Below are positions 1 to 64,000 of a stretch of 64,000 nucleotides of DNA, one piece after another (the first letter of the stretch is position 1; each line of letters opens with the position of its first letter). Made by a program: the position numbers and the translations under genes. The notes beneath the pieces were generated by a model. It saw only the letters and a program-made list of their open reading frames with translations, did no database searches and was not told where the DNA came from. Source of the DNA: Thauera phenylacetica B4P (GTDB taxonomy: Bacteria > Pseudomonadota > Gammaproteobacteria > Burkholderiales > Rhodocyclaceae); NCBI RefSeq assembly GCF_000310225.1, contig NZ_AMXF01000003.1, positions 1 to 64,000 of the forward strand, in the 5' to 3' direction.

Positions 1-399
1 CGCGTCGCAGGTGGCGGCGTCGTCGGCGCGGATCGACTCGGCCTCGGCCCACGCCGCCTCGACGCGCGCGGCGGGCGGCAAGGGCTGCAGCGCGCGGCGC
101 ATGCGCTCCAGCGCCCAGTGCAGGTTCACCGCGGTGGGCCGGGTGGCGCCCAGGGTGGCGAGCGCGCGCGCGAGCGTAGCGTCGTCGGTGCCCTCGTCAG
201 CGAGCGCGAGCGCCACGCCGAAGGCGGCGGTGGCGCCGATCAGCGGTGCGCCGCGCACCTGCATGCTGCGGATGGCGTGCGCGGCCTCGGCGAGGGTGCG
301 CAGCGCGATGGTTTCGGTGCGGAAGGGCAGCAGGGTCTGGTCGAGGATGCGGACGGTGCCGCCGTCGCGCTGCAGCGTGGGGATGGGTTGTTCGAACAT
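1..399 (-). CDS. mtnA: S-methyl-5-thioribose-1-phosphate isomerase, N-terminal part (cut by window edge)
   Basis: This is the first 133 codons of a gene that runs off the left edge; the family is usually about 350 residues. Translation of the minus strand from the ATG at 399 begins MFEQPIPTLQRDGG and contains MQVRGAPLIGATAAFG, matching the conserved VRGAPAIG segment of MtnA near the substrate-binding site. MtnA converts 5-methylthioribose-1-phosphate to methylthioribulose-1-phosphate in the cytoplasmic methionine salvage pathway. The gene lies 72 bases downstream of a methionine-type aminotransferase on the same strand, which fits because the last salvage step is a transamination. A related eIF2B-like aldose isomerase is the main alternative, but the N-terminal motif favours MtnA. 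Confidence 0.85.
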   Translation of the reverse strand, partial: MFEQPIPTLQRDGGTVRILDQTLLPFRTETIALRTLAEAAHAIRSMQVRGAPLIGATAAFGVALALADEGTDDATLARALATLGATRPTAVNLHWALERMRRALQPLPPAARVEAAWAEAESIRADDAATCDA

Positions 400-471
400 C
401 GGGGCGCTCTGGTGGAGTGGGGCGTGCGGGGCTGGGCGTGCGGGGCTGGGCGGGCGGGGCTGGACTGGGGG

Positions 472-1629
472 CTATAGCGCCGCCAGCCTGGCGCAGGCGG
501 CCGCGAGCGTGGCCTCGTTCTTGGCGAAGCAGAAGCGGATCACGTGCTCGTCGCGGCCGTCGGCGAAGAAGGCCGACACCGGGATCGCCGCCACGCCGAC
601 CGCGCGCGTGAGGTGCTCGCAGAAGGCGGCGTCGCCCAGGTCCGAGATCCCCGCATAGCGCGCGAGCTGGAAATAGGTGCCGTGCGAGGGCAGCAGCTCG
701 AAGCGGGAGGCGGCCAGCGCGGCGCGGAAGAAGTCGCGCTTGGCCTGGTAGAAGGCGGCCAGGCCGAGGTGGCGCGAGGCGTCGGCCATGTAGTCGGCGA
801 GCGCGAGCTGCACCGGGGTGTTCACCGTGAACACGTTGAACTGATGCACCTTGCGGAACTCGGCCATGAGCTCGCGCGGGGCGAGCACGTAGCCCACCTT
901 CCAGCCGGTGATGTGGTAGGTCTTGCCGAAGCTCGACACCACGAGACTGCGCTGCGCGAGCTCGGAGTGGGCGGCGCAGGAGGCGTGCGCGGCGCCGTCG
1001 AAGACGATGTGCTCATAGACCTCGTCGGCCACCACGACGATGCCGGTGCCGCGCACCAGCGCGGCGAGGCGGTCGAGGTCGTCCCGCGTCCACACCGTGG
1101 CGGTGGGGTTGTGCGGGGTGTTGATCATGATCATGCGCGTGCGCGGCCCGATCGCGGCCGCCACCGCGTCCCAGTCGGGGCGGTAGTCGGGCGCGGCCAG
1201 GCGCATGCGCACGACCTTGCCGCCGGCGAGCTCGATGGCGGGGACGTAGGAGTCGTAGACCGGCTCGAACACGATCACCTCGTCGCCCGGGTGCACGCAG
1301 GAGGTCACCGCAGTGAACAGCGCCTGGGTGGCGCCGGCGGTGACGGTGATCTCGTGCTCGGGGTCGTAGGCGGTGCCGTAGAGCGCCTCGACCTTGGCGG
1401 CGATCGCCGCGCGCAGCGCCTGCGTGCCGGCCATGGGCGCGTACTGGTTGTGGCCGGCGCGCATCCAGTGCGCGACGCGCTCGAACAGCAGGTCCTCGGC
1501 GTTGAAGTCGGGGAAGCCCTGCGACAGGTTGATCGCGCCGCATTCCTGGGCGAGGCGGGACATGACGGTGAAGATCGTCGTGCCGACGTGCGGCAGGCGG
1601 GATTCGATCGGCGCGGGGAAGTGCGGCAT
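472..1629 (-). CDS. Methionine aminotransferase, class I PLP-dependent (YbdL-like)
   Basis: A 385-residue fold-type I aminotransferase. The N-terminus has the YbdL-type signature INLSQGFPDFNAEDLL, followed by NQYAPMAGTQALR, TPHNPTATVW and the PLP-lysine motif SSFGKTYHITGWKVGY. E. coli YbdL prefers methionine and its keto acid KMTB, so the likely role is transamination of KMTB to methionine, or a kynurenine aminotransferase-like activity. I chose the ATG at 1629 because the resulting length matches YbdL; an in-frame ATG at 1662 would add 11 residues with no family counterpart. mtnA follows on the same strand, suggesting a two-gene methionine-salvage operon. Substrate specificity is inferred, not shown. 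Confidence 0.85.
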   Translation of the reverse strand: MPHFPAPIESRLPHVGTTIFTVMSRLAQECGAINLSQGFPDFNAEDLLFERVAHWMRAGHNQYAPMAGTQALRAAIAAKVEALYGTAYDPEHEITVTAGATQALFTAVTSCVHPGDEVIVFEPVYDSYVPAIELAGGKVVRMRLAAPDYRPDWDAVAAAIGPRTRMIMINTPHNPTATVWTRDDLDRLAALVRGTGIVVVADEVYEHIVFDGAAHASCAAHSELAQRSLVVSSFGKTYHITGWKVGYVLAPRELMAEFRKVHQFNVFTVNTPVQLALADYMADASRHLGLAAFYQAKRDFFRAALAASRFELLPSHGTYFQLARYAGISDLGDAAFCEHLTRAVGVAAIPVSAFFADGRDEHVIRFCFAKNEATLAAACARLAAL

Positions 1630-1737
1630 GGCGGCGGGGCTCGGTACGGTGCGGACCGGCATTGTCGCAAACCGGCAGGGTGCGCGGTAGGCGTGCGGGC
1701 ATCGCCTGGGGGCGCCTGCAGGGGGCGGCGGGGGTGC

Positions 1738-2025
1738 ATGCTAGAATTTTGGCGTTCCCGACTTCCCTCCGGCCCCAACGTGCGCAACCTGCTCCTGCTG
1801 ATCCTCGTCGTCTTCGGCATCTGGTGGGCGCGTGGCGCGTGGCGCCGCTTCAAGGCGCGGGCCAGCCTCGGGCGCAAGGCCGAGGACGGGCGCCTCGGGA
1901 AGCCCGAGCCCATGCTCGAGTGCCGCCACTGCGGGCTGATCGTGCCCGAGTCCGAGGGCGTGCGCGCCGGCGAGTCCTTCTATTGCTGCGACGAACATCG
2001 CCGTGCCGGCCCGCGACCCGATTGA
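1738..2025 (+). CDS. PP0621-family small protein with membrane segment and Cys-rich tail
   Basis: A 95-residue protein with one hydrophobic segment (NLLLLILVVFGIWWARG, about residues 17-33), a basic stretch and a C-terminal Cys/His cluster (ECRHCGL about residues 60-66, then FYCCDEHRR) that looks like a small zinc ribbon. This architecture and position, directly before pilS and overlapping its start by 23 bases, match the PP0621 family found upstream of pilSR in many beta- and gammaproteobacteria. Its biochemical role is not known. Start uncertain: ATG 1738 has a weak G-rich ribosome site, while an in-frame GTG at 1780 would begin right before the membrane segment. Confidence 0.75.
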   Translation: MLEFWRSRLPSGPNVRNLLLLILVVFGIWWARGAWRRFKARASLGRKAEDGRLGKPEPMLECRHCGLIVPESEGVRAGESFYCCDEHRRAGPRPD

Positions 2026-3594
2026 GGCGGCCGCCTTCGCGGTCGACTCGGCCGACCGCGCGCGCCAGCGCGCGCTGCGTTACCTCAACGTCTTCCGGCT
2101 GATCCTCGGCGGTCTCTTCCTCGTCGCCGGCGAGGAGTTCGGCCTCGGCAGCGAGAGCCCGCGCCTCTACCTCGCGGCGGTGGTGGGCTACCTCGCCGCG
2201 GTGCTGACCCTCGGCTTCCCCGACGCGGTGCGGCGGCTGGGCTTCGCGCGCGTGGTGATCCTGCTGGCGATCGCCGACATCGTCGCGCTCGCGGCGATCA
2301 TGTGGGTGAGCGGCGGCTACCGTAGCGGCATGCCGGTGCTGATGATGGTGATGCTCGCCGGCGCAGGCCTGATCGGCGAGGGGCGCATGGTGATGTTCTC
2401 GGCCGCGCTCGCCACCCTGGCGGTGCTGGCGGAGAACGCCTCGCGCCTCGTCGGCGGTGGCAAGTCGGTCGAGTTCCTGCAGGTCGGCATCTTCTGCGCC
2501 GGCTTCTTCGGCATCGCGGCGATCGCGCGCCTGCTCGCGCTGCGCGCGCAGGCCAATGCGGCGCTCGCGGCCGAGCGCGGGGTGGCGCTCGCCAAGCAGC
2601 AGGCGGTGAGCGCCCATATCCTGCGCGACATGCAGGACGGCGTGATCGTGGTCGGTGCGCGCGGCCGCGTCCTCCACGCCAACGCACAGGCGCTCGAGAT
2701 GCTCGGCCTGTCCCGCGCTGGCGAGGGGGCCCTCGACGGGCTCGTGCTCGCCGACCTCGACGCCGGGCTGGAGGACATGCTGCAACCGGCGGTGGGCGAG
2801 GAGGGACGCCTGATGCGCCTGGGCGCGGCCGGCCGCCTGCTGCGCTGCCGGCGCGTGCAGGGCGATCCGGGGAGCGCAGCCGAGGGCGACACCCTGCTGT
2901 ATCTCACCGACTACGAGGAGATCCAGCGTCAGCTGCAGCAGATCAAGCTCGCCGCGCTCGGCCGCCTCACCGCGAGCATGGCGCACGAGATCCGCAACCC
3001 GCTGTCGGCGGTGACCCAGGCCGCGGAGCTGCTCGGAGAGGAGAAGCGGGCCGACATGCAGGCCCGGCTCGTGCGCATCATCAACGACAACGCGCGCCGC
3101 ATCGAGCGCATGATCCGCGACGTGCTCGCGCTCGGCCGGCGCGAGCAGGCCATGCCCGAGGCCCTGGCGCTGGCCGCCTTCGTGCGCGAGATCCTCGACG
3201 CGCGCGTGTTCCGCGAGCCCGCCGAGGCGCAGCTGTACGAACTCGCGATCGATCCCGCGCTGACCCTGGCGATGGATCGCGCCCACCTGCACCAGATCCT
3301 CGACAACCTGCTGTCGAACGCGGCCCGCCACGCCTCGGGCAGGCCGGGGGCGGTGCGCCTGTGGGCGGAGGCCCTCCCGCACGCCAAGCTCGCCCTGCAC
3401 GTGCAGGACGACGGCCCGGGCTTCGACGAGGCGATGCGGGCGCACCTGTTCGAACCCTTCTTCACCACCCACCCCAAGGGCACCGGGCTCGGCCTGTACA
3501 TCGCGCGCGAGCTGGCCGAGGCCAACGACGCCACCCTCGCGCTCGCGCCGGGGTCCTCCGGGGCCGACTTCATCCTTACCGCGAACCAGCAGCC

Positions 3595-3598
<4 letters not shown>
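2003..3598 (+). CDS. pilS: Type IV pilus sensor histidine kinase PilS
   Basis: A 531-residue inner-membrane histidine kinase. Residues about 25-185 hold roughly six hydrophobic segments, followed by a PAS-like region (about 200-300). The HisKA H-box is SMAHEIRNPLSAV with phospho-acceptor His328. The ATPase domain carries the N box DNLLSNAARHA, G1 DDGPGFD and G2 GTGLGLYIARELAE. The order of six-helix membrane domain, PAS, HisKA and HATPase is that of PilS, which in Pseudomonas senses pilin in the membrane and signals to PilR. The start is a GTG at 2003 inside the PP0621-like gene. The stop overlaps the pilR ATG (ATGA), suggesting translational coupling. An NtrB-type paralogue is possible, but the membrane domain and PP0621 neighbour favour PilS. 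Confidence 0.88.
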
Positions 3599-4986
<1,388 letters not shown>

Positions 4987-5000
4987 GGGGCGTCTTCCGG

Positions 5001-5417
5001 GGTGCTCCTGCAGCGGGAATGCGGACGTCACCGCCGCATTCGCGCCTGCCGGCGCTCCTACAGGGGGGAGCGGGCGTTATCGCCGCATTCGCGCCTGCCG
5101 GCGCTCCTACAGGGCGGTGTCGCGCGCGAGACGACGGCCGCCATCCCGCTCGATGTTTTCGGTACACGCGTCGCGCGGGGCGAGGCACGACGCCATTTCG
5201 CGCGGCGGTTCATGTACGAACACCGCGCGGGGTGAGGCACGACGCCATTCCTTGCGACGGTTTATGTAGGAGCGCCGGCAGGCGCGAATCGGGCGGTGAG
5301 TTGCGCGGCTACGTTGGGCGCGGCGCGTGCCGAACCGCCGCGTTCGCGCCTGCCGGCGCTCCTACATGGGCGCAGACGTCATCACCGCCTTTGCGCGTGC
5401 CGGCACTCTTGCGGGGC
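5001..5417. repeat. Cluster of REP-like units, mixed orientation, in a gene-free block
   Basis: The 493-base gap between pilR and the next gene holds several copies of a unit of about 33 bases, GCATTCGCGCCTGCCGGCGC followed by TCCTACAGGG. Clear copies sit at 5032-5065, 5081-5114 and 5336-5370, an inverted copy at 5265-5296, and degenerate copies at about 5001-5017 and 5381-5417. The core CGCCTGCCGGCG can fold back on itself. This looks like the repetitive extragenic palindromes of pseudomonads and xanthomonads, which are mobilised by RAYT transposases; no RAYT gene is in this window. I see no open frame here with coding character. Confidence 0.75.
5173..5270. repeat. Degenerate 52-base tandem repeat, two copies
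   Basis: GCGCGGGGYGAGGCACGACG followed by CCATT occurs at 5173 and again at 5225, exactly 52 bases later. Both copies continue into a similar tail (CGGTTCATGTACG versus CGGTTTATGTAGG). The second copy runs directly into the inverted REP-like unit at 5265, so the two repeat types appear to have spread together. Function unknown. Confidence 0.7.
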
Positions 5418-5479
5418 GTGGCGGTTGGAGGAGCGGGGTTGCGGGTGGACGCCCGCGAATGGGCGTCTAGAATGACGTC

Positions 5480-6889
5480 ATGAACCCGACCATCCTGCAC
5501 CATGGTGCGCGCAACGGCGTCACCGGCTCCTGCCACCAGCTCTTCGTCGAGGGGCGCAACAGCCTGCTGGTCGACTGCGGCCTGTTCCAGGGTGCGGAGA
5601 CGGCGCCCGACGGGCGCACAGCCGCCGACCGGCTGGAGATCGACTTCCCGCTCGAGGGTGTCGGCGCGCTGGTGCTGACGCATGTGCACATCGACCACTG
5701 CGGCCGCCTGCCCTGGCTGCTCGCCGCCGGCTTCAAGGGGCCGATCCTGTGCAGCGAGCCCTCCGCGCGCCTGCTGCCCACGGTGCTCGCGGACGCCTTC
5801 GCGGTGGGCGTGAGCCGCGACCGTGCGCTGATCGAGCGCTACCTGGGCAAGGTGGAGCCGCGCATCCGCGCGCTGCCCTACGGCAAGTGGCACCTCGTGT
5901 ATCGCAGCCCGGATGCGAGCTGCCGGATCCGCCTGCAGCGCGCCGGCCACATCCTCGGCTCTGCCTACGTCGAGTGCGAGCTCTCCGGCGCGGCGTGGCC
6001 GGAGCCGCGCCGGGTGGTGTTCTCGGGCGATCTGGGCGCGCCGCACGCGCCGCTGCTGCCGTCGCCGCGTCCGCCCTGGCGGGCCGACGTGCTGGTGCTG
6101 GAGACCACCTACGGCGACCGCGTCCATGAGAATCGCCGCGACCGCCGCGCGCGCCTGCAGGCGGTCGTCGAGCACGCCTTGCAGGACGGCGGCACGGTGA
6201 TCGTGCCCGCCTTCAGCATCGGGCGCACGCAGGAGCTGCTCTACGAGTTCGAGGACATCCTGCATCGCCAGAGGGTGCGCCCGGGGCCGCACGCTGCGGC
6301 GTGGGGCGGGTTGCACATCTTCCTGGATTCGCCGCTGGCACAGCGCTTCACCGCGCTCTACCGCGAGCTGCAGCCGTTCTGGGATGCCGAGGCTCGCGCC
6401 CGCGTGCGTGCCGGGCGGCAGCCGCTTTCCTACGAGCAGCTGGTGGCGATCGACGATCACGAGGACCATCTCGCCAACGTGCGCCGGCTCGCACGCAGCC
6501 GCGAGCCGGCGGTGGTGATCGCCGCGAGCGGCATGTGCGCCGGAGGCCGGGTGGTGAATTACCTGCGCGAGATGCTCGGCGACCCGCGCCACGACGTGCT
6601 CTTCGTAGGCTACCAGGCCCGCGGCACGCCGGGGCACGCGATCCAGGCCTACGGGCCGCGCGGCGGATATGTCGAGCTGGACGGCGAGCGCGTGGATATC
6701 CGCGCCGGCATCCACACGCTGTCGGGCTATTCGGCGCACGCCGATCGCGACGACCTGACCCGCTTCGTGACCCGCATGCGCCACCTGCCTGGCGAGGTGC
6801 GCCTGGTGCATGGCGAGGACACGGTGCGTGCGGCCTTCGCCGCCCACCTACGGGAGGTGGCTGGCGAGCGCGTGCGCGTGGTGGTATGA
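5480..6889 (+). CDS. MBL-fold beta-CASP RNA metallo-hydrolase
   Basis: A 469-residue metallo-beta-lactamase-fold protein of the beta-CASP/RMMBL group (CPSF73/YsdC-like, COG1236). The zinc motif is THVHIDHCG (about residues 73-81). A second ligand region is FSGDLGAPHAPLL, the beta-CASP part contains VPAFSIGRTQELLYEFED, and the C-terminal RMMBL part has TLSGYSAHADRDDL. Family members are endo- or exoribonucleases acting in the cytoplasm, but the substrate of these bacterial proteins is generally untested. It stands alone after the repeat block and before a convergent gene. The start is the ATG at 5480, giving a normal family length. Confidence 0.85.
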   Translation: MNPTILHHGARNGVTGSCHQLFVEGRNSLLVDCGLFQGAETAPDGRTAADRLEIDFPLEGVGALVLTHVHIDHCGRLPWLLAAGFKGPILCSEPSARLLPTVLADAFAVGVSRDRALIERYLGKVEPRIRALPYGKWHLVYRSPDASCRIRLQRAGHILGSAYVECELSGAAWPEPRRVVFSGDLGAPHAPLLPSPRPPWRADVLVLETTYGDRVHENRRDRRARLQAVVEHALQDGGTVIVPAFSIGRTQELLYEFEDILHRQRVRPGPHAAAWGGLHIFLDSPLAQRFTALYRELQPFWDAEARARVRAGRQPLSYEQLVAIDDHEDHLANVRRLARSREPAVVIAASGMCAGGRVVNYLREMLGDPRHDVLFVGYQARGTPGHAIQAYGPRGGYVELDGERVDIRAGIHTLSGYSAHADRDDLTRFVTRMRHLPGEVRLVHGEDTVRAAFAAHLREVAGERVRVVV

Positions 6890-6925
6890 ATCTTCCCTTG
6901 CGGAGGCCGCGCGCGGCCCGCCAGG

Positions 6926-7729
6926 TCACTGCTGCAGGCGGCGCAGGTATTCCCGCGTGAACATGCGCTCGGGGAGGTCGCGTACGTTCATGTTCTCGTA
7001 GGTCAGCACCGAGATCTCGCCCTTCTTGAGCGCGTCCTCCATGACCAGCCGGGTGGGGCGGATCGCGCCCGCCATCTGGCGAAACTCCTCGTAGCGCGCG
7101 GTCTTGAGCAGGCGCCCGGAGAGCGCGTAGAACTCGGCCTTGAGCGGGCGGCTGTCGCGCTCGCCGACCCAGTAGCGCACGCGCGCATAGGTCACGCCAC
7201 GGTCCACCGCCTTGAGATCGAGCACCACCGCGGGCTGGCCGTCGATGGTTTCGGTGCCGGCGACGGTCGGGGTGTAGTCGCCGGCCAGGTTCGCCCGCGC
7301 CAGGTCGCCGTTGGCCACCTGGCCGGTCAGGCGCTGGGCCAGGGACAGGCGCACCGGCTGCGACACGCTCGGCATGAAGATCCACAGGTCGCGCGCACGC
7401 ATGAGCAGGGCCTGGCCGCGCTCGGTGGCGGGCTCGAGCGTCAGCACGATGGTGTTCTCGTTGCCGCGCGAGAGTACGCGGAAGGTGCGCGACTCGCCCT
7501 CCACGCCATCGGCGAAGTTACGCACGACGATCTCGGTCTGGAAGCTCTCGCGTGGAAATCGGATCGCATCGGCGCGCCGGACCAGGTCGAGCGCGACCGT
7601 GTCGCCGGTCTCGGCACCGGCGGGCTCGGCGGGGGTGCCGGCATCGGTCGCATGCGCCAGCGCGGGCAGCAGCAGGCTGCCCGCGAGGCAGGCGACGAAT
7701 CGGCGGCGGGATCGTAAGCTTGGCGTCAT
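6926..7729 (-). CDS. Outer-membrane lipoprotein-sorting (LolA-like) periplasmic protein
   Basis: A 267-residue exported protein with an Arg-rich N-terminus, hydrophobic core and AHA cleavage site (RRRFVACLAGSLLLPALAHA, about residues 8-27). The mature part shows the LolA/LppX-like pattern of the COG2834 family (SRTFRVLSRGNENTIVLTLE, then RDLWIFMPSVSQPVRLSLAQ, then YALSGRLLKTARYEEF). Such proteins are thought to bind lipids or lipoproteins in the periplasm. The start at 7729 is preceded by GGAGGA at good spacing; a longer frame to 7780 lacks this. It is divergent from an ABC ATPase, and similar proteins often sit with ABC or RND exporters and a DUF1302 barrel, as here. Substrate unknown. Confidence 0.8.
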   Translation of the reverse strand: MTPSLRSRRRFVACLAGSLLLPALAHATDAGTPAEPAGAETGDTVALDLVRRADAIRFPRESFQTEIVVRNFADGVEGESRTFRVLSRGNENTIVLTLEPATERGQALLMRARDLWIFMPSVSQPVRLSLAQRLTGQVANGDLARANLAGDYTPTVAGTETIDGQPAVVLDLKAVDRGVTYARVRYWVGERDSRPLKAEFYALSGRLLKTARYEEFRQMAGAIRPTRLVMEDALKKGEISVLTYENMNVRDLPERMFTREYLRRLQQ

Positions 7730-7772
7730 GAGTGCTATCCTCCGGGGGTTTATTTCATTCTGGGTCGTTACG

Positions 7773-8522
7773 ATGGCCATCGTCCAGATCGATCACGTGA
7801 GCAAGAGTTTTCGTCTCGGCGAGCAGACCGTGCTGGCGCTGGACGACGTTTCGCTCGAGATCGAACCGGGGGTGTTCCTGGCGATCGCTGGGCCTTCGGG
7901 CAGTGGCAAGTCGACCCTGCTCAACATCATCGGCTGCATCGACACGCCCTCCTCGGGGCGTGTGGTCGTGGACGGGCACGACGTCTCGAACCGTACGCCC
8001 GACGAACTGGCCGACCTGCGTGCCCGTACCATCGGCTTCATCTTCCAGACCTTTAACCTGCTCCCCGTGCTGTCGGCCGCGGAGAACGTCGAGTATCCGC
8101 TGCTGCAGATGCCGGAGCTTACCAAGGCGGAGCGTGCCGAGCGGGTGCGCCACTACCTCGGCGTGGTCGGGCTGAAGAAATACGCCGAACATCGGCCGAA
8201 CCAGCTCTCCGGAGGCCAGCGCCAGCGCGTGGCGATCGCGCGCGCGCTGGCCACCCACTCCAAGATCGTCCTCGCCGACGAGCCGACCGCCAACCTCGAC
8301 AGCAAGACCGGCACCAGCATCCTCAAGCTGATGCGCGACATCAACCGCCAGTCGGGGACGACCTTCGTCTTTTCCACCCACGACCGCAAGGTCATGAACA
8401 TGGCCGACCGCCTGGTCCGCATCGCCGACGGCCAGATCACCGCGCTCGGCCTGAGAGTCGAGGATCGCTGGGTGTTCGTCGATGGCCGGACGCCGCGTGA
8501 CGAAGACATTCGCGAAATCTAG
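7773..8522 (+). CDS. ABC transporter ATP-binding protein, LolD/MacB type
   Basis: A 249-residue nucleotide-binding subunit. It has Walker A GPSGSGKST, a Q-loop in FIFQTFNLLPVLSAAENVEYP, signature LSGGQRQRVAIARAL, Walker B IVLADEPTANLDSKTG and the switch His in FSTHDRKV. The Q-loop region and length match the LolD/MacB/FtsE group, which pairs with FtsX-like permeases that act on lipids, lipoproteins or envelope processes. No permease gene is adjacent or anywhere in the window. An outer-membrane barrel follows 11 bases after the stop. No good ribosome site precedes the ATG at 7773; an in-frame ATG at 7728 would overlap the start of the divergent gene. Confidence 0.85.
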   Translation: MAIVQIDHVSKSFRLGEQTVLALDDVSLEIEPGVFLAIAGPSGSGKSTLLNIIGCIDTPSSGRVVVDGHDVSNRTPDELADLRARTIGFIFQTFNLLPVLSAAENVEYPLLQMPELTKAERAERVRHYLGVVGLKKYAEHRPNQLSGGQRQRVAIARALATHSKIVLADEPTANLDSKTGTSILKLMRDINRQSGTTFVFSTHDRKVMNMADRLVRIADGQITALGLRVEDRWVFVDGRTPRDEDIREI

Positions 8523-8533
8523 GAAGACCGCAC

Positions 8534-9997
8534 ATGCTCCGCCTGAACCGAATCCACCGCCTGACCCTGATCGCGCTTGCGCTCGCCAGCCTCGCCACAC
8601 CTGCTGCACGCGCCCAGCCTCTGGCCGCGGACGCGGCGCTGGATGTGCCTGAGGCTGCGCTCGCGGACGAAGCAGTGGCTGCCGACCTGCCCGAGGACGC
8701 CGCCGCAGCGGACGCCGAGCTCGACGCGGCGTCGGACGCCGATCTGGACGCCCTGCTCGACGTCGGCACGCCTGCTGCGGGCGCCGAGGCGGCGACGGGC
8801 GTCAAGTGGGGCGGCTACGCCGAGCTGGGCATGGCATACACCTACCGCGATCCCGAGCGCTGGTCGCACCTGCGCGCCCGCGGGGAGCTGACCGGCAGCG
8901 GGCAGCTCGCGCCGCGGGTGCGCTGGAAGCTGAATGCGCGTGCCGAGCTCGATGGCGCCTTCGACCTCGAGGACGAACACTATCCTGCTGCGGTTCGCCG
9001 CGACCAGCGCCGTGATTTCATGCTGCGAGAGGCCTATGTGGACGTCGGTCATGGCGACTGGGAGTTCCGCTTCGGCCGCCAGCACGTGGTGTGGGGCGAG
9101 ATGGTGGGCTTCTTCTTCGCCGACGTGGTCTCCGCGCGCGACATGCGCGATTTCCTGCAGACCGAGCTCGAGCGCATGCGCATCGGGCAGTGGGCGGTGC
9201 GAGCGGAATACTTCGGCACCGACACCCACTTCGAGCTGCTGTGGGTGCCGAAGCCCAGCTTCGACCGCATCGGCAAGCCCGGTAGCGACTTCTATGCATA
9301 TCCGTGGATGCCGGCCGACACCGTGGTGTCGGAGGACAGGCCTGGCGACGACCTCGACGACGGCAACTGGGGTGCGCGCGTATCGCATCTGGTCGGTGGC
9401 TGGGATCTGTCGGCCTTCTACTATCACAGCTACGACGTCGCACCGACGCTGCATGCCTACGCGCCCGGACGGGCCGAGCTGCGCCACGAGCGCATCGACC
9501 AGGTGGGCGGCACCTTCAGCAAGGACCTCGGCAGCTTCGTGCTGAAGGGGGAGGCGGTGCATACGAGCGGGCGCGGCGTGAACACCTTTACGCTGGGGGG
9601 AGCTGTGCCCGCGGTCGGCCTGGTCGGCTTGGTCGGCACCGACATGGTGGACTATGCGTTCGGCGTCGATCTGCCGAGCGGGGACTGGCGCTTCAACGTG
9701 CAGTATTACGGTCGCCGCCTGGACGATCATCGGCCGGGGATGATGATGGACCGCCACGAGCAGGGTGTGAGCCTGCAGGTCGTGCATGGCGCCGGAACCG
9801 ATCTCGAGGCGGAGGTGCTCGCGGTGACCAGCCTCAACCGCTCGGATTACTCGCTGCGCCCGAAGCTGAGCTGGAAGTTCGCTCCCGCCTGGCGTGCGGC
9901 CGTGGGGGTGGATGTGTTCGGCGGCAAGGACAGGGGTGTGTTCGGCGTGTACGACAAGGAGGATCGTGCGTGGCTGGAATTGCGTCGCTGGTTCTGA
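8534..9997 (+). CDS. DUF1302-like outer-membrane beta-barrel protein
   Basis: A 487-residue protein with a signal peptide (LALASLATPAARA, cleavage near residue 28), an acidic Ala/Asp-rich linker (about 30-80) and then alternating amphipathic strands. The segment FRFGRQHVVWGEMVGFFFAD is typical of the DUF1302/DUF1302-like family, and the C-terminus ends in aromatic Phe (LELRRWF), the usual BAM recognition signal. Likely an outer-membrane channel or lipid-transfer barrel. It is preceded by AGGAAG at good spacing and lies 11 bases after the ABC ATPase, so the two are probably co-transcribed. Together with the divergent LolA-like gene they may form an envelope lipid-transport set; the cargo is not evident. 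Confidence 0.75.
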   Translation: MLRLNRIHRLTLIALALASLATPAARAQPLAADAALDVPEAALADEAVAADLPEDAAAADAELDAASDADLDALLDVGTPAAGAEAATGVKWGGYAELGMAYTYRDPERWSHLRARGELTGSGQLAPRVRWKLNARAELDGAFDLEDEHYPAAVRRDQRRDFMLREAYVDVGHGDWEFRFGRQHVVWGEMVGFFFADVVSARDMRDFLQTELERMRIGQWAVRAEYFGTDTHFELLWVPKPSFDRIGKPGSDFYAYPWMPADTVVSEDRPGDDLDDGNWGARVSHLVGGWDLSAFYYHSYDVAPTLHAYAPGRAELRHERIDQVGGTFSKDLGSFVLKGEAVHTSGRGVNTFTLGGAVPAVGLVGLVGTDMVDYAFGVDLPSGDWRFNVQYYGRRLDDHRPGMMMDRHEQGVSLQVVHGAGTDLEAEVLAVTSLNRSDYSLRPKLSWKFAPAWRAAVGVDVFGGKDRGVFGVYDKEDRAWLELRRWF

Positions 9998-10022
9998 GGA
10001 CCCGGGTCGAGGTGCTGGCGTC

Positions 10023-10820
10023 CTAGCGGCTGGAGAGCGTCTCGATCAGTTCTTGGGCATGTTCCTTCAGCGGCAACAGGCGTGAGACGCGGCTGTTGCG
10101 GCGCTGCTCGATGCGGTCGTGGCGAATGAGCGCCCGTTCGAACTCTTCCATCGAAAGATGCAGCAGCACCGCCGGTGCGCCGACGCGCGGGCAGATGCGC
10201 TCGCATCCGATCCGCTTGAACCCGAAGACGCGCTGATAGAAGTTCGCATGCCGCGGGTGAACCTCGATGAAGATGTCGGACATGCGCCGCGTGAGCTGAG
10301 TGAGCACGTAAAGGGCCTGGAACAGGCCGGCCAGTGCGTCATGCGAGCCGCCGGAGGAGGGTTCGAGTGCTAACTGTGTAATTTCGCACACTTTGCCGCC
10401 AGTTGCCCGGGCCGCATCGATCTCTTTGCTGTACAAAGTGTCCGCAAGCAAGCCGCTGCCGAAATCCATGCGAACGGTCAGCGTCGCGACCGCCCGATCG
10501 CCGCGGACCGCCACGACGGTGACGTCGCGTTTGTCGATGTCGGCATTGGTGCCGTAAGGGAATAGGCCGCGCGAGGCGTACATCCGCTCGATGAGCTTGG
10601 CGGCCTGGCGCTTGAGGCAGTCGGATCCGTTCGCAACCCGGATCTCATATCCGTCGCGCTCGAACGAGAGATCCTGGAGCAACGCAGGCAGATCCGGCAG
10701 GTCCGGGTCGGGTAGCGGGGACGACTCGCGAAGCGAATCCTTCCCGATCATCGGGAAATATACGAGCTTCGACGTTGGGAAGCGGACATGCTCGCCCCGC
10801 ACGGCAGTGGTATGACGCAT
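10023..10820 (-). CDS. FeeM-like N-acyltransferase (GNAT fold), beside the XrtA locus
   Basis: A protein of about 265 residues with an N-acyl amino acid synthase (FeeM) type GNAT domain. Segments that show this are VATLTVRMDFGSGLLADTLY, KVCEITQLALEP, SDIFIEVHPRHANFYQRVFG and GAPAVLLHLSMEEFE. FeeM enzymes transfer an acyl chain from an acyl carrier protein to an amino-acid amine. Related acyltransferases occur with exosortase systems. It is divergent from the XrtA export lipoprotein, with a 244-base shared upstream region. The start is uncertain: I took the ATG at 10820; the open frame extends to 10901 and an internal ATG lies at 10751. Substrate and donor are inferred; the carrier protein at 39157 is a possible partner. 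Confidence 0.72.
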   Translation of the reverse strand: MRHTTAVRGEHVRFPTSKLVYFPMIGKDSLRESSPLPDPDLPDLPALLQDLSFERDGYEIRVANGSDCLKRQAAKLIERMYASRGLFPYGTNADIDKRDVTVVAVRGDRAVATLTVRMDFGSGLLADTLYSKEIDAARATGGKVCEITQLALEPSSGGSHDALAGLFQALYVLTQLTRRMSDIFIEVHPRHANFYQRVFGFKRIGCERICPRVGAPAVLLHLSMEEFERALIRHDRIEQRRNSRVSRLLPLKEHAQELIETLSSR

Positions 10821-11064
10821 TGAAGTGGCCCGGTTCGTTTGCGTATTCTGCGCCGCGGAGCCGTCGGTGGCCGCGAACACAATCATTCGAGGTTGGATCA
10901 TAAACCGGAAAGCACGAGGAGTGAATCCGGTCTTTCGCTCGTCCCTGCGATGTGCGCGCCTGTGTGCACTGGTTCCTCCTCATCCTGCAATCGAACCCGT
11001 AGCATCATCGAACAGCTGCGCTCGTCGTATCATTCGCGTCTCAGCGAATTCAGAGGGGGTTCTC
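10821..11064. promoter_or_regulatory. Divergent intergenic region, presumed promoters of FeeM-like gene and XrtA operon
   Basis: These 244 bases separate the outward-facing FeeM-like gene and the first gene of the XrtA export operon, so promoters for both should lie here. AGAGGGGG at about 11051-11058 is a good ribosome site for the ATG at 11065. I searched by eye for a -24/-12 sigma-54 element (GG, 10 bases, GC), because some XrtA systems are controlled by the sigma-54 activator PrsR. I found none with correct spacing, and no convincing -35/-10 pair. Confidence 0.4.
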
Positions 11065-11694
11065 ATGTTCAGTCGCGTGTCCGGCGCGCGCTTCCGCGCT
11101 GCCCGTTTCCTGCTTGGCGCTGTCGTGGCGAGTTCGCTCGTCGGTTGTGCTTCGTCCCTTCCGCCCGCGCCGCCCCTCGCCGCGGATGCGGAATACAACT
11201 ATGTGCTGGGCGCGGGCGACTCGGTCAATATCGTGGTGTGGCGCAACCCCGAGCTGTCGATGAGTGTCCCGATCCGCCCCGACGGGAAGATCACCACCCC
11301 CTTGGTCGAGGATCTGGTCGCCCAGGGCAAGGACACCAGCACGCTGGCCCGGGACATCGAGAAGGAGCTCGCCAAGTTCATCCGCGAGCCGGTGGTGACC
11401 GTCATCGCCACCAGCTTCTCCGGGCCGTACAGCGAACAGATCCGTGTCGTGGGCGAGGCCTCCGAGCCGCGCATCCTGCCGTACAACCAGAAGATGACCC
11501 TGCTCGACGTGATGATCGCGGTCGGTGGGCTGACCGAGTTCGCCGACGGCAACTCGGCCACGATCCTGCGCACGGGCGAGGGCAACAAGCAGTACAGCGT
11601 GCGGATCAAGGATCTGATCAAGCGCGGCGATGTCTCGGCCAACGTCGAGATGCGTCCGGGCGACGTCCTGATCATTCCGCAGAGCTGGTTCTGA
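11065..11694 (+). CDS. XrtA/PEP-CTERM-system polysaccharide export lipoprotein (Wza-like)
   Basis: A 209-residue exported lipoprotein: a basic N-terminus and hydrophobic stretch end in lipobox LVGC with Cys28 as the acylation site. A polysaccharide export (Wza/KpsD) domain follows (YVLGAGDSVNIVVWRNPELS, RPDGKITTPLVEDL) and then a SLBB-like repeat (YNQKMTLLDVMIAVGGLTEF). It fits the short exosortase-A-associated export protein family (TIGR03027), expected to form the outer-membrane export ring with the chain-length protein downstream. The ATG at 11065 follows a strong AGAGGGGG site; the open frame further upstream lacks coding character. First gene of the plus-strand XrtA core. Confidence 0.9.
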   Translation: MFSRVSGARFRAARFLLGAVVASSLVGCASSLPPAPPLAADAEYNYVLGAGDSVNIVVWRNPELSMSVPIRPDGKITTPLVEDLVAQGKDTSTLARDIEKELAKFIREPVVTVIATSFSGPYSEQIRVVGEASEPRILPYNQKMTLLDVMIAVGGLTEFADGNSATILRTGEGNKQYSVRIKDLIKRGDVSANVEMRPGDVLIIPQSWF

Positions 11695-11784
11695 CTCCGG
11701 CCGCTTGCGCGGGTTGATTCAATCTCGGGGACTCCCTCGGTCGCGTAGCCGACGAGGGGGGCCCGAACCACTTGAAGCCGATCG

Positions 11785-13329
11785 ATGGAAGAACTCGTAA
11801 CGCAGATCACCAGCTACCTGCGCGGCATGTGGCGCTACCGCTGGTGGGGGATGGCGCTGGCCTGGATCGTGGGGGTGGTCGCCGGTCTCGTGATCTACCA
11901 GATGCCCGACAAATACGAGTCGAGCGCACGGGTGTACGTAGACACGCAGTCGGTGCTGCGCCCGCTGATGGCGGGGCTAGCCGTACAGCCCAACATCGAC
12001 CAGCAGATCGCGATGCTCAGCCGAACCCTGATCAGCCGGCCTAACGTCGAGAAGCTGATCAACATGGCCGATCTCGACCTCGGGGTGAATACTTCGGAAG
12101 AGCGTGAGGCGCTGATCACGCGGCTGTCGAGGGACCTGCGCATCGGGTCCTCGGACCGCAACAACCTCTTCATGCTTTCATACGCCGACACCCGGCCGGA
12201 GCGTGCGCAGCGCGTCGTGCAGTCGCTGCTGTCCCTGTTCGTCGAATCCGGACTGGGCGGAAAGCGCCAGGACGCCGACGCGGCGCGCCGCTTCATCGAG
12301 GAGCAGATCCAGACGTACGAGCAGAAGCTGACCGAGGCGGAGAATCGAGTGAAGGAGTTCCGCCTGCGCAACATGGGCGTGCTCGGCGACGGTGCGCGGG
12401 ATTACGTCTCCCAGATCGGTGCGCTGACCGTGCAACTGCAGCAGGCCCAGCTCGAACTGCGCGAGGCGATCAATGGGCGGGACGCACTGCAGCGCCAGCT
12501 CGTCGGCGAGGAGCCGGTGCTGCTGCCACAGATGCCTTCGCAGTCGGGGGTGGCCGTGCCCGAGCTCGACGGTCGCATCGACACGTTGCGCCGCAGCCTG
12601 GACGAGCTGCTGCTGCGCTACACCGACAAGCACCCCGACGTCACCGGCACGCGCCGCCTGATCGAGGAGCTCGAGGTGCAGAAACGGACCCAGGTCGAGG
12701 CCATGCAGGCTTCGGGTGGTTCGCAGTTCGGCGCACTGGATGCCAACCCCTACTTCCAGCAGATGAAGCTGGCGCTCGCCCAGGCTGATTCGCGGGCGGC
12801 CTCGTTGAACGCGCGAGTGGCCGAGTTCCAGTCCCGGCTCGACCAGCTGCGCGACCAGGCTCGCCTAGTGCCCGAAATCGAGGCCGAGCTTGCCCAGCTC
12901 AACCGCGACTACGCGGTGCACAAGACGAACTACGACGCGCTGGTGGCGCGCCGCGAGTCCGCCAACATCGCCGTGGAGATGAACACGCAGACCGGCGTCG
13001 CCGACTTCCGCGTCATCGATCCTCCCACGCTGGCGACCAAGCCGTCCGCGCCGAACCGCCTGCTGCTGATTCCGGTGGCGGGGCTGGCCGGCCTGCTCGC
13101 CGGCTTTGCGCTCACCTTCCTGATCAGCCAGCTGCGACCGGCGGTGGTCGACCCGCGCGGCCTGCGCGACGTGACCGGGCTGCCCGTGCTCGGCACCGTG
13201 TCGATGCTGGCAACACCCGAGCGCACATCGGCGCGGCGGCGCGGCCTGCTCGCCTTCGGGGCCGGGCTGTTCGCCTATGCCGGCATGGTCGCCGCCGCGG
13301 TGGTGGCCTTGCAACTGATCCAGGGTTGA
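11785..13329 (+). CDS. XrtA-system polysaccharide chain-length determinant (Wzz/GumC-like)
   Basis: A 514-residue inner-membrane protein. It has an N-terminal cytoplasmic helix, a first membrane segment (WGMALAWIVGVVAGLVIYQM, about residues 22-41), a large periplasmic part rich in coiled coil (for example FIEEQIQTYEQKLTEAENRV), and a second membrane segment (LLLIPVAGLAGLLAGFALTF, about 428-450). A third hydrophobic helix sits near the C-terminus. This is the layout of the PEP-CTERM-associated chain-length family (TIGR03007), the co-polymerase that sets polymer length and docks the export lipoprotein and tyrosine kinase. It lies between those two partners here. The kinase is a separate protein, as in other proteobacterial XrtA loci. 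Confidence 0.9.
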   Translation: MEELVTQITSYLRGMWRYRWWGMALAWIVGVVAGLVIYQMPDKYESSARVYVDTQSVLRPLMAGLAVQPNIDQQIAMLSRTLISRPNVEKLINMADLDLGVNTSEEREALITRLSRDLRIGSSDRNNLFMLSYADTRPERAQRVVQSLLSLFVESGLGGKRQDADAARRFIEEQIQTYEQKLTEAENRVKEFRLRNMGVLGDGARDYVSQIGALTVQLQQAQLELREAINGRDALQRQLVGEEPVLLPQMPSQSGVAVPELDGRIDTLRRSLDELLLRYTDKHPDVTGTRRLIEELEVQKRTQVEAMQASGGSQFGALDANPYFQQMKLALAQADSRAASLNARVAEFQSRLDQLRDQARLVPEIEAELAQLNRDYAVHKTNYDALVARRESANIAVEMNTQTGVADFRVIDPPTLATKPSAPNRLLLIPVAGLAGLLAGFALTFLISQLRPAVVDPRGLRDVTGLPVLGTVSMLATPERTSARRRGLLAFGAGLFAYAGMVAAAVVALQLIQG

Positions 13330-13342
13330 ACCGGAATCCATC

Positions 13343-14305
13343 ATGAGCCTTATCGAAAAAGCCGCACAGCGCCTGGACCAGCTCAAGCAGGCGACCGCCG
13401 AGCCCGGAGACGAGCCCGCGGAGCTGCAGCCTGTCCCGGTCGCCGCTCCCGTGGAGGCGCTGACCGACGAGGAGGGCGCGAGCACGCCGGTCGCGCGTTC
13501 GTCCGCGCCGCCGCTGGTACAGCCGCAGGTTCGCGCCGCGCCGGTCTCGCGCAGCGTGACGATCGACCTCGCGATGCTCCATGAGAAGGGCCTGGTCACG
13601 CCCGACCGGCCGCGCTCGACGATCGCCGAGGAGTTCCGCGTCATCAAGCGCCCGCTGCTGCGCAACGTGAACGAGGAAGGTCCGGCGCGCATCGACAACG
13701 CGAACCTGATCATGATCACCAGCGCCTTGTCGGGCGAGGGCAAGACCTTCAACGCCATCAATCTCGCGATCAGCATGGCGATGGAACTCGACTACACCGT
13801 GCTGCTGGTCGACGCGGACGTGTCGCGGCCATCGGTGTTTCGCCAGCTCGGGCTGGCGCCCGAGCGCGGGCTGATGGACATCCTCTCGGGCGAGGTCGAC
13901 GATCTCAGCGACGTGCTGCTGCGCACCAACATCGAGAAGCTGTCGATCCTGCCGGCCGGCATGCCGCATTCGCGCGCCACCGAGCTGCTCGCCTCCGAGA
14001 ACATGAACCGCCTGCTCAAGCAGATGGCTACGCGGTATTCGGACCGGATCATCGTGTTCGATTCGCCGCCGCTGCTGCTGACCACCGAATCGCGTGTGCT
14101 GGCCACCCACATGGGCCAGGTGGTGGTGGTGGTCGAGGCCGAACGCACCACGCACGCGTCGATCCGGCAGGCGCTGGCGACGATCGAGAGCTGCCCGGTG
14201 AAGATGACCGTGCTCAACAAGTCGCGGCGCAGCGGGCCGGGCTCGTACTACGGCTATGGATACGGATACGGCTATGGCGAGACTCCGAGCGAGAATGCGG
14301 CCTGA
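13343..14305 (+). CDS. XrtA-associated tyrosine autokinase (BY-kinase)
   Basis: A 320-residue cytoplasmic bacterial tyrosine kinase of the CpsD/CapB type (TIGR03018-like). Walker A is SGEGKTF (about residues 130-136), Walker A' VLLVDADVSRPSVF (from 153) and Walker B IIVFDSPPLLL (from 236). The C-terminus has a tyrosine cluster, YYGYGYGYGYG, with six tyrosines as autophosphorylation sites. The first 90 residues are low-complexity and Pro/Ala-rich, with MSLIEKAAQRLDQLK at the start, likely the contact with the chain-length protein. It would cycle phosphorylation to control polymer length and export. The tail codons overlap possible starts of the next gene. Confidence 0.9.
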   Translation: MSLIEKAAQRLDQLKQATAEPGDEPAELQPVPVAAPVEALTDEEGASTPVARSSAPPLVQPQVRAAPVSRSVTIDLAMLHEKGLVTPDRPRSTIAEEFRVIKRPLLRNVNEEGPARIDNANLIMITSALSGEGKTFNAINLAISMAMELDYTVLLVDADVSRPSVFRQLGLAPERGLMDILSGEVDDLSDVLLRTNIEKLSILPAGMPHSRATELLASENMNRLLKQMATRYSDRIIVFDSPPLLLTTESRVLATHMGQVVVVVEAERTTHASIRQALATIESCPVKMTVLNKSRRSGPGSYYGYGYGYGYGETPSENAA

Positions 14306-15815
14306 ACGTGCGCAGCCACGGTTGCTGCGCCCCCTCGTGCTGCTCTTCGCGTTGGCCGTGGTCGGAACGGCGCAGGCGCAGACTTTCCGCATCCAGCCCA
14401 CGCTGAGCACCCAGCTCACCTGGACCGACAACGTCGATACGGACGGCGCCGACACCCAGCAGGACTGGATCCTGGAGGTGTCTCCCGGCTTGTCCATGGT
14501 GCGCGAGTCGGGAAGGCTCAAGGGCGGGCTGGACCTTCGCCTACGCAACCTCACCCACGCCGAGCGTACGGAAGAGAACACCACCTACGTTGCGGTGGAT
14601 GGCCGTGGCAGCTTCGAGGCGATCGAGAATTCTCTCTTCGTCGACGTCGACGCCTCGGTGTCGCGCGACAACCAGTCCCTGTTCCGCGGCCGCGTGCCAG
14701 GCGACGTGCTTGACTACGACGAGGACAACGAGGTCCGCGTGTTTTCGGTGGCGCCGCGCTATCTCTTCCGTTTCGGTTCAGGCGGCGAGGGGCAAGTGAA
14801 CTACCGCGAGCGCTGGCTAGGCGGCGGCACCAGCAGCGGAGGCCTCGGAGGTCAGCGCGCGCAGACCCTGGGCGTCGGTCTTTCCCATCCGGTTGCGCTG
14901 CGCCTGTTTGGATGGAGCCTAGACTTTTCGCGTTCGGAGACCCGCTACGACGAGAATGCCACACGCGACGTCGAGCAGGAGCTCGCCCGCGGCACGCTCT
15001 TCATCAACATCGACCCTCAGTTCCGCCTGCGCGCGATCGGTGGCTACGAGTCGAACGACTACGCCATCGCCGAGGGCGAGAGGGGAGAGATCTGGGGCGC
15101 CGGATTCGACTGGTACCCGACAGAGCGCACCGCTTTGTCCGCCACGGGAGAAAAACGCACCTTTGGCAACGGCTACGACGTCAGCCTGCGTCACCGCATG
15201 GCCCGCTCTGCGTTCAGCTTCACCGCGCGGCGCGACATCTCCTCGCTCGCCGACGAGATCGCGGACGGCTTCATGTTCGATCCGGCCTACCAGGTGCTCT
15301 ACCAGGCCCTGACCTCCCTGCGTCCTGACCTGAGCGAATTCGAGCGCAGCCGGCTCGCGCTCGAGGCCTATCGCCGCGGCGCGAGTGACGCGGTGCGCTC
15401 GAACGCCTATTACGTGGAGCGCACGGTGGGGGCGAGTTGGACGCTCGAAGGGGTACGCAACACACTCACGTTGAGCGTGTTGCGCAGCGATCGCAACAGC
15501 CTCGATACCCTGTCGGGCTTCAGCTTTGGCGGCGAGTTGCAGAGCTACGACCGCGTCAGCATGCGCTCGGCCTCGATCTCCTTCAGCCACCGCCTGTCCG
15601 GATTCGCCACGCTCAACGCCGGCTACCTGCATAGCAAGTCGACCGGTTCGGGCGAGGAGAGCGACGAAACGACACGTTCCACCGCAAGACTGGGCATCTC
15701 CAGGCGGCTTGGCGCGAACACCGACGGCGGCCTGACGTATCGCCACACGCGCTCCGAGGGCAGCGACGACTACACCGAGAACGCCGTCACAGCCACCCTC
15801 GGCATGCGGTTCTAA
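14295..15815 (+). CDS. XrtA-system-associated outer-membrane barrel protein (TIGR03016-like)
   Basis: A 506-residue exported protein with a signal peptide (LLRPLVLLFALAVVGTAQA, cleavage before QTFRIQP near residue 29) and a long run of amphipathic beta strands. It ends in NAVTATLGMRF, a C-terminal Phe typical of outer-membrane barrels. Opening strands such as LSTQLTWTDNVDTDG resemble the PEP-CTERM-system outer-membrane family TIGR03016. It probably acts as an outer-membrane component of EPS export or surface display. I chose the ATG at 14295, which overlaps the kinase stop by 11 bases; in-frame ATGs at 14256 and 14274 lie inside the tyrosine-rich codons of the kinase and would give an odd leader. 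Confidence 0.82.
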   Translation: MRPERAQPRLLRPLVLLFALAVVGTAQAQTFRIQPTLSTQLTWTDNVDTDGADTQQDWILEVSPGLSMVRESGRLKGGLDLRLRNLTHAERTEENTTYVAVDGRGSFEAIENSLFVDVDASVSRDNQSLFRGRVPGDVLDYDEDNEVRVFSVAPRYLFRFGSGGEGQVNYRERWLGGGTSSGGLGGQRAQTLGVGLSHPVALRLFGWSLDFSRSETRYDENATRDVEQELARGTLFINIDPQFRLRAIGGYESNDYAIAEGERGEIWGAGFDWYPTERTALSATGEKRTFGNGYDVSLRHRMARSAFSFTARRDISSLADEIADGFMFDPAYQVLYQALTSLRPDLSEFERSRLALEAYRRGASDAVRSNAYYVERTVGASWTLEGVRNTLTLSVLRSDRNSLDTLSGFSFGGELQSYDRVSMRSASISFSHRLSGFATLNAGYLHSKSTGSGEESDETTRSTARLGISRRLGANTDGGLTYRHTRSEGSDDYTENAVTATLGMRF

Positions 15816-15826
15816 GCGGATCTCCG

Positions 15827-16921
15827 ATGTACGAAACCTTTTTCAAGCTGAGCGGAAAGCCCTTCCAGCTCAACCCCGATCCCGCCTTCTTCTACGGCAG
15901 CCGAGGGCACCGCCGGGCGATGGCCTACCTCGAATATGGCCTGCACCAGAGCGAGGGCTTCATCGTCATCACCGGCGAGGTGGGCGCGGGCAAGACCACC
16001 ATCGTGCGCAGCCTGCTCGAGCAGCTCGATCCGGCCAAGGTGGTCGCTGCCACCATCGTCAGCACCCAGATCGACGCCTCCGACATGCTGCGCATGGTCG
16101 CCGGCGCCTTCGGCGTGCCCAGCCGCAACCTAGACAAGGCCGGCCTGCTGCTCGCGATCGAGACCTACCTCGTCTCGCTAGCGGCCGCGGGCAAGCGCGC
16201 GCTGCTGATCATCGACGAGGCGCAGAACCTCTCCGCCGCCGCGGTCGAGGAACTGCGCATGCTGTCGAACTTCCAGCTCGAGGACCACGCCCTGCTGCAG
16301 AGCTTCCTGGTCGGACAGCCGGAGTTCCGCGAAGTGATGCAGCGCGCCGAGATGCAGCAGCTGCGCCAGCGCGTGATCGCGTCCTACCACCTCGGGCCGC
16401 TCGACCTGCAGGAGACGCGGGGCTATATCGAGCACCGCCTGCGCCACGTCGGCTGGAACGAGGACCCGCGCTTCGAGCCCGGCTCCTTCAATGCGATCTA
16501 CGGCCACACCGGCGGCATCCCGCGCACCATCAACACCTTGTGCGACCGCCTCCTGCTCGCCGCCTATCTCGGCGAGAACCACGTGATCACCGAGGCGCAG
16601 GTGCGCGAGGTGATCGCCGAGCTCAAGGAAGAGTTCGCCCCGCCGCGCGCACGTCCTGCCGCAGGCATGGGGCGCGCGGTGCTGGCGGGGGCGGAGCCTG
16701 TGGCGGCGCTGCCGCCGGTCGAGGCGCTGGCGGTCGAACGCCTGCGTGTCTCTCCCGAGCTCGCCAGCCAGGTCGCCGGAATGGCCGGCAACTACGACCT
16801 GCAGCGCATCGAGGCGCGCCTGGCCGGGCTGGAGCAGTCGGTGTCGGCCACGCTCGCCGTGCTCAACCAGTTGCTGCAGGCGGTGCGCCGCGATGCCGCG
16901 CCGGAGGAGGAAGCTCGATGA
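15827..16921 (+). CDS. XrtA-associated AAA ATPase (ExeA/GspA-like, TIGR03015-like)
   Basis: A 364-residue ATPase. The start YETFFKLSGKPFQLNPDPAF is the family hallmark. Walker A is GEVGAGKT (residues 50-57), Walker B ALLIIDEAQNL (about 125-135) and sensor region LVGQPEFREVMQ. The AAA_22 domain fills the first 270 residues; the rest is variable and ends in a helix. ExeA-like ATPases energise envelope assembly; in XrtA loci the partner is unproven but is presumably the export or chain-length complex. No membrane segment is evident. The stop overlaps the wecB ATG (ATGA), and GGAGGAGG at the end of this gene serves as the ribosome site for wecB. Confidence 0.88.
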   Translation: MYETFFKLSGKPFQLNPDPAFFYGSRGHRRAMAYLEYGLHQSEGFIVITGEVGAGKTTIVRSLLEQLDPAKVVAATIVSTQIDASDMLRMVAGAFGVPSRNLDKAGLLLAIETYLVSLAAAGKRALLIIDEAQNLSAAAVEELRMLSNFQLEDHALLQSFLVGQPEFREVMQRAEMQQLRQRVIASYHLGPLDLQETRGYIEHRLRHVGWNEDPRFEPGSFNAIYGHTGGIPRTINTLCDRLLLAAYLGENHVITEAQVREVIAELKEEFAPPRARPAAGMGRAVLAGAEPVAALPPVEALAVERLRVSPELASQVAGMAGNYDLQRIEARLAGLEQSVSATLAVLNQLLQAVRRDAAPEEEAR

Positions 16922-18093
16922 ATGCCCGCGATCGCGCGGAGGCGCCGGTGATCTGCATCGTCGGCGCACGCCCCAACTACATGAAGGTCGCGCCCATCAT
17001 CCGCGCCTTCGCCGCGCACAACCCGCCGATCCGCACGCTGCTGGTGCACACCGGGCAGCACTACGACCCGGCGATGAAGGACCGCCTGTTCGCCGACCTC
17101 GACCTGCCCGAGCCCGACGTCAACCTCGCGGTCGGCTCCGGCTCGCACGCGGTGCAGACCGCCGAGGTGATGAAGCGCTTCGAGCCGGTCATCGACGAGC
17201 ACGGCGCGCGCGCGGTGCTGGTGGTGGGCGACGTCAACTCCACGCTCGCCTGCGCGCTGGTGGCCAGCAAGCGTCAACTCCCGGTGGTGCATGTGGAGTC
17301 CGGCCTGCGCAGCAACGACCGCCGCATGCCCGAGGAGATCAACCGCATCCTCACCGACCAGATCTCCGACGTCCTCTACACCACCGAGCGCTCCGCCCAC
17401 GACAACCTCGTCCGCGAAGGCATCCCCGCCGAGCGCGCGGTCTTCGTCGGCAACGTCATGATCGACAGCCTGCGCGCGAGCCTCCCGCGCGCGGTCCAGG
17501 CCGAAGTACTGCTCGCCGCCGCCGGCCTGGACGCCAGCCGCATTGCCCGCGGCTACGGCGTGGTCACCTTGCACCGCCCGTCCAACGTCGACAGCGCCGA
17601 CACCCTCGGCCCCATCATCGACGCGCTGCGCACAGTGAGCGAGGCGCTGCCGCTGGTCGTCGCGCTGCACCCGCGCACGCGCAACAACCTCGAGCGCTTC
17701 GGCATGCTCGATCGCCTCGCAGGCCCCGGTTTCCTGATCCTGCCGCCGCAGGGCTACCTCGAGATGCTCGGCCTGATGTCGGGCGCGCGCATGGTGCTGA
17801 CCGACTCCGGCGGCATCCAGGAAGAGACCACCGCGCTCGGCGTGGCCTGCGTGACCATCCGCGAGAACACCGAGCGCCCGATCACCGTGGAGCAGGGTAC
17901 CAACACCCTGGTCGGCGTCCACCCCGAGGCCATCGTCGCCGCGGCGCGCGAGATCCTCGCCACCGGCGGCAAGGCCGGACGCGTGCCCGAGTACTGGGAC
18001 GGACGCAGCGCCGAGCGTGTCGCCGCCCACCTGCACGACTGGCTCGTCGAACACGAGGCGGCGCGCGCCGGGGCGGGAGGCCGGGATGGCTGA
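16918..18093 (+). CDS. wecB: UDP-N-acetylglucosamine 2-epimerase (non-hydrolysing)
   Basis: A 391-residue GT-B-fold enzyme that interconverts UDP-GlcNAc and UDP-ManNAc. Recognisable stretches are CIVGARPNYMKVAPIIRAF, VHTGQHYDPAMKDRLF, VHVESGLRSNDRRMPEEINR and the UDP-binding ESG-like LTDSGGIQEE. It would supply UDP-ManNAc for the EPS repeat unit; no UDP-ManNAc dehydrogenase is in the window, so either it is elsewhere or ManNAc is used directly. Its position between the XrtA ATPase and the DUF3473 deacetylase is standard for XrtA loci. Four-base overlap with the gene before and eight-base overlap with the gene after suggest translational coupling. Confidence 0.92.
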   Translation: MNARDRAEAPVICIVGARPNYMKVAPIIRAFAAHNPPIRTLLVHTGQHYDPAMKDRLFADLDLPEPDVNLAVGSGSHAVQTAEVMKRFEPVIDEHGARAVLVVGDVNSTLACALVASKRQLPVVHVESGLRSNDRRMPEEINRILTDQISDVLYTTERSAHDNLVREGIPAERAVFVGNVMIDSLRASLPRAVQAEVLLAAAGLDASRIARGYGVVTLHRPSNVDSADTLGPIIDALRTVSEALPLVVALHPRTRNNLERFGMLDRLAGPGFLILPPQGYLEMLGLMSGARMVLTDSGGIQEETTALGVACVTIRENTERPITVEQGTNTLVGVHPEAIVAAAREILATGGKAGRVPEYWDGRSAERVAAHLHDWLVEHEAARAGAGGRDG

Positions 18094-18925
18094 GCGAATC
18101 ACCAACGCTTTCACCTGCGACGTCGAGGACTACTTCCAGGTCTCCGCGCTCGCCCCGCATTTTCCGCGCGAGCAGTGGGACAGCGTGCCCTGCCGCGTCG
18201 AGCGCAACGTCGATCGCATCCTCGCCTTGCTCGACGGCCACGGCGCGCGCGGCACCTTCTTTACCCTGGGCTGGGTCGCCGAGCGCTATCCCGGCCTGGT
18301 GCGGCGCATCGCCTCCGCCGGCCACGAGGTGGCGAGCCACGGTTACGCGCACCAGCGCGCCAGCGACCTGACGCCCCAGGCCTTCACGGCCGACATCCGC
18401 CTCGCCAAGCTCATCCTCGAGGACATCACCGGAAGCGCGGTGGTCGGCTACCGCGCGCCGAGCTTCTCGATCGGCGAGGCCAACCTGTGGGCGCACGACT
18501 GCATCGCCGAGGCGGGCTACCGCTACAGTTCCAGCGTTTACCCGGTCCGCCACGACCACTATGGCATCCCTGACGCGCCGCGCTTTCCGTGGCGGCTGCC
18601 CAACGGCCTGGTCGAGGTGCCGATTAGCACCGTGCAGATGCTCGGGCGCAACTGGCCCGCGGGCGGCGGCGGCTTCTTCCGCCTGCTGCCCTATGCGCTG
18701 TCGCGCTGGCAGATCGCGCGCGTCAACGCCGCCGATCGTCGTCCCGCGATCTTCTACTTCCATCCCTGGGAAATCGATCCCGAACAGCCGCGCGTGACCG
18801 CTGCCACGGCAAAGACCCGGTTCAGGCACTACATTAACCTCCAGCACACCGAAGCCCGGCTCGACCGGCTTCTCTCCGATTTCTCCTGGGGGCGCGCCGA
18901 CGAAGTCTTCCGCGACGCCGCCTGA
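18086..18925 (+). CDS. XrtA-system DUF3473 polysaccharide deacetylase
   Basis: A 279-residue NodB-like deacetylase. The catalytic/metal motifs are FTCDVEDYF (Asp12, Asp15), the metal-His motif SHGYAHQR, and GYRAPSFSIGEAN. The C-terminal part (IFYFHPWEIDPEQPR, then FRHYINLQHTEARLDRLL) is the DUF3473 extension that marks the PEP-CTERM-associated family (TIGR03006). No signal peptide is seen, so it may act in the cytoplasm on lipid-linked sugars or be exported without a classical signal. Its likely reaction is removal of N-acetyl from amino sugars of the EPS. The ATG at 18086 follows GGGAGG and overlaps wecB. Confidence 0.9.
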   Translation: MAERITNAFTCDVEDYFQVSALAPHFPREQWDSVPCRVERNVDRILALLDGHGARGTFFTLGWVAERYPGLVRRIASAGHEVASHGYAHQRASDLTPQAFTADIRLAKLILEDITGSAVVGYRAPSFSIGEANLWAHDCIAEAGYRYSSSVYPVRHDHYGIPDAPRFPWRLPNGLVEVPISTVQMLGRNWPAGGGGFFRLLPYALSRWQIARVNAADRRPAIFYFHPWEIDPEQPRVTAATAKTRFRHYINLQHTEARLDRLLSDFSWGRADEVFRDAA

Positions 18926-18941
18926 ACCCGACTGGATCCGG

Positions 18942-20003
18942 ATGCGCGCCATGGACCGATTGCCGATTGTCGTGAACCTGCTCAAGGGCGAGGACGCCCC
19001 GCGCTGGGACGACTTCGTGCGCTGCTGCCCGCAGGCGACCTTCTTCCACCTGTCCGCCTGGCGCGAGCTCATGGAGCAGGTGTTCGATCATCGCACCTTC
19101 TACCTCTACGCCGAGCGCGCCGGCGACATCGTCGGCGTCCTGCCGCTCGCCGAGGTGCGCAGCCGCCTCTTCGGCCATGCGCTGGTGTCGCTGCCCTTCT
19201 GCGTGTATGGCGGCATCGCCGCCGCCGAGGACGCCGGCCCCGAGACCCTGCACGCGCTCGAGTCCAAGGCCGAGACGCTGGCACAGGCGCTCGGCGTGCA
19301 GCACCTCGAGTACCGCAACCTGCAGCCGCGCCACGAAGACTGGCCGCGCCAGGCCGAGCTCTACGTCACCTTCCGCAAGGAGATCCTGCCCGAGGTCGAG
19401 GCCAACCTGCTCGCCATCCCGCGCAAGCAGCGCGCCATGGTGCGCAAGGGCATCAAGAACGGGCTGATCGGCGAGGTGGACGCCACTGTCGAGCGCTTCT
19501 TCGCCCTCTACGCCGACAACGTGCTGCGTCATGGCACGCCGGCGTTGCCGAAGAGGTTCTTCGAGCAGCTCAAGGAGCGCTTCGGCGAGGCCTGCGAGGT
19601 GCTCACGGTGAGTTCGCCCGAGGGCAAGCCGCTGTCGAGCGTGCTCAGCTTCTACTTCCGCGACGAGGTGCTGCCCTACTACGCCGGCGACGACCTCGCC
19701 GCGCGCGAGCTCGCCGCAAACGACTTCAAGTACTGGGAGCTGATGCGGCGCGCCTGCGAGCGCGGCTGCAAGGTGTTCGACTACGGCCGCAGCAAGGTCG
19801 GCACCGGTCCCTACGCCTTCAAGAAGAACTGGGGCTTCGAGCCGCAGCCGCTGTCCTACGAATACCGCCTGTACAAGCGCGACAGCATCCCGCAGAACAA
19901 CCCGATGAACCCCAAGTACCGGGCCTTCATCGCCCTCTGGAAGCGCCTGCCGATCGGCGTGGCCAACCGGCTCGGACCGCACATCGTGCGCAACCTGGGG
20001 TAG
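18942..20003 (+). CDS. XrtA/PEP-CTERM-associated FemAB family protein
   Basis: A 353-residue double-GNAT (FemAB-like) protein. Typical parts are FFHLSAWRELMEQVFDH, YLYAERAGDIVGVLPLAEVR, PRKQRAMVRKGIKNGL and the C-terminal FDYGRSKVGTGPYAFKKNWG, which matches the exosortase-A-associated FemAB family (TIGR03019). FemAB proteins use aminoacyl-tRNA to add amino acids to envelope precursors; what this subfamily modifies is unknown. It sits between the deacetylase and a glycosyltransferase in the usual XrtA order. A second in-frame ATG at 18951 is possible. With a decarboxylase/ligase module nearby, amino-acid decoration of the polymer is conceivable, but this is inference. Confidence 0.88.
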   Translation: MRAMDRLPIVVNLLKGEDAPRWDDFVRCCPQATFFHLSAWRELMEQVFDHRTFYLYAERAGDIVGVLPLAEVRSRLFGHALVSLPFCVYGGIAAAEDAGPETLHALESKAETLAQALGVQHLEYRNLQPRHEDWPRQAELYVTFRKEILPEVEANLLAIPRKQRAMVRKGIKNGLIGEVDATVERFFALYADNVLRHGTPALPKRFFEQLKERFGEACEVLTVSSPEGKPLSSVLSFYFRDEVLPYYAGDDLAARELAANDFKYWELMRRACERGCKVFDYGRSKVGTGPYAFKKNWGFEPQPLSYEYRLYKRDSIPQNNPMNPKYRAFIALWKRLPIGVANRLGPHIVRNLG

Positions 20004-20007
20004 GGCG

Positions 20008-21219
20008 GTGCAGGACAGCCGGCCGCCGCTCCTCTACCTGACGCACCGCATCCCCTATCCGCCCAACAAGGGCGACAAGCTGCGGTCCTTCAACATCCTG
20101 CGCCAGCTCGCCAGCACGCACCGGGTGTGGCTGGGCAGCTTCGTGGACCATCCGGACGACCGTCGCCACATCCCGGCCCTGCGCCAGTGGTGCGAGCAGA
20201 CCTGCGTGATCCCGATCGAGCCTGGCATCCGGCGCGTCGCCAGCCTGCGCGGCCTGCTGCGCGGCGAGGCGCTGAGCCTGCCGTACTACCGCAGCCCGCG
20301 CCTGGCGCGCTGGGTGGAGCAGGTGGTGGCGGAGAACGGGATCCGCTCGGCGGTGGCCTTCTCCGGGCCGATGGCGCAATACCTCGACGTGCCCGGGCTG
20401 AGCCGCCGCGTGGTCGACTTCTGCGATGTCGACTCGGCCAAATGGACGCAGTACGCCGCCGACCGGCGCTGGCCGATGTCCTGGCTGTACCGGCGCGAGG
20501 GCGAGCGCCTGCTCGACTTCGAGCGCGACGCCGCCGCCACGGTGGATGCCAGCCTCTTCGTCACCGAGGCCGAGGCTGCGCTCTTCCGGCGCGCCGCGCC
20601 GGCGCTCGCCAGTCGGGTGGGGGTCATGCAGAACGGTGTGGACGCGGACTTCTTCTCGCCCGCCAACGCGGGTGCGTCGCCCTTCACGCCGGGCGGGCCG
20701 GTGCTCGTGTTCAGCGGGGCGATGGACTACTGGCCCAACATCGACGCGGTCACCTGGTTCGTCGGCGAGATCCTGCCGATCATTCGCCGCACCCTGCCCG
20801 CGGTGCGCTTCTGGATCGTGGGAATGAACCCCGCACCCGCGGTACGTGCCCTGGCATCCGCCGAGGTCTTCGTCACCGGCACGGTTCCAGACGTGCGGCC
20901 GTACGTCGCCCATGCGGATGTCGTCGTCGCGCCGCTGCGGATCGCGCGCGGGATCCAGAACAAGGTGCTGGAGGCGATGTCGATGGCGCGGCCGGTGGTG
21001 GTTTCGGCCGCATCGGCCGTGGGCCTGGCTGCGCGCGACGGGGTCGAGTGCGAGATCGTCGAGGGGGCGGAGGGGACGGCGGCACGCGTTCTCGAGCTCC
21101 TTGCCGACCCGGCGCGACGTGCCAGGATGGGCGAGGCTGCGCGCGCCTGCGTCGAAGCACGCTACAGCTGGCACGCCCACCTCGCGTTGCTCGATCAACT
21201 CCTGAGTGAAACCGCATGA
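20008..21219 (+). CDS. XrtA-system glycosyltransferase (TIGR03087-like)
   Basis: A 403-residue GT-B glycosyltransferase. The N-terminus YLTHRIPYPPNKGDKLRSFN is diagnostic of the PEP-CTERM sugar transferase family TIGR03087 (stp1). The donor-binding C-terminal half includes GAMDYWPNIDAVTWFVGEIL, VTGTVPDVRPYVAHADVVVA and PLRIARGIQNKVLEAMSMAR. It presumably adds one sugar of the EPS repeat unit on the cytoplasmic face of the membrane; donor and acceptor are unknown. The start is a GTG at 20008, four bases after the femAB stop. The stop overlaps the xrtA ATG (ATGA). Confidence 0.9.
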   Translation: MQDSRPPLLYLTHRIPYPPNKGDKLRSFNILRQLASTHRVWLGSFVDHPDDRRHIPALRQWCEQTCVIPIEPGIRRVASLRGLLRGEALSLPYYRSPRLARWVEQVVAENGIRSAVAFSGPMAQYLDVPGLSRRVVDFCDVDSAKWTQYAADRRWPMSWLYRREGERLLDFERDAAATVDASLFVTEAEAALFRRAAPALASRVGVMQNGVDADFFSPANAGASPFTPGGPVLVFSGAMDYWPNIDAVTWFVGEILPIIRRTLPAVRFWIVGMNPAPAVRALASAEVFVTGTVPDVRPYVAHADVVVAPLRIARGIQNKVLEAMSMARPVVVSAASAVGLAARDGVECEIVEGAEGTAARVLELLADPARRARMGEAARACVEARYSWHAHLALLDQLLSETA

Positions 21220-22724
21220 CCCGCATCTCCCCGGCCTTTCCGATTGTCGCGGGCGCGCTCGCGCTGACCTTCCTGTGGGTCGTCGCCTGGTACTGGCCGA
21301 CGGCCGCCGACGTCGCGGGCATCTGGTGGCGTTCCGACACCTTCGCGCACGGCCTCATCGTGCTACCGGCATTCGCCTGGCTGACCTGGCACGCGCGAGA
21401 GCGCATCGGTGGCTTGCGCCCGCAGCCGGTCGCCTGGATGGCCATGCCGATCCTCGCGGCGGGGCTGCTTTGGCTGCTCGGTAGCCTGGTGAGCGTCGCC
21501 GCGGCGCAGCACTTCGCGCTCTTCGTCATGCTGGTGTCGGCCTTCGTTGGCGTGCTGGGCTGGAGGCTCAGCCGCATCCTGCTATTCCCGCTCGCCTTCC
21601 TGTTCTTCGGCGTGCCGATCGGCGAGTTCCTGCTGCCCACGCTGATGCACTACACCGCCGAATTCACCGTGTGGGCGTTGCGCCTGTCGGGCGTGCCGGT
21701 GTATCAGGAAGGGTTGTTCTTCATCGTTCCCAACGGCAGCTGGTCGGTCGTGGAGGCGTGCAGTGGCATCCGCTACCTGATCGCCTCGCTGGTGGTCGGT
21801 GCGCTGTATGCCTATCTCAACTACACCAGCCTCAAGCGTCGGCTGCTGTTCATGCTGGTGGCGCTGGCCATGCCCATCGTGGCCAACTGGGTGCGCGCCT
21901 ACATCATCGTGATGCTCGGCTACCTCTCCGACAACAACATCGCCGCCGGGGTGGACCACCTGATCTACGGCTGGGTGTTTTTCGGGGTGGTGATCTTCCT
22001 GATGTTCTGGGTCGGCAGCCGCTGGCAGGAGGAGCCGGCGCAGCTGCGGTCGGTACCCGTGGCGACCACAGCCACGCGCTGGGTGGGGGTGGTGCCGATC
22101 GCGCTGGCGCTAGCCGCGTTCCCGCCGGCGCTCGCGATAATGGATCGGCCCATCGACGCGTTCGCGGTGACGCTGGACGCGCCCGCGCCTGCGGAGGGCT
22201 GGACGACGGCCCCTGCGGAGCGCTTCGCCTACGTCCCGCATTACGCCGGCGCGCGTGCGCAGCTCCGGCAAACCTACCTGGGCGAGGGCAGAACTGCGCC
22301 TGTCGGCCTTTTCGCAGCCTGGTATCTCGGCCAGCGGGAGGGGCAGGAGATGATTGCATGGGAGAACGGACCGGCCTCGCATGTCCTGGGCGATCTGCAC
22401 CTGGTGCGCAGCGCGCATGCGATGACGGTGGCCGGCGTGCCCGTGGTCGAGAACTTCATTTTCACCCCATCGGGTCGCGTCCTCACCTGGCACTGGTATC
22501 GCCTGAACGATCGGGAGCTCGCCCGCGACGCCGAGGTCAAGCTGCGGCTCGCGGTCGATCGCTTGACCAGTAGGCCGGACGAGTCCGCGGTGGTGGTGCT
22601 GTCCACCCCGGTGGCCGAGGAGGGGCCGGAGCGGGCGAGGGCGCACCTCGAGGCTTTCCTGGTCGCGCATGCCGGGGCGATTCGGGCAACGCTCGAGGCG
22701 CCCGCGGCGAGCATTCCGCGATGA
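21216..22724 (+). CDS. xrtA: Exosortase A fused to EpsI domain
   Basis: A 502-residue inner-membrane protein. Residues 1 to about 268 hold about eight membrane segments and the exosortase active site: Cys182 in VVEACSGIRYL, Arg227 in NWVRAY and His248 in GVDHLIYGW. Residues from about 285 form the EpsI (DUF3485) domain, beginning with another membrane segment and including PHYAGARAQLRQTYLG and VLTWHWYRLNDR. Exosortase A recognises the C-terminal PEP-CTERM signal of exported proteins, cleaves it and is thought to transfer the protein to a surface anchor; EpsI is implicated in EPS production. In many genomes XrtA and EpsI are adjacent domains of one chain, as here. ATGA overlaps join it to both neighbours. 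Confidence 0.95.
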   Translation: MTRISPAFPIVAGALALTFLWVVAWYWPTAADVAGIWWRSDTFAHGLIVLPAFAWLTWHARERIGGLRPQPVAWMAMPILAAGLLWLLGSLVSVAAAQHFALFVMLVSAFVGVLGWRLSRILLFPLAFLFFGVPIGEFLLPTLMHYTAEFTVWALRLSGVPVYQEGLFFIVPNGSWSVVEACSGIRYLIASLVVGALYAYLNYTSLKRRLLFMLVALAMPIVANWVRAYIIVMLGYLSDNNIAAGVDHLIYGWVFFGVVIFLMFWVGSRWQEEPAQLRSVPVATTATRWVGVVPIALALAAFPPALAIMDRPIDAFAVTLDAPAPAEGWTTAPAERFAYVPHYAGARAQLRQTYLGEGRTAPVGLFAAWYLGQREGQEMIAWENGPASHVLGDLHLVRSAHAMTVAGVPVVENFIFTPSGRVLTWHWYRLNDRELARDAEVKLRLAVDRLTSRPDESAVVVLSTPVAEEGPERARAHLEAFLVAHAGAIRATLEAPAASIPR

Positions 22725-23899
22725 ACGAGGCTGCGCGCGCGGACGCTGCAGATCCGCGCCCCCTGGTGATGCACGTCCTCTACAGCTTCGACGTGGGCGG
22801 GCTGGAGAACGGGGTGGTCAACCTGATCAACCGCCTGCCTGCGGATCGGTTTCGGCATGCGGTGGTGGCTTTGCTGCACTGTGCGCCGACGTTCTGCCAA
22901 CGTGTGCAGCGCGACGACGTCGAGTTCATCTCTCTGCACAAGCCGCCCGGTCATGCAATCCGGTTGTATCCGCAGTTGTACAAGCTGTTTCGGCGGATGC
23001 GTCCGGCCATCGTCCATACGCGCAACCTGGCTGCGCTCGAGGCCTTGGTTCCGGCTGCACTCGCGGGCGTGCGCGCCCGCGTGCATGGCGAACACGGGTG
23101 GGACAGCTTCGACCGTGAGGGCAGCAGCGCGAAGTACCGCCTGGTCCGCAAGCTTTATTCGCCGCTGGTCGGGCGCTACGTGGCGCTCTCGCGCCAGATC
23201 GAGCGCTACTTGATCGAGCGTGTCGGCGTCGCTGCCGGACGGGTGGAGCGCATCTGCAACGGTGTCGATACCGCCCGCTTCTTCCCGGCGTCGCCGCGTG
23301 CAGCGCTCTCGGGTTGCCCGCTGCGCCTGGATGGAGCGGTTGTGGTGGGTACGGTGGGCCGCCTGCAGGCGGTGAAGGATCAGCTCACGCTGGTGCGTGC
23401 GGTGGCGATCGCTCGTCGGCGTGGGGCGGCCGACGTGCGCCTGATCATCGCCGGAGACGGACCGCTGCGCCTCGAGGTCGAGGCCGAGGTGCGCGCCTGC
23501 GGCATCGGTGACCTGACCTGGCTCGCGGGTGAGCGCAACGACGTTCCCGATGTGATGCGCGCGCTCGATGTCTTTGCGTTGCCTTCGAGGTCGGAGGGCA
23601 TCTCCAACACCATTCTCGAGGCCATGGCGACTGGCTTGCCGGTCGTCGCGACCGATGTGGGGGGGAGCGCCGAACTCGTCCTGCCTGGACGGACGGGCGA
23701 GCTGGTTCCGGCAGAAGATCCAGAGAGGATGGCAGGTGCCTTGTTACGCTACACTTCGGATGCTGCGCTGCGGAAAAATCATGGTGCTGCCGGCCGACAG
23801 CGGGTGGAGCAGGATTTCAGCATCGACAACATGGTGGAACGGTACGCCAGCCTCTATGAACAAGCGCTTCGCCGGGGGAGCGGGCTCGCCGACGAATAG
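22721..23899 (+). CDS. XrtA-system glycosyltransferase (TIGR03088-like)
   Basis: A 392-residue GT4-type glycosyltransferase. VMHVLYSFDVGGLENGVVNL near the start is the hallmark of the PEP-CTERM sugar transferase family TIGR03088 (stp2). The donor domain has VGTVGRLQAVKDQLTLVRA and the EX7E-like nucleotide-sugar site PSRSEGISNTILEAMATGLP. It likely extends the EPS repeat unit. The ATG overlaps the xrtA stop (ATGA), so it is the last member of the coupled series that starts at 15827. An REP-type palindrome and an 88-base gap follow. Confidence 0.9.
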   Translation: MNEAARADAADPRPLVMHVLYSFDVGGLENGVVNLINRLPADRFRHAVVALLHCAPTFCQRVQRDDVEFISLHKPPGHAIRLYPQLYKLFRRMRPAIVHTRNLAALEALVPAALAGVRARVHGEHGWDSFDREGSSAKYRLVRKLYSPLVGRYVALSRQIERYLIERVGVAAGRVERICNGVDTARFFPASPRAALSGCPLRLDGAVVVGTVGRLQAVKDQLTLVRAVAIARRRGAADVRLIIAGDGPLRLEVEAEVRACGIGDLTWLAGERNDVPDVMRALDVFALPSRSEGISNTILEAMATGLPVVATDVGGSAELVLPGRTGELVPAEDPERMAGALLRYTSDAALRKNHGAAGRQRVEQDFSIDNMVERYASLYEQALRRGSGLADE

Positions 23900-23920
23900 G
23901 GCCTTTATTTCACTCGACAT

Positions 23921-23940
23921 TCGCGGGCAAGCCCGCCCCC
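23921..23940. repeat. REP-type palindrome between glycosyltransferase and amidotransferase
   Basis: TCGCGGGCAAGCCCGCCCCC contains the perfect inverted repeat GCGGGCAAGCCCGC (23923-23936). It matches the core of the GTGGGAGCGGGCTTGCCCGCGAA-type REP known from pseudomonads, and is the same family as the pair at 50684-50751. A short second dyad, CCGCT...AGCGG, follows at about 23950. It could attenuate or stabilise the polycistronic message at this boundary. There is no T-tract. Confidence 0.65.
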
Positions 23941-23987
23941 AGAAGAACCGCTCCCATGTAAGCGGCTTGATTACAGGACCTTGACCC

Positions 23988-25910
23988 ATGTGCGGCATCG
24001 CCGGCCTATTCGACACTCGCGGCAAACGCGACTTCGACCGCGCGCTGATGCAGCGCATGAACGACGTGCAGCACCATCGTGGCCCGGACGAGGGCGGCTA
24101 TCACTTCGAGCCCGGCGTCGCGCTCGCCCACCGCCGCCTGTCCATCATCGACCTCGCCACTGGCCAGCAGCCGCTGTTCAACGAGGACGGCTCGGTGGCC
24201 GTGGTGTTCAACGGCGAGATCTACAACTTCCAGGAACTCGTCCCCGAGCTCGAGGCCCTGGGCCACGTCTTCCACACCCGCAGCGACACCGAGGTCATCG
24301 TCCACGCCTGGGAGGCCTGGGGCGAGGACTGCGTTCAGCGCTTCCGCGGCATGTTCGCCTTCGCGCTGCACGACCGTAACCGCGACACCTTCTTCATGGC
24401 GCGCGACCGCCTGGCGGTCAAGCCGATGTTCTACGCGCTGCTGCCCGATGGCACGCTCGCCTTCGGCTCCGAGCTCAAGGTGCTGATGCAGCACCCGGCG
24501 CTCGACCGCCGCATCGACCCGCTGGCGGTCGAGGAGTACTTCGCGCTCGGCTACGTCGCGGAACCGCGTACGATCTTCCTCGGTGCGAAGAAGCTCGGTC
24601 CGGGCGAATCCCTCTGCATCCGCCGCGGCCAGCGGATTCCCGAGCCCAGGCAGTACTGGGACGTACGCTTCACCCTGCACAACGACATCAGCCTTGAAGA
24701 GGCCACCGCCGAACTCACCGAGCGCCTGCGCGAATCCGTGCGCCTGCGCATGATTTCCGAGGTGCCGTTGGGTGCCTTCCTCTCGGGTGGAGTGGATTCC
24801 AGCGCGGTCGTCGCCACCATGGCGGGGCTCTCAAACGAGCCGGTCAACACCTGCTCCATCGCCTTTGACGACCCCAAGTTCAACGAATCCGAATTCGCCC
24901 AGAAGGTCGCCGACCGCTACCGCACGAACCACTTCGTGGAGACGGTCAAGTCCGACGACTTCGACCTCATCGACACCCTGGCCGCGCTATACGACGAGCC
25001 CTACGCCGACAGCTCCGCCATCCCCACCTACCGCGTGTGCCAGCTCGCGCGCAAGCACGTTACCGTGGCTTTGTCCGGGGACGGTGGCGATGAGAGCTTC
25101 GCCGGCTACAGGCGTTATCGCTCGCACCTGACGGAAGAAAGGATGCGCGCGGCGATGCCGCAGGCTCTAAGGCAACCCGTCTTCGGCCTGCTCGGCCGCC
25201 TCTACCCCAAGGCCGACTGGGCGCCGCGCGTGTTCCGCGCCAAGACCACCTTCCAGGCCATGGCGCGCGACGCCACCGAGGCCTACTTCCACAGCGTCTC
25301 CATCCTGCGCGGCGACATGCGCGAGAAGCTCTTCAGCGCCGATTTCCGGGGCAAGCTCGGCGGCTATGACGCGCTCGAGGTCTTCCGCCGCCATGCAGCA
25401 AGCGCCCACACCGACGACCCGCTGGCGCTGATCCAGTACCTCGACCTCAAGACCTACCTGGTGGGCGACATCAACACCAAGGTCGACCGCGCCAGCATGG
25501 CCCACTCGCTGGAGGTGCGCGAGCCGCTGATGGACCACCCGCTCGTCGAATGGCTCGCCACACTTCCCTCTGGCCTCAAGATCCAGGGCAACGAAGGGAA
25601 ATTCTTGTTCAAGAAGGCGATGGAGCCTTTCCTGCCGAGCGACGTGCTCTACCGCCCGAAGATGGGCTTTGCCGTCCCGCTCGCACGCTGGTTCCGCGGT
25701 CCGCTCAAGCAGCGCGTGCGTGACGCAGTGCTGGGCGAAACCTTGGCCACCACCGGTATATTCAAGCGCGACTACTTGCAGCATCTGGTCGACGCTCATC
25801 ATTCGGGTGCTCGCGACTACAGCTCGCCGCTGTGGACGCTGTTGATGTTCGAGGCCTTCTTGCGAAATCAAGGTGCGACGTGCCGAGTCAGCCCGGAGGG
25901 CGAGCGCTGA
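23988..25910 (+). CDS. XrtA/PEP-CTERM-system amidotransferase (asparagine synthase-like)
   Basis: A 640-residue class II glutamine amidotransferase of the AsnB type, matching the exosortase-A-associated amidotransferase 1 family (TIGR03108). The glutaminase domain is intact: the nucleophile is Cys2 (MCGIAGLFD), with HRRLSIIDLATG and NGEIYN. The synthetase domain has the PPi loop SGGVDSS at about residues 266-272 and SGDGGDESFAGY. It hydrolyses glutamine, activates a carboxylate with ATP and forms an amide, but the true acceptor in EPS loci is unknown and is unlikely to be free aspartate. Preceded by a spaced AGGA site. It closes the conserved core; the variable cassette begins next. Confidence 0.9.
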   Translation: MCGIAGLFDTRGKRDFDRALMQRMNDVQHHRGPDEGGYHFEPGVALAHRRLSIIDLATGQQPLFNEDGSVAVVFNGEIYNFQELVPELEALGHVFHTRSDTEVIVHAWEAWGEDCVQRFRGMFAFALHDRNRDTFFMARDRLAVKPMFYALLPDGTLAFGSELKVLMQHPALDRRIDPLAVEEYFALGYVAEPRTIFLGAKKLGPGESLCIRRGQRIPEPRQYWDVRFTLHNDISLEEATAELTERLRESVRLRMISEVPLGAFLSGGVDSSAVVATMAGLSNEPVNTCSIAFDDPKFNESEFAQKVADRYRTNHFVETVKSDDFDLIDTLAALYDEPYADSSAIPTYRVCQLARKHVTVALSGDGGDESFAGYRRYRSHLTEERMRAAMPQALRQPVFGLLGRLYPKADWAPRVFRAKTTFQAMARDATEAYFHSVSILRGDMREKLFSADFRGKLGGYDALEVFRRHAASAHTDDPLALIQYLDLKTYLVGDINTKVDRASMAHSLEVREPLMDHPLVEWLATLPSGLKIQGNEGKFLFKKAMEPFLPSDVLYRPKMGFAVPLARWFRGPLKQRVRDAVLGETLATTGIFKRDYLQHLVDAHHSGARDYSSPLWTLLMFEAFLRNQGATCRVSPEGER

Positions 25911-25937
25911 CTGTCGCCTGCATCAGGAGTTTCTCGT

Positions 25938-26972
25938 ATGAGCAAGGAAAACCAGTATCAGCAACACATTCATGTTTTTCGTGGGGTCGCGATCATCTTC
26001 ATCGTCTTTGCCCACACGATCCCGTCGCTGGACTGGAGCGACTGGCCGCTCACCGGCAAGCTGATCGACGCCGTCGCCAATCAGAGCTCGATCTTCTTTT
26101 TCTTTATCGCGGGTTATCTGTTCCAGCATCTGAGCGCGCGCTTTTCCTTTCCGCAATACCTCAAGCAGAAGTTGTTGACAGTCATCCTGCCGTATTTGGT
26201 GTTGTCTGTTCCGGCCCTTTTCATCTTTACGGTGCTTACCGAGCGCACAGGCATGTGGTCGTGGTTCTACGACCTCGAGATCTGGCAGCAGATCGGCTTG
26301 TTCATGCTTACCGGAAAGCATCTTGCACCTCTTTGGTTCGTGCCCACGATCGCGCTGTTCTACCTTGTTGCCCCGTTGCTGATCTGGATGGATCGCAAGC
26401 TACCGCAAGGCTACTGGCTGATTCTTCCGCTGCTGGCGCTTTCTACCTACCTGGGTCGCGACGGCCCCTATGGTCCAATTGATAAAGTCATTTACCTTTT
26501 TCCCGTTTATTTGATGGGCATGGCGTTCTCGCACTACAAAAAAGTGGCGATGTCGCTGGTAATGCGCTGGTGGCCCGTTCTGCTGCTGATCGCGGCCGCA
26601 TCCGCGGCAGGAGTTGTGTTCGAATGGTCGTCTCCGCCCTATTGGCACATGCCGATGAAGGCAGCGCTTGCGCTGATTATTACCTGGCAGTTGTATAGAC
26701 ATCATCACGTTTTCGGGCATCGACTCGACTACATCGCGGAGATTAGTTTCGGGATTTTCTTCATTCATGCTTACTTTATCTCGGCAATCAAAGTTCTAAC
26801 TGTTTACTGGCTGCATGGCACGATCTATGACGGGCAGGAGCACGCCGATGTTCCCGGGAACCTGCTGACGTTTGCGCTGTATTCGGGGCTCGTCATTGTA
26901 TTCACGGTGTATGCGATTCGATCTGCCAAGCGCTTGCTCGGCAAGAAGAGTCGCATGTTCATAGGCGCCTGA
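25938..26972 (+). CDS. Acyltransferase 3 family membrane protein
   Basis: A 344-residue integral membrane O-acyltransferase (OafA/WecH-like). QHIHVFRGVAIIFIVFAHTI contains the conserved Arg and catalytic-region His, and about ten membrane segments follow (for example PYLVLSVPALFIFTVL and FAVGIFFIHAYF-like FGIFFIHAYFISAIKVL). It probably acetylates a hydroxyl of the polysaccharide or its lipid-linked precursor. A good AGGAG site precedes the ATG. Its base composition is visibly lower in GC than the amidotransferase before and glycosyltransferase after, suggesting more recent acquisition. No SGNH domain is attached. Confidence 0.85.
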   Translation: MSKENQYQQHIHVFRGVAIIFIVFAHTIPSLDWSDWPLTGKLIDAVANQSSIFFFFIAGYLFQHLSARFSFPQYLKQKLLTVILPYLVLSVPALFIFTVLTERTGMWSWFYDLEIWQQIGLFMLTGKHLAPLWFVPTIALFYLVAPLLIWMDRKLPQGYWLILPLLALSTYLGRDGPYGPIDKVIYLFPVYLMGMAFSHYKKVAMSLVMRWWPVLLLIAAASAAGVVFEWSSPPYWHMPMKAALALIITWQLYRHHHVFGHRLDYIAEISFGIFFIHAYFISAIKVLTVYWLHGTIYDGQEHADVPGNLLTFALYSGLVIVFTVYAIRSAKRLLGKKSRMFIGA

Positions 26973-26973
26973 T

Positions 26974-28173
26974 ATGCGCATCCTCCACATCCTCGACCAC
27001 TCCATCCCGCTGCACAGCGGCTACACCTTCCGCACCGCGGCAATCCTGCGCGAGCAGCGGGCGCTGGGTTGGGAGACGTTTCACCTGACCTCGCCCAAGC
27101 AGGGCAAGACCGCAGCGGATATTGAAGACGTCGACGGCCTGCGCTTTTACCGCTGCCCGGTGCCCCAGGCCGGCCCGGCCGGGATCAACGAGCTGCGCCT
27201 GATGCGCGCCACCGAAGCCCGCCTCGAACAGCTCGCCCGCGAACTCAAACCCGACGTGCTGCACGCCCACTCGCCCGTGCTCAACGCCATCCCCGCCATC
27301 CGCGTCGGCAAGCGCCTGGGCATCCCGGTCGTCTATGAGATCCGCGCCTTCTGGGAGGATGCCGCAGTCGACCACGGCACCACCGCCGAAGGTAGCATCC
27401 GCTACCGTGCCACGCGCGCCATGGAAACCTGGGCGCTCAAGCGTGTCGATCACGCCTTCACCATCTGCGAAGGCCTGCGCGTCGACATCGTGGCGCGCGG
27501 CATCCCTGCGGCCAAGGTCACCGTCATCCCCAACGCGGTGGATACAGAAGGCTTCCAGCTCTCCGGCGACCCGGACTCCGAACTGCGCCGCCAGCTCGGC
27601 CTGGAGGGCTGCACCACCATCGGCTTCGTCGGCTCGTTCTACGCCTACGAAGGCCTCGACCTGCTGCTCGACGCATTCCCCGCGCTGCTGCAAAAGCGCC
27701 CCGACCTGCGCCTGCTGCTGGTGGGCGGTGGTCCGCAGGAAGCCAACCTCAAGGCCCAGGCCCAGCGCCTGGGGGTGGCCGACAAGGTGGTCTTTACCGG
27801 CCGCGTGCCGCACAGCGAGGTCAGCCGCTACTACGACCAGATCGACTTGCTCGCCTACCCGCGTCACTCGATGCGCCTGACTGAGCTCGTCACCCCGCTC
27901 AAGCCGCTCGAGGCCATGGCGCAGGGGCGGCTGTTCGTTGCCTCGGACGTCGGCGGCCACAAGGAACTGATTCGCGACGGCGAGACCGGCAAGCTGTTCA
28001 AGGCCGGCAGCGCCGAGGCGCTCGCCGCCGCCATCGACGACATGCTCGACCACCGCGAGCGTTGGCCAGCGATGCGCGAGGCGGGGCGGCACTTTGTGGA
28101 AGAGGTGCGCAACTGGAAGAACAGCGTGGCGAATTACATGCATGTGTACGCTGCGCTTGGCTCGAGACCGTGA
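26974..28173 (+). CDS. Exosortase-A-associated glycosyltransferase, Daro_2409 type (TIGR04063-like)
   Basis: A 399-residue GT4 glycosyltransferase. MRILHILDHSIPLHSGYTFR at the start is the family hallmark. The acceptor half holds PDVLHAHSPVLNAIPAIRVG and the donor half TTIGFVGSFYAYEGLDLLLD, LLVGGGPQEANLKAQAQRLG and TPLKPLEAMAQG with the catalytic Glu. It follows the acyltransferase stop by a single base, so the two are likely co-translated, yet it returns to high GC like the core. Sugar donor unknown. Confidence 0.9.
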   Translation: MRILHILDHSIPLHSGYTFRTAAILREQRALGWETFHLTSPKQGKTAADIEDVDGLRFYRCPVPQAGPAGINELRLMRATEARLEQLARELKPDVLHAHSPVLNAIPAIRVGKRLGIPVVYEIRAFWEDAAVDHGTTAEGSIRYRATRAMETWALKRVDHAFTICEGLRVDIVARGIPAAKVTVIPNAVDTEGFQLSGDPDSELRRQLGLEGCTTIGFVGSFYAYEGLDLLLDAFPALLQKRPDLRLLLVGGGPQEANLKAQAQRLGVADKVVFTGRVPHSEVSRYYDQIDLLAYPRHSMRLTELVTPLKPLEAMAQGRLFVASDVGGHKELIRDGETGKLFKAGSAEALAAAIDDMLDHRERWPAMREAGRHFVEEVRNWKNSVANYMHVYAALGSRP

Positions 28174-28303
28174 GTATGACCTAGGGGTGTTCATTGCCAC
28201 CAATTCTGACGTGCCCTTTGCGGCGGAGAGACCGATTTGGACGTGCAGATTGCAGGTGGGTCAAGAGTAATTTGACGGCGGTAAATCTCATGAGGTTTAG
28301 ATT

Positions 28304-29218
28304 ATGTTCGTAGAGCTTGATCCAACCGTTCAAAGCTGCCCGGTATGTCAGTCACCCGAGTTCAAACGTTTCGACGCCGTGGCGAGCGATGTGGAGGGGC
28401 ATTCTTGCGTCCATATTGTCGAGTGCGGGCGCTGTCATTTTGCATGGCAATATCCGCTGGGGCGTACTGAGACGGAAAGCGTCGAGCACTTCGATCGCAA
28501 CTATAGGGCGCAGGGCAAGCGGCTTTCAGAGTATTTCGATCCGGAAAAGAAATGCGATATCGCTCTGCTGGAGGTCGACTTTCTGTCGCAGCTCACTCTT
28601 CCTGGAAAGAAACTGCTCGATATCGGTGCTGGGGCGGGAATTTTTGCCAAAGTGGCGGCAGAGCGCGGCTTCTGCGTCACCGCGCTCGATCCGGCGCTTG
28701 AGCTTGAGCGAATCGCTGAACTGCCTAATCTCCAGGGAGTTCGTGGAACGATGTCTAATCTGCCGCCTGATGAAACTTTTGACGTGATCACGATGTGGGA
28801 TGTGATCGAACATCTGGTGACGCCGCTCGCGATCATCGACGAGGCGAAGAAGCGACTGAGAACAGGCGGTTGGCTGGTGCTAGAAACGGGAAACTACAAA
28901 AGCGCGGATCGTGTTCAGGATGGGGCGCGCCACTGGATGTATCAGCTCGATCACAGGTGGTATTTCTCTCCGGAATCGATGGAAAAGATCCTGCTGGACA
29001 GGGGCTTCAGCGAAGTGGTCCATGCCGACAGGGTGCTGAGACCGGGATGGGGCGGCGAGGCTCACTTCAGGGGGCCGTCGCGCATGCATTTTGTGCGCGA
29101 ACTGTTGGCACATCCCACCCGTGCGTTTACCGCCTTCTCGACCTTTTCGGCAATGAAGCAGGCGTCGGGTTGGCCGCGTGCGGGAGTCGGCATTTTCACT
29201 CTCGCTGCAAGGATATGA
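28304..29218 (+). CDS. SAM-dependent methyltransferase with N-terminal zinc-ribbon
   Basis: A 304-residue class I methyltransferase (Methyltransf_23-like). The first 45 residues carry two CxxC pairs (SCPVCQS and ECGRCHF) that probably bind zinc. The SAM site is KLLDIGAGAGIFAKVAAERG (motif I), with the post-motif acidic residue in VTALDPALE and motif IV ITMWDVIEHLVTPL. Such enzymes methylate sugars or lipid-linked intermediates in surface polysaccharide clusters, but the acceptor cannot be read from sequence. GAGG lies at good spacing before the ATG. A gap of 130 bases before it shows no gene. Moderately lower GC than the core. Confidence 0.82.
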   Translation: MFVELDPTVQSCPVCQSPEFKRFDAVASDVEGHSCVHIVECGRCHFAWQYPLGRTETESVEHFDRNYRAQGKRLSEYFDPEKKCDIALLEVDFLSQLTLPGKKLLDIGAGAGIFAKVAAERGFCVTALDPALELERIAELPNLQGVRGTMSNLPPDETFDVITMWDVIEHLVTPLAIIDEAKKRLRTGGWLVLETGNYKSADRVQDGARHWMYQLDHRWYFSPESMEKILLDRGFSEVVHADRVLRPGWGGEAHFRGPSRMHFVRELLAHPTRAFTAFSTFSAMKQASGWPRAGVGIFTLAARI

Positions 29219-29237
29219 CCTTACACGAGTGCTCGCG

Positions 29238-30368
29238 ATGGACTTGAAGGGGGTTCGCCTCTGCCTGGTCGGTCCGCTGCCGCCTCCAGCGGGCGGCATG
29301 GCGGTGCTGACGCGTCAACTCGGGGATCTGCTTGGTGGGGAGGGGCTGGCGGTTCGCCTCGTCCAGGTCAACGCAGCGTATCGGCCTTCCTGGGTCGGGC
29401 GGGTCAAGGGGCTCCGCGCACTCTTCAGGCTATTGCCCTACCTTGCAAGCCTCTGGCGAGAAGTCGGGCGCGCTCAACTCGTCCATGTGATGGCCAACTC
29501 CGGCTGGTCCTGGCATCTCTATGCGGCGCCGGCGCTCGCGATTGCCGAGTGGCGCGGCGTACCCGTCGTGGTGAATTACCACGGTGGAGAGGCCGAGAAA
29601 TTTCTCGAGGGATCTGCGGTTCGCGTGCGCCGGCGGCTGCGCGGGGCCCGCTCGCTGCTCGTTCCGTCGAACTTCCTCGTCGAAGTTTTCGGCCGCCATG
29701 GCATTGCAGCGCGTGTATTGCCCAATGTCGTAGACTTGTCCCGTTTTAGTGCTTCGGTGTCTTACGACCATAACCCTGAAAGCCCTCACTTGATCGTTGC
29801 GCGCAATCTCGAGTTCGTTTACGGCGTAGACATCGCGATCAAGGCATTTGCGCACATATCGAGTGTTCTTCCACACGCCCGGCTGACGCTCGCCGGGTCC
29901 GGTCCAGCGCGTGCGGAGTTCGAGCGCCTGGCACGAGAGCTCGAGGTGGATGACAGGGTCTCTTTTCCGGGGCGACTCGATCGCGACCAGATGAGCGCGT
30001 TGTTTCAGCGTTCCGATTTGCTTCTGAACCCCAGTCGCGCAGACAACCAGCCGGTTGCCGTTCTCGAGGCAATGGCAAGTGGCGTGCCCATCGTCGCCAC
30101 CGCAGTGGGCGGGGTGCCTTACATGCTGGAGAACGAAAGGACTGCGCTGCTGGTTCCGAGCGAGGATCCTCGAGCATTGGCCGCTGCCGCCTTGTCCCTG
30201 CTGCTCGACACCGAACGCGCAAGGACGATCGCGCACGCTGCGCAGCTAGAGGTCCAAGGTCACGACTGGACTAACGTCCGGCGTGTTCTGTTCAACGAAT
30301 ACCGGCAGGCCTTGGGGCTTAAACTCGAGTCTTCGCAAGACGGCGCTCGAGCAAACGACATCGTATGA
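29238..30368 (+). CDS. Family 4 glycosyltransferase
   Basis: A 376-residue GT-B glycosyltransferase. It starts GVRLCLVGPLPPPAGGMAVL with the Gly-rich acceptor loop. The donor half has HLIVARNLEFVYGVDIAIKA, LTLAGSGPARAEFERLAREL and PSRADNQPVAVLEAMASGVP with the conserved EX7E-type pair. The start is the ATG at 29238, 19 bases after the methyltransferase; an open frame reaching 29178 would overlap that gene. The stop overlaps the ATG of the CapK-like ligase (ATGA). Sugar specificity unknown. Confidence 0.85.
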   Translation: MDLKGVRLCLVGPLPPPAGGMAVLTRQLGDLLGGEGLAVRLVQVNAAYRPSWVGRVKGLRALFRLLPYLASLWREVGRAQLVHVMANSGWSWHLYAAPALAIAEWRGVPVVVNYHGGEAEKFLEGSAVRVRRRLRGARSLLVPSNFLVEVFGRHGIAARVLPNVVDLSRFSASVSYDHNPESPHLIVARNLEFVYGVDIAIKAFAHISSVLPHARLTLAGSGPARAEFERLARELEVDDRVSFPGRLDRDQMSALFQRSDLLLNPSRADNQPVAVLEAMASGVPIVATAVGGVPYMLENERTALLVPSEDPRALAAAALSLLLDTERARTIAHAAQLEVQGHDWTNVRRVLFNEYRQALGLKLESSQDGARANDIV

Positions 30369-31723
30369 GCAGTTATTACACCCGCTTCGTCTCATCCATC
30401 CTTTTCCCGGCCCAGGAGCGGATCAAGAAGCACGACACCGTGCGTGTGCACCGCGACATGGAAGCCTCGCAGTGGTGGCCGCGCGAGCGCATCCTCGACC
30501 TGCAGCTCGAGCGCCTGCAGGCCCTGCTGAAGGACGTAGCCGTGCACGTGCCCTACTACCGCGAGCTCTTCGCCCGTACCGGTTTCGACCCGGCCGCCGC
30601 ACGCAGCGTGGCCGACCTGCAGGCACTGCCCTTCCTCACCAAGGCCGAGATTCGCGCCCACTCCGACACCCTGCGCGCCGAGGACGCCGTGGGCCTGGCC
30701 CGCTTCAACACCGGTGGCAGCAGCGGCGAGCCGCTGATCTTCTTCATCGGCACCGAGCGCGTCACCCACGATGTCGCCGCCAAGTGGCGCGCCACGCGCT
30801 GGTGGGACGTCGACATCGGCGACCGCGAGATCGTCGTCTGGGGCTCGCCGATCGAGCTCGGCACCCAGGACCGCGTGCGCCTGGTGCGCGACGCGCTGAT
30901 GCGCACCGAGCTGCTGCCCGCGTTCGAGATGTCCGACGAAAAGGTCGACGGCTTCATCGCCCGCATTCGTGAGCGCCGGCCGAAGATGCTCTTCGGCTAC
31001 CCCTCGGCCATCAGCCACATCGCCCTGCGCGCCGAACAGCGCGGCGTGCGGCTCGACGACCTGGGCATCAAGGTGGTGTTCTGCACCTCCGAGCGGCTCT
31101 ACGACCACCAGCGCGAAACCATCAGCCGGCTCTTCGGCTGCCCGGTGGCCAATGGCTACGGCGGGCGCGACGCCGGCTTCATCGCCCACGAATGTCCCAG
31201 CGGCAACATGCACGTCACCGCCGAGGACATCGTCGTCGAGATCATCGACGAGGCGGGCAGGGTGCTGCCGCCGGGCCAGTCGGGCGAGATCGTCGTCACC
31301 CACCTCGCCACGCGCGACTATCCCTTCATCCGCTACCGCACCGGCGACATCGGCACGCTGGGCGAGGATGCCTGCCCCTGCGGGCGCGGGCTGCCGATCC
31401 TCAAGGACATCCAGGGGCGCAGCACCGATTTCGTGGTGGCGGAAGATGGCACCGTTCTGCACGGGCTGTCGCTTATCTACATCCTGCGTGACATCCCCGC
31501 GGTGCGTGCCTTCAAGATCGTGCAGGAGACGCGCAGCCACACCCGGGCGCTGATCGTGCCGGAAGCTGGGGCGAGCACCGAGGGATTGGACACGACCGTG
31601 ATCGAAGGCTTTCGGCGCCGCCTGGGACAGGGGGTGGAGGTGTCCGTCGAGTTCGTCGAGACCATTGCGGCCGAGAAATCCGGGAAGTTTCGCTATGTGG
31701 TCAGTCATGTGGCCGTACGTTGA
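30365..31723 (+). CDS. CapK / phenylacetate-CoA-ligase-like AMP-binding protein
   Basis: A 452-residue adenylate-forming enzyme of the PaaK/CapK group. The P-loop-like motif is RFNTGGSSGEPLIFF, the second core motif NGYGGRDAGFIAHECP, and RYRTGDIGTL contains the Asp that binds ribose. CPCGRGLPILKDIQGRS is typical of the PaaK family, and its two Cys may bind metal. CapK homologues are common in capsule and EPS clusters, where they may activate a carboxylate for transfer to the polymer, but the substrate is not known. It starts with ATGA overlap to the preceding glycosyltransferase. It is distinct from the second AMP-forming ligase at 53941. Confidence 0.85.
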   Translation: MSSYYTRFVSSILFPAQERIKKHDTVRVHRDMEASQWWPRERILDLQLERLQALLKDVAVHVPYYRELFARTGFDPAAARSVADLQALPFLTKAEIRAHSDTLRAEDAVGLARFNTGGSSGEPLIFFIGTERVTHDVAAKWRATRWWDVDIGDREIVVWGSPIELGTQDRVRLVRDALMRTELLPAFEMSDEKVDGFIARIRERRPKMLFGYPSAISHIALRAEQRGVRLDDLGIKVVFCTSERLYDHQRETISRLFGCPVANGYGGRDAGFIAHECPSGNMHVTAEDIVVEIIDEAGRVLPPGQSGEIVVTHLATRDYPFIRYRTGDIGTLGEDACPCGRGLPILKDIQGRSTDFVVAEDGTVLHGLSLIYILRDIPAVRAFKIVQETRSHTRALIVPEAGASTEGLDTTVIEGFRRRLGQGVEVSVEFVETIAAEKSGKFRYVVSHVAVR

Positions 31724-31735
31724 AAGGGCTTCGCC

Positions 31736-33076
31736 ATGCGTGACTTGATCATTTTGTCGATTGTTGCAGTTGCAGCGGTGCTGGCCTTAAAGCGGCCATG
31801 GGTTGGCGTGATGCTGTGGACCTGGCTCAGCATCATGAACCCCCACCGATTCGCCTGGGGGTTCGCCTACTCTGCGCCGCTGGCCGCCATCGCAGCGGGG
31901 GCGACCGTACTCGGGCTGCTCATGACGCGCGATCGGCAGAGTCCGTTCCAGGGCGCGCCGATGGCGTGGTTTGCGCTGTTCGCCTGCTGGATGACCGTTT
32001 CGTGGCTATTCGGGATGGATCCGGTCGGCGACTATGCTCAGTGGAACAAGGTCATCAAGATCTACTTCATGACTTTCGTTGCCGCGATGCTGGTCATCAA
32101 TCGGATGCAGATCCTTGCGTTTGCCTGGGTGACAGTCGGATCGATGGCACTGCTCGGGGCAAAGGGTGGGCTATTCACGGTGCTCTCCGGTGGTAACTCC
32201 AGGGTCTGGGGGCCACCCGGATCGTTCATCGAAGACAACAACGAGTTTGCGCTGTCGCTGATCATGACTATTCCGCTGCTGCATTTCCTGCAGTTGCAGG
32301 TCAAGGCGCTCTGGCTCAAATACGGCTTCACCATGCTCATGATGCTCTGTGCAGCCGCGGCGATCGGTACGCATTCGCGCGGCGGCTTTCTTGCCATCGG
32401 AGCGATGTCTGCGATGTTCTGGCTGCGCAGTCGCAAGAAGGCGCTGATCGGGGGCTTCCTGCTTTTTGGTGTCCTGGTCGCGCTACCGATGATGCCCGAG
32501 CATTGGTGGACCCGGATGGAGACCATCTCGACCTATCAGGAAGATGCGTCGGCCATGGGGCGCATCAACGCCTGGGGGGTCGCCTGGAATGTCGCCGTAC
32601 ATAATGTCTTCGGTGGCGGCATGAGCTACCAACATCCGATCTTCTTTTTCCTCTATGGCACGTACGAAACTTCCGTGCGGGCCGCACACAGCATCTATTT
32701 CCAGGTTCTTGGCAATCACGGATTCGTCGGCCTTTTCCTTTTCCTGGGGATCTGGTTCTCCACTTACCGTACCGCCGGATGGCTGCGCAAGAATGGTCGC
32801 GCGCAGGAGCAGAGCGCGTGGACCGCCGACCTTGGCTCGATGATCCAGGTCAGTCTCGTCGGCTATGCGACCGGGGGAGCGTTCCTGAGCCTCTCCTATT
32901 TCGATTTGCCATACAACATGATGGTGCTCGCGGTCATGACGCGTGCGTGGGTGGAGCGCCGCGGATGGGAGCGCGATGTCGAGATGCCTTGGCTTCAGTA
33001 CATCGGTTTGCGGCGTGCGCCCAAACCCGATCCGCAATTCGGCCGGCGTGCCGCACCCGGCCACTCTTCGCCGTGA
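31736..33076 (+). CDS. Putative O-glycosylation ligase, exosortase-A-associated (Wzy/WaaL-like)
   Basis: A 446-residue membrane protein with about 11-12 hydrophobic segments. RPWVGVMLWTWLSIMNPHRF near the N-terminus is the hallmark of the exosortase-A-associated O-antigen-ligase family (TIGR03097). The Wzy_C-type periplasmic loop region includes THSRGGFLAIGAMSAMFWL and AAHSIYFQVLGNHGFVG, whose His and Arg are typical of O-antigen polymerases and ligases. It may polymerise the repeat unit or attach glycan to PEP-CTERM proteins. AAAGGG precedes the ATG. The family is usual in XrtA loci, which ties this end of the variable cassette to the exosortase. Confidence 0.9.
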   Translation: MRDLIILSIVAVAAVLALKRPWVGVMLWTWLSIMNPHRFAWGFAYSAPLAAIAAGATVLGLLMTRDRQSPFQGAPMAWFALFACWMTVSWLFGMDPVGDYAQWNKVIKIYFMTFVAAMLVINRMQILAFAWVTVGSMALLGAKGGLFTVLSGGNSRVWGPPGSFIEDNNEFALSLIMTIPLLHFLQLQVKALWLKYGFTMLMMLCAAAAIGTHSRGGFLAIGAMSAMFWLRSRKKALIGGFLLFGVLVALPMMPEHWWTRMETISTYQEDASAMGRINAWGVAWNVAVHNVFGGGMSYQHPIFFFLYGTYETSVRAAHSIYFQVLGNHGFVGLFLFLGIWFSTYRTAGWLRKNGRAQEQSAWTADLGSMIQVSLVGYATGGAFLSLSYFDLPYNMMVLAVMTRAWVERRGWERDVEMPWLQYIGLRRAPKPDPQFGRRAAPGHSSP

Positions 33077-33083
33077 GCCGTAA

Positions 33084-34049
33084 ATGATTCTCCGCGCCGC
33101 CTGCTCCATCCTCTCGCCTGCGGGGCCGAAGGCTCGGCTCAGCATCTTCATCTATCACCGCGTGCTCGAGAACGCCGATCCGCTCTTTCCCGATGAGGTC
33201 GACCGCGTGCGGTTCGATCAGTCCATGCGCTGGATCTCGGAGTGGTTCACCGTCCTGCCCCTTGGCGAAGCCGTCACCAGGCTCTCGCAGGGCAATCTGC
33301 CCGCGCGTGCGGCCTCGATCACCTTCGATGACGGCTATGCCGACAACTATCTGCACGCCCTCCCCATCCTCCAGCGCCATGGACTGAAGGCGACGTTCTT
33401 CATCAGCACCGGATTTCTAGATGGTGGAAGGATGTGGAACGACTCCGTCATCGAATCCGTGCGCAATGCGACGGTGGATCGGATCGATTGCGCGGTGCTC
33501 GGGCTGGGCGAGTTGGCCGTCGAGACCGTGGCTGAAAAGCGCGCGGCCCTCGAGCGGATCATCCCCGCGGTCAAGCACCTGCAGCAGGCGGCGCGCGAGG
33601 ACGCGGTGCAGCACATCATGGGTCGGTGCAGGGCGCGATTGCCCTCGGATCTCATGCTGACCACGGCACAGCTGCGTGCATTGCATGCTGCGGATATGGA
33701 AATCGGTGCGCATACGGTTTCGCATCCCATCCTGGCGAATTGCAGCGACGCCGATGCCCTGCGCGAGATGGGCGACAGCCGTGATCAGCTCCAGTCGATT
33801 CTGGGGACGCGGGTCGGGCTCTTCGCCTATCCGAACGGAAAGTTTGGTCGCGATTACCGACTCGAACACCGGGAAATGGCCAGGCGACTCGGCTTCGATG
33901 CCGCGGTCAGTACCAATTGGGGTGCGAACGCACAGGCTACAGACCCCTTCCAGTTGAATCGCTTCACGCCCTGGGATCGGACGCGCCTTCGCTTCGGCTT
34001 GCGCACCCTGAACAATCTTCGTAGTACGCAGACAGGCTCGGCTGGCTAG
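33084..34049 (+). CDS. Polysaccharide deacetylase family protein (NodB domain)
   Basis: A 321-residue NodB-domain protein. Motif 1 is SITFDDGYADNY (Asp-Asp), motif 2 IGAHTVSHPIL (metal His residues), and motif 3 in the region VGLFAYPNGKFGRD, resembling the XrtA-linked and PgaB-like deacetylases. It begins close to the membrane-protein stop (7 bases), so co-expression with the ligase is likely. It probably removes acetyl groups from an N-acetylhexosamine of the polymer, as a second deacetylase besides the DUF3473 enzyme. Its stop codon shares the palindrome CTAG with the stop of the convergent gene. Confidence 0.85.
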   Translation: MILRAACSILSPAGPKARLSIFIYHRVLENADPLFPDEVDRVRFDQSMRWISEWFTVLPLGEAVTRLSQGNLPARAASITFDDGYADNYLHALPILQRHGLKATFFISTGFLDGGRMWNDSVIESVRNATVDRIDCAVLGLGELAVETVAEKRAALERIIPAVKHLQQAAREDAVQHIMGRCRARLPSDLMLTTAQLRALHAADMEIGAHTVSHPILANCSDADALREMGDSRDQLQSILGTRVGLFAYPNGKFGRDYRLEHREMARRLGFDAAVSTNWGANAQATDPFQLNRFTPWDRTRLRFGLRTLNNLRSTQTGSAG

Positions 34050-35458
34050 GCAGGCGTCGAACGGCTGCCTTGCGCCGCGAGTCGATCCAGGACTGCTGCG
34101 AGCCGTCTGGTCAGCGCGCCGCGCTCGTACTCACGAATCACCTGCCAGTTGGGCGTGAGGTCCGCATTGTCGGTGGCAAGCAAGTGCCGGATCGCGGACT
34201 CGGTCGCCTGGACGTCCCCGAAATCCACCCGCCGCATCGTGCCGGCTTCGCCCAGCAGCCTGGCCTGGATGCTGTCTTCCGCCAGGCAGGCCAGCACCGG
34301 CTTGCCGGTGGCCATGTACTCGAAGCTCTTGCCGCTGATCGTATCGCGGTGTTCCGGGGCAAGCGCCATGAACAGGAAGTCCGCCTCGAACTGCGCGCGG
34401 ACGCAAGCGACATGCGACCGCGGCCCGTGTAACTGGATCAGGTCGGACACCCCCTCGTCGCGGCTTGCCGCGTTCAGCAGTGCCGTGTTTTCCCCGCCAT
34501 TGCCGATGAAGTCGGCACGCACCTGCGCGGCCAGATCGGGCGAATGTCGGCGCAAGGCGCCGAGTGCGTGGATGAACTGGAGAGGCGATTCGGCCGCATG
34601 CATCGAACCCGTCAGCACGAAGCGGCGGATCGAGTGGTCTGTTTCGCCGAGCGAGGCGCGTACCGCGTCCGTTTCTTCTGCGTCGTAGCCATTGGTCAGC
34701 ACGACAATCTTGGACTCGATCTCCGCGCCGTATCGTTGGACGAAGGTTGCTACCCACGCGGGTGATGCGAGCAGCAACACGTCACATTCGCGCACGACGG
34801 CAGCCTCGAGCCGTTTGTCCATCCATGCGTGTAGCTGGCTGACAGGTTCCCGGAACGGCCGCCCCACCCACAGGTCACGGAAGTCGGCCACCCAGGGCAA
34901 GCCCGTACCGCGTTTGATCGTCAAGCCCGAGACGTGCCCGGAGTAGCTTGGTGCGCTTGTCAGCAGTACATCGTGGGGCCGGGGGATGTCGAGGTCGATG
35001 ACCGCGCGGGCCGCCGCATCTGCCCAAGGTCGCAGAGTGTCCGGGTGGTATGAACGGTATCGAAGCCAGGTCTTTACCGCCCGGGACGCAACTTCACGCG
35101 GTAGGCGTTGCAGTGCGGTGGTGCTCCATTGGAGCTGGACCTCGGCGATCGGGTTACCCGATGACTCCGGAGACTGGGGAAGGCGCTCCTGCCCCATGTC
35201 CGACGGCCCCACTCCGGTATTCCGCCGGCGTTTGGCGAACAGGTCGGGGTCTTCGATCCGGACGATGTCTGCCGTTGCGGGAATGGTCGAATAATCCCTG
35301 CTATCGATTGTTTCGAGATCGGCGAGTGCACGCGTGACGACAGTCGTCTTCCAGCCGCAATGTGCCAGGTGACGCACGAAGCTGATGATTCGTTGGGTGT
35401 TGGTGCCCACCAGCGGAGGGAAATCCGATGCGATGACAAGGAGCTTATTTTTCGTCAT
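34046..35458 (-). CDS. Family 4 glycosyltransferase (long form)
   Basis: A 470-residue GT4-like protein. LLVIASDFPPLVGTNTQRII is the acceptor-side N-terminus. A segment typical of long GT4 proteins, GLPWVADFRDLWVGRPF, lies in the middle. The donor side contains RRFVLTGSMHAAESPLQFIH, LIQLHGPRSHVACVRAQFEA and SGKSFEYMATGKPVLAC with the conserved Glu. It is the last gene of the inverted minus-strand block 39008-34046. No GC anomaly as strong as in the acyltransferases. Donor and linkage unknown. Confidence 0.82.
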   Translation of the reverse strand: MTKNKLLVIASDFPPLVGTNTQRIISFVRHLAHCGWKTTVVTRALADLETIDSRDYSTIPATADIVRIEDPDLFAKRRRNTGVGPSDMGQERLPQSPESSGNPIAEVQLQWSTTALQRLPREVASRAVKTWLRYRSYHPDTLRPWADAAARAVIDLDIPRPHDVLLTSAPSYSGHVSGLTIKRGTGLPWVADFRDLWVGRPFREPVSQLHAWMDKRLEAAVVRECDVLLLASPAWVATFVQRYGAEIESKIVVLTNGYDAEETDAVRASLGETDHSIRRFVLTGSMHAAESPLQFIHALGALRRHSPDLAAQVRADFIGNGGENTALLNAASRDEGVSDLIQLHGPRSHVACVRAQFEADFLFMALAPEHRDTISGKSFEYMATGKPVLACLAEDSIQARLLGEAGTMRRVDFGDVQATESAIRHLLATDNADLTPNWQVIREYERGALTRRLAAVLDRLAAQGSRSTPA

Positions 35459-35494
35459 GGGTCTTCAGACGAGGCCTGTCCGGGGGCGCAAAAA

Positions 35495-36685
35495 TCATGG
35501 AGTGGGCGAGCCGGTCCATGCTCGCATCAGACCGTCGACCTGACGCGCCAAACTGAGGTGTTCGACCACATGAACCCGACCTTTTCGCCCCATCGACCGC
35601 GCGAGGTCCGAGTTCTTCAGCAGCAGGGCGACGCGGTCGGCCAGCGCGGCAGGATCTTCGGCGTCCACTAGAAACCCGGTTTCTCCTTCGAGCACGAACT
35701 CGGGCACTCCACGGACTCGCGTTCCAACCACCGGGGTTTCGGTCGCCATGGCTTCGAAATAGCTGACTGGAGCAGCCTCGGAGGTGCTGCCCAATGCGAA
35801 GACGCAGGACTGACGCAACTCGGTGAGCACGGAACGTGCATCCTGCATGCCGAGAAAGTGCACTTGACCGCTCAGTCCGCGTTTCTGAACCATGGACTCG
35901 AGTTGTGCTCTGAGAGGTCCGTCGCCGATCATCCTCCATTCGAATTGAACCCCTGCGTTCCTCAGCCGTTCGGCAGCCTCCACAAGGTAAATGTGTCCCT
36001 TCTCTGGCGAGAGACGAGCGACAGTGACGATCCTTCCCGGTATGCGGCGCAGGGTTTCGGGTCCAGTGCTGAAGAACTCGGTATCGATACCGCAGGTCAC
36101 GACATCCACCTTGCCAACCGGTATACCGAACTCGTCTTGCAAGTAGTTGCGATTGAAGCTCGATACGGTGATCACGCGTTGCGCAAGTGTGCAAAGCTTC
36201 CGAAGTGCCTGCAAGGGGCGAAGAAAGATGTCCGAACCATGTAGCGTGACCGTGAAAGGCTTTCGGACGACGTTGCAGGCCAGAGCGGCATACTCCAAGG
36301 CGGGGCCGCCAAAGTGGACGTGTACACGCTGGCATGGACTACGTCGGAGCGCCGCGATCAGCGGAAACGCATGGCGCAGAATCCAAGTGTAGTGCCCACC
36401 GAGCTGGAGGGCGGTTCTCCATGCATGCAGAAGTCCGACCGGGTTGTGCAGCACGGTTGCGCCGAGAGCCCGGAGTTGTCTTTGGCGGCTCGTGTCGTCG
36501 AGATAGGTGACGCGCGGTAACAAGGATGCGACGCCAGGATGAAGAACGGTGGTGATGTCGGGGCGGGCCATGGAAACGATGTGCACTTCCACGCCGCGTC
36601 TGACGAGTTCGAGGAGCTCGTTCGTAATGAAGGTTTCGGAGGCGGCGGGGAATGCGTCCAGTACGTAGCAGACGGTTTCCTTCAT
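35495..36685 (-). CDS. Family 4 glycosyltransferase
   Basis: A 396-residue GT4 protein. VCYVLDAFPAASETFITNEL is the typical start of the WcaL/AmsK-like colanic-acid group. Other motifs are TVTLHGSDIFLRPLQALRKL, GRIVTVARLSPEKGHIYLVE, and GSTSEAAPVSYFEAMATETP with the catalytic Glu residues of the EX7E motif. AGGAC precedes the ATG. Only 36 bases separate it from the next minus-strand glycosyltransferase, so they are probably in one transcript with the flippase. Donor unknown. Confidence 0.87.
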   Translation of the reverse strand: MKETVCYVLDAFPAASETFITNELLELVRRGVEVHIVSMARPDITTVLHPGVASLLPRVTYLDDTSRQRQLRALGATVLHNPVGLLHAWRTALQLGGHYTWILRHAFPLIAALRRSPCQRVHVHFGGPALEYAALACNVVRKPFTVTLHGSDIFLRPLQALRKLCTLAQRVITVSSFNRNYLQDEFGIPVGKVDVVTCGIDTEFFSTGPETLRRIPGRIVTVARLSPEKGHIYLVEAAERLRNAGVQFEWRMIGDGPLRAQLESMVQKRGLSGQVHFLGMQDARSVLTELRQSCVFALGSTSEAAPVSYFEAMATETPVVGTRVRGVPEFVLEGETGFLVDAEDPAALADRVALLLKNSDLARSMGRKGRVHVVEHLSLARQVDGLMRAWTGSPTP

Positions 36686-36728
36686 TCGTGCGTCCTGTAG
36701 GTGTGCTTCGGGCGTGGCAGGTCATCAT

Positions 36729-38258
36729 TTATCGGAGGGGCGATCCCGGGCCCTCGGGGGGTGATCGGCGTCCGACAATCCGGCGGGCGATCTCACGAAA
36801 CTCCCTGAATAGCGGCGGCGCGATGAAGGCCAGGGCGAGCGCATACAACGTGGCGCCGATCATTACTTCCAGGAGCAGGGACACGAGTGGTGGCGCGGAT
36901 AGAAGCTCGTCGGGAAGGGCGCGCAACGCGGCGAACATCAGAGCGCTGGCGGTCGTGGCAGGGAAAAGCTGCTTGAGGAAGTCGAGCAGGCTCAATTCGA
37001 CCAGGCGTAATGCCAGGTGCGCCGATATGGCCGACAGGAACTGTACAGCCAGCATCGCCCATGCGACTCCGGTCAGGCCCCATTGAGATCCCGTGACCAG
37101 CGCGACGATGGTTACAGGGAGCATGGCAAGCGAGATCTTGAATGCAAGGTGTGGATTGTCCGTCGCATAAAAGATGTTTGCGGTCAGACTGAAGATCGAC
37201 CGTGCGGCACCGCCGATCGCAAGAATCTCGAGCAGCGGGATCACCGGCAGCCACTGGTTTCCGTAAAGGACTTGCACGAGGCCGTCGGAAACTGCGGCCA
37301 GACCGACGCCCAGAGGAATGGTAATGGCCGAAAGCAGTCGCAGGCTTTTCAGCACGCCGTACTGCATGGCCGACAGATCGTCCTGCAGCCTAGAATATGC
37401 AGGGAACAGCACGCGTTGCAGAGGCGCTGACAGGCGGTTGCGCAGTTCTTCGGGAAGGGAGAACGCCGTCTGATAGTAGCCGAGCGCTTCCGGGCCAAAG
37501 CGGCGACCGACGATCATGTAGTCGAGATTCGACATCAAGTAATTGACGATACCCCCACCGAGATAGCTTCCGGATGTGCGGGCATACGCTGAGAGAAGCC
37601 TGCGGTTGAAGCGCAGGCGCGGCACGAAGGGCACGATTGCGCAGGCCAGGAGGAGCGTCGTGGCCTGACCGATCAGCGCGGCGAAGACGAGGCTCCACAC
37701 TCCGAAACCGGACACGGCGAGGACGATGCTGGCGGTCAGGCGAACGATCAGGGAACCGGCCTGCACCACGAAGTCTTCCCTGAATCGCATCGTCCGGCTA
37801 AGCAATGCCAGATGAACGGTCGAGAGCCCGGCAAGGATGAAGGAGAGGCTCGACACTGCGATGATGGTCTGCACCTGCGGCGTCTCGAAGATCGCAGCAG
37901 CGATGAACGAGGCGACCAGCACCAGCAGGCACAGCGCCGTGTCGATCGCCATCGTGATCCAGAACGCGGTGTCCATGTCCAGCCGACGCAAGGCTTTGCG
38001 CTGGATCAGGATGCCACCGATGCCGATGTTCCCGAGTAGGGCGGCGAATTCGGTGACGAGTGCCGACATCGCGATGAGGCCGAAATCTTCCGGCGTGAGC
38101 AGGCGTGCAAGGATCGCCGTCGATGCGATCGTAAGGACGATGCGCAAGCCGACGTTGGTGAAGGTCCACGCAGCACCGATCGCGACTTTGCTGCCCAGTC
38201 CGGCGAGGTCGGGGCGGAGGCACTCCAGCAGGATGCGCTTGTCGGCAAATCGGATCAT
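36729..38258 (-). CDS. Oligosaccharide flippase (Wzx-like, MOP superfamily)
   Basis: A 509-residue polytopic membrane protein with about 12-14 hydrophobic segments. SKVAIGAAWTFTNVGLRIVL, ILARLLTPEDFGLIAMSALV and NLDYMIVGRRFGPEALGYYQ are typical of polysaccharide transporters of the Polysacc_synt_3/MOP group. It should flip the undecaprenyl-linked repeat unit to the periplasmic face. This is the only flippase in the window, so it is probably the Wzx partner of the O-antigen-ligase/polymerase-like protein at 31736. It lies on the minus strand between an acetyltransferase and two glycosyltransferases. Confidence 0.9.
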   Translation of the reverse strand: MIRFADKRILLECLRPDLAGLGSKVAIGAAWTFTNVGLRIVLTIASTAILARLLTPEDFGLIAMSALVTEFAALLGNIGIGGILIQRKALRRLDMDTAFWITMAIDTALCLLVLVASFIAAAIFETPQVQTIIAVSSLSFILAGLSTVHLALLSRTMRFREDFVVQAGSLIVRLTASIVLAVSGFGVWSLVFAALIGQATTLLLACAIVPFVPRLRFNRRLLSAYARTSGSYLGGGIVNYLMSNLDYMIVGRRFGPEALGYYQTAFSLPEELRNRLSAPLQRVLFPAYSRLQDDLSAMQYGVLKSLRLLSAITIPLGVGLAAVSDGLVQVLYGNQWLPVIPLLEILAIGGAARSIFSLTANIFYATDNPHLAFKISLAMLPVTIVALVTGSQWGLTGVAWAMLAVQFLSAISAHLALRLVELSLLDFLKQLFPATTASALMFAALRALPDELLSAPPLVSLLLEVMIGATLYALALAFIAPPLFREFREIARRIVGRRSPPEGPGSPLR

Positions 38259-38309
38259 GGCCGGGGAAGGTCTGGTAGCGTGGAAAGCAATGTGGCAGGG
38301 GAAGCGATG

Positions 38310-39008
38310 TCAGTCATCCGAGGGGGCCCTTACCGGAAGTTGCGGGCGCATATCGTCGTTCCAGCCCAGGTGCACGAAGGGTGGCGTGGTGAACAACGAG
38401 AGCTGGACCCTTCCGGTCACGATGAAGGTCGCGCTCGCGAGCTTGCGGATGCCCAGGCGCTGGTGCGCGGCGAGTGACACGGGGTTGAATGCGGAGATCC
38501 GCGACAGGCTCCAGCGTACGCCCTGGGCCGTGAGGTAGGCGTTGGCGGCGTCCCACAGGCGCGCGAACGTGCGGCCGACACGAAAATCCGGCTCGACATA
38601 GACGTCGTAGTCCCACACGCAGCGCTCCGGGGGGTGGAGATCGAACCGGCAGCGCACCTCGTCCTCCTCGTATTGGCGGTGCGAGATCCATAGGAAGCCG
38701 GCAAAGCGGCCCTTGCTCTCGGCGACGAAGCAAAGCCCACCGTCGTCGAAACGTCTCGCCAAGACGGTCTTGGGCCGAGGGAACTGCGCGACGGCCGCGT
38801 CCTCACGGCCGATCATGCGGACGGGATTGCTCGGGGAGGGGCGAAGTGCGTGCGCGGGAGCGCTGGCGACGGGCTGTGCGACGATGTAGTAGCGGATGAG
38901 GCGACAGCGCCCCCGGCTGATCCGGGCGAGCAGGTTTGCGAAGAGGTAGAGACTGGCTTCGAACGCTCCGAGCTCGGCGAAGGTCCGCTTCAGGCGTTGT
39001 AGAGGCAT
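38310..39008 (-). CDS. GNAT family N-acetyltransferase
   Basis: A protein of about 232 residues with a GNAT-like fold. The acetyl-CoA-binding part covers VWDYDVYVEPDFRVGRTFAR and LSRISAFNPVSLAAHQRLGI, followed by FIVTGRVQLSLFTTPPF. An N-terminal helical region (LKRTFAELGAFEASLYLFAN) precedes it. It may acylate an amino sugar or amino-acid group of the polymer. I chose the ATG at 39008; a 39125 start would place the first 39 residues over a TATAAT element serving the divergent carrier-protein gene and has no clear ribosome site. First gene of the minus-strand block. Identity as GNAT is moderately sure; substrate is unknown. Confidence 0.72.
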   Translation of the reverse strand: MPLQRLKRTFAELGAFEASLYLFANLLARISRGRCRLIRYYIVAQPVASAPAHALRPSPSNPVRMIGREDAAVAQFPRPKTVLARRFDDGGLCFVAESKGRFAGFLWISHRQYEEDEVRCRFDLHPPERCVWDYDVYVEPDFRVGRTFARLWDAANAYLTAQGVRWSLSRISAFNPVSLAAHQRLGIRKLASATFIVTGRVQLSLFTTPPFVHLGWNDDMRPQLPVRAPSDD

Positions 39009-39096
39009 GGCGATCCGGGGGCAGTCGCGCTTCGTCTTTCCTGTCCGTATCGGCAGGCCAAGTCTCATGCGCAGCAGTTCGAAGGGCAACGCGCCA

Positions 39097-39102
39097 TATA
39101 AT
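39097..39102 (+). promoter_or_regulatory. Candidate -10 element for the carrier-protein operon
   Basis: A perfect TATAAT occurs in GCGCCATATAATACCGG, in an otherwise GC-rich divergent intergenic region, about 55 bases before the carrier-protein ATG at 39157. No good -35 is seen at 16-18 bases upstream, so this is a candidate only. It would drive the carrier protein and hydrolases 2 and 1. Confidence 0.35.
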
Positions 39103-39156
39103 ACCGGCCGAATCCGTGGGGGCATCGTAGAATCCTCCTCGTTTCGACCCAACAAA

Positions 39157-39423
39157 ATGCCGCAGGAGATGGATTTGGACATCAGGAAGGAAGTGCTCGC
39201 GATCATCGACGAGGTTCTCAGCCTCGGGGGGCGGGCGAACGACTTCGAGCTCGATACCCCGTTGCTCGGTGCTCTGCCGGAACTCGATTCGATGGCGGTC
39301 GTCGGCCTGATCAACATGATCGAGGAGCGTTTCGGTTTCGTCATCGAAGACGACGAGATCGATGGTGCCGCCTTCGCCTCGGTCGGCACCGTGGTCGAGT
39401 TCGTGGAAGCCAAGCTGGGCTGA
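39157..39423 (+). CDS. Acyl carrier protein, exosortase-A-associated
   Basis: An 88-residue acidic carrier protein. The phosphopantetheine site is LPELDSMAVVGLINMIEERF with Ser45; the preceding helix is VLAIIDEVLSL and the C-terminal helix VGTVVEFVEAKLG. Such carriers hold an acyl or aminoacyl group as a thioester in the cytoplasm. It begins the coupled series carrier-hydrolase 2-hydrolase 1-glycosyltransferase; hydrolase 2 starts one base after its stop. The start is uncertain (ATG 39157 or ATG 39169). In exosortase-A loci this protein accompanies the AMP-forming ligase and PLP decarboxylase, here on the minus strand at 53941 and 47353. It does not look like the housekeeping AcpP, because its DSM site differs from DSL and its context is not fatty-acid synthesis. 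Confidence 0.88.
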   Translation: MPQEMDLDIRKEVLAIIDEVLSLGGRANDFELDTPLLGALPELDSMAVVGLINMIEERFGFVIEDDEIDGAAFASVGTVVEFVEAKLG

Positions 39424-39424
39424 C

Positions 39425-40252
39425 ATGGCGCTGCCTGCCCGGGAGGCCTTTTTTCTCGAAGCCCCCCTGGGCGGGCGTTTCTGTCTGTTGACAAGGGCGC
39501 AGGGGCCGGTCCGGGGCACCATCCTCCATGTGCCTGCCTTCGCCGAGGAGCAGAACAAGTCTCGGCGCATGGTCGCGCTGGCAGCGCAGGCGTTTGCGGC
39601 CCGCGGCTGGACCGTCCTGCAACTCGACCTCCTGGGCTGTGGTGACAGCGCTGGCGAGTTGGTCGATGCGAGCTGGTCGCAATGGGTCGAGGATGTCGGT
39701 CTGGGACATGCTTTCCTGAGTGCGCGCGGCAGCGGCCCGGTGGTGTTGTGGACACATCGTGCCGGCAGCCTGCTTGCTGCCGATTGGCTGAAGCTTGCCG
39801 GCGCGCGTCTCCCGTTGCTGCTGTGGCAGCCGGTGACCAATGGCCGCCAGCACCTGTCGCAGTTCCTGCGCCTCAAGGCTGCGAGCGAGATGCTCTCGGA
39901 CGCCGATGCGAAGACCGCGCTTGCGCGCGCACGCGTTGCCCTGCATGCGGGCGAGGTGGTCGAGGTTGCGGGTTACGAACTGTCGCCCGAACTGGCCAAC
40001 GGCATGGAGGCGTCCAGCTTCGAGCTCCCGGCATCCGGTGGGTACGCGGTAGCGATGCTGGAGGTCGATGGAAGCGGACGCACTGCGCCCCCGCCGGCAC
40101 TTGCCGCGCTGCGGGCGCGGCTCGAAGCGCAGGGCGCGACCGTGTCGCTCGAGAAGGTCACGGGGCCGGCGTTCTGGCAGACGCAGGAGATCGAGCTCGC
40201 GCCCGAGCTGATCGAGCGGTCCTGTCATGTGCTCGAGGTTCTGGGGCGATGA
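39425..40252 (+). CDS. Hydrolase 2, exosortase-A-associated (alpha/beta hydrolase, degenerate nucleophile)
   Basis: A 275-residue alpha/beta-hydrolase-fold protein matching TIGR03101. The oxyanion-side loop is HVPAFAEEQNKSRRMVALAA, with the strand TVLQLDLLGCGDSAGEL. At the nucleophile elbow it has LWTHRAGSL, so His111 sits where Ser or Cys is expected in GxSxG. The usual catalytic serine is therefore missing and the protein may be a binding or structural partner of hydrolase 1. It is invariably found with hydrolase 1 in type 1 exosortase loci. ATGA overlap joins it to hydrolase 1, and one base separates it from the carrier protein. Possible role in releasing or transferring the carrier-bound group. 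Confidence 0.87.
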   Translation: MALPAREAFFLEAPLGGRFCLLTRAQGPVRGTILHVPAFAEEQNKSRRMVALAAQAFAARGWTVLQLDLLGCGDSAGELVDASWSQWVEDVGLGHAFLSARGSGPVVLWTHRAGSLLAADWLKLAGARLPLLLWQPVTNGRQHLSQFLRLKAASEMLSDADAKTALARARVALHAGEVVEVAGYELSPELANGMEASSFELPASGGYAVAMLEVDGSGRTAPPPALAALRARLEAQGATVSLEKVTGPAFWQTQEIELAPELIERSCHVLEVLGR

Positions 40253-41130
40253 GCTTTGCCGAGCTTGCCTGCGTTTTCCCCTGCGGCGAGACCGAGTTGG
40301 TCGGTGTCCTGGCGCTACCACACGAACCGACCGGCTCGGTCGGGGTGCTGGTGATCGTTGGAGGTCCGCAATACCGCGTAGGCAGCCACCGGCAGTTCCT
40401 CCAGCTATCTCGCAGGCTCGCCGCGGCTGGCGTGCCTGTGATGCGTTTCGACTATCGAGGGATGGGCGACGCAGGCGGCGAGGTGGTCGATTTCGAGCAC
40501 ACCGGACCGGACATCGCGGCAGCGACCGAGGCCTTCATGCGCGCCGCGCCGTCGGTGCGTCATCTTGTCTTGTGGGGACTGTGCGATGGCGCGAGCGCCG
40601 CTGCCATGTACCTGCCTCAGGACAGCCGGATAGCTGGAGTCGCGCTGCTGAACCCTTGGGTGCGCACGCTTGCGTCGCAGGAGCGGGCCGAGGTTACGCA
40701 CTACTACGCGCGTCGGTTTCGAGACCCCGCCTTCTGGCGCAAGCTCGTTCGTGGAGGTGTGGCGGTGGGCCCGGCGATAGCCGATTTCGCCGCCAAGGCC
40801 TGGCGGATGATGAAGTCTCGTACGTCACCCCTGGAGCAAACCGCCCTCTCCGCGGCTGCTCCTGCTGATTTTCGTGAGCGGATGTCCGTTGCGCTTGCGG
40901 CATTCCAAGGGCGCTCCCTTGTCATGCTGAGCGGTCGTGACCTGGTTGCCGCCGAGTTTCGCGATCACCTCCGGCAGACCCCGCTGCTGCTCGCCTGGTC
41001 TGCGGATCCTCGTACAACCGTGCTCGACTTTCCGCAGGCCGACCATACTTTTTCCAGCCGTGCGCAAAAGCGTGCTGTCGAGGATGCGATGCTGTCCTGG
41101 CTGGCGGATCTCGAGGAGACCTTGCGTTGA
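40249..41130 (+). CDS. Hydrolase 1, exosortase-A-associated (alpha/beta hydrolase, Cys nucleophile)
   Basis: A 293-residue alpha/beta hydrolase matching TIGR03100. It has VLVIVGGPQYRVGSHRQFLQ, VMRFDYRGMGDAGGE and the nucleophile elbow LWGLCDGAS with Cys112 in place of Ser. Near the C-terminus are LVMLSGRDLVA and DFPQADHTFSSR, supplying the Asp and His of the triad. A Cys-Asp-His triad suits thioester or acyl-transfer chemistry, consistent with the carrier protein two genes upstream. It overlaps hydrolase 2 (ATGA), and its stop overlaps a TTG-started glycosyltransferase (TTGA). Substrate unknown. Confidence 0.88.
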   Translation: MSFAELACVFPCGETELVGVLALPHEPTGSVGVLVIVGGPQYRVGSHRQFLQLSRRLAAAGVPVMRFDYRGMGDAGGEVVDFEHTGPDIAAATEAFMRAAPSVRHLVLWGLCDGASAAAMYLPQDSRIAGVALLNPWVRTLASQERAEVTHYYARRFRDPAFWRKLVRGGVAVGPAIADFAAKAWRMMKSRTSPLEQTALSAAAPADFRERMSVALAAFQGRSLVMLSGRDLVAAEFRDHLRQTPLLLAWSADPRTTVLDFPQADHTFSSRAQKRAVEDAMLSWLADLEETLR

Positions 41131-42332
41131 GAGTTCTCGTCTTGTGCGATCGCTATCCCGACTCCTATCAGGACGGCCTGCTGCTACGCGTATTGCACCT
41201 GGCACGCTGGATCGGTGTGCGCCATGATCTCGACCTGATCGCCTATCACGATGGCGAGCGGTCTCCGGAGCATGAGGAGTTTTTCAGACGGGTGTGGACC
41301 GTTCCCCGTCCGCGGGCGAAGGCCGCACCGGGATGGCTGGCACCGTTCACCGGGTGGGCCGTGCGGGATTTTTACCCGCCCAGCGTTGAACTCTGCGACT
41401 TGCTCGAGTGTGAGCTGCGCGCGGACGAATACGACCTCGTCTGGGACGCGGGTGCATCGATCTTCCAGCAACTCCCTTCAGGCTGGGACCACGTTCCGGT
41501 CGTCGCCGACCTGGTCGACGACATGGTGCTCACGAGCCGCCGGGCCTTGCTTGCGACGAAGGGATTTTCCGCGCGCCTGCGGCAGCTCAAGTACCTGAGC
41601 CTCTACTACCGATTCGAGCGCTACGTGATGCGCCGTGCAGCAGTTTGCGTGGTCGTGTCCGAGGAGGATGCGGAGAGCTTTCGGCGGGTTTCGCCGACCG
41701 TGCCGGTGAGCGTGGTGCAGAACGGCGTGGATCTCGATTACTTTGCGCCATCCGATCGGCCGCAGATTCCCGGGCGTTTGGTGTTCGAAGGCAGCATGGC
41801 GTTCGGGCCCAATCAGCTCGCCGCGATCCATCTGGTCACGGAGGTCATGCCCCTGGTGTGGGCGCAGCGCCCCGACGCCACCGTGACCCTGGTCGGCCGT
41901 GATCCGTCGGCCGAGATCCTGGCCCTGCGCAGCGATCGCGTGCAGGTGACGGGGTCGGTGCCCGATGTGCGTCCGTATGTCCAGGAGGCGGAGGTCTTCG
42001 TGTGTCCGCTGCTGTCGGGTGCAGGAATCAAGAACAAGCTGCTGCAGGCGTGGGCGATGGGGAAGGCCGTGGTGGCGACAACCGTCAGCGTCGGTGGCCT
42101 GAAGGTACTGCAAGGTCGCAACGTGATCGTGGCGAATGCTGCCCGGGAAATGGCAGACGCCGTGCTCGACCTGCTCGCCAATCCGTTGAAACGGCAACTG
42201 CTCGGGGACGAGGGCCGGCAGACCGTCGCTGCGGAGTACTCGTGGGCGGGCCGTGCAGCCAGCTTTGAAGGCTTGTTGATGCAGGCGGCGAATGCAGGGC
42301 AGGCCGGCGGTCGTTTGACGGGGAAGGTCTGA
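41127..42332 (+). CDS. Family 4 glycosyltransferase (TTG start)
   Basis: A 401-residue GT-B glycosyltransferase. The start VLVLCDRYPDSYQDGLLLRV resembles the XrtA-associated GT4 group. The donor half includes LVFEGSMAFGPNQLAAIHLV, VTGSVPDVRPYVQEAEVFVC and PLLSGAGIKNKLLQAWAMGK, closely parallel to the glycosyltransferase at 20008, though the N-termini differ. The start is TTG at 41127 (TTGA overlap with the hydrolase 1 stop), preceded by GGAGA. One base overlaps the next glycosyltransferase (TGATG). Donor unknown. Confidence 0.86.
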   Translation: MRVLVLCDRYPDSYQDGLLLRVLHLARWIGVRHDLDLIAYHDGERSPEHEEFFRRVWTVPRPRAKAAPGWLAPFTGWAVRDFYPPSVELCDLLECELRADEYDLVWDAGASIFQQLPSGWDHVPVVADLVDDMVLTSRRALLATKGFSARLRQLKYLSLYYRFERYVMRRAAVCVVVSEEDAESFRRVSPTVPVSVVQNGVDLDYFAPSDRPQIPGRLVFEGSMAFGPNQLAAIHLVTEVMPLVWAQRPDATVTLVGRDPSAEILALRSDRVQVTGSVPDVRPYVQEAEVFVCPLLSGAGIKNKLLQAWAMGKAVVATTVSVGGLKVLQGRNVIVANAAREMADAVLDLLANPLKRQLLGDEGRQTVAAEYSWAGRAASFEGLLMQAANAGQAGGRLTGKV

Positions 42333-43441
42333 TGCTTGTCGGCGTCGATGCGACCAGCCTCCTTTGCGCGCAACCGCGTGGCGAGGGACGTTCGCTGTTT
42401 CGGTTGTATGCCGAAATGGCAAGGCTACGCCCCGACTTTTCATTCCTGCTTTTTGGGCAGGGCGCCTCGGCTGTAAGTGATTTGTGGCAAGGGATTCCGC
42501 GCGCCACGGTGTCTTTTTTCGATCTGCCGGGATACCGCTGGAACACTTGGGAAAATCTCGGCTTGCCGTGGCACGCCTGGCGTGCTGGCTGCGATGTGCT
42601 GCATTGCGCCAGCAGCGGCGCGCCGATGTTTTCGGCCGTGCCTGTCGTGATGACGGTCCATGATCTCATCCCCCTAAGAGGCGATGATGGGCAGTCCCTT
42701 GGCGAAAAGGCGTTCTTCCGGCGACGGCTGGCCAACGGAATGCGGGTGGCGTCAGCGGTAGTAACCGTATCCGCGAATACCCGCTCCGATCTCGAGGCTG
42801 CGTTTCCCGGAGGTGGCGCGCCGGTGGAGGTCATTCACTGGGGGTGCGATATCGTTCCACCGGGAAGCGTTCGGCCGCTGGACGCGGAATATGTGCTAGC
42901 CCTTGGGGGTGGGGCGCCGCGCAAAAATGTGTCCGGGACTTTGCGCGCTTTCGCTACCATCGCCGAGCGCTATCCTGATTTGAAGCTGGTCGTACTCGGC
43001 ATGGGCCGCGCAGACCTGTCGCATGAACTCACCGCGCAGGCAGAGACCATGGGGCTGGCTGGGCGGCTCGTGGTTCCAGGGTTCGTCTCCGATTCGGAGC
43101 TTCCTGCCTGGTTCGAACATGCGGCGTGCTTGTGCTACCTGTCGCTCTACGAGGGCTTCGGTCTTCCTTTGCTTGAAGCCATGAGCTTCGGCGTCCCGGT
43201 CGTGGCCTCGTCCACTTCCTCCATCCCGGAGGTCGTCGGGGATGCGGGACTGCTCGTGGATCCGCTGGATGCAACAGCAGCCGGGGCTGCGATCGACCGA
43301 GTCCTTCGGGACAGGGAGTTTCGACGCCAGCTCGGGGACGCAGCTCGGATGAGGGCAGTGGATTTCCCCTGGCACGTTGCGGCGGATAGGATGGCAAAGA
43401 TACTGATCGCGGCCGCGAAGTCGCGTCGGTCATTGGCCTGA
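42332..43441 (+). CDS. Family 4 glycosyltransferase (mannosyltransferase-like)
   Basis: A 369-residue GT4 protein. MLVGVDATSLLCAQPRGEGR is the typical start of WbpY/MtfB-like mannosyltransferases, followed by CDVLHCASSGAPMFSAVPVV, VMTVHDLIPLRG, YVLALGGGAPRKNVSGTLRA and LSLYEGFGLPLLEAMSFGVP with the EX7E residues. It probably adds mannose or a related sugar to the repeat unit. The start overlaps the preceding stop by one base. It is the last glycosyltransferase of the plus-strand series. Confidence 0.86.
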   Translation: MLVGVDATSLLCAQPRGEGRSLFRLYAEMARLRPDFSFLLFGQGASAVSDLWQGIPRATVSFFDLPGYRWNTWENLGLPWHAWRAGCDVLHCASSGAPMFSAVPVVMTVHDLIPLRGDDGQSLGEKAFFRRRLANGMRVASAVVTVSANTRSDLEAAFPGGGAPVEVIHWGCDIVPPGSVRPLDAEYVLALGGGAPRKNVSGTLRAFATIAERYPDLKLVVLGMGRADLSHELTAQAETMGLAGRLVVPGFVSDSELPAWFEHAACLCYLSLYEGFGLPLLEAMSFGVPVVASSTSSIPEVVGDAGLLVDPLDATAAGAAIDRVLRDREFRRQLGDAARMRAVDFPWHVAADRMAKILIAAAKSRRSLA

Positions 43442-43491
43442 CCTCGCCGCATCGCGGTCTGGTCGTTTGCGGTGGATTTGGAGAGTTGATT

Positions 43492-44139
43492 ATGCAAGGG
43501 CGTAGCGTTTTCTTTTCCCTACTGTGCGTCTGCCTTCTGTACGTGACGCCCGCTGCAGCGGAACTGTACTGTCCGGGTTCGCCGTTCAAGAACGGCCCTG
43601 AGGATCCGGGGGTCGGGCCGTATGATTACTACGATGTGCAGGCGCAGCGGCAGTATTTGTCTGTCGTGGAAACCCATCACTTCACGCCCTCGGTAGAGAG
43701 CTTGAGGAGGGGCTCGACCGGCTCGGTCGGACAGGACCTGAGCTATACGTTGAATTCTTTCCCGAATCACCCCCGCGCCTTGATTGCAATGATGAACGTT
43801 GCGCTGAGTCGAGATCAGGGACTGAGAGGGGGGATGACCCGGAGCCCGGAATGCTTCCTCGATCGAGCGATCAAGTTCCGCCCCAAGGATGCCAGGGCGC
43901 GTGAGATCTACGGAGTCTATTTATACAAGAAGGGAAGTTACGCCGAAGCGAGGAAGCAGTTCGATGTGGCGCTCTCGGAGGGCTACGATGAACCGATGTT
44001 CCACTACAACTTCGGCCTCCTTCTCGTCAAGCTCAAGGATTGGGACGCTGCATTGATTCATGCCCGCAAGGCGTACCAGGCTGGTGTCTCCTTTCCCGGA
44101 CTCCGGCGTCAATTGCAGGAGGCAGGGCGGTGGAGGTAG
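43492..44139 (+). CDS. Secreted TPR-repeat protein
   Basis: A 215-residue protein with a signal peptide (SVFFSLLCVCLLYVTPAAA, cleavage before ELYCPGS) and two to three tetratricopeptide repeats, for example ARAREIYGVYLYKKGSYAEA then FHYNFGLLLVKLKDWDAALI. Two Cys (ELYCPGS and PECFLDRA) could form a disulfide in the periplasm. Presumably a scaffold for polysaccharide or envelope assembly. GGAGAG is at good spacing before ATG 43492; a TTG two codons earlier is less likely. No PEP-CTERM tail is present. A gap of 50 bases separates it from the glycosyltransferase. Confidence 0.75.
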   Translation: MQGRSVFFSLLCVCLLYVTPAAAELYCPGSPFKNGPEDPGVGPYDYYDVQAQRQYLSVVETHHFTPSVESLRRGSTGSVGQDLSYTLNSFPNHPRALIAMMNVALSRDQGLRGGMTRSPECFLDRAIKFRPKDARAREIYGVYLYKKGSYAEARKQFDVALSEGYDEPMFHYNFGLLLVKLKDWDAALIHARKAYQAGVSFPGLRRQLQEAGRWR

Positions 44140-44182
44140 TCGATAGCCTTCACGGTTCATCACGCCGGGTCGAGGCTTGAAA

Positions 44183-45214
44183 ATGGCTCCAATCGGCGGC
44201 GTCGGGGATCCTGAATCAAGCAGGATGCGCTACCTCGACGGGTGGCGTGGCCTCGCCATCCTCTTGGTTCTGGAGGGGCACTTCCTGAGCATTTTGCCGC
44301 TGAACACCGGGCGCCTCGGCGTCGATGTCTTCTTCTGCCTTTCCGGGTTCCTGATGAGTGGCCTGCTTTTCATCAAGCAGCAGCCGTTAAGCATTTTCTA
44401 CAAGCGTCGAATAAGCCGGGTATTCCCGGTTTTTTTATTTTTTGTCGTTTCGATCTATAGCGTTGCCGAGATTTCTGGAGCCGACTTCTCATCAGCAGAG
44501 TTTTTTGCGACGCTAGCGTTCCTCCGCACTTACCTTCCGCTGGAAATCGGTATCTGGCAAGGCAATGTTCCGATTGGCCATCTCTGGTCGTTGAATGTAG
44601 AGGAGCATGCCTATTTGCTGATGAGCCTGGTGACGCTGTTGCCTTGGGCTCGGGGCAGGGAAGGGTGGGTGTTGCTCTCGAGCGGCACGCTCTGCATCCT
44701 GATCGGATTGGCTTATGTCCGGCTCGGCCCCTTGGCCCCGCACTCTGGCGACCTTGGCACGGAGGTCGCCGCCTCGCACTTGTTCATTGCGGCGGGATAC
44801 CGACTGGTACGGGAGCACTATCGCTGGACGGTCTCGTCTTGGTTGCCACTCCTTTCGACGTTCGCCGCAGCCTGCCTATATTCGGATATCGCGCCATGGT
44901 GGGCGCCCCGGCTGCTGTCCCCGTATCTGCTCGCCTTTGCCGTCAATCACCTCGTGGACGCCCACGTCGCGGTGCGAGCACTGCTATCTTCGCGATTGAT
45001 GACATCTTTTGGCATCTGGTCTTTTTCTATCTACGTCTGGCAACAGCCTTTTTTCGTGCTGCGAGCCGAGTTCATCGGCGGTTCAGCGGGGGCGTTCGTG
45101 GTGGCGATGGGCGTGGCGCTCGCGTCGTATTACTTCCTTGAAGACCCCTGCCGAAGATGGCTCAATGCTCGATGGACTCAAGGGCGCACGGCGGAGGGGG
45201 CGCGATCTGGATGA
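44183..45214 (+). CDS. Acyltransferase 3 family membrane protein
   Basis: A 343-residue membrane O-acyltransferase (OafA/YrhL-like). The N-terminus RYLDGWRGLAILLVLEGHF holds the conserved Arg and His, with VDVFFCLSGFLMSGLLF and HLWSLNVEEHAYLLM following; these correspond to the family's R-x10-H and GVDLFF motifs. It has about ten hydrophobic segments. It likely O-acetylates a sugar of the polymer. The ATG at 44183 has a GAGG site. GC drops within the gene, as in the next one. Confidence 0.84.
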   Translation: MAPIGGVGDPESSRMRYLDGWRGLAILLVLEGHFLSILPLNTGRLGVDVFFCLSGFLMSGLLFIKQQPLSIFYKRRISRVFPVFLFFVVSIYSVAEISGADFSSAEFFATLAFLRTYLPLEIGIWQGNVPIGHLWSLNVEEHAYLLMSLVTLLPWARGREGWVLLSSGTLCILIGLAYVRLGPLAPHSGDLGTEVAASHLFIAAGYRLVREHYRWTVSSWLPLLSTFAAACLYSDIAPWWAPRLLSPYLLAFAVNHLVDAHVAVRALLSSRLMTSFGIWSFSIYVWQQPFFVLRAEFIGGSAGAFVVAMGVALASYYFLEDPCRRWLNARWTQGRTAEGARSG

Positions 45215-45334
45215 GACTGCTCGATGTTATTTGTGATGCACGTGAATTTTTCTTCAAATTCTGCCTCGGCCGATTTTGATCCTGAATATTTTCGATTGTT
45301 TGAAAACTAACGCGGCAAAGAGCTCGAAGAATAA

Positions 45335-47335
45335 ATGGAATACAGGCGAGAGATTGACGGGCTGAGAGCCCTTGCTGTGCTTCCTGTAATATTTTTTCAT
45401 GCCGGTTATGAGTCTTTTAGCGGTGGGTTTGTTGGTGTCGATGTCTTCTTCGTGATCAGTGGCTATCTGATCACGAAGATCATTCTTTCCGATCTCGAGC
45501 ATGGTCGGTTCTCCATCGTCGGGTTTTACGAGAGGCGTGCGAGGCGGATTCTTCCCGCGTTGTTTTTCGTGATGCTTGTCTGCCTTCCGTTTGCCTGGCG
45601 CTGGTTGTTGCCGGGAGATATGAAGGACTTTTCGCAAAGCCTCGTTGCGGTAGTTGCTTTTTCATCGAATTTGCTATTCTGGAAAGAAAGCGGCTACTTT
45701 GATGTCGCTGCCGAGCTCAAGCCTCTTCTGCACACATGGAGTTTGGCTGTCGAAGAGCAATATTATCTCTTCTTTCCTGTTTTCCTGATGCTTGCATGGA
45801 GAATCGGGAAAGGTCCGATTTTATTGATCATGGGGCTTCTTACCCTTGGCAGCCTGGTTTTGGCAGAGTGGGGCGTGCGATCCGATCCCGCTCTGGCGTT
45901 TTATCTTCTACCCACTCGCGGTTGGGAGCTGTTGGTTGGGGCCTTTGTCGCTTTTTACCTCAGCTCGAAGGCTGGTGTCGCCCCGCGGCGAGATGTTGCG
46001 GAAGCTGGCGGCTTGCTCGGTTTTCTGTTGCTCGTTTACAGCGTTTTCACGTTTGACGAAGCCACCCCTTTTCCAGGTCTCAGTGCGCTTGTACCAACGG
46101 CAGGCACTGCGCTCGTCATTCTTTGCTCATCGCCCGCCACCGCCGTTGGACGTTGGTTGGGGTCGGAGGTCGCTGTAGGTATTGGGCTGATCAGCTATAG
46201 CGCCTATTTGTGGCATCAACCTCTGTTTGCTTTTTTGCGGCACAGGAGTCTCACCGAGCCGAGCGGATCACTTTTTTTTGCAATGGCCTTGACGTCGTTG
46301 TTTCTTGCCTATCTTACATGGCGATTCGTCGAGACGCCTTTTCGAAACAAGGCAAAAACGAGTCGAAGTCTGATATTTGGAGGCGCCTCGGCCGGGTTGG
46401 CTTTTTTTGGCCTTGTCGGCGTGATTGGCCACGTTACAGATGGCTATTTCGGTCGAAACCCGGACGATGCCGCGTTGTTGATACAGAAGACGGCCCGGGA
46501 GACAGGGAGGAGCAAGGAATGCTGGGAAAAATTGCGGGAAAGCGGATCCCTCGAGGGCGCTTGTGTGCTGGGAGACGATTCGAAGCCCCTTACTTTTGCC
46601 CTGTTTGGGGATAGCCACGCCGCGACACTCGCTAACCAGATGGATCTACACGCGAGAAGAAGCGGGGTTTCGGGATACGATTTCACCTACATCGCCTGCT
46701 CTCCGATCCGACACGGCTCGGATGCAAAGAATGACGCGAATTCAAGGGTTTGTTCGGACTTGCGGCGTGATTTTTTCGATCGGCTCGAGAGAGGGGGATT
46801 GCCGAGAACAATAGTCGTTTTTGCTCGGTGGACATTAAGGGTCGAGCGATCGAGGTTCGATAACGGCGAAGGTGGAGTTGAGCTTGGAGAGGACGATCCC
46901 TGGATTGTTCCGGGCTATCTCGCAACCGGATACGTGGAGACACTGGGTGAAAGCATCAAGAGTTCGGTAATGGAAATGATCGCGGCAGGGCATCGGGTCG
47001 TGCTTGTCTATCCGGCGCCCGAGATGGGTTGGAGCGTTCCGCTGCAGTTGGTCCGTGCGGTGCAATACCGTGGCGTCTTGAACGATCATGACGCATCGGT
47101 GTCGCTGGATGTTTTCCGAGAACGGAACAAGAGAACCTACCGAATTCTCGACGAGATCGGTGAGCATGAAGGTTTGGTGAGGGTGAGACCGGCCGAATTT
47201 TTTTGCGATACGTACGTCAGAGAGCGTTGTGTAGGAAACGTTTCTGGCTTGCCGCTATATTACGACGACGACCATCTTTCGAATTTTGGTGCGGGATTTG
47301 TCGTCGGCGAGATCATGAAGCATGTCTTGCGATGA
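45335..47335 (+). CDS. SGNH-domain acyltransferase (OafA-like), low GC
   Basis: A 666-residue two-domain protein. Residues 1 to about 370 form the acyltransferase-3 membrane domain (REIDGLRALAVLPVIFFHAG, GVDVFFVISGYLITKIIL, HTWSLAVEEQYYLFFPVFLM). Residues about 400-666 form a periplasmic SGNH hydrolase-like domain with block I FALFGDSHAATLAN and block V YYDDDHLSN giving the Ser and Asp/His. In OafA-type enzymes the membrane domain passes an acetyl group across and the SGNH domain transfers it to the polymer. Base composition is clearly lower in GC (near or below 50 percent by eye) than both flanks, and a 120-base AT-rich leader precedes it; this indicates recent horizontal acquisition. It converges with the PLP decarboxylase gene, 17 bases away. 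Confidence 0.9.
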   Translation: MEYRREIDGLRALAVLPVIFFHAGYESFSGGFVGVDVFFVISGYLITKIILSDLEHGRFSIVGFYERRARRILPALFFVMLVCLPFAWRWLLPGDMKDFSQSLVAVVAFSSNLLFWKESGYFDVAAELKPLLHTWSLAVEEQYYLFFPVFLMLAWRIGKGPILLIMGLLTLGSLVLAEWGVRSDPALAFYLLPTRGWELLVGAFVAFYLSSKAGVAPRRDVAEAGGLLGFLLLVYSVFTFDEATPFPGLSALVPTAGTALVILCSSPATAVGRWLGSEVAVGIGLISYSAYLWHQPLFAFLRHRSLTEPSGSLFFAMALTSLFLAYLTWRFVETPFRNKAKTSRSLIFGGASAGLAFFGLVGVIGHVTDGYFGRNPDDAALLIQKTARETGRSKECWEKLRESGSLEGACVLGDDSKPLTFALFGDSHAATLANQMDLHARRSGVSGYDFTYIACSPIRHGSDAKNDANSRVCSDLRRDFFDRLERGGLPRTIVVFARWTLRVERSRFDNGEGGVELGEDDPWIVPGYLATGYVETLGESIKSSVMEMIAAGHRVVLVYPAPEMGWSVPLQLVRAVQYRGVLNDHDASVSLDVFRERNKRTYRILDEIGEHEGLVRVRPAEFFCDTYVRERCVGNVSGLPLYYDDDHLSNFGAGFVVGEIMKHVLR

Positions 47336-47352
47336 TGAACGCTCGGTGGCGC

Positions 47353-48594
47353 TCACACCAGCACCTCCACCACCCCCGGATGCCCCAGAAAGCGCTGCGG
47401 ACTCGCCGTCGCGCCGTAGGCGCCGGACTGGTAGATCGCCACCAGGTCGCCGGGCTCGGCGGCGGGCAGGCTCATGCGGTCGGCGAGCAGGTCGAGCGGG
47501 GTGCATAGCGGGCCGACGACCGAGACGGCCTCCGTCGTGGCGGCATCCATGCGGTTGGCGATCGCGGCGGGGTAGTTCTTGCGGATGACCTGGCCGAAGT
47601 TGCCGGAAGCGGACAGGTGGTGGTGCAGGCCGCCGTCGGTGACCAGGTAGGTGAGGCCGCGCGAGACCTTCTTGTCGAGCACGCGGGCGATGTAGAGGCC
47701 GGCTTCGCCGACGAAGTAGCGCCCGAGCTCGATGACGATCTCGGCCTGCGGCAGCGCGGTCTTCGCTTGTTCGACGATGTCGGCGAGGTTGGCGCCGATG
47801 GGCGCGAGGTCGAGCGGCTGTTCGCCGGGGAAGTAGGGGATGCCGAAGCCGCCGCCGAGGTTGAGGAAGCGGACCGGCGAGGGCGCGTGTTCCGCCAGGC
47901 GGCAGGCGAGCGCGAAGCTCTTCTGCTGGGCCTCGACGATGGATTCGGGCTTGAGGTTCTGCGAGCCGGCGAAGAGGTGGAAGCCCTCGAAGGCCAGCCC
48001 GGCGCGGCCGATCTCCGCGAGCAGCTCGGGCACCTGCTCGGCATCGACGCCGAACTGCTTGGGCCCGCCGCCCATCTTCATGCCCGAGGACTTGAGCTCA
48101 AAGTCGGGATTGACGCGTACCGCCACCCGCGCCGGCAGCCCGAGCGCCTGCTGTGCCGCGGCCAGGATCGGCACCTCGCGGAAGGATTCGACGTTGACCA
48201 GGATGCCGGCGGCCACCGCCTGGTGCAGCTCGGCCTCGGTCTTGCCGGGGCCGGCGAAGCTGATCTCCTGCGGATCGGCGCCGGCGTTGAGCGCGACCAG
48301 CAGCTCGCCCGCCGAGGCCACGTCGATGCCGTCGACCAGGCGCGCCATGTGGCACACCAGCGCCGGCATGGGGTTGGCCTTCATCGCGTAGTGCAGCTTG
48401 ACCGCGGCGGGCAGGGCCGCGCGCAGCTGTGCTACGCGCGCATCGAGCAGGCTACGGTCGTAGGCGTAGAAGGGGGTGTGGCCGACCCGCGCCGCGATGC
48501 GGCTGATCGGCTGGGCGTTGACCAGCAGCTCGCCGCCTGCGCTGCGGAACTGCGACATCGGGGTGTGGGTGGGGGCTTGGCGGGGTTCGGTCAT
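47353..48594 (-). CDS. PLP-dependent decarboxylase, exosortase-A-associated (fold type III)
   Basis: A 413-residue Orn/DAP/Arg decarboxylase-type enzyme matching TIGR03099. The PLP lysine is Lys72 in LHYAMKANPMPAL. The phosphate-binding Gly loop is NLGGGFGIPYFPGEQP, and the C-terminal GPLCTPLDLLADR holds the conserved Cys that in this fold acts in catalysis across the dimer. Most relatives decarboxylate ornithine, lysine or diaminopimelate; BtrK of butirosin synthesis decarboxylates glutamate while bound to a carrier protein. With the AMP-forming ligase and carrier protein of this locus, a carrier-linked amino acid is a plausible substrate. The start is not certain; ATG 48558 would shorten it by 12 residues. 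Confidence 0.88.
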   Translation of the reverse strand: MTEPRQAPTHTPMSQFRSAGGELLVNAQPISRIAARVGHTPFYAYDRSLLDARVAQLRAALPAAVKLHYAMKANPMPALVCHMARLVDGIDVASAGELLVALNAGADPQEISFAGPGKTEAELHQAVAAGILVNVESFREVPILAAAQQALGLPARVAVRVNPDFELKSSGMKMGGGPKQFGVDAEQVPELLAEIGRAGLAFEGFHLFAGSQNLKPESIVEAQQKSFALACRLAEHAPSPVRFLNLGGGFGIPYFPGEQPLDLAPIGANLADIVEQAKTALPQAEIVIELGRYFVGEAGLYIARVLDKKVSRGLTYLVTDGGLHHHLSASGNFGQVIRKNYPAAIANRMDAATTEAVSVVGPLCTPLDLLADRMSLPAAEPGDLVAIYQSGAYGATASPQRFLGHPGVVEVLV

Positions 48595-48732
48595 GGTGGA
48601 TTCGGGTGTTCGTGATCGAAGCGGAAGGGACGAGACGAGTTCAGGCCACTTGCCGGCGTGTGCGGCATCCCGCCGGCCGGCGCTGGGCGCAGGTCACCGT
48701 CTTGGGCGAGCCTGGGGCGGCACAAGGATGGA

Positions 48733-50541
48733 TCAGTCGATGCTGATTCCATCACAGTGCGCGCGCATCCAGAACTCCATCATCATCAGGATCCACAACA
48801 TCTCGCCGTAGTAGCCGGGGTGCGCGGGGAGGTGGACCGAGAGCAGCTCGTCGATGAAGCCCGGGCGCACGATGCCGCGCTGGCGGAAGCTGCCGAGCGC
48901 GTCGGCGGCGAGCGCCTTGAGGCCGGCGTGCTGGCAGGCCCACACGCCGAAGGGCAGGCCGAAGCCGTGCTTTTTCTTGGCGATGATCTCGTCGGGCAGG
49001 AAGCCGCGCAGCGCCTCCTTGAAGAACCAGCGCAGGGTCAGGCGCTTGAGCTTCCACTCCGGTGGCAGCGTGGTGGAGAAGTCGGTGAGCTCGTCCGACA
49101 GCAGCGGGAAGGCCACCTCGACACCGGCGAGGCCGGTGGTGCCGATGACCTTGGGCAGGTCGTTGTCGGCGAGGGTGTATTTCCAGTCGTAGTTGAGCAT
49201 CAGGTTGATGTGCGAGCGCGCGTTGGTCGCGTGCCACACCTCGCGCTGCTCGACGTTTGGGCGGCCGGTGTCGACGCGGGCGAGGAAGCCGGGCTCGAAC
49301 ACCGAGTCCATGCCAAGGCGCACCAGCATGTTGTACATGTGGATGCGGTCGGGCATGGGCACGCGCGCCTGCTCGACGTAGCTCTGTCCCTTGCGCGTGA
49401 CCGGGAGGCGGTCCATGCCGGGCAGTGCCAGCGCGGGCTCGAGCAGGCCGCGGCGCAGCGCGCCGGGCACGCTGTCGTACCAGCCGAACACGCGCTGCTT
49501 GGCGTAGCGGCTGTTGCCGCCGAAGAGCTCGTCGCCGCCGTCGCCGGCGAGAATGCGCTCGACGCCGTCCTCGCGTGCGCGCGTGGCGCAGATCCAGCCC
49601 GGCAGCGCCGAGGAGTTGCCGAAGGGCTGGTCGTAATGGGTGGCGACCTTGGGGATGCCGTCGACCAGGTCGGCGGGGGTGACGTAGTACTCGCGATGAT
49701 CGGCGCCGAAGCGCTTGGCGGCGAGGCGGGCGTACTCCATCTCGTCATAGCCGCTGGCGTCGAAGCCGATGGAGAAGGCGCGCGCCGGCTGGCCGAGCAC
49801 CTTGCACAGCATGCCGGTGACGGTCGAGCTGTCGGTGCCGCCGGAGAGGAAGCAGCCCACGCTGGCGCCCTCGGCCTCGCGGCGCACGCCGTCCTCGACG
49901 ATCTGCAGGAAGCGCGCCTTGGACGGCTCGAGATCGGGCGAGCCGTGCTCGTCGAACTGCGGGTTCCACCAGCGCCGGCATTCGGCCTGGCCGTCGCGCC
50001 ACTTCAGCAGGTGGCCGTGGGGCAGGCGCACGATGCCCTCGAAGATGGTCGTCGGCGCCGGGATCATGTGGAAGAAGAGGTACTCGAACACCGCCTGCGG
50101 GGCGACCCTGCGCTCGACGCCGGGGACGGTGTCGGCGCGGTCGGAGAAGTGCAGCCGGCCGTCGCGCGCGGCATAGCAGATCGGCCAGGTGCCGAAGCGG
50201 TCGGTGGCGAGCAGCGCCTCGCGCCCGTCGTCGGCCACCATCACCACGCAGAAGCGCCCGGCAGCCTGGTGCACCGCGTCGTCGCCGAAACGCGCGAAGG
50301 CCTGTGCCCAGGCAGCTGCCGCGCCCTGGGCGGTGTTGATCTGCTGCAGCGCCGCGTCGTGAAAGCGCGGGCGCCCAAGGACGATGCTGACGCGTCCGCC
50401 CTCCTGGAAGGAGCTCACCTCGGGCCGATACGCCAGCGCTCCGGCAGGAAACTGCAGACGGGCCATCTGTCCGGGCAGGGAGGCGGCGGCCTCCGACGAG
50501 CCGAGAACACCACAAAAACGTTCGCGCACGAGTCTCTCCAT
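48733..50541 (-). CDS. Second asparagine-synthase-like amidotransferase with degenerate glutaminase domain
   Basis: A 602-residue AsnB-like protein of the XrtA locus. The synthetase domain looks intact: PPi loop CFLSGGTDSSTVTGMLC and ILAGDGGDELFGGNSRYA. The glutaminase domain does not: Cys is residue 10 (MERLVRERFCGVLG), not residue 2, and the NGEIYN substrate motif is replaced by LGRPRFHD. So it probably cannot use glutamine unless an N-terminal peptide is removed, and may use ammonia or another amine, or act like beta-lactam synthetases. The start at 50541 is backed by GGAAGG at good spacing. It differs from the intact amidotransferase at 23988. The gap to the decarboxylase is 138 bases. 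The acceptor is unknown. Confidence 0.83.
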   Translation of the reverse strand: MERLVRERFCGVLGSSEAAASLPGQMARLQFPAGALAYRPEVSSFQEGGRVSIVLGRPRFHDAALQQINTAQGAAAAWAQAFARFGDDAVHQAAGRFCVVMVADDGREALLATDRFGTWPICYAARDGRLHFSDRADTVPGVERRVAPQAVFEYLFFHMIPAPTTIFEGIVRLPHGHLLKWRDGQAECRRWWNPQFDEHGSPDLEPSKARFLQIVEDGVRREAEGASVGCFLSGGTDSSTVTGMLCKVLGQPARAFSIGFDASGYDEMEYARLAAKRFGADHREYYVTPADLVDGIPKVATHYDQPFGNSSALPGWICATRAREDGVERILAGDGGDELFGGNSRYAKQRVFGWYDSVPGALRRGLLEPALALPGMDRLPVTRKGQSYVEQARVPMPDRIHMYNMLVRLGMDSVFEPGFLARVDTGRPNVEQREVWHATNARSHINLMLNYDWKYTLADNDLPKVIGTTGLAGVEVAFPLLSDELTDFSTTLPPEWKLKRLTLRWFFKEALRGFLPDEIIAKKKHGFGLPFGVWACQHAGLKALAADALGSFRQRGIVRPGFIDELLSVHLPAHPGYYGEMLWILMMMEFWMRAHCDGISID

Positions 50542-50683
50542 CGGCTGCCTTCCGGCGCCGCATTGCATTGAACCGCCCGGATGATGCCCCATGCTGCGTG
50601 GAATGTCAGTGAACTGTGGCGCAGTGCCGAGTCTCCGGGCGTGATCATGTCCCGCCGCTGGCGACTCCCGCAGGAGTGCGTCC

Positions 50684-50751
50684 GTGGGAGCGGGCTCGCC
50701 CGCGAAAACTCCGTGCCCGATCGCCGCATTCGCGGGCAAGCTCGCTCCCAC
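50684..50751. repeat. Inverted pair of REP units
   Basis: GTGGGAGCGGGCTCGCCCGC followed by GAA at 50684-50706 and its inverted partner TTCGCGGGCAAGCTCGCTCC followed by CAC at 50729-50751 flank a 22-base spacer. The unit nearly equals the common Pseudomonas REP sequence, and head-to-head pairing is the form recognised by RAYT transposases. It lies between the amidotransferase and the beta-helix gene and can form a long hairpin, which may also end transcription. The rest of the 236-base gap holds nothing recognisable. Confidence 0.8.
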
Positions 50752-50777
50752 GATGTCGTCTGCGGCGAGGTTGCCGT

Positions 50778-51962
50778 TCAGTAGCCTAGCTGCACGGCGC
50801 CGGGCAGCCAGCTGTCGGGCGGGGTGATCGGTCGGGTGCCGATCGGCAGCGCGAACTCGCCCTCGGGCTGCAAAGAAACACCGCGCGCGCTGCCCGCGGG
50901 CGAGGTGAATCGGCGCAGCAGGCTGGCGCCGAGCGGGCGGAAGTCGAGGGTCTCGGGGTCCTCCAGCCCTCCCGGCGGGAGGGGCAGGTTGCCGCGGAAT
51001 TCCCCGGTGTTGGCCAGCGTCAGGCTGCCCAGGCCGACGCTGAGGTTGTTGATGCCGACGATCCCGGTGCCCTCGGGAAGGCGGTCGGGCCAGGTGCGCA
51101 GGAACAGGGTGCCGGTGTGGCGATCGCTGAGCAGGGTGTTGTGGGCGAGGTAGAGCGCGCTCTCGGGCCAGGCGTTGCCCTCGGCACCATAGGCGACCAT
51201 CACCGGGTTCTGCGTGGCGGCGGATTGGCCGACGATGTTGCCCACGACGAAGGCGAGCCCGCCGTTGGGCAGCTCGAGCTCGTACGAGGCTTCGCCTTGC
51301 GGCCCGTCATAGAGCAGGTTGTAGCGGATGTCGTTGTAGCTTGCGCGCGACTTGAGCAGGTGGCCGCGGTAGCCCTGATGGAAGCGGCTGCCGCTGATCT
51401 CGAAGCGGGCGATGCGGCCGACGTAGAGCAGGTGGGGCAGCGACTCCTCTTGCTTCGGAGCTTGCGCGAAGAGGCTGTCGCGCACGAAGAGCTCGGACTC
51501 GGCGAAATTTGCGGTGAGGATGCCGGCCTGGTTGTCGATGAAGACGCTGTTGCGAACCTCGAGCCGGCCACGCTCGAAGCGGATCCCCGCGCCGTTGTAA
51601 TCTGCGGCCCGGGCGCCGCGGAACTCGATGTTGTCGATGAGGAAGTTGCCGTCGGCGATCACCCAGATCGCCTTGCCCTGCTCGATCCTGCCGTCGGCAA
51701 TCAGCACCGGGCGGTCGCCGACACCGCGGATCGTGAGTTGCTTCTGGCGCCAGGTGGCGACGTCGCCGCGGTATTCGCCGGGGAGGATCTCGACGATGTC
51801 GCCGTCGCGTGCCGCTTTCGCTGCGTCGGCGATGCGGGCGTACTCCTGTCCCGAGCCGACCCGCAGAACATCCGCACCAGCCGGTTGCGCCAGGAGTGCG
51901 GTGAGCATCAGGCCGAGTCGCGCTGCATGTTTGCGCAAACGGTCCCGTCGGTCGATCAACAT
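50778..51962 (-). CDS. Exported right-handed beta-helix protein
   Basis: A 394-residue secreted protein with signal peptide (AARLGLMLTALLAQPAGA, cleavage before DVLRVGSG). The mature chain consists of short repeats forming a parallel beta-helix, with AKAARDGDIVEILPGEYRGD marking the first turns and NFLIDNIEFRGARAADYNGA, LEVRNSVFIDNQAGILTANF, ARFEISGSRFHQGYRGHLLK further on. This fold is used by polysaccharide lyases and mannuronan epimerases (AlgG/AlgE-like). No exact catalytic motif is recognised. It may modify or bind the EPS outside the inner membrane. The start at 51962 is preceded by GAGGCAAG; an open frame to 52115 runs through the neighbouring gene. It lies 14 bases after the SGNH acyltransferase on the same strand. 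Confidence 0.82.
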   Translation of the reverse strand: MLIDRRDRLRKHAARLGLMLTALLAQPAGADVLRVGSGQEYARIADAAKAARDGDIVEILPGEYRGDVATWRQKQLTIRGVGDRPVLIADGRIEQGKAIWVIADGNFLIDNIEFRGARAADYNGAGIRFERGRLEVRNSVFIDNQAGILTANFAESELFVRDSLFAQAPKQEESLPHLLYVGRIARFEISGSRFHQGYRGHLLKSRASYNDIRYNLLYDGPQGEASYELELPNGGLAFVVGNIVGQSAATQNPVMVAYGAEGNAWPESALYLAHNTLLSDRHTGTLFLRTWPDRLPEGTGIVGINNLSVGLGSLTLANTGEFRGNLPLPPGGLEDPETLDFRPLGASLLRRFTSPAGSARGVSLQPEGEFALPIGTRPITPPDSWLPGAVQLGY

Positions 51963-51976
51963 TTTGCTTGCCTCAT

Positions 51977-53944
51977 TCAGCGCGCGAGACGTTCGACTTG
52001 ATCGAACAGCGCCAGCCGTGTCCCCAGCAGTGCGGAGCCTGGATCGGATAGATGGGCGCTGTCCCGATACAGAGGGGTTCCTTCCAGCGTCGTCCGGCAC
52101 TTCGTGCCGTCGCAAAGCAAAGCGTCGAATCGGATCACGCTCACATTCCCTTCGTTTTCGATGCGATTCAGGAAGGCGAGGACCCGTGATCGCCTCTCCC
52201 GGTAATCCTTCTCGTCAATGATGCAGTCTTGTGGAGCGCCGAGAATCAGCTTCTCCTCCTGCAGACGTTCCAGGCAAGCGCCGACGTTGAAACCGGACGA
52301 TGGCGGCGGGGCAATGATGATGACCTTGAGCCCGAGCGTCCGAATCTGCGCGATCGTTCCTGCAAGATGCTTCAGCGCGAGGTCCGGGTCCGGGTGCGTT
52401 TGTACGTAAAGGGAGTCGGACTTGACCAACACGTCGAAAAGCTCCCCGTCCAGATAGCCCCGGAATGGGCTGGACAGAACCACCGTCCGGATCGTCGAGG
52501 CGGTCTTCAGGTACTCGAGGACCGCATCGTTGAAGTCGATACAGGTACGTGCCCATGCAGCATCGTAGCCTTTGCGCGAGTTCCGCTCCACAGGGGCGAT
52601 GCCCGCAAGCGGGCCGCATGCGCTTCTCGTCACCTGCAGCAGACTGGCTTGCGCTCCCGAGCGCAGGGCGGCGATGACATGCATCGCGAACGAGTCTCCC
52701 CATACCAGGACCTCGGGATCTGTCGAGGTCATGCATGCCGGGCGCACCTGGAAGTGGCTTAGCTCGCAACCGGGGGCGAGCCCGAACTGCGTCTCACGGA
52801 AGGTGCCGGAAGGTACCTCGGAGGCGAAGGCCCGCACAAGCCCCAACGGAAGGATCGCCAGCGCGAGCGAAACGATCGCGACCTGGCGCAAGTGCGACCA
52901 TGAGAAGGCGATCCTGGCCCTTCGCATGGGCTCCTCGACGAGTCTGTGCAGCAGCCACGCGATTGGAAAGGAGGCTGCCATTGCTGCCAGTCCCAGTTCC
53001 AGGGGAAGTTCTCCCGCCGTTTCGCCGACCCATGCGTTGTTCATGAAGGCGAAGATTGGCCAATGAACGAGATAGAGCGAGTAGGAGAGGTCTCCGATAC
53101 GAGCGAGACTCCGTAACGGCTTCGACGTGTTGCGCGCCAATCGACCATCGAGGATGACGACAACGGTAGCGATGCAGATCAGTAGAGCGGGGAGTCCAGG
53201 ATGTCTGCCGCCGACCGCGACGAAGGGCAGCGAGATCAGGAGCACGAGGCTTGGCCAGAACAGGCGCCCGGCGACAGTCCGCACCTGCGGTTGTGCGATC
53301 AGGAAGGCGCCGAGGGAGCCGATGGCGAGTTCCCACGCCCGGGTCGGCAGCAGGTAGAAGGTCGCGATGGGCTTCCACTGGATCAGCGCCAAGCACAGGC
53401 CGAGGCTGGCGATTGCGATCAGGATGGTTGCCCGCAGCCAAAGGTGTCGCGGGATCAGGACGAGCGTTGCCGGCAGCAGGAAGTAATACTGTTCCTCCAG
53501 TGAGAGCGACCAGACGTGCAGGAGGGGCTTGAGTTCCGCCGCGCCCTCGAAGTAACCGCTCTGCTGCCAAAGCACGATGTTCGCGCTGAAACTCAGGGCG
53601 CCAGCGACTTGCGCCGTGAGGTCGCGCAACTCGCTGGTGCCCAAAATGAATGGCGCGCAGAGAATCGTGATCAGGAAGGTTACGTACGCCGCCGGCAGCA
53701 GTCTTTTCGCGCGCCGGAAATAGAAGTCGCGAAAGGTGAATGTGCCCTGCTCGATGCCGGCCTTGACCAGTCCCGTGATCAGGAAGCCCGAGATCACGAA
53801 GAAGATATCGACGCCGAGGAAGCCCGACGCTGGCGCCCCTAGCCGTGCGTGATAGACGACCACGAGGAGAACCGCCAAGCCCCGCAGGGCCTGGATATCC
53901 GCACGGTTCTTGTCTTGACCGGCAACGCAGGCGGATGCGCTCAC
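51977..53944 (-). CDS. SGNH-domain acyltransferase (OafA-like), GTG start
   Basis: A 655-residue two-domain acyltransferase. The membrane domain begins RADIQALRGLAVLLVVVYHA with the conserved Arg/His, then GVDIFFVISGFLITGLVK and HVWSLSLEEQYYFLLPATLV. The C-terminal SGNH-like domain has LVWGDSFAMHV in block I, with Phe replacing the His of GDSH, and DSAHLSDPGSALLG in block V, so the main Ser and His are present. It probably O-acetylates the polymer. The GTG at 53944 overlaps the ligase stop (GTGA). GC is close to that of the core, unlike the SGNH acyltransferase at 45335, so it may be an older member of the locus. Confidence 0.9.
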   Translation of the reverse strand: MSASACVAGQDKNRADIQALRGLAVLLVVVYHARLGAPASGFLGVDIFFVISGFLITGLVKAGIEQGTFTFRDFYFRRAKRLLPAAYVTFLITILCAPFILGTSELRDLTAQVAGALSFSANIVLWQQSGYFEGAAELKPLLHVWSLSLEEQYYFLLPATLVLIPRHLWLRATILIAIASLGLCLALIQWKPIATFYLLPTRAWELAIGSLGAFLIAQPQVRTVAGRLFWPSLVLLISLPFVAVGGRHPGLPALLICIATVVVILDGRLARNTSKPLRSLARIGDLSYSLYLVHWPIFAFMNNAWVGETAGELPLELGLAAMAASFPIAWLLHRLVEEPMRRARIAFSWSHLRQVAIVSLALAILPLGLVRAFASEVPSGTFRETQFGLAPGCELSHFQVRPACMTSTDPEVLVWGDSFAMHVIAALRSGAQASLLQVTRSACGPLAGIAPVERNSRKGYDAAWARTCIDFNDAVLEYLKTASTIRTVVLSSPFRGYLDGELFDVLVKSDSLYVQTHPDPDLALKHLAGTIAQIRTLGLKVIIIAPPPSSGFNVGACLERLQEEKLILGAPQDCIIDEKDYRERRSRVLAFLNRIENEGNVSVIRFDALLCDGTKCRTTLEGTPLYRDSAHLSDPGSALLGTRLALFDQVERLAR

Positions 53945-55527
53945 TCCACAATCTCGCTCGCCAGCGTCTTGCGGTCGATCTTGCCGTTGGGGTTGCGCGG
54001 CAGCGGGCCTTCGCGCACCTCGATGCGGCCGGGCACCATGTAGGCCGGCATGCGCGCGCGGCACTCGGCGAGCAGCGCGGCGGTGTCGAGCGTGCCGCCG
54101 GCGGGCGCGGTGGCGATGACGACGATGCTCTGGCCGAGGGTGTCGTGGGCGACGCCGAAGGCGGCGCACTCGCCGACCAGGCGGGTGGCGTAGAGGATCT
54201 CCTCCACCTCGGTGGGGCTGACGCGGTAGCCCGAGGTCTTGATCATCTCGTCGCGGCGGCCGATGAAGTAGAGGTAGCCCTCCTCGTCGCGACGCACGGT
54301 GTCGCCCGAGAACACCGCGATCTCGGGCAGCACCAGCCCGCTCTGGCGGCCCGGCGCCCTGGCGGGCAGGGGCTTGAAGCGCTCGGCGGTCTTCTCCGGG
54401 TCGTTCCAGTAGCCCATGGCCACGAGCGCGCCGCGCTGCACCAGCTCGCCCGGTTCGTTGGGCGCGCATTCGCTGCCGTCCTCGCGCAGCACCATGATCT
54501 CGGCGTTGGGGATGGCCTTGCCGATGGAGTCGGGGCGCACGTCGGCCTGCTCGGGCGGCAGGAAGGTGGCGCGGAAGGCCTCGGTGAGGCCGTACATCAG
54601 GAAGGGCCGGGTCTTGGGCAGCATGCCGCGCAGCGTGGTGAGCGTCTCCAGCGGCATGCGCCCGCCGGTGTTGGCGATGTAGCGCAGGTGCTCGGTGACG
54701 GTTTCGGGCCACTGCAGCTGCGAGAGCTGGATCCACAGCGGCGGCACCGCGGTGAGGCCGGTGACCTTCTCCTTCTCCACGGCCTTCAGCACGTCGCGCG
54801 GCATCAGGTAGTTGAGCAGCACCACGCGCGCGCCGGAGTGGAAGGCGGTGCTGAGCTGCGAGAAGCCGGCGTCGAAGGACAGCGGCAGGGCGGCGAGCAG
54901 GGTGTCGCCGGGGTGGTTGCCGAGGTACTGGGCGACGCTCTTGCCGCCGGCCACCATGTTGCGATGCGACAGTACCACCCCCTTCGGCCGCCCGGTGCTG
55001 CCGGACGTATACAGGATGGCGGCCATGTCGGTGTCGATGATGCGGTGGCCGGCTGCGGGCGGCGCGGCGCACAGCTCGTCCCAGCGCAGCACGCTCGCGC
55101 CGGGCAGTTCGGGCAGGGTCTCGACCTTGCCGGTGAGCACGACGTGGCGCAGGTCGTGGCACTGCGCAAGGGTGTCGCGCAGGGCGGCGAAGCGCTCGGG
55201 CGAGGTCACCAGCACGCGTACGTTGCAGTCCTGCAGGATGTAGCCGACCTGCTCGGGCTTGAGGATCGGGTTCACCGGCACGAACACGCCGCCCGCGGCG
55301 CTGGCGCCGAAGAAGGCGGTGACCGTCTCGGGGCGCTTGTCGAGGTAGATGCCGACGCGTTCGCCGCGCTCGAGCCCGAGGGCGAGCAGTCCGGCGGCGA
55401 ACGCGGACAGCGCGGCGTCGAGCTCGGCATAGCTTTGCGTGGCGCCGCCGAAGCTCAGCGCGGGGGCTTGGGGCGCGCGCGCGGCGGAGGCGGCGATCAG
55501 GTGGTGCAGCAGCGTGGTGTGGTTCAT
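53941..55527 (-). CDS. AMP-forming acyl-CoA/carrier ligase, exosortase-A-associated
   Basis: A 528-residue ANL-superfamily enzyme matching TIGR03098. P-loop motif A3 is LYTSGSTGRPKGVVLSH, A5 MYGLTEAFRATF, and the catalytic Lys is in NPNGKIDRKTLASE near the C-terminus. Motif A8 is RRDEMIKTSGYRVSPTEVEE. It activates a carboxylate as the adenylate and loads it onto CoA or phosphopantetheine; the carrier protein at 39157 is a natural acceptor. With the fold-III decarboxylase it would allow activation followed by decarboxylation. First gene of the minus-strand block ligase-acyltransferase-beta-helix-amidotransferase-decarboxylase. A divergent promoter region of about 180 bases separates it from copA. 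Confidence 0.88.
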   Translation of the reverse strand: MNHTTLLHHLIAASAARAPQAPALSFGGATQSYAELDAALSAFAAGLLALGLERGERVGIYLDKRPETVTAFFGASAAGGVFVPVNPILKPEQVGYILQDCNVRVLVTSPERFAALRDTLAQCHDLRHVVLTGKVETLPELPGASVLRWDELCAAPPAAGHRIIDTDMAAILYTSGSTGRPKGVVLSHRNMVAGGKSVAQYLGNHPGDTLLAALPLSFDAGFSQLSTAFHSGARVVLLNYLMPRDVLKAVEKEKVTGLTAVPPLWIQLSQLQWPETVTEHLRYIANTGGRMPLETLTTLRGMLPKTRPFLMYGLTEAFRATFLPPEQADVRPDSIGKAIPNAEIMVLREDGSECAPNEPGELVQRGALVAMGYWNDPEKTAERFKPLPARAPGRQSGLVLPEIAVFSGDTVRRDEEGYLYFIGRRDEMIKTSGYRVSPTEVEEILYATRLVGECAAFGVAHDTLGQSIVVIATAPAGGTLDTAALLAECRARMPAYMVPGRIEVREGPLPRNPNGKIDRKTLASEIVE

Positions 55528-55648
55528 GGCGGCCGGTGGCGATGCTGGAGAGACGCGCGGGGCGCGGGGTTTGCGGATCGCGCCAAGGTTAGCGCCCCTG
55601 CATGGGGGCCACAACGGCAAAGCGTCACGGGCAGATGCGCGTTGCGGG

Positions 55649-55679
55649 TTGACCTTCCAATGTTGGCAAGGTTTACAGT
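55649..55679 (+). promoter_or_regulatory. CueR-type copA promoter with 19-base spacer
   Basis: TTGACC (55649-55654) and TACAGT (55674-55679) are separated by exactly 19 bases, the over-long spacing that MerR-family activators correct. Within the spacer, ACCTT (55652-55656) and AAGGT (55668-55672) form the dyad of the CueR consensus ACCTTCC...GGAAGGT. It lies 29 bases before the copA start at 55708. Copper-responsive control by the cueR gene after copA is strongly suggested. Confidence 0.8.
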
Positions 55680-55707
55680 GTGAGGCATTCATCGCATTTT
55701 TGAACGG

Positions 55708-58335
<2,628 letters not shown>

Positions 58336-58349
58336 GGAAGGGCGAGCCC

Positions 58350-58751
58350 ATGATGAACATCGGCAAGGCCGCCGCCGCCTCGGGCGTGTCGGCGAAGATG
58401 ATCCGCTACTACGAGTCGATCGGCCTGTTGCCGGCGGCGCGGCGCACGGACTCGGGCTATCGCTTCTACACCGACGAGGACGTGCATGTGCTGCGCTTCA
58501 TCCGCCGCGCGCGCGACCTCGGTTTCGCGGTGGCGGACATCGGCGAGCTGCTCGCGCTGTGGCGCGACCAGGGGCGGGCGAGCGCCGACGTCAAGCGCAT
58601 CGCGCTCGGGCACGTCGCCGCGCTCGAGCGCAAGATCGCCGAGCTGCAGGGGATGGTGGACACGCTGCGCATGCTCGCGGCGCACTGCCATGGCGACGCG
58701 CGTCCGGACTGCCCCATCCTCACCGACCTGGACGCGGGCGGCGGGCGCTGA
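58350..58751 (+). CDS. cueR: Cu(I)-responsive MerR-family regulator
   Basis: A 133-residue regulator with the MerR winged helix-turn-helix (NIGKAAAASGVSAKMIRYYE, then GLLPAARRTDSGYRFYTDED), a dimerisation coiled coil (VAALERKIAELQGMVDTL) and a C-terminal Cys pair in HCHGDARPDCPIL, the Cu(I) site of CueR. It would bind the copA promoter dyad at 55652-55672 and activate when copper is high. GGAAGGG precedes the ATG; two ATGs are adjacent, at 58350 and 58353. It lies 14 bases after copA, so it may be autoregulated through the copA promoter. A gold or silver sensor is the alternative, but the copA partner favours CueR. Confidence 0.9.
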   Translation: MMNIGKAAAASGVSAKMIRYYESIGLLPAARRTDSGYRFYTDEDVHVLRFIRRARDLGFAVADIGELLALWRDQGRASADVKRIALGHVAALERKIAELQGMVDTLRMLAAHCHGDARPDCPILTDLDAGGGR

Positions 58752-58807
58752 ACGGCGGCGCGGCGGGTTACCATCGCATCCCCATCCCTCCGATAGAAGC
58801 GCCCTGA

Positions 58808-60151
58808 ATGCAGATAGAACTCGCCGACGAACCCCGGAAGGCCATCGTCGCCTCGGTGCAACGCCCCAACGTCAGCGACGCCGAGTTCGAAGCCTCGCTC
58901 GCCGAGCTGCGCGAGCTGGCGAAGACCCTCGGCTACCGCGTGGTGCACACCTTCACCCAGAAGCGCGCCGGCTTCGACACCCACGGCTATCTGGGGGTCG
59001 GCAAGCGCCAGGAGGTGCGCGAGTTCGTGGCCGCCCAAGCCGGCTTCGAGGCCGCGCCGACCGGCACCGTGCCGCGCACCGGTACGATCGAGGCGTTGCT
59101 GGTCGACCACGAGATCTCGCCCTCGCAGGCGCGCAATCTCGAGCTGGAGACCGGCTGCGAGGTGATGGACCGGACCATGGTCATCCTCGAGATCTTTCAC
59201 CGCAACGCACGTTCGCGCGCGGCCAAGGCGCAGGTGGAGATCGCCCGCCTGGGCTACATGGCGCCGCGCCTGCGCGAGGCCGCCAAGCTCGCCGGGCCGC
59301 AGGGGCGGCAGCGCAGCGGCGTGGGCGGTCGCGGCGCTGGCGAGTCGCACACCGAGCTTGATCGCCGCAAGATCCGCGACCGCATCGCCGAGCTGCAGCT
59401 GGAGATCGTCGCGATGGAGGCCGAGCGCAAGACCCAGCGTGCGCGCCGTCAGGGGCGCCAGGCTCCGGCCAGCGTGGCGCTGGTCGGTTACACCAATGCC
59501 GGCAAGTCCACCCTGATGCGCGCGCTCACGGGCAGCGAGGTGCTGGTCGCCAACAAGCTCTTCGCCACGCTCGACACCACCGTGCGCACGCTCTACCCCG
59601 AGAGCGTGCCGCGCGTGCTGGTCAGCGACACCGTCGGCTTCATCAAGAACCTGCCGCACGGGCTGGTGGCCTCTTTCAAGTCGACGCTGGACGAGGCCCT
59701 CGACGCCGGCCTGCTGCTGCACGTCATCGACGCCAGCGATCCCGGCTTCGAGCGTCAACTCGAGGTCACCGACGCGGTGCTGCAGGAAATCAGCGCCGAC
59801 GAGGTGCCGCGCATCCGCGTCTTCAACAAGATCGACCACGTCGGCGACGCGGCGGCGCAGGCCGAATGCGAGGCCGCGCTGCGCGAAAAATACCCCGGCT
59901 GCATCATCATGAGCGCGCGCCGGCCGGACGAGGTGGCCAGGCTGCGGCAGACCATCGTTACTTTCTTCCAGCAGGACCTGGTCGAGGCGGAGCTCTTGCT
60001 GCCGTGGTCGGCGCAGCAGCTGCGCAAGGAGCTCTACGCCAACTGCGAGGTGCTGGAGGAGCGGGCGGAGGATGAGGGGGCGGTCTTCCGGCTGCGCGCG
60101 GAGCCCGACACCATCGAGCGCTTGCGCGCGCAGTTTGCCCTGACACGCTGA
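58808..60151 (+). CDS. hflX: HflX-family ribosome-associated GTPase
   Basis: A 447-residue GTPase. The N-terminal HflX domain includes GYRVVHTFTQKRAGFDTHGY and RNARSRAAKAQVEIARL; a Gly-rich linker (GRQRSGVGGRGAGES) and coiled helix follow. The G domain has G1 VGYTNAGKSTLMRAL, G2-like NKLFATLDTTVRTLY, G3 DTVGFIKNLPHGL and G4 NKID. HflX splits stalled or stressed 70S ribosomes. In many proteobacteria hflX lies after hfq, but hfq is absent here, so the gene is in a different context. It is followed by a strong hairpin. The start is the ATG at 58808; no strong ribosome site is seen. Confidence 0.92.
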   Translation: MQIELADEPRKAIVASVQRPNVSDAEFEASLAELRELAKTLGYRVVHTFTQKRAGFDTHGYLGVGKRQEVREFVAAQAGFEAAPTGTVPRTGTIEALLVDHEISPSQARNLELETGCEVMDRTMVILEIFHRNARSRAAKAQVEIARLGYMAPRLREAAKLAGPQGRQRSGVGGRGAGESHTELDRRKIRDRIAELQLEIVAMEAERKTQRARRQGRQAPASVALVGYTNAGKSTLMRALTGSEVLVANKLFATLDTTVRTLYPESVPRVLVSDTVGFIKNLPHGLVASFKSTLDEALDAGLLLHVIDASDPGFERQLEVTDAVLQEISADEVPRIRVFNKIDHVGDAAAQAECEAALREKYPGCIIMSARRPDEVARLRQTIVTFFQQDLVEAELLLPWSAQQLRKELYANCEVLEERAEDEGAVFRLRAEPDTIERLRAQFALTR

Positions 60152-60161
60152 TGCCCTGACA

Positions 60162-60192
60162 CACGAACGCCACCGCGAGGGTGGCGTTCGTG
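60162..60192. terminator. Strong hairpin, candidate bidirectional terminator
   Basis: CACGAACGCCACC at 60162-60174 pairs perfectly with GGTGGCGTTCGTG at 60180-60192 around a 5-base loop GCGAG, giving a 13-base stem. It sits between the ends of two convergent genes, hflX and the class V aminotransferase. There is no clear T-tract on either side, so intrinsic termination is likely but not certain. Confidence 0.65.
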
Positions 60193-60269
60193 CGACAGGC
60201 GATGCGCCCGCGCAGGTGCGCAGACCGGGCCGGGGTGGGCGCGTGCGCACCCCGGTGGATCGAGCCGGG

Positions 60270-61397
60270 TCAGGCGAGCTGGTCGAGCGCCTTCTCGAGC
60301 GTGGCGACGCTGCGCTCGATGTGGTGCAGCTTGTCGAGGCCGAAGAGGCCGATGCGGAAGGCCTTGTAGTCGGGGCGCTCGTCGCAGGCCAGCGGCACGC
60401 CGGCGGCGACCTGCAGGCCGGCGGCGGCGAACTTGGCGCCGGTCTTGATGCCGTCGTCGGTGGTGAAGCTCACCACCACGCCCGGGGCCTGGAAGCCGGC
60501 GGCCGCCACGCTGGCGAAGCCGCGCGCCTCGAGCAGGGCGCGCACGCGGCGGCCGAGCTCGAGCTGCTCTTCCTTGACCTTGGCGAAGCCGTAGGCCTCG
60601 GTCTCGCGCATCACGTCGCGCAGCGTGACCAGGCCGTCGGTGGGCATGGTGGCGTGGTAGGCGTGGGCGCCGCCCTCGTAGGCCTCCATGATCTGCAGCC
60701 ACTTCTTGAGGTCGCAGGCGAAGCTGGTGCTGGTGGTGCCCTCGATGCGCTCGCGCGCGGCGGCGCTCATCATGACCATCGCGCAGCACGGCGAGGCGCT
60801 CCAGCCCTTCTGCGGCGCGCTCACCAGCACGTCGACGCCGACCGCGTCCATGTCCACCCACACCGTGCCCGAGGCGATGCAGTCGAGCACGAACAGGCCG
60901 CCGACCGCGTGGGTGGCGTCGGCCACCGCGCGCAGGTAGTCGTCGGGCAGCATCATGCCGGCCGAGGTCTCGACGTGCGGCGCGAACACCACGTCGGGGC
61001 GGTGCTCGCGGATGGCGGCGACGACCTCGTCGATCGGCGCCGGGGTGAAAGGCGCCTGCGCCTCGTTGCGCACCTGGCGGGCCTTGAGCACCACGGATTC
61101 GGCGGGGATGTTCCCCATCTCGAAGATCTGCGTCCAGCGGTAGCTGAACCAGCCGTTGCGGATCACCAGGGTCTTCTTCCCGGTGGCGAACTGGCGCGCG
61201 ACCGCCTCCATGCCGAAGGTGCCGCTGCCGGGGACGATGGCGACGGCGTGGGCGTGGTAGACCTTCTTCAGCGTCGCGGAGAGTTCGCGCATGACGCCCT
61301 GGAAGGCTTGCGACATGTGGTTGAGCGAGCGGTCGGTGTAGACCACCGAGTATTCGAGCAGGCCATCGGGATCGACGTTGGTGAGCAGACCGGGCAT
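60270..61397 (-). CDS. Class V aminotransferase (alanine-glyoxylate / serine-pyruvate type)
   Basis: A 375-residue fold-type I PLP enzyme. The PLP lysine motif is VSAPQKGWSASP; other typical parts are VPGSGTFGMEAVARQF, AGMMLPDDYLRAVAD, VLDCIASGTVWVDMDAVG and GGAHAYHATMPTDGL. The family transfers amino groups from alanine or serine to glyoxylate or pyruvate; SepCysS-like or aspartate aminotransferase-like relatives are possible. AGGAGG precedes the ATG at good spacing. It stands alone on the minus strand, with a 238-base gap to the DUF1841 gene in which I see no feature. Confidence 0.85.
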   Translation of the reverse strand: MPGLLTNVDPDGLLEYSVVYTDRSLNHMSQAFQGVMRELSATLKKVYHAHAVAIVPGSGTFGMEAVARQFATGKKTLVIRNGWFSYRWTQIFEMGNIPAESVVLKARQVRNEAQAPFTPAPIDEVVAAIREHRPDVVFAPHVETSAGMMLPDDYLRAVADATHAVGGLFVLDCIASGTVWVDMDAVGVDVLVSAPQKGWSASPCCAMVMMSAAARERIEGTTSTSFACDLKKWLQIMEAYEGGAHAYHATMPTDGLVTLRDVMRETEAYGFAKVKEEQLELGRRVRALLEARGFASVAAAGFQAPGVVVSFTTDDGIKTGAKFAAAGLQVAAGVPLACDERPDYKAFRIGLFGLDKLHHIERSVATLEKALDQLA

Positions 61398-61635
61398 GGA
61401 GACCTCCTGGGGGGCGGGGATTCTTGGCGGAAGGGTGGGCGAGTCGGTGGAGTCGGTGGGGATTCAGGCTCGCGGATGCCCGGGCGCAGGCCGGGAATGC
61501 GGCAGGCGCCGGGCGCGCAGGGTCCGATCCATTCGTCCGAAGACGTTCATTCTAGCGCCTCGCCCGTGCGCAGGGCGAGGCGTGGAGTTGTGACTGGGGG
61601 GACGGCGGGTGGGACGGGGCGCGAGGCGGCCGCGA

Positions 61636-62070
61636 TCAGATCGCCAGCCCGGCGCGCTTGCGCAGCGCGCCGACGTAGGCTGCGCCGTCGGGCGGGGTGC
61701 CCTTGCGCTGGGCGTCGAAGAGCATCTCGCCGAGGCACTCGAGGGCGTCGTGCATGGCGTCGTGGCGGTTGCCGCGGTGCTGGCAGGCGGCCTCGAAGGC
61801 GGCACGGATGCCGGGCGGCTGGTCGATCGAGAGCTGCTCCTCGATCGCCAGGTGCAGCGACAGGTGCAGGAAGGGGTTGATCTGCCCGGCCTCGGGCGGG
61901 AAGTCGCGGTGCACCGCCTCCGGGTCCTCGACCACCGTGTGGTACTCGGGGTGGAGGGCGATGATGTCGGCGGCGATGGTCTCCATCGGCGTCAGCACCT
62001 CCTTGGCACGTGCCTTGCGCCAGGTGTCGATGAAGAAGCTGCGCACCTGGTCGCGGCTGGGGTTGAACAT
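61636..62070 (-). CDS. DUF1841 family protein
   Basis: A 144-residue protein of the DUF1841 family, found mainly in beta- and gammaproteobacteria, often beside nth. Family marks are MFNPSRDQVRSFFIDTWRKA, HPEYHTVVEDPEAVHRDFPP and the His-rich NPFLHLSLHLAIEEQLSIDQ, plus HDAMHDALECLGEMLF. The conserved His/Glu residues could bind metal, but no function is established. It appears cytoplasmic. GAGGA lies at good spacing before the ATG. It follows nth on the same strand. Confidence 0.88.
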   Translation of the reverse strand: MFNPSRDQVRSFFIDTWRKARAKEVLTPMETIAADIIALHPEYHTVVEDPEAVHRDFPPEAGQINPFLHLSLHLAIEEQLSIDQPPGIRAAFEAACQHRGNRHDAMHDALECLGEMLFDAQRKGTPPDGAAYVGALRKRAGLAI

Positions 62071-62158
62071 GTCGGGTCCTCGGTTCTCGTGCGCCCTCGG
62101 GCGCGGGGTGGCGGGTGTGCAGCGAGCGCGTCGCGCCGGCGGGCACCCGCGCGGGGCT

Positions 62159-62800
62159 TCAGTCGGTCTTGTCGCGGAACAGGCACAGGTCGCGCACGCC
62201 GCATTCGGCGCAGCGCGGCTTGCGCGCGGTGCACACGTAGCGGCCGTGCAGGATCAGCCAGTGGTGGGCGTCGAGCAGGTAGTCCTTGGGCACGCGCCGC
62301 AGCAGCGCCTTCTCGACCTCGAGCACGTCCTTGCCGGGGGCCAGCCCGGTGCGGTTGGCGAGCCGGAAGATGTGGGTGTCCACCGCCATCGCCGGCTGGC
62401 GGAAGACGGTGTTGAGCACCACGTTGGCGGTCTTGCGGCCGACGCCGGGCAGGGCCTCGAGGGCCTCGCGCCCGGCAGGGACCTCGCCGCCGTGGCCCTC
62501 GAGCAGCAGGCGCGACAGCGCCAGCGTGTTCTTCGCCTTGTTGCGGAACAGGCCGATGGTCTTGATGCAGTCGGCGATGCCTTCCTCGCCGAGCGAGACC
62601 ATGGCCTCGGGCGTGGGGGCGAGCGCGAACAGCTTGCGCGTGGCGAGGTTGACGCTGCGGTCGGTGGCCTGCGCCGACAGCACCACCGCGACCAGCAGCT
62701 GGTAGGGCGAGGCGTACTCGAGCTCGGTCTGCGGGTTCGGGTTGGCGTCGTGCAGGCGGCGGAAGAACTCGCGGATCGCCTCGCGCTTCATCGCAGCCAT
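62159..62800 (-). CDS. nth: Endonuclease III
   Basis: A 213-residue base-excision-repair glycosylase/AP lyase. It has the helix-hairpin-helix LPGVGRKTANVVLNT with the catalytic Lys, the active Asp in MAVDTHIFRLANRTG, and the C-terminal [4Fe-4S] ligands in CTARKPRCAECGVRDLC (C-x6-C-x2-C-x5-C). Length equals E. coli Nth (211). It removes oxidised pyrimidines from DNA. It follows rsxE by eight bases, the classic rsx-nth operon end. The start could be ATG 62791 instead of 62800. Confidence 0.95.
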   Translation of the reverse strand: MAAMKREAIREFFRRLHDANPNPQTELEYASPYQLLVAVVLSAQATDRSVNLATRKLFALAPTPEAMVSLGEEGIADCIKTIGLFRNKAKNTLALSRLLLEGHGGEVPAGREALEALPGVGRKTANVVLNTVFRQPAMAVDTHIFRLANRTGLAPGKDVLEVEKALLRRVPKDYLLDAHHWLILHGRYVCTARKPRCAECGVRDLCLFRDKTD

Positions 62801-62808
62801 GCGGGCCG

Positions 62809-63528
62809 TCAGCTCGCGGCGGCCGGCTCGGCGGAGTCCTGCTCCGGCTCGGCCGTCCTGGTCGGGGCGGGCGGCGGGCGCCGGCGCGCACGCGCCGCCA
62901 GGCGCACGTTGATGGCGTTGAACGCGGCGATCAGCACGCCGAGCGCAAAGAAGGCGCCGGGCGGCAGGATGGCGATCAGGAAGCCGGGGTAGTCGTCGCC
63001 GAAGACGTTCCACGCCGAGGCGCCGGGGAGGATCATCTCGATGCCCGAGAACAGCGTGCCGGCGCCGAGCAGCTCGCGCATGCCGCCGAGCACCGCGAGC
63101 ACCCACACCAGGCCGATGCCCATCATGACGCCGTCGAAGGTCGAGGTGAGCGGGTCGTTCTTGGCCGCGTAGGCCTCGACGCGCGCGAGCACGATGCAGT
63201 TGGTGACGATCAGCGGGATGAAGATGCCGAGCACCAGGTAGAGGTCGTGGAAGAAGGCGTTGAAGGAGAGGTCCACCACCGTGGTCAGCGCCGCGATGAT
63301 CAGGATGAAGACCGGGATGCGGATCTCGTAGGGGATGAAGTTGCGCAGCGCCGACACCGCCAGGTTGGACAGCGCCATCACGAGGATGGTGGCGAGGCCG
63401 AGGCTGACCGCGTTGACCATGCTGGTGCTGACGGCGAGGATCGGGCACAGGCCGAGCAGCTGCGCCAGGCCGGTGTTCTGCTTCCACAGGCCGTTCCAGG
63501 CGATCTCGCGGAATTGTTGCGGGCTCAT
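62809..63528 (-). CDS. rsxE: Electron transport complex subunit RsxE/RnfE
   Basis: A 239-residue integral membrane subunit of the Rnf/Rsx complex with about six hydrophobic segments. Typical stretches are NGLWKQNTGLAQLLGLCPIL, FIPYEIRIPVFILIIAALTT and IPLIVTNCIVLARVEAYAAK. Cys in LLGLCPIL and in TNCIVLAR is conserved across RnfE/RnfA, where these Cys coordinate an intramembrane iron-sulfur centre. A charged tail of about 40 residues is lineage-specific. I took ATG 63528, spaced 8 bases from GGGAG, over 63534, which abuts it. It overlaps no other gene but follows the rsxG stop by 2 bases. It keeps ferredoxin-NAD electron flow or reduces SoxR in other species. Confidence 0.93.
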   Translation of the reverse strand: MSPQQFREIAWNGLWKQNTGLAQLLGLCPILAVSTSMVNAVSLGLATILVMALSNLAVSALRNFIPYEIRIPVFILIIAALTTVVDLSFNAFFHDLYLVLGIFIPLIVTNCIVLARVEAYAAKNDPLTSTFDGVMMGIGLVWVLAVLGGMRELLGAGTLFSGIEMILPGASAWNVFGDDYPGFLIAILPPGAFFALGVLIAAFNAINVRLAARARRRPPPAPTRTAEPEQDSAEPAAAS

Positions 63529-63530
63529 GC

Positions 63531-64000
63531 TCATTCTCCCAGCACGCCGCCGGCGGGGGCGGCGAAGAGCGCATCCATGCGTTCGACCACGAAGGCCGTG
63601 CTGCGCCCGGCCGCGCGCACCACGGCGCGCGCGCTGATGGTGGCGCCGGTGCGGTAGCCGAAGGTGCCGCCGTCCTTGCGCACGGTCCATTCGGCGGTGT
63701 TGACGTCCTTCCAGGTGGCGACCGCGAACTGCCCGATCCAGGGCAGGTCCTTGCGGCGGTCCTTCTTCGGGTCGATGTAGTCGCCCAGGCCCGGCGTTTC
63801 CTTGTGCTGGGTGACGCGCACGCCCGAGAGCAGCCCGTTGGTGCTGACCGCGACCACCAGCGCGATGCGCCCGGCGTAGCCGTCGGTGGCCGCGCCCTCG
63901 ACGACCAGCGCGACCGGCTCGCCGCCCTTGCGCGCACGCCAGACCCGGCCGCCCTCGTCCATGCCGATCTGCGGCGCGGGGCCGAAGCGCACGACGTCGG
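63531..64000 (-). CDS. rsxG: Electron transport complex subunit RsxG/RnfG, C-terminal part
   Basis: The last 156 or so codons of a gene running off the right edge. The FMN-binding domain has LLSGVRVTQHKETPGLGDYI and the flavin attachment motif YRTGATISARAVV, where Thr bound through phosphoester carries FMN in RnfG. The domain lies in the periplasm, with the membrane anchor at the missing N-terminus. The apparent start at 63992 is only an internal Met. It precedes rsxE, so the order rsxG-rsxE-nth is standard. Confidence 0.92.
   Translation of the reverse strand, partial: DVVRFGPAPQIGMDEGGRVWRARKGGEPVALVVEGAATDGYAGRIALVVAVSTNGLLSGVRVTQHKETPGLGDYIDPKKDRRKDLPWIGQFAVATWKDVNTAEWTVRKDGGTFGYRTGATISARAVVRAAGRSTAFVVERMDALFAAPAGGVLGE

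Follow-up and report, generated by a model that had tools for sequence, protein, structure and literature searches.

A probable beta-alanyl-carrier-protein module in an exosortase-A-type exopolysaccharide locus of Thauera phenylacetica B4P

Introduction

What reaction is catalysed by TIGR03098–TIGR03101, four protein families whose names read 'exosortase A system-associated' and give no function? The question is raised by a stretch of 64,000 nucleotides from Thauera phenylacetica B4P (assembly GCF_000310225.1, contig NZ_AMXF01000003.1, positions 1–64,000, forward strand), referred to here as the window, in which all four families score above their curated cut-offs in an exosortase-A locus. The exopolysaccharide locus hosting the set (11785–33076, + strand) encodes chain-length, kinase, ATPase, deacetylase and FemAB proteins, GTs, XrtA (21216–22724), AsnB1 and an O-ligase; TIGR03007, 03018, 03015, 03006, 03019, 03087, 03109, 03088, 03108, 04063 and 03097 are over cut-off in the profile search. 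An original prediction, made from the window alone, had proposed that a carrier protein, ligase and decarboxylase perform butirosin-type carrier-bound amino-acid chemistry, with transfer of the product to the polysaccharide or to a PEP-CTERM protein anchor. It had placed its named proteins correctly: the TIGR03098–TIGR03101 members are confirmed by their scores, and the carrier and an asparagine-synthetase-like protein lie beside them.

In the open-access papers searched, none joined exosortase with beta-alanyl, pyridoxal-dependent decarboxylase, BtrK, VinN, AfcQ, TIGR03098 or TIGR03099, and by title and abstract none of the matches listed describes the set. The main text of the first PEP-CTERM system paper (PMC1569441) lacks the terms decarboxylase, ligase, acyl carrier, hydrolase and asparagine synth, and the set goes unmentioned in the available portions of PMC2907700 and PMC9850573. 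Here, we propose that the set functions as a beta-alanyl-carrier-protein module for the exopolysaccharide of the exosortase-A-type locus, a reading that we consider fairly likely. Aspartate would probably be turned into beta-alanine on the carrier, ready for attachment to the polysaccharide, by chemistry known from antibiotic pathways.

Results and discussion

The set is split into two divergent groups, at 39157–41130 on the + strand and 47353–55527 on the − strand. The former begins with a free-standing carrier protein (39157–39423) whose phosphopantetheine serine lies in the motif LDSM (codon 39289–39291); it matches ACP-type profiles below the cut-off of each single family, and its D-S motif is present in 24 of 24 sequences. 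A gap of 1 bp separates its stop from the start of hydrolase 2 (39425–40252, +; TIGR03101, 272.8 bits against a cut-off of 202.75), the stop of which overlaps the ATG of hydrolase 1 (40249–41130, +; TIGR03100, 295.6 bits against 168.45) in ATGA. AF2 models give both an alpha/beta-hydrolase fold (mean pLDDT 93.5 and 89.2 for hydrolases 2 and 1, respectively). Hydrolase 2 is probably not a true hydrolase, its nucleophile being replaced by arginine (Arg112, 18/18). Hydrolase 1 had been called Cys-type in the original prediction, and its cysteine, in G-L-C-D-G, is indeed found in all 19 sequences, as are the histidine and aspartate (translation from 40246, one residue ahead of the ATG); in a 22-row alignment the histidine is conserved at 'at least 90%'. 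It thus has both the Cys-His-Asp residues and the fold expected of Cys alpha/beta-hydrolase acyltransferases. Fold searches with the two models returned generic esterase and lipase folds only; since the nearest folds of hydrolase 1 are ordinary esterases and lipases, a hydrolase fits as well as a transferase, and we regard the protein as a candidate acyl-thioester transferase or release enzyme.

Judged by its profile matches and pocket residues, the ligase (53941–55527, −; TIGR03098, 820.7 bits against 592.35; Asp219, Thr287, Arg319, Lys516) is a VinN-type ANL adenylation enzyme and not of the butirosin type. A PDB search with its core placed 3wvn and 3wv4, which we take to be VinN structures, on top, and the full-length protein matched a multi-domain linear gramicidin synthase first (232 bits), followed by 3wvn (206 bits). 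Generic acyl-CoA ligase models also match in the profile search, and the amino-acid adenylation model TIGR01733 reaches 268 bits, under its cut-off of 317.4. In the part of the source available, Asp230, Ser299 and Arg331 of VinN recognise the alpha-amino and alpha-carboxyl groups of the substrate (PMC7756342); the Asp/Ser/Arg spacing in 3wvn and 3wv4 (69, 101) equals that of these residues. The window ligase carries the VinN-type Asp, Ser/Thr and Arg, and all 37 aligned ligases have Asp219, Arg319 and either Ser (30) or Thr (7, the window ligase among those with Thr) at position 287. A count over 76 more ligases (those above 400 bits, 76 of 80 loci kept) gave Asp in 75, with one gap, and Ser/Thr and Arg in 76 each. 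The three residues occur together in none of 22 controls, comprising 15 other ANL proteins of the same genome (28 PF00501 matches, yielding 16 rows aligned over at least 250 residues, including the window ligase) and seven other adenylation proteins; the comparison holding these seven also included the ligase of locus L130, which shows Ala at the Ser/Thr position in that alignment; only ligase rows above 60 bits were kept. The pocket predicts aspartate rather than glutamate as the substrate, and VinN-type enzymes with this arginine are described, in the sections available, as using aspartate or 3-methylaspartate (PMC7756342, PMC11284099, PMC12186527).

The ligase lies ∼5.3 kb from the decarboxylase, with three genes between them. 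Two of these, between the ligase and the amidotransferase on the same strand, were absent from the original prediction: a fusion of an AT3 acyltransferase with an SGNH domain (51977–53944, −; PF01757 and PF19040), whose GTG start overlaps the ligase stop, and a NosD-like right-handed beta-helix protein (50778–51962, −; weak matches, with the ATG at 51962 used as start) with 33% identity to a protein near locus L040, whose cluster recurs in 10 of 42 loci. The third is AsnB2 (48733–50751, −; Asn_synthase 238.5 bits), an asparagine-synthetase-like amide ligase whose true start is probably downstream of 50751. It retains a complete Asn_synthase domain, gives weak, partial GATase matches and lacks the N-terminal catalytic cysteine of glutamine-hydrolysing AsnB. 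The cysteine is missing in 22 of 24 aligned AsnB rows, the window AsnB1 apart (in seven by an end gap and in one by a partial gap), and present in two; rows above 400 bits in 80 loci and above 300 bits in 20 loci were kept. The damaged glutaminase domain of the original prediction is real as to the weak GATase match and the absent cysteine; mere damage, or a simply decayed gene, was rejected because relatives in other loci share the loss, which makes AsnB2 a conserved Cys-less form. AsnB2 also matches lasso-peptide cyclase models weakly, but this is no sign of a special function, as the normal AsnB1 scores better there (231.9 bits).

The fold-III PLP decarboxylase (47353–48594, −) belongs to TIGR03099 (635.4 bits against 478.45) and is related to BtrK. 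Its best PDB match is BtrK (7ru7, 282 bits), and diaminopimelate, ornithine and lysine decarboxylases are more distant (at most 163 bits, the score of the best diaminopimelate decarboxylase). Identity as a diaminopimelate decarboxylase (LysA) was rejected: RPALY and CESGD, presumably LysA substrate motifs, both occur in the LysA of the same genome and are missing here, where HHHLSASGN and CTPLD stand instead, and TIGR01048 scores 250.3 bits, under its cut-off of 297.9. For comparison, decarboxylases above 500 bits among the class loci (L072 excepted) and of at least 300 residues were kept; in the tree BtrK grouped with the TIGR03099 family at a low support of 0.54, and the available part of PMC7857480 places it in one clade with diaminopimelate decarboxylases. 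By analogy with AfcP and BtrK, the window enzyme is predicted to act on isoaspartyl-ACP and not on a free amino acid. Decarboxylases of ∼280 bits in the f207 genomes form a separate subfamily.

Members of the set are linked more than by chance. The ligase is found in 36 of 42 TIGR03099-homologue neighbourhoods, always on the same strand and within 200 bp in 32, and the decarboxylase is present in all 29 of the 369 genomes with hydrolase 1 over cut-off (Fisher p 8e-33). The full set is not universal, given that 23 of the 42 class loci, some of which are short contigs, have the ACP and 18 have hydrolase 1; FemAB lies within ∼10 kb of the set in one of the 42. Among the 369 genomes, 43 have the decarboxylase, 73 have exosortase A and 28 have both (Fisher p 3e-12). 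A sample of 20 neighbourhoods from 109 genomes covered all 16 with 310–456 bits and four of the 30 above cut-off. Modules also occur in glycan loci of Sinorhizobium and Aureimonas, with no annotated exosortase in the stretch viewed, and of actinobacteria; related modules lie in loci that are Dlt-like or lipopeptide-like and in further glycan loci. In L130 a methylaspartate (glutamate) mutase gene sits between ligase and decarboxylase, in agreement with the need of vicenistatin logic as given in the accessible part of PMC11284099.

Proposed pathway and alternatives

For loading and decarboxylation, the prediction draws on residues, on gene context and on a relative with assay data. The ligase would adenylate the beta-carboxyl of L-aspartate, with Asp219 holding the alpha-amino group and Thr287 and Arg319 the alpha-carboxyl, and load it onto the carrier phosphopantetheine; the decarboxylase would then strip the alpha-carboxyl from isoaspartyl-ACP to give beta-alanyl-ACP. 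Short beta-alanine chains could arise if the rounds were repeated, by analogy with AfcQ. For the transfer step, we infer that hydrolase 1, aided by the nucleophile-less hydrolase 2, may accept the group as a Cys thioester and hand it on to a cytoplasmic sugar or lipid-linked glycan precursor. The resulting polymer would bear primary amines, one of which Cys-less AsnB2 may next couple to a carboxylate.

Butirosin chemistry in the strict sense, with glutamate loaded and then decarboxylated to gamma-aminobutyryl-ACP, is quite improbable. The closest solved decarboxylase is BtrK, and the original prediction was right about a ligase, a carrier and a decarboxylase of the carrier-bound type. However, BtrJ, the butirosin loading enzyme, is of the ATP-grasp type and loads glutamate, whereas the window ligase is an ANL enzyme with aspartate-binding residues like those of VinN; VinN-type enzymes with this arginine are reported to use aspartate or 3-methylaspartate, and L130 carries a methylaspartate-making mutase. 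The strict scheme was rejected on ligase type, that is, on the TIGR03098 score and the core match to 3wvn. We give very little credence to a carrier and ligase that handle fatty acids, for instance to feed an exosortase-linked, FeeM-like N-acyl amino acid synthase, with the decarboxylase serving separately. Such synthases reportedly go with exosortase systems, the genome encodes an exosortase-associated acyltransferase (TIGR03694, 243.7 bits) and generic acyl-CoA ligase models match the ligase, but the synthase is on a different contig (C83), the VinN amino-acid residues are invariant in the 37 ligases, TIGR01733 matches, albeit under its cut-off, and ligase and decarboxylase lie within 200 bp of each other in most class loci.

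The destination of the product admits further readings. Hydrolases 1 and 2 might be editing thioesterases that clear stalled carriers, leaving transfer to FemAB/GNAT, the AT3-SGNH protein or a GT-linked enzyme; this is possible, and we regard it as doubtful. Esterases are their nearest folds, many decarboxylase loci have neither hydrolase nearby and the AT3-SGNH gene is coupled to the ligase in the window, yet the invariant cysteine in place of serine and the loss of the nucleophile in hydrolase 2 would be unusual in plain thioesterases, and FemAB is near the set in a single class locus. It is very unlikely that the product supplies the acceptor amine for the coupling of PEP-CTERM proteins by exosortase A. 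The association with exosortase A is strong and 13 PEP-CTERM matches with E of at most 0.1 lie in the genome, but the decarboxylase is absent from 45 of the 73 exosortase-A genomes, an exosortase-A-like match at E 1e-20 is absent from 12 of the 43 decarboxylase genomes, and the Sinorhizobium, Aureimonas and actinobacterial modules lie in glycan loci. On these counts, the transfer to a PEP-CTERM anchor put forward originally was rejected as a general role. That, where both systems coexist, an (oligo-)beta-alanyl side-chain amine of the exopolysaccharide is the exosortase A acceptor for PEP-CTERM proteins, and the module hence the source of the long-sought anchor of this sorting system, strikes us as a long shot.

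Should the beta-alanyl module be correct, both a substrate and a testable reaction could be assigned to TIGR03098–TIGR03101, and one would expect beta-alanine, as a decoration with a free amine, in surface polysaccharides of Zoogloea, Thauera, Accumulibacter, Nitrosomonas and relatives, the named records that bear the set. A module familiar from antibiotic pathways would then be widespread among loci for cell-surface glycans, working with transfer enzymes that are interchangeable.

Comparison with known systems

The nearest assayed parallel is AfcQ/AfcK/AfcP of Burkholderia, from the antifungal lipopeptide AFC-BC11, which according to the available part of PMC12186527 builds beta-alanyl thioesters from L-Asp in vitro: AfcQ accepts L-Asp and not beta-Ala, and AfcP decarboxylates AfcK-bound Asp. 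Like the window, Afc combines a VinN-type adenylation enzyme with the arginine, a free-standing carrier and a PLP decarboxylase, the last converting carrier-bound Asp to beta-alanyl thioesters; unlike it, Afc is described as leading to a lipopeptide by way of KAS III-like and fatty acyl ligase enzymes, where the window has alpha/beta hydrolases of the Cys type within a polysaccharide locus. An afc/bol-like locus of B. cenocepacia shows 54% (decarboxylase) and 50% (ligase) identity to the window proteins, AfcQ and AfcP themselves being compared by description. VinN/VinL/VinO (vicenistatin) and BolO/BolC/BolN (bolagladins) are likewise described, in the sections available, as performing beta-carboxyl activation, carrier loading and carrier-bound decarboxylation (proposed for Bol), with the Asp/Ser/Arg residues of the window ligase, which has Thr at the Ser position; their products are a polyketide or lipopeptide, vicenistatin deriving from 3-methylaspartate (PMC11284099, PMC7756342). 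BtrK and BtrI of butirosin provide the closest solved decarboxylase and, in the accessible part of PMC7857480, a carrier-bound substrate, and differ in that this substrate is glutamate. Dlt D-alanylation (DltA/C/B/D) is similar in that a carrier-borne amino acid decorates a surface polymer. To our knowledge, Dlt has no decarboxylase, and no MBOAT gene is present among the genes scanned near the window set; in L072 and L138, relatives of the window module lie beside MBOAT and SGNH/DltD-like genes.

Organization of the locus

The window (66.6% G+C) contains a complete exosortase-A-type exopolysaccharide locus at ∼11.8–33 kb, comprising genes for a chain-length determinant, a tyrosine autokinase, an ATPase, a deacetylase, a FemAB protein, three glycosyltransferases, exosortase A, the amidotransferase AsnB1 and an O-ligase, all scoring above curated cut-offs. 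The genes of the set lie downstream. Those for the carrier protein, hydrolase 2 and hydrolase 1 are tightly packed together on the forward strand (39157–41130), and the reverse strand (55527 down to 47353) carries in order the ligase, an AT3-SGNH acyltransferase, a NosD-like β-helix protein, the asparagine-synthetase-like protein AsnB2 and the decarboxylase, with the GTG of the AT3-SGNH gene overlapping the ligase stop. The proteins named in the original prediction, including the Cys in hydrolase 1 and the missing glutaminase centre of the amidotransferase, are borne out.

The polysaccharide region has four AT3 acyltransferase genes (25938–26972, 44177–45214, 45335–47335 and 51977–53944), two with an SGNH fusion, of which the last is the gene beside the ligase. 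A REP-type imperfect palindrome (GTGGGAGCGAGC...GCTCCCAC; 50684–50751, reverse strand) between the β-helix gene and AsnB2 overlaps the listed AsnB2 ORF start. Elsewhere in this genome, contig C83 encodes an exosortase-associated acyltransferase (TIGR03694, 243.7 bits; 2452–3144) alongside two PEP-CTERM matches.

Decarboxylase and ligase

A search of the PDB with the decarboxylase gave 282 bits for the BtrK entries 7ru7 and 2j66 versus 163 for the best diaminopimelate decarboxylase, and the lysA model scored 250.3 bits, below its cut-off of 297.9. Where LysA from the same genome has RPALY and CESGD, the decarboxylase has HHHLSASGN and CTPLD, and HHH and CTP-D are common to it and BtrK. A FastTree phylogeny with one true LysA as the outgroup places BtrK with the family of the decarboxylase and not with LysA, but the support is only 0.54; in a published analysis, BtrK falls into a wider clade with diaminopimelate decarboxylases (PMC7857480). 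A 50% identical homolog on a plasmid of Azoarcus sp. KH32C (locus L159, 7872–9185) is annotated as 'alanine racemase' and neighbours folE, a HAD hydrolase and methanofuran/tetrahydromethanopterin C1 genes.

The best PDB matches of the ligase core are 3wvn (E 2e-38) and 3wv4, both of which we take to be VinN; with the full-length ligase, the top match is a two-module linear gramicidin synthase (232 bits), followed by 3wvn (206 bits). The pocket letters of 3wvn are spaced by 69 and 101 residues in the alignment, agreeing with the numbering of the VinN Asp, Ser and Arg, and Asp219, Thr287 and Arg319 of the window ligase align with them. The substrate of VinN is 3-methylaspartate, supplied in vicenistatin synthesis by a glutamate mutase (PMC11284099).

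At these positions, the window ligase and those of 36 other loci have Asp, Ser/Thr (30 Ser, seven Thr) and Arg in 37/37, and the 76 ligases of the third collection have Asp in 75 (one gap) and both Ser/Thr and Arg in all 76. Of 16 ligases linked to a decarboxylase in the second draw, all have the Asp and the Arg and 15 have Ser/Thr, the exception being that of locus L130. As a control, the combination of all three residues is absent from 15 other ANL proteins of the same genome and from seven further adenylation proteins (one with a gap at Asp) in neighbourhoods L137, L139, L140 and L141; several control proteins carry the Asp alone.

In L130 the ligase has Ala at the Ser/Thr position, and a methylaspartate (glutamate) mutase gene sits between the ligase and decarboxylase genes, as would be expected of a ligase family with aspartate-type substrates. 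Despite the pocket Ala, the mutase hints, as an independent pointer, at such a substrate. The L130 ligase, mutase, decarboxylase and carrier genes are clustered (9116–14490), in what looks like a maker of 3-aminoisobutyryl-ACP.

AsnB2 and the hydrolases

AsnB2 has the synthetase P-loop (SGGTDSS) and lacks the N-terminal Cys, as do four proteins near the set in loci of the class. An alignment of 24 AsnB rows, including AsnB2 and excluding AsnB1, shows no Cys at this position in 22 (seven with an end gap, one with a partial gap) and a Cys in two. This would be consistent with an amide synthetase whose amine substrate is not ammonia; that this amine is β-alanyl is a guess. A 393-residue protein of Jiangella anatolica (L169, 14659–15840) has an asparagine-synthetase domain but gives no match to the glutaminase domain; its locus holds the module along with glycosyltransferases and a gene for an EF-Tu/CysN-like GTPase.

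The AlphaFold models of hydrolases 1 and 2 are confident (mean pLDDT of 89.2 and 93.5, respectively), and fold searches gave esterase/lipase-like folds for both. Cys, His and Asp are present in 19/19 hydrolase 1 sequences, and Arg occupies the nucleophile position in 18/18 of hydrolase 2. The Cys of hydrolase 1 may take the carrier-bound group as a thioester and then pass it on. Inspection by eye revealed no signal peptide at the start of either hydrolase, suggesting that the acceptor is probably cytoplasmic.

Distribution and association with exosortase

Within the class, TIGR03099 matches reach E 1e-90 or better in 43 of 369 genomes and exceed the cut-off in 37 of these; a second draw of 398 genomes of the phylum, with 20 neighbourhoods inspected that were picked mainly for divergence, gave 30 above the cut-off. 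Comparison of 42 class neighbourhoods besides that of the window, each of up to 20 kb, located the ligase in 36 (on the decarboxylase strand in all 36, within 200 bp in 32), the carrier in 23, hydrolase 1 in 18 and hydrolase 2 in 17, these counts being lower bounds since some contigs stop near the decarboxylase gene. Hydrolase 1 exceeds its cut-off genome-wide in 29/369, all belonging to the 43 decarboxylase genomes. Among the 80 loci listed in the third collection, 76 have the ligase, all on the same strand and 69 within 200 bp.

A reading in which the module product is the amine to which exosortase A couples PEP-CTERM proteins is unlikely. Exosortase A scores above its cut-off in 73 of the 369 genomes, the decarboxylase occurs in 43 and both in 28, a strong association (Fisher p 3e-12). 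However, 45 of the 73 exosortase-A genomes lack the decarboxylase; conversely, a search at E 1e-20 gave no exosortase-A-like match in 12 of the 43 genomes with the decarboxylase, and in three more the only match is below the cut-off. This search could miss exosortases of other types, as well as genes absent because a genome is incomplete.

The module also occurs in other glycan loci. In Sinorhizobium meliloti and Aureimonas, the ligase, decarboxylase and carrier lie amid glycosyltransferase and deacetylase genes, in Aureimonas with O-antigen genes as well, and the annotated stretches, whose gene tables are possibly incomplete, show no exosortase. The module adjoins glycosyltransferase genes in Jiangella, and a glycosyltransferase and a flippase gene in Actinoplanes. 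Two loci with more distant relatives, L072 (9076–15565) and L138 (4337–10827), resemble Dlt operons, combining the carrier, the PLP decarboxylase and a VinN-type ligase with an MBOAT protein (157.7 bits to DltB in L072, below the cut-off of 375) and a membrane-anchored SGNH/DltD-like protein. The SGNH assignment rests on visually identified G-x-S and D-x-x-H motifs and on a weak similarity between the two proteins (E 9e-5); these proteins have no Pfam match. L138 also has a sulfotransferase gene. Both operons possibly direct β-alanylation of a surface polymer. In L131 (7771–13363), the module lies beside a B12/radical-SAM gene and a gene of the aminoglycoside N3-acetyltransferase family (Antibiotic_NAT), perhaps another terminal transferase.

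Comparison with known systems

The conversion of carrier-bound aspartate to β-alanine is known chemistry. Within the open-access literature searched, exosortase was not joined with BtrK, VinN, AfcQ, TIGR03098, TIGR03099 or β-alanyl, nor 'exosortase A' with 'pyridoxal-dependent decarboxylase'; within the limits of these searches, the use of such chemistry in polysaccharide loci, whether exosortase-type or other, is undescribed. PMC12186527 calls AfcQ VinN-type, with Arg311 as the counterpart of VinN Arg331, and reports that it activates L-Asp, not β-alanine, and loads the carrier AfcK, repeatedly with longer incubation; AfcP decarboxylates the AfcK-bound Asp, giving β-alanyl chains on AfcK. The same logic is proposed for bolagladin, where β-alanine did not rescue a bolN deletion (PMC7756342).

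In a Burkholderia cenocepacia record, relatives of the decarboxylase (53.7% identity) and of the ligase (50%, with pocket motifs that are almost the same) are accompanied by a carrier gene and by two genes each of KAS III-like and acyl-CoA-dehydrogenase-like type. By resemblance we label this locus afc/bol-like, without equating it with afc. The proposed thioester hand-on by the Cys of hydrolase 1 would correspond to the role of the KAS III-like AfcL in the afc pathway.
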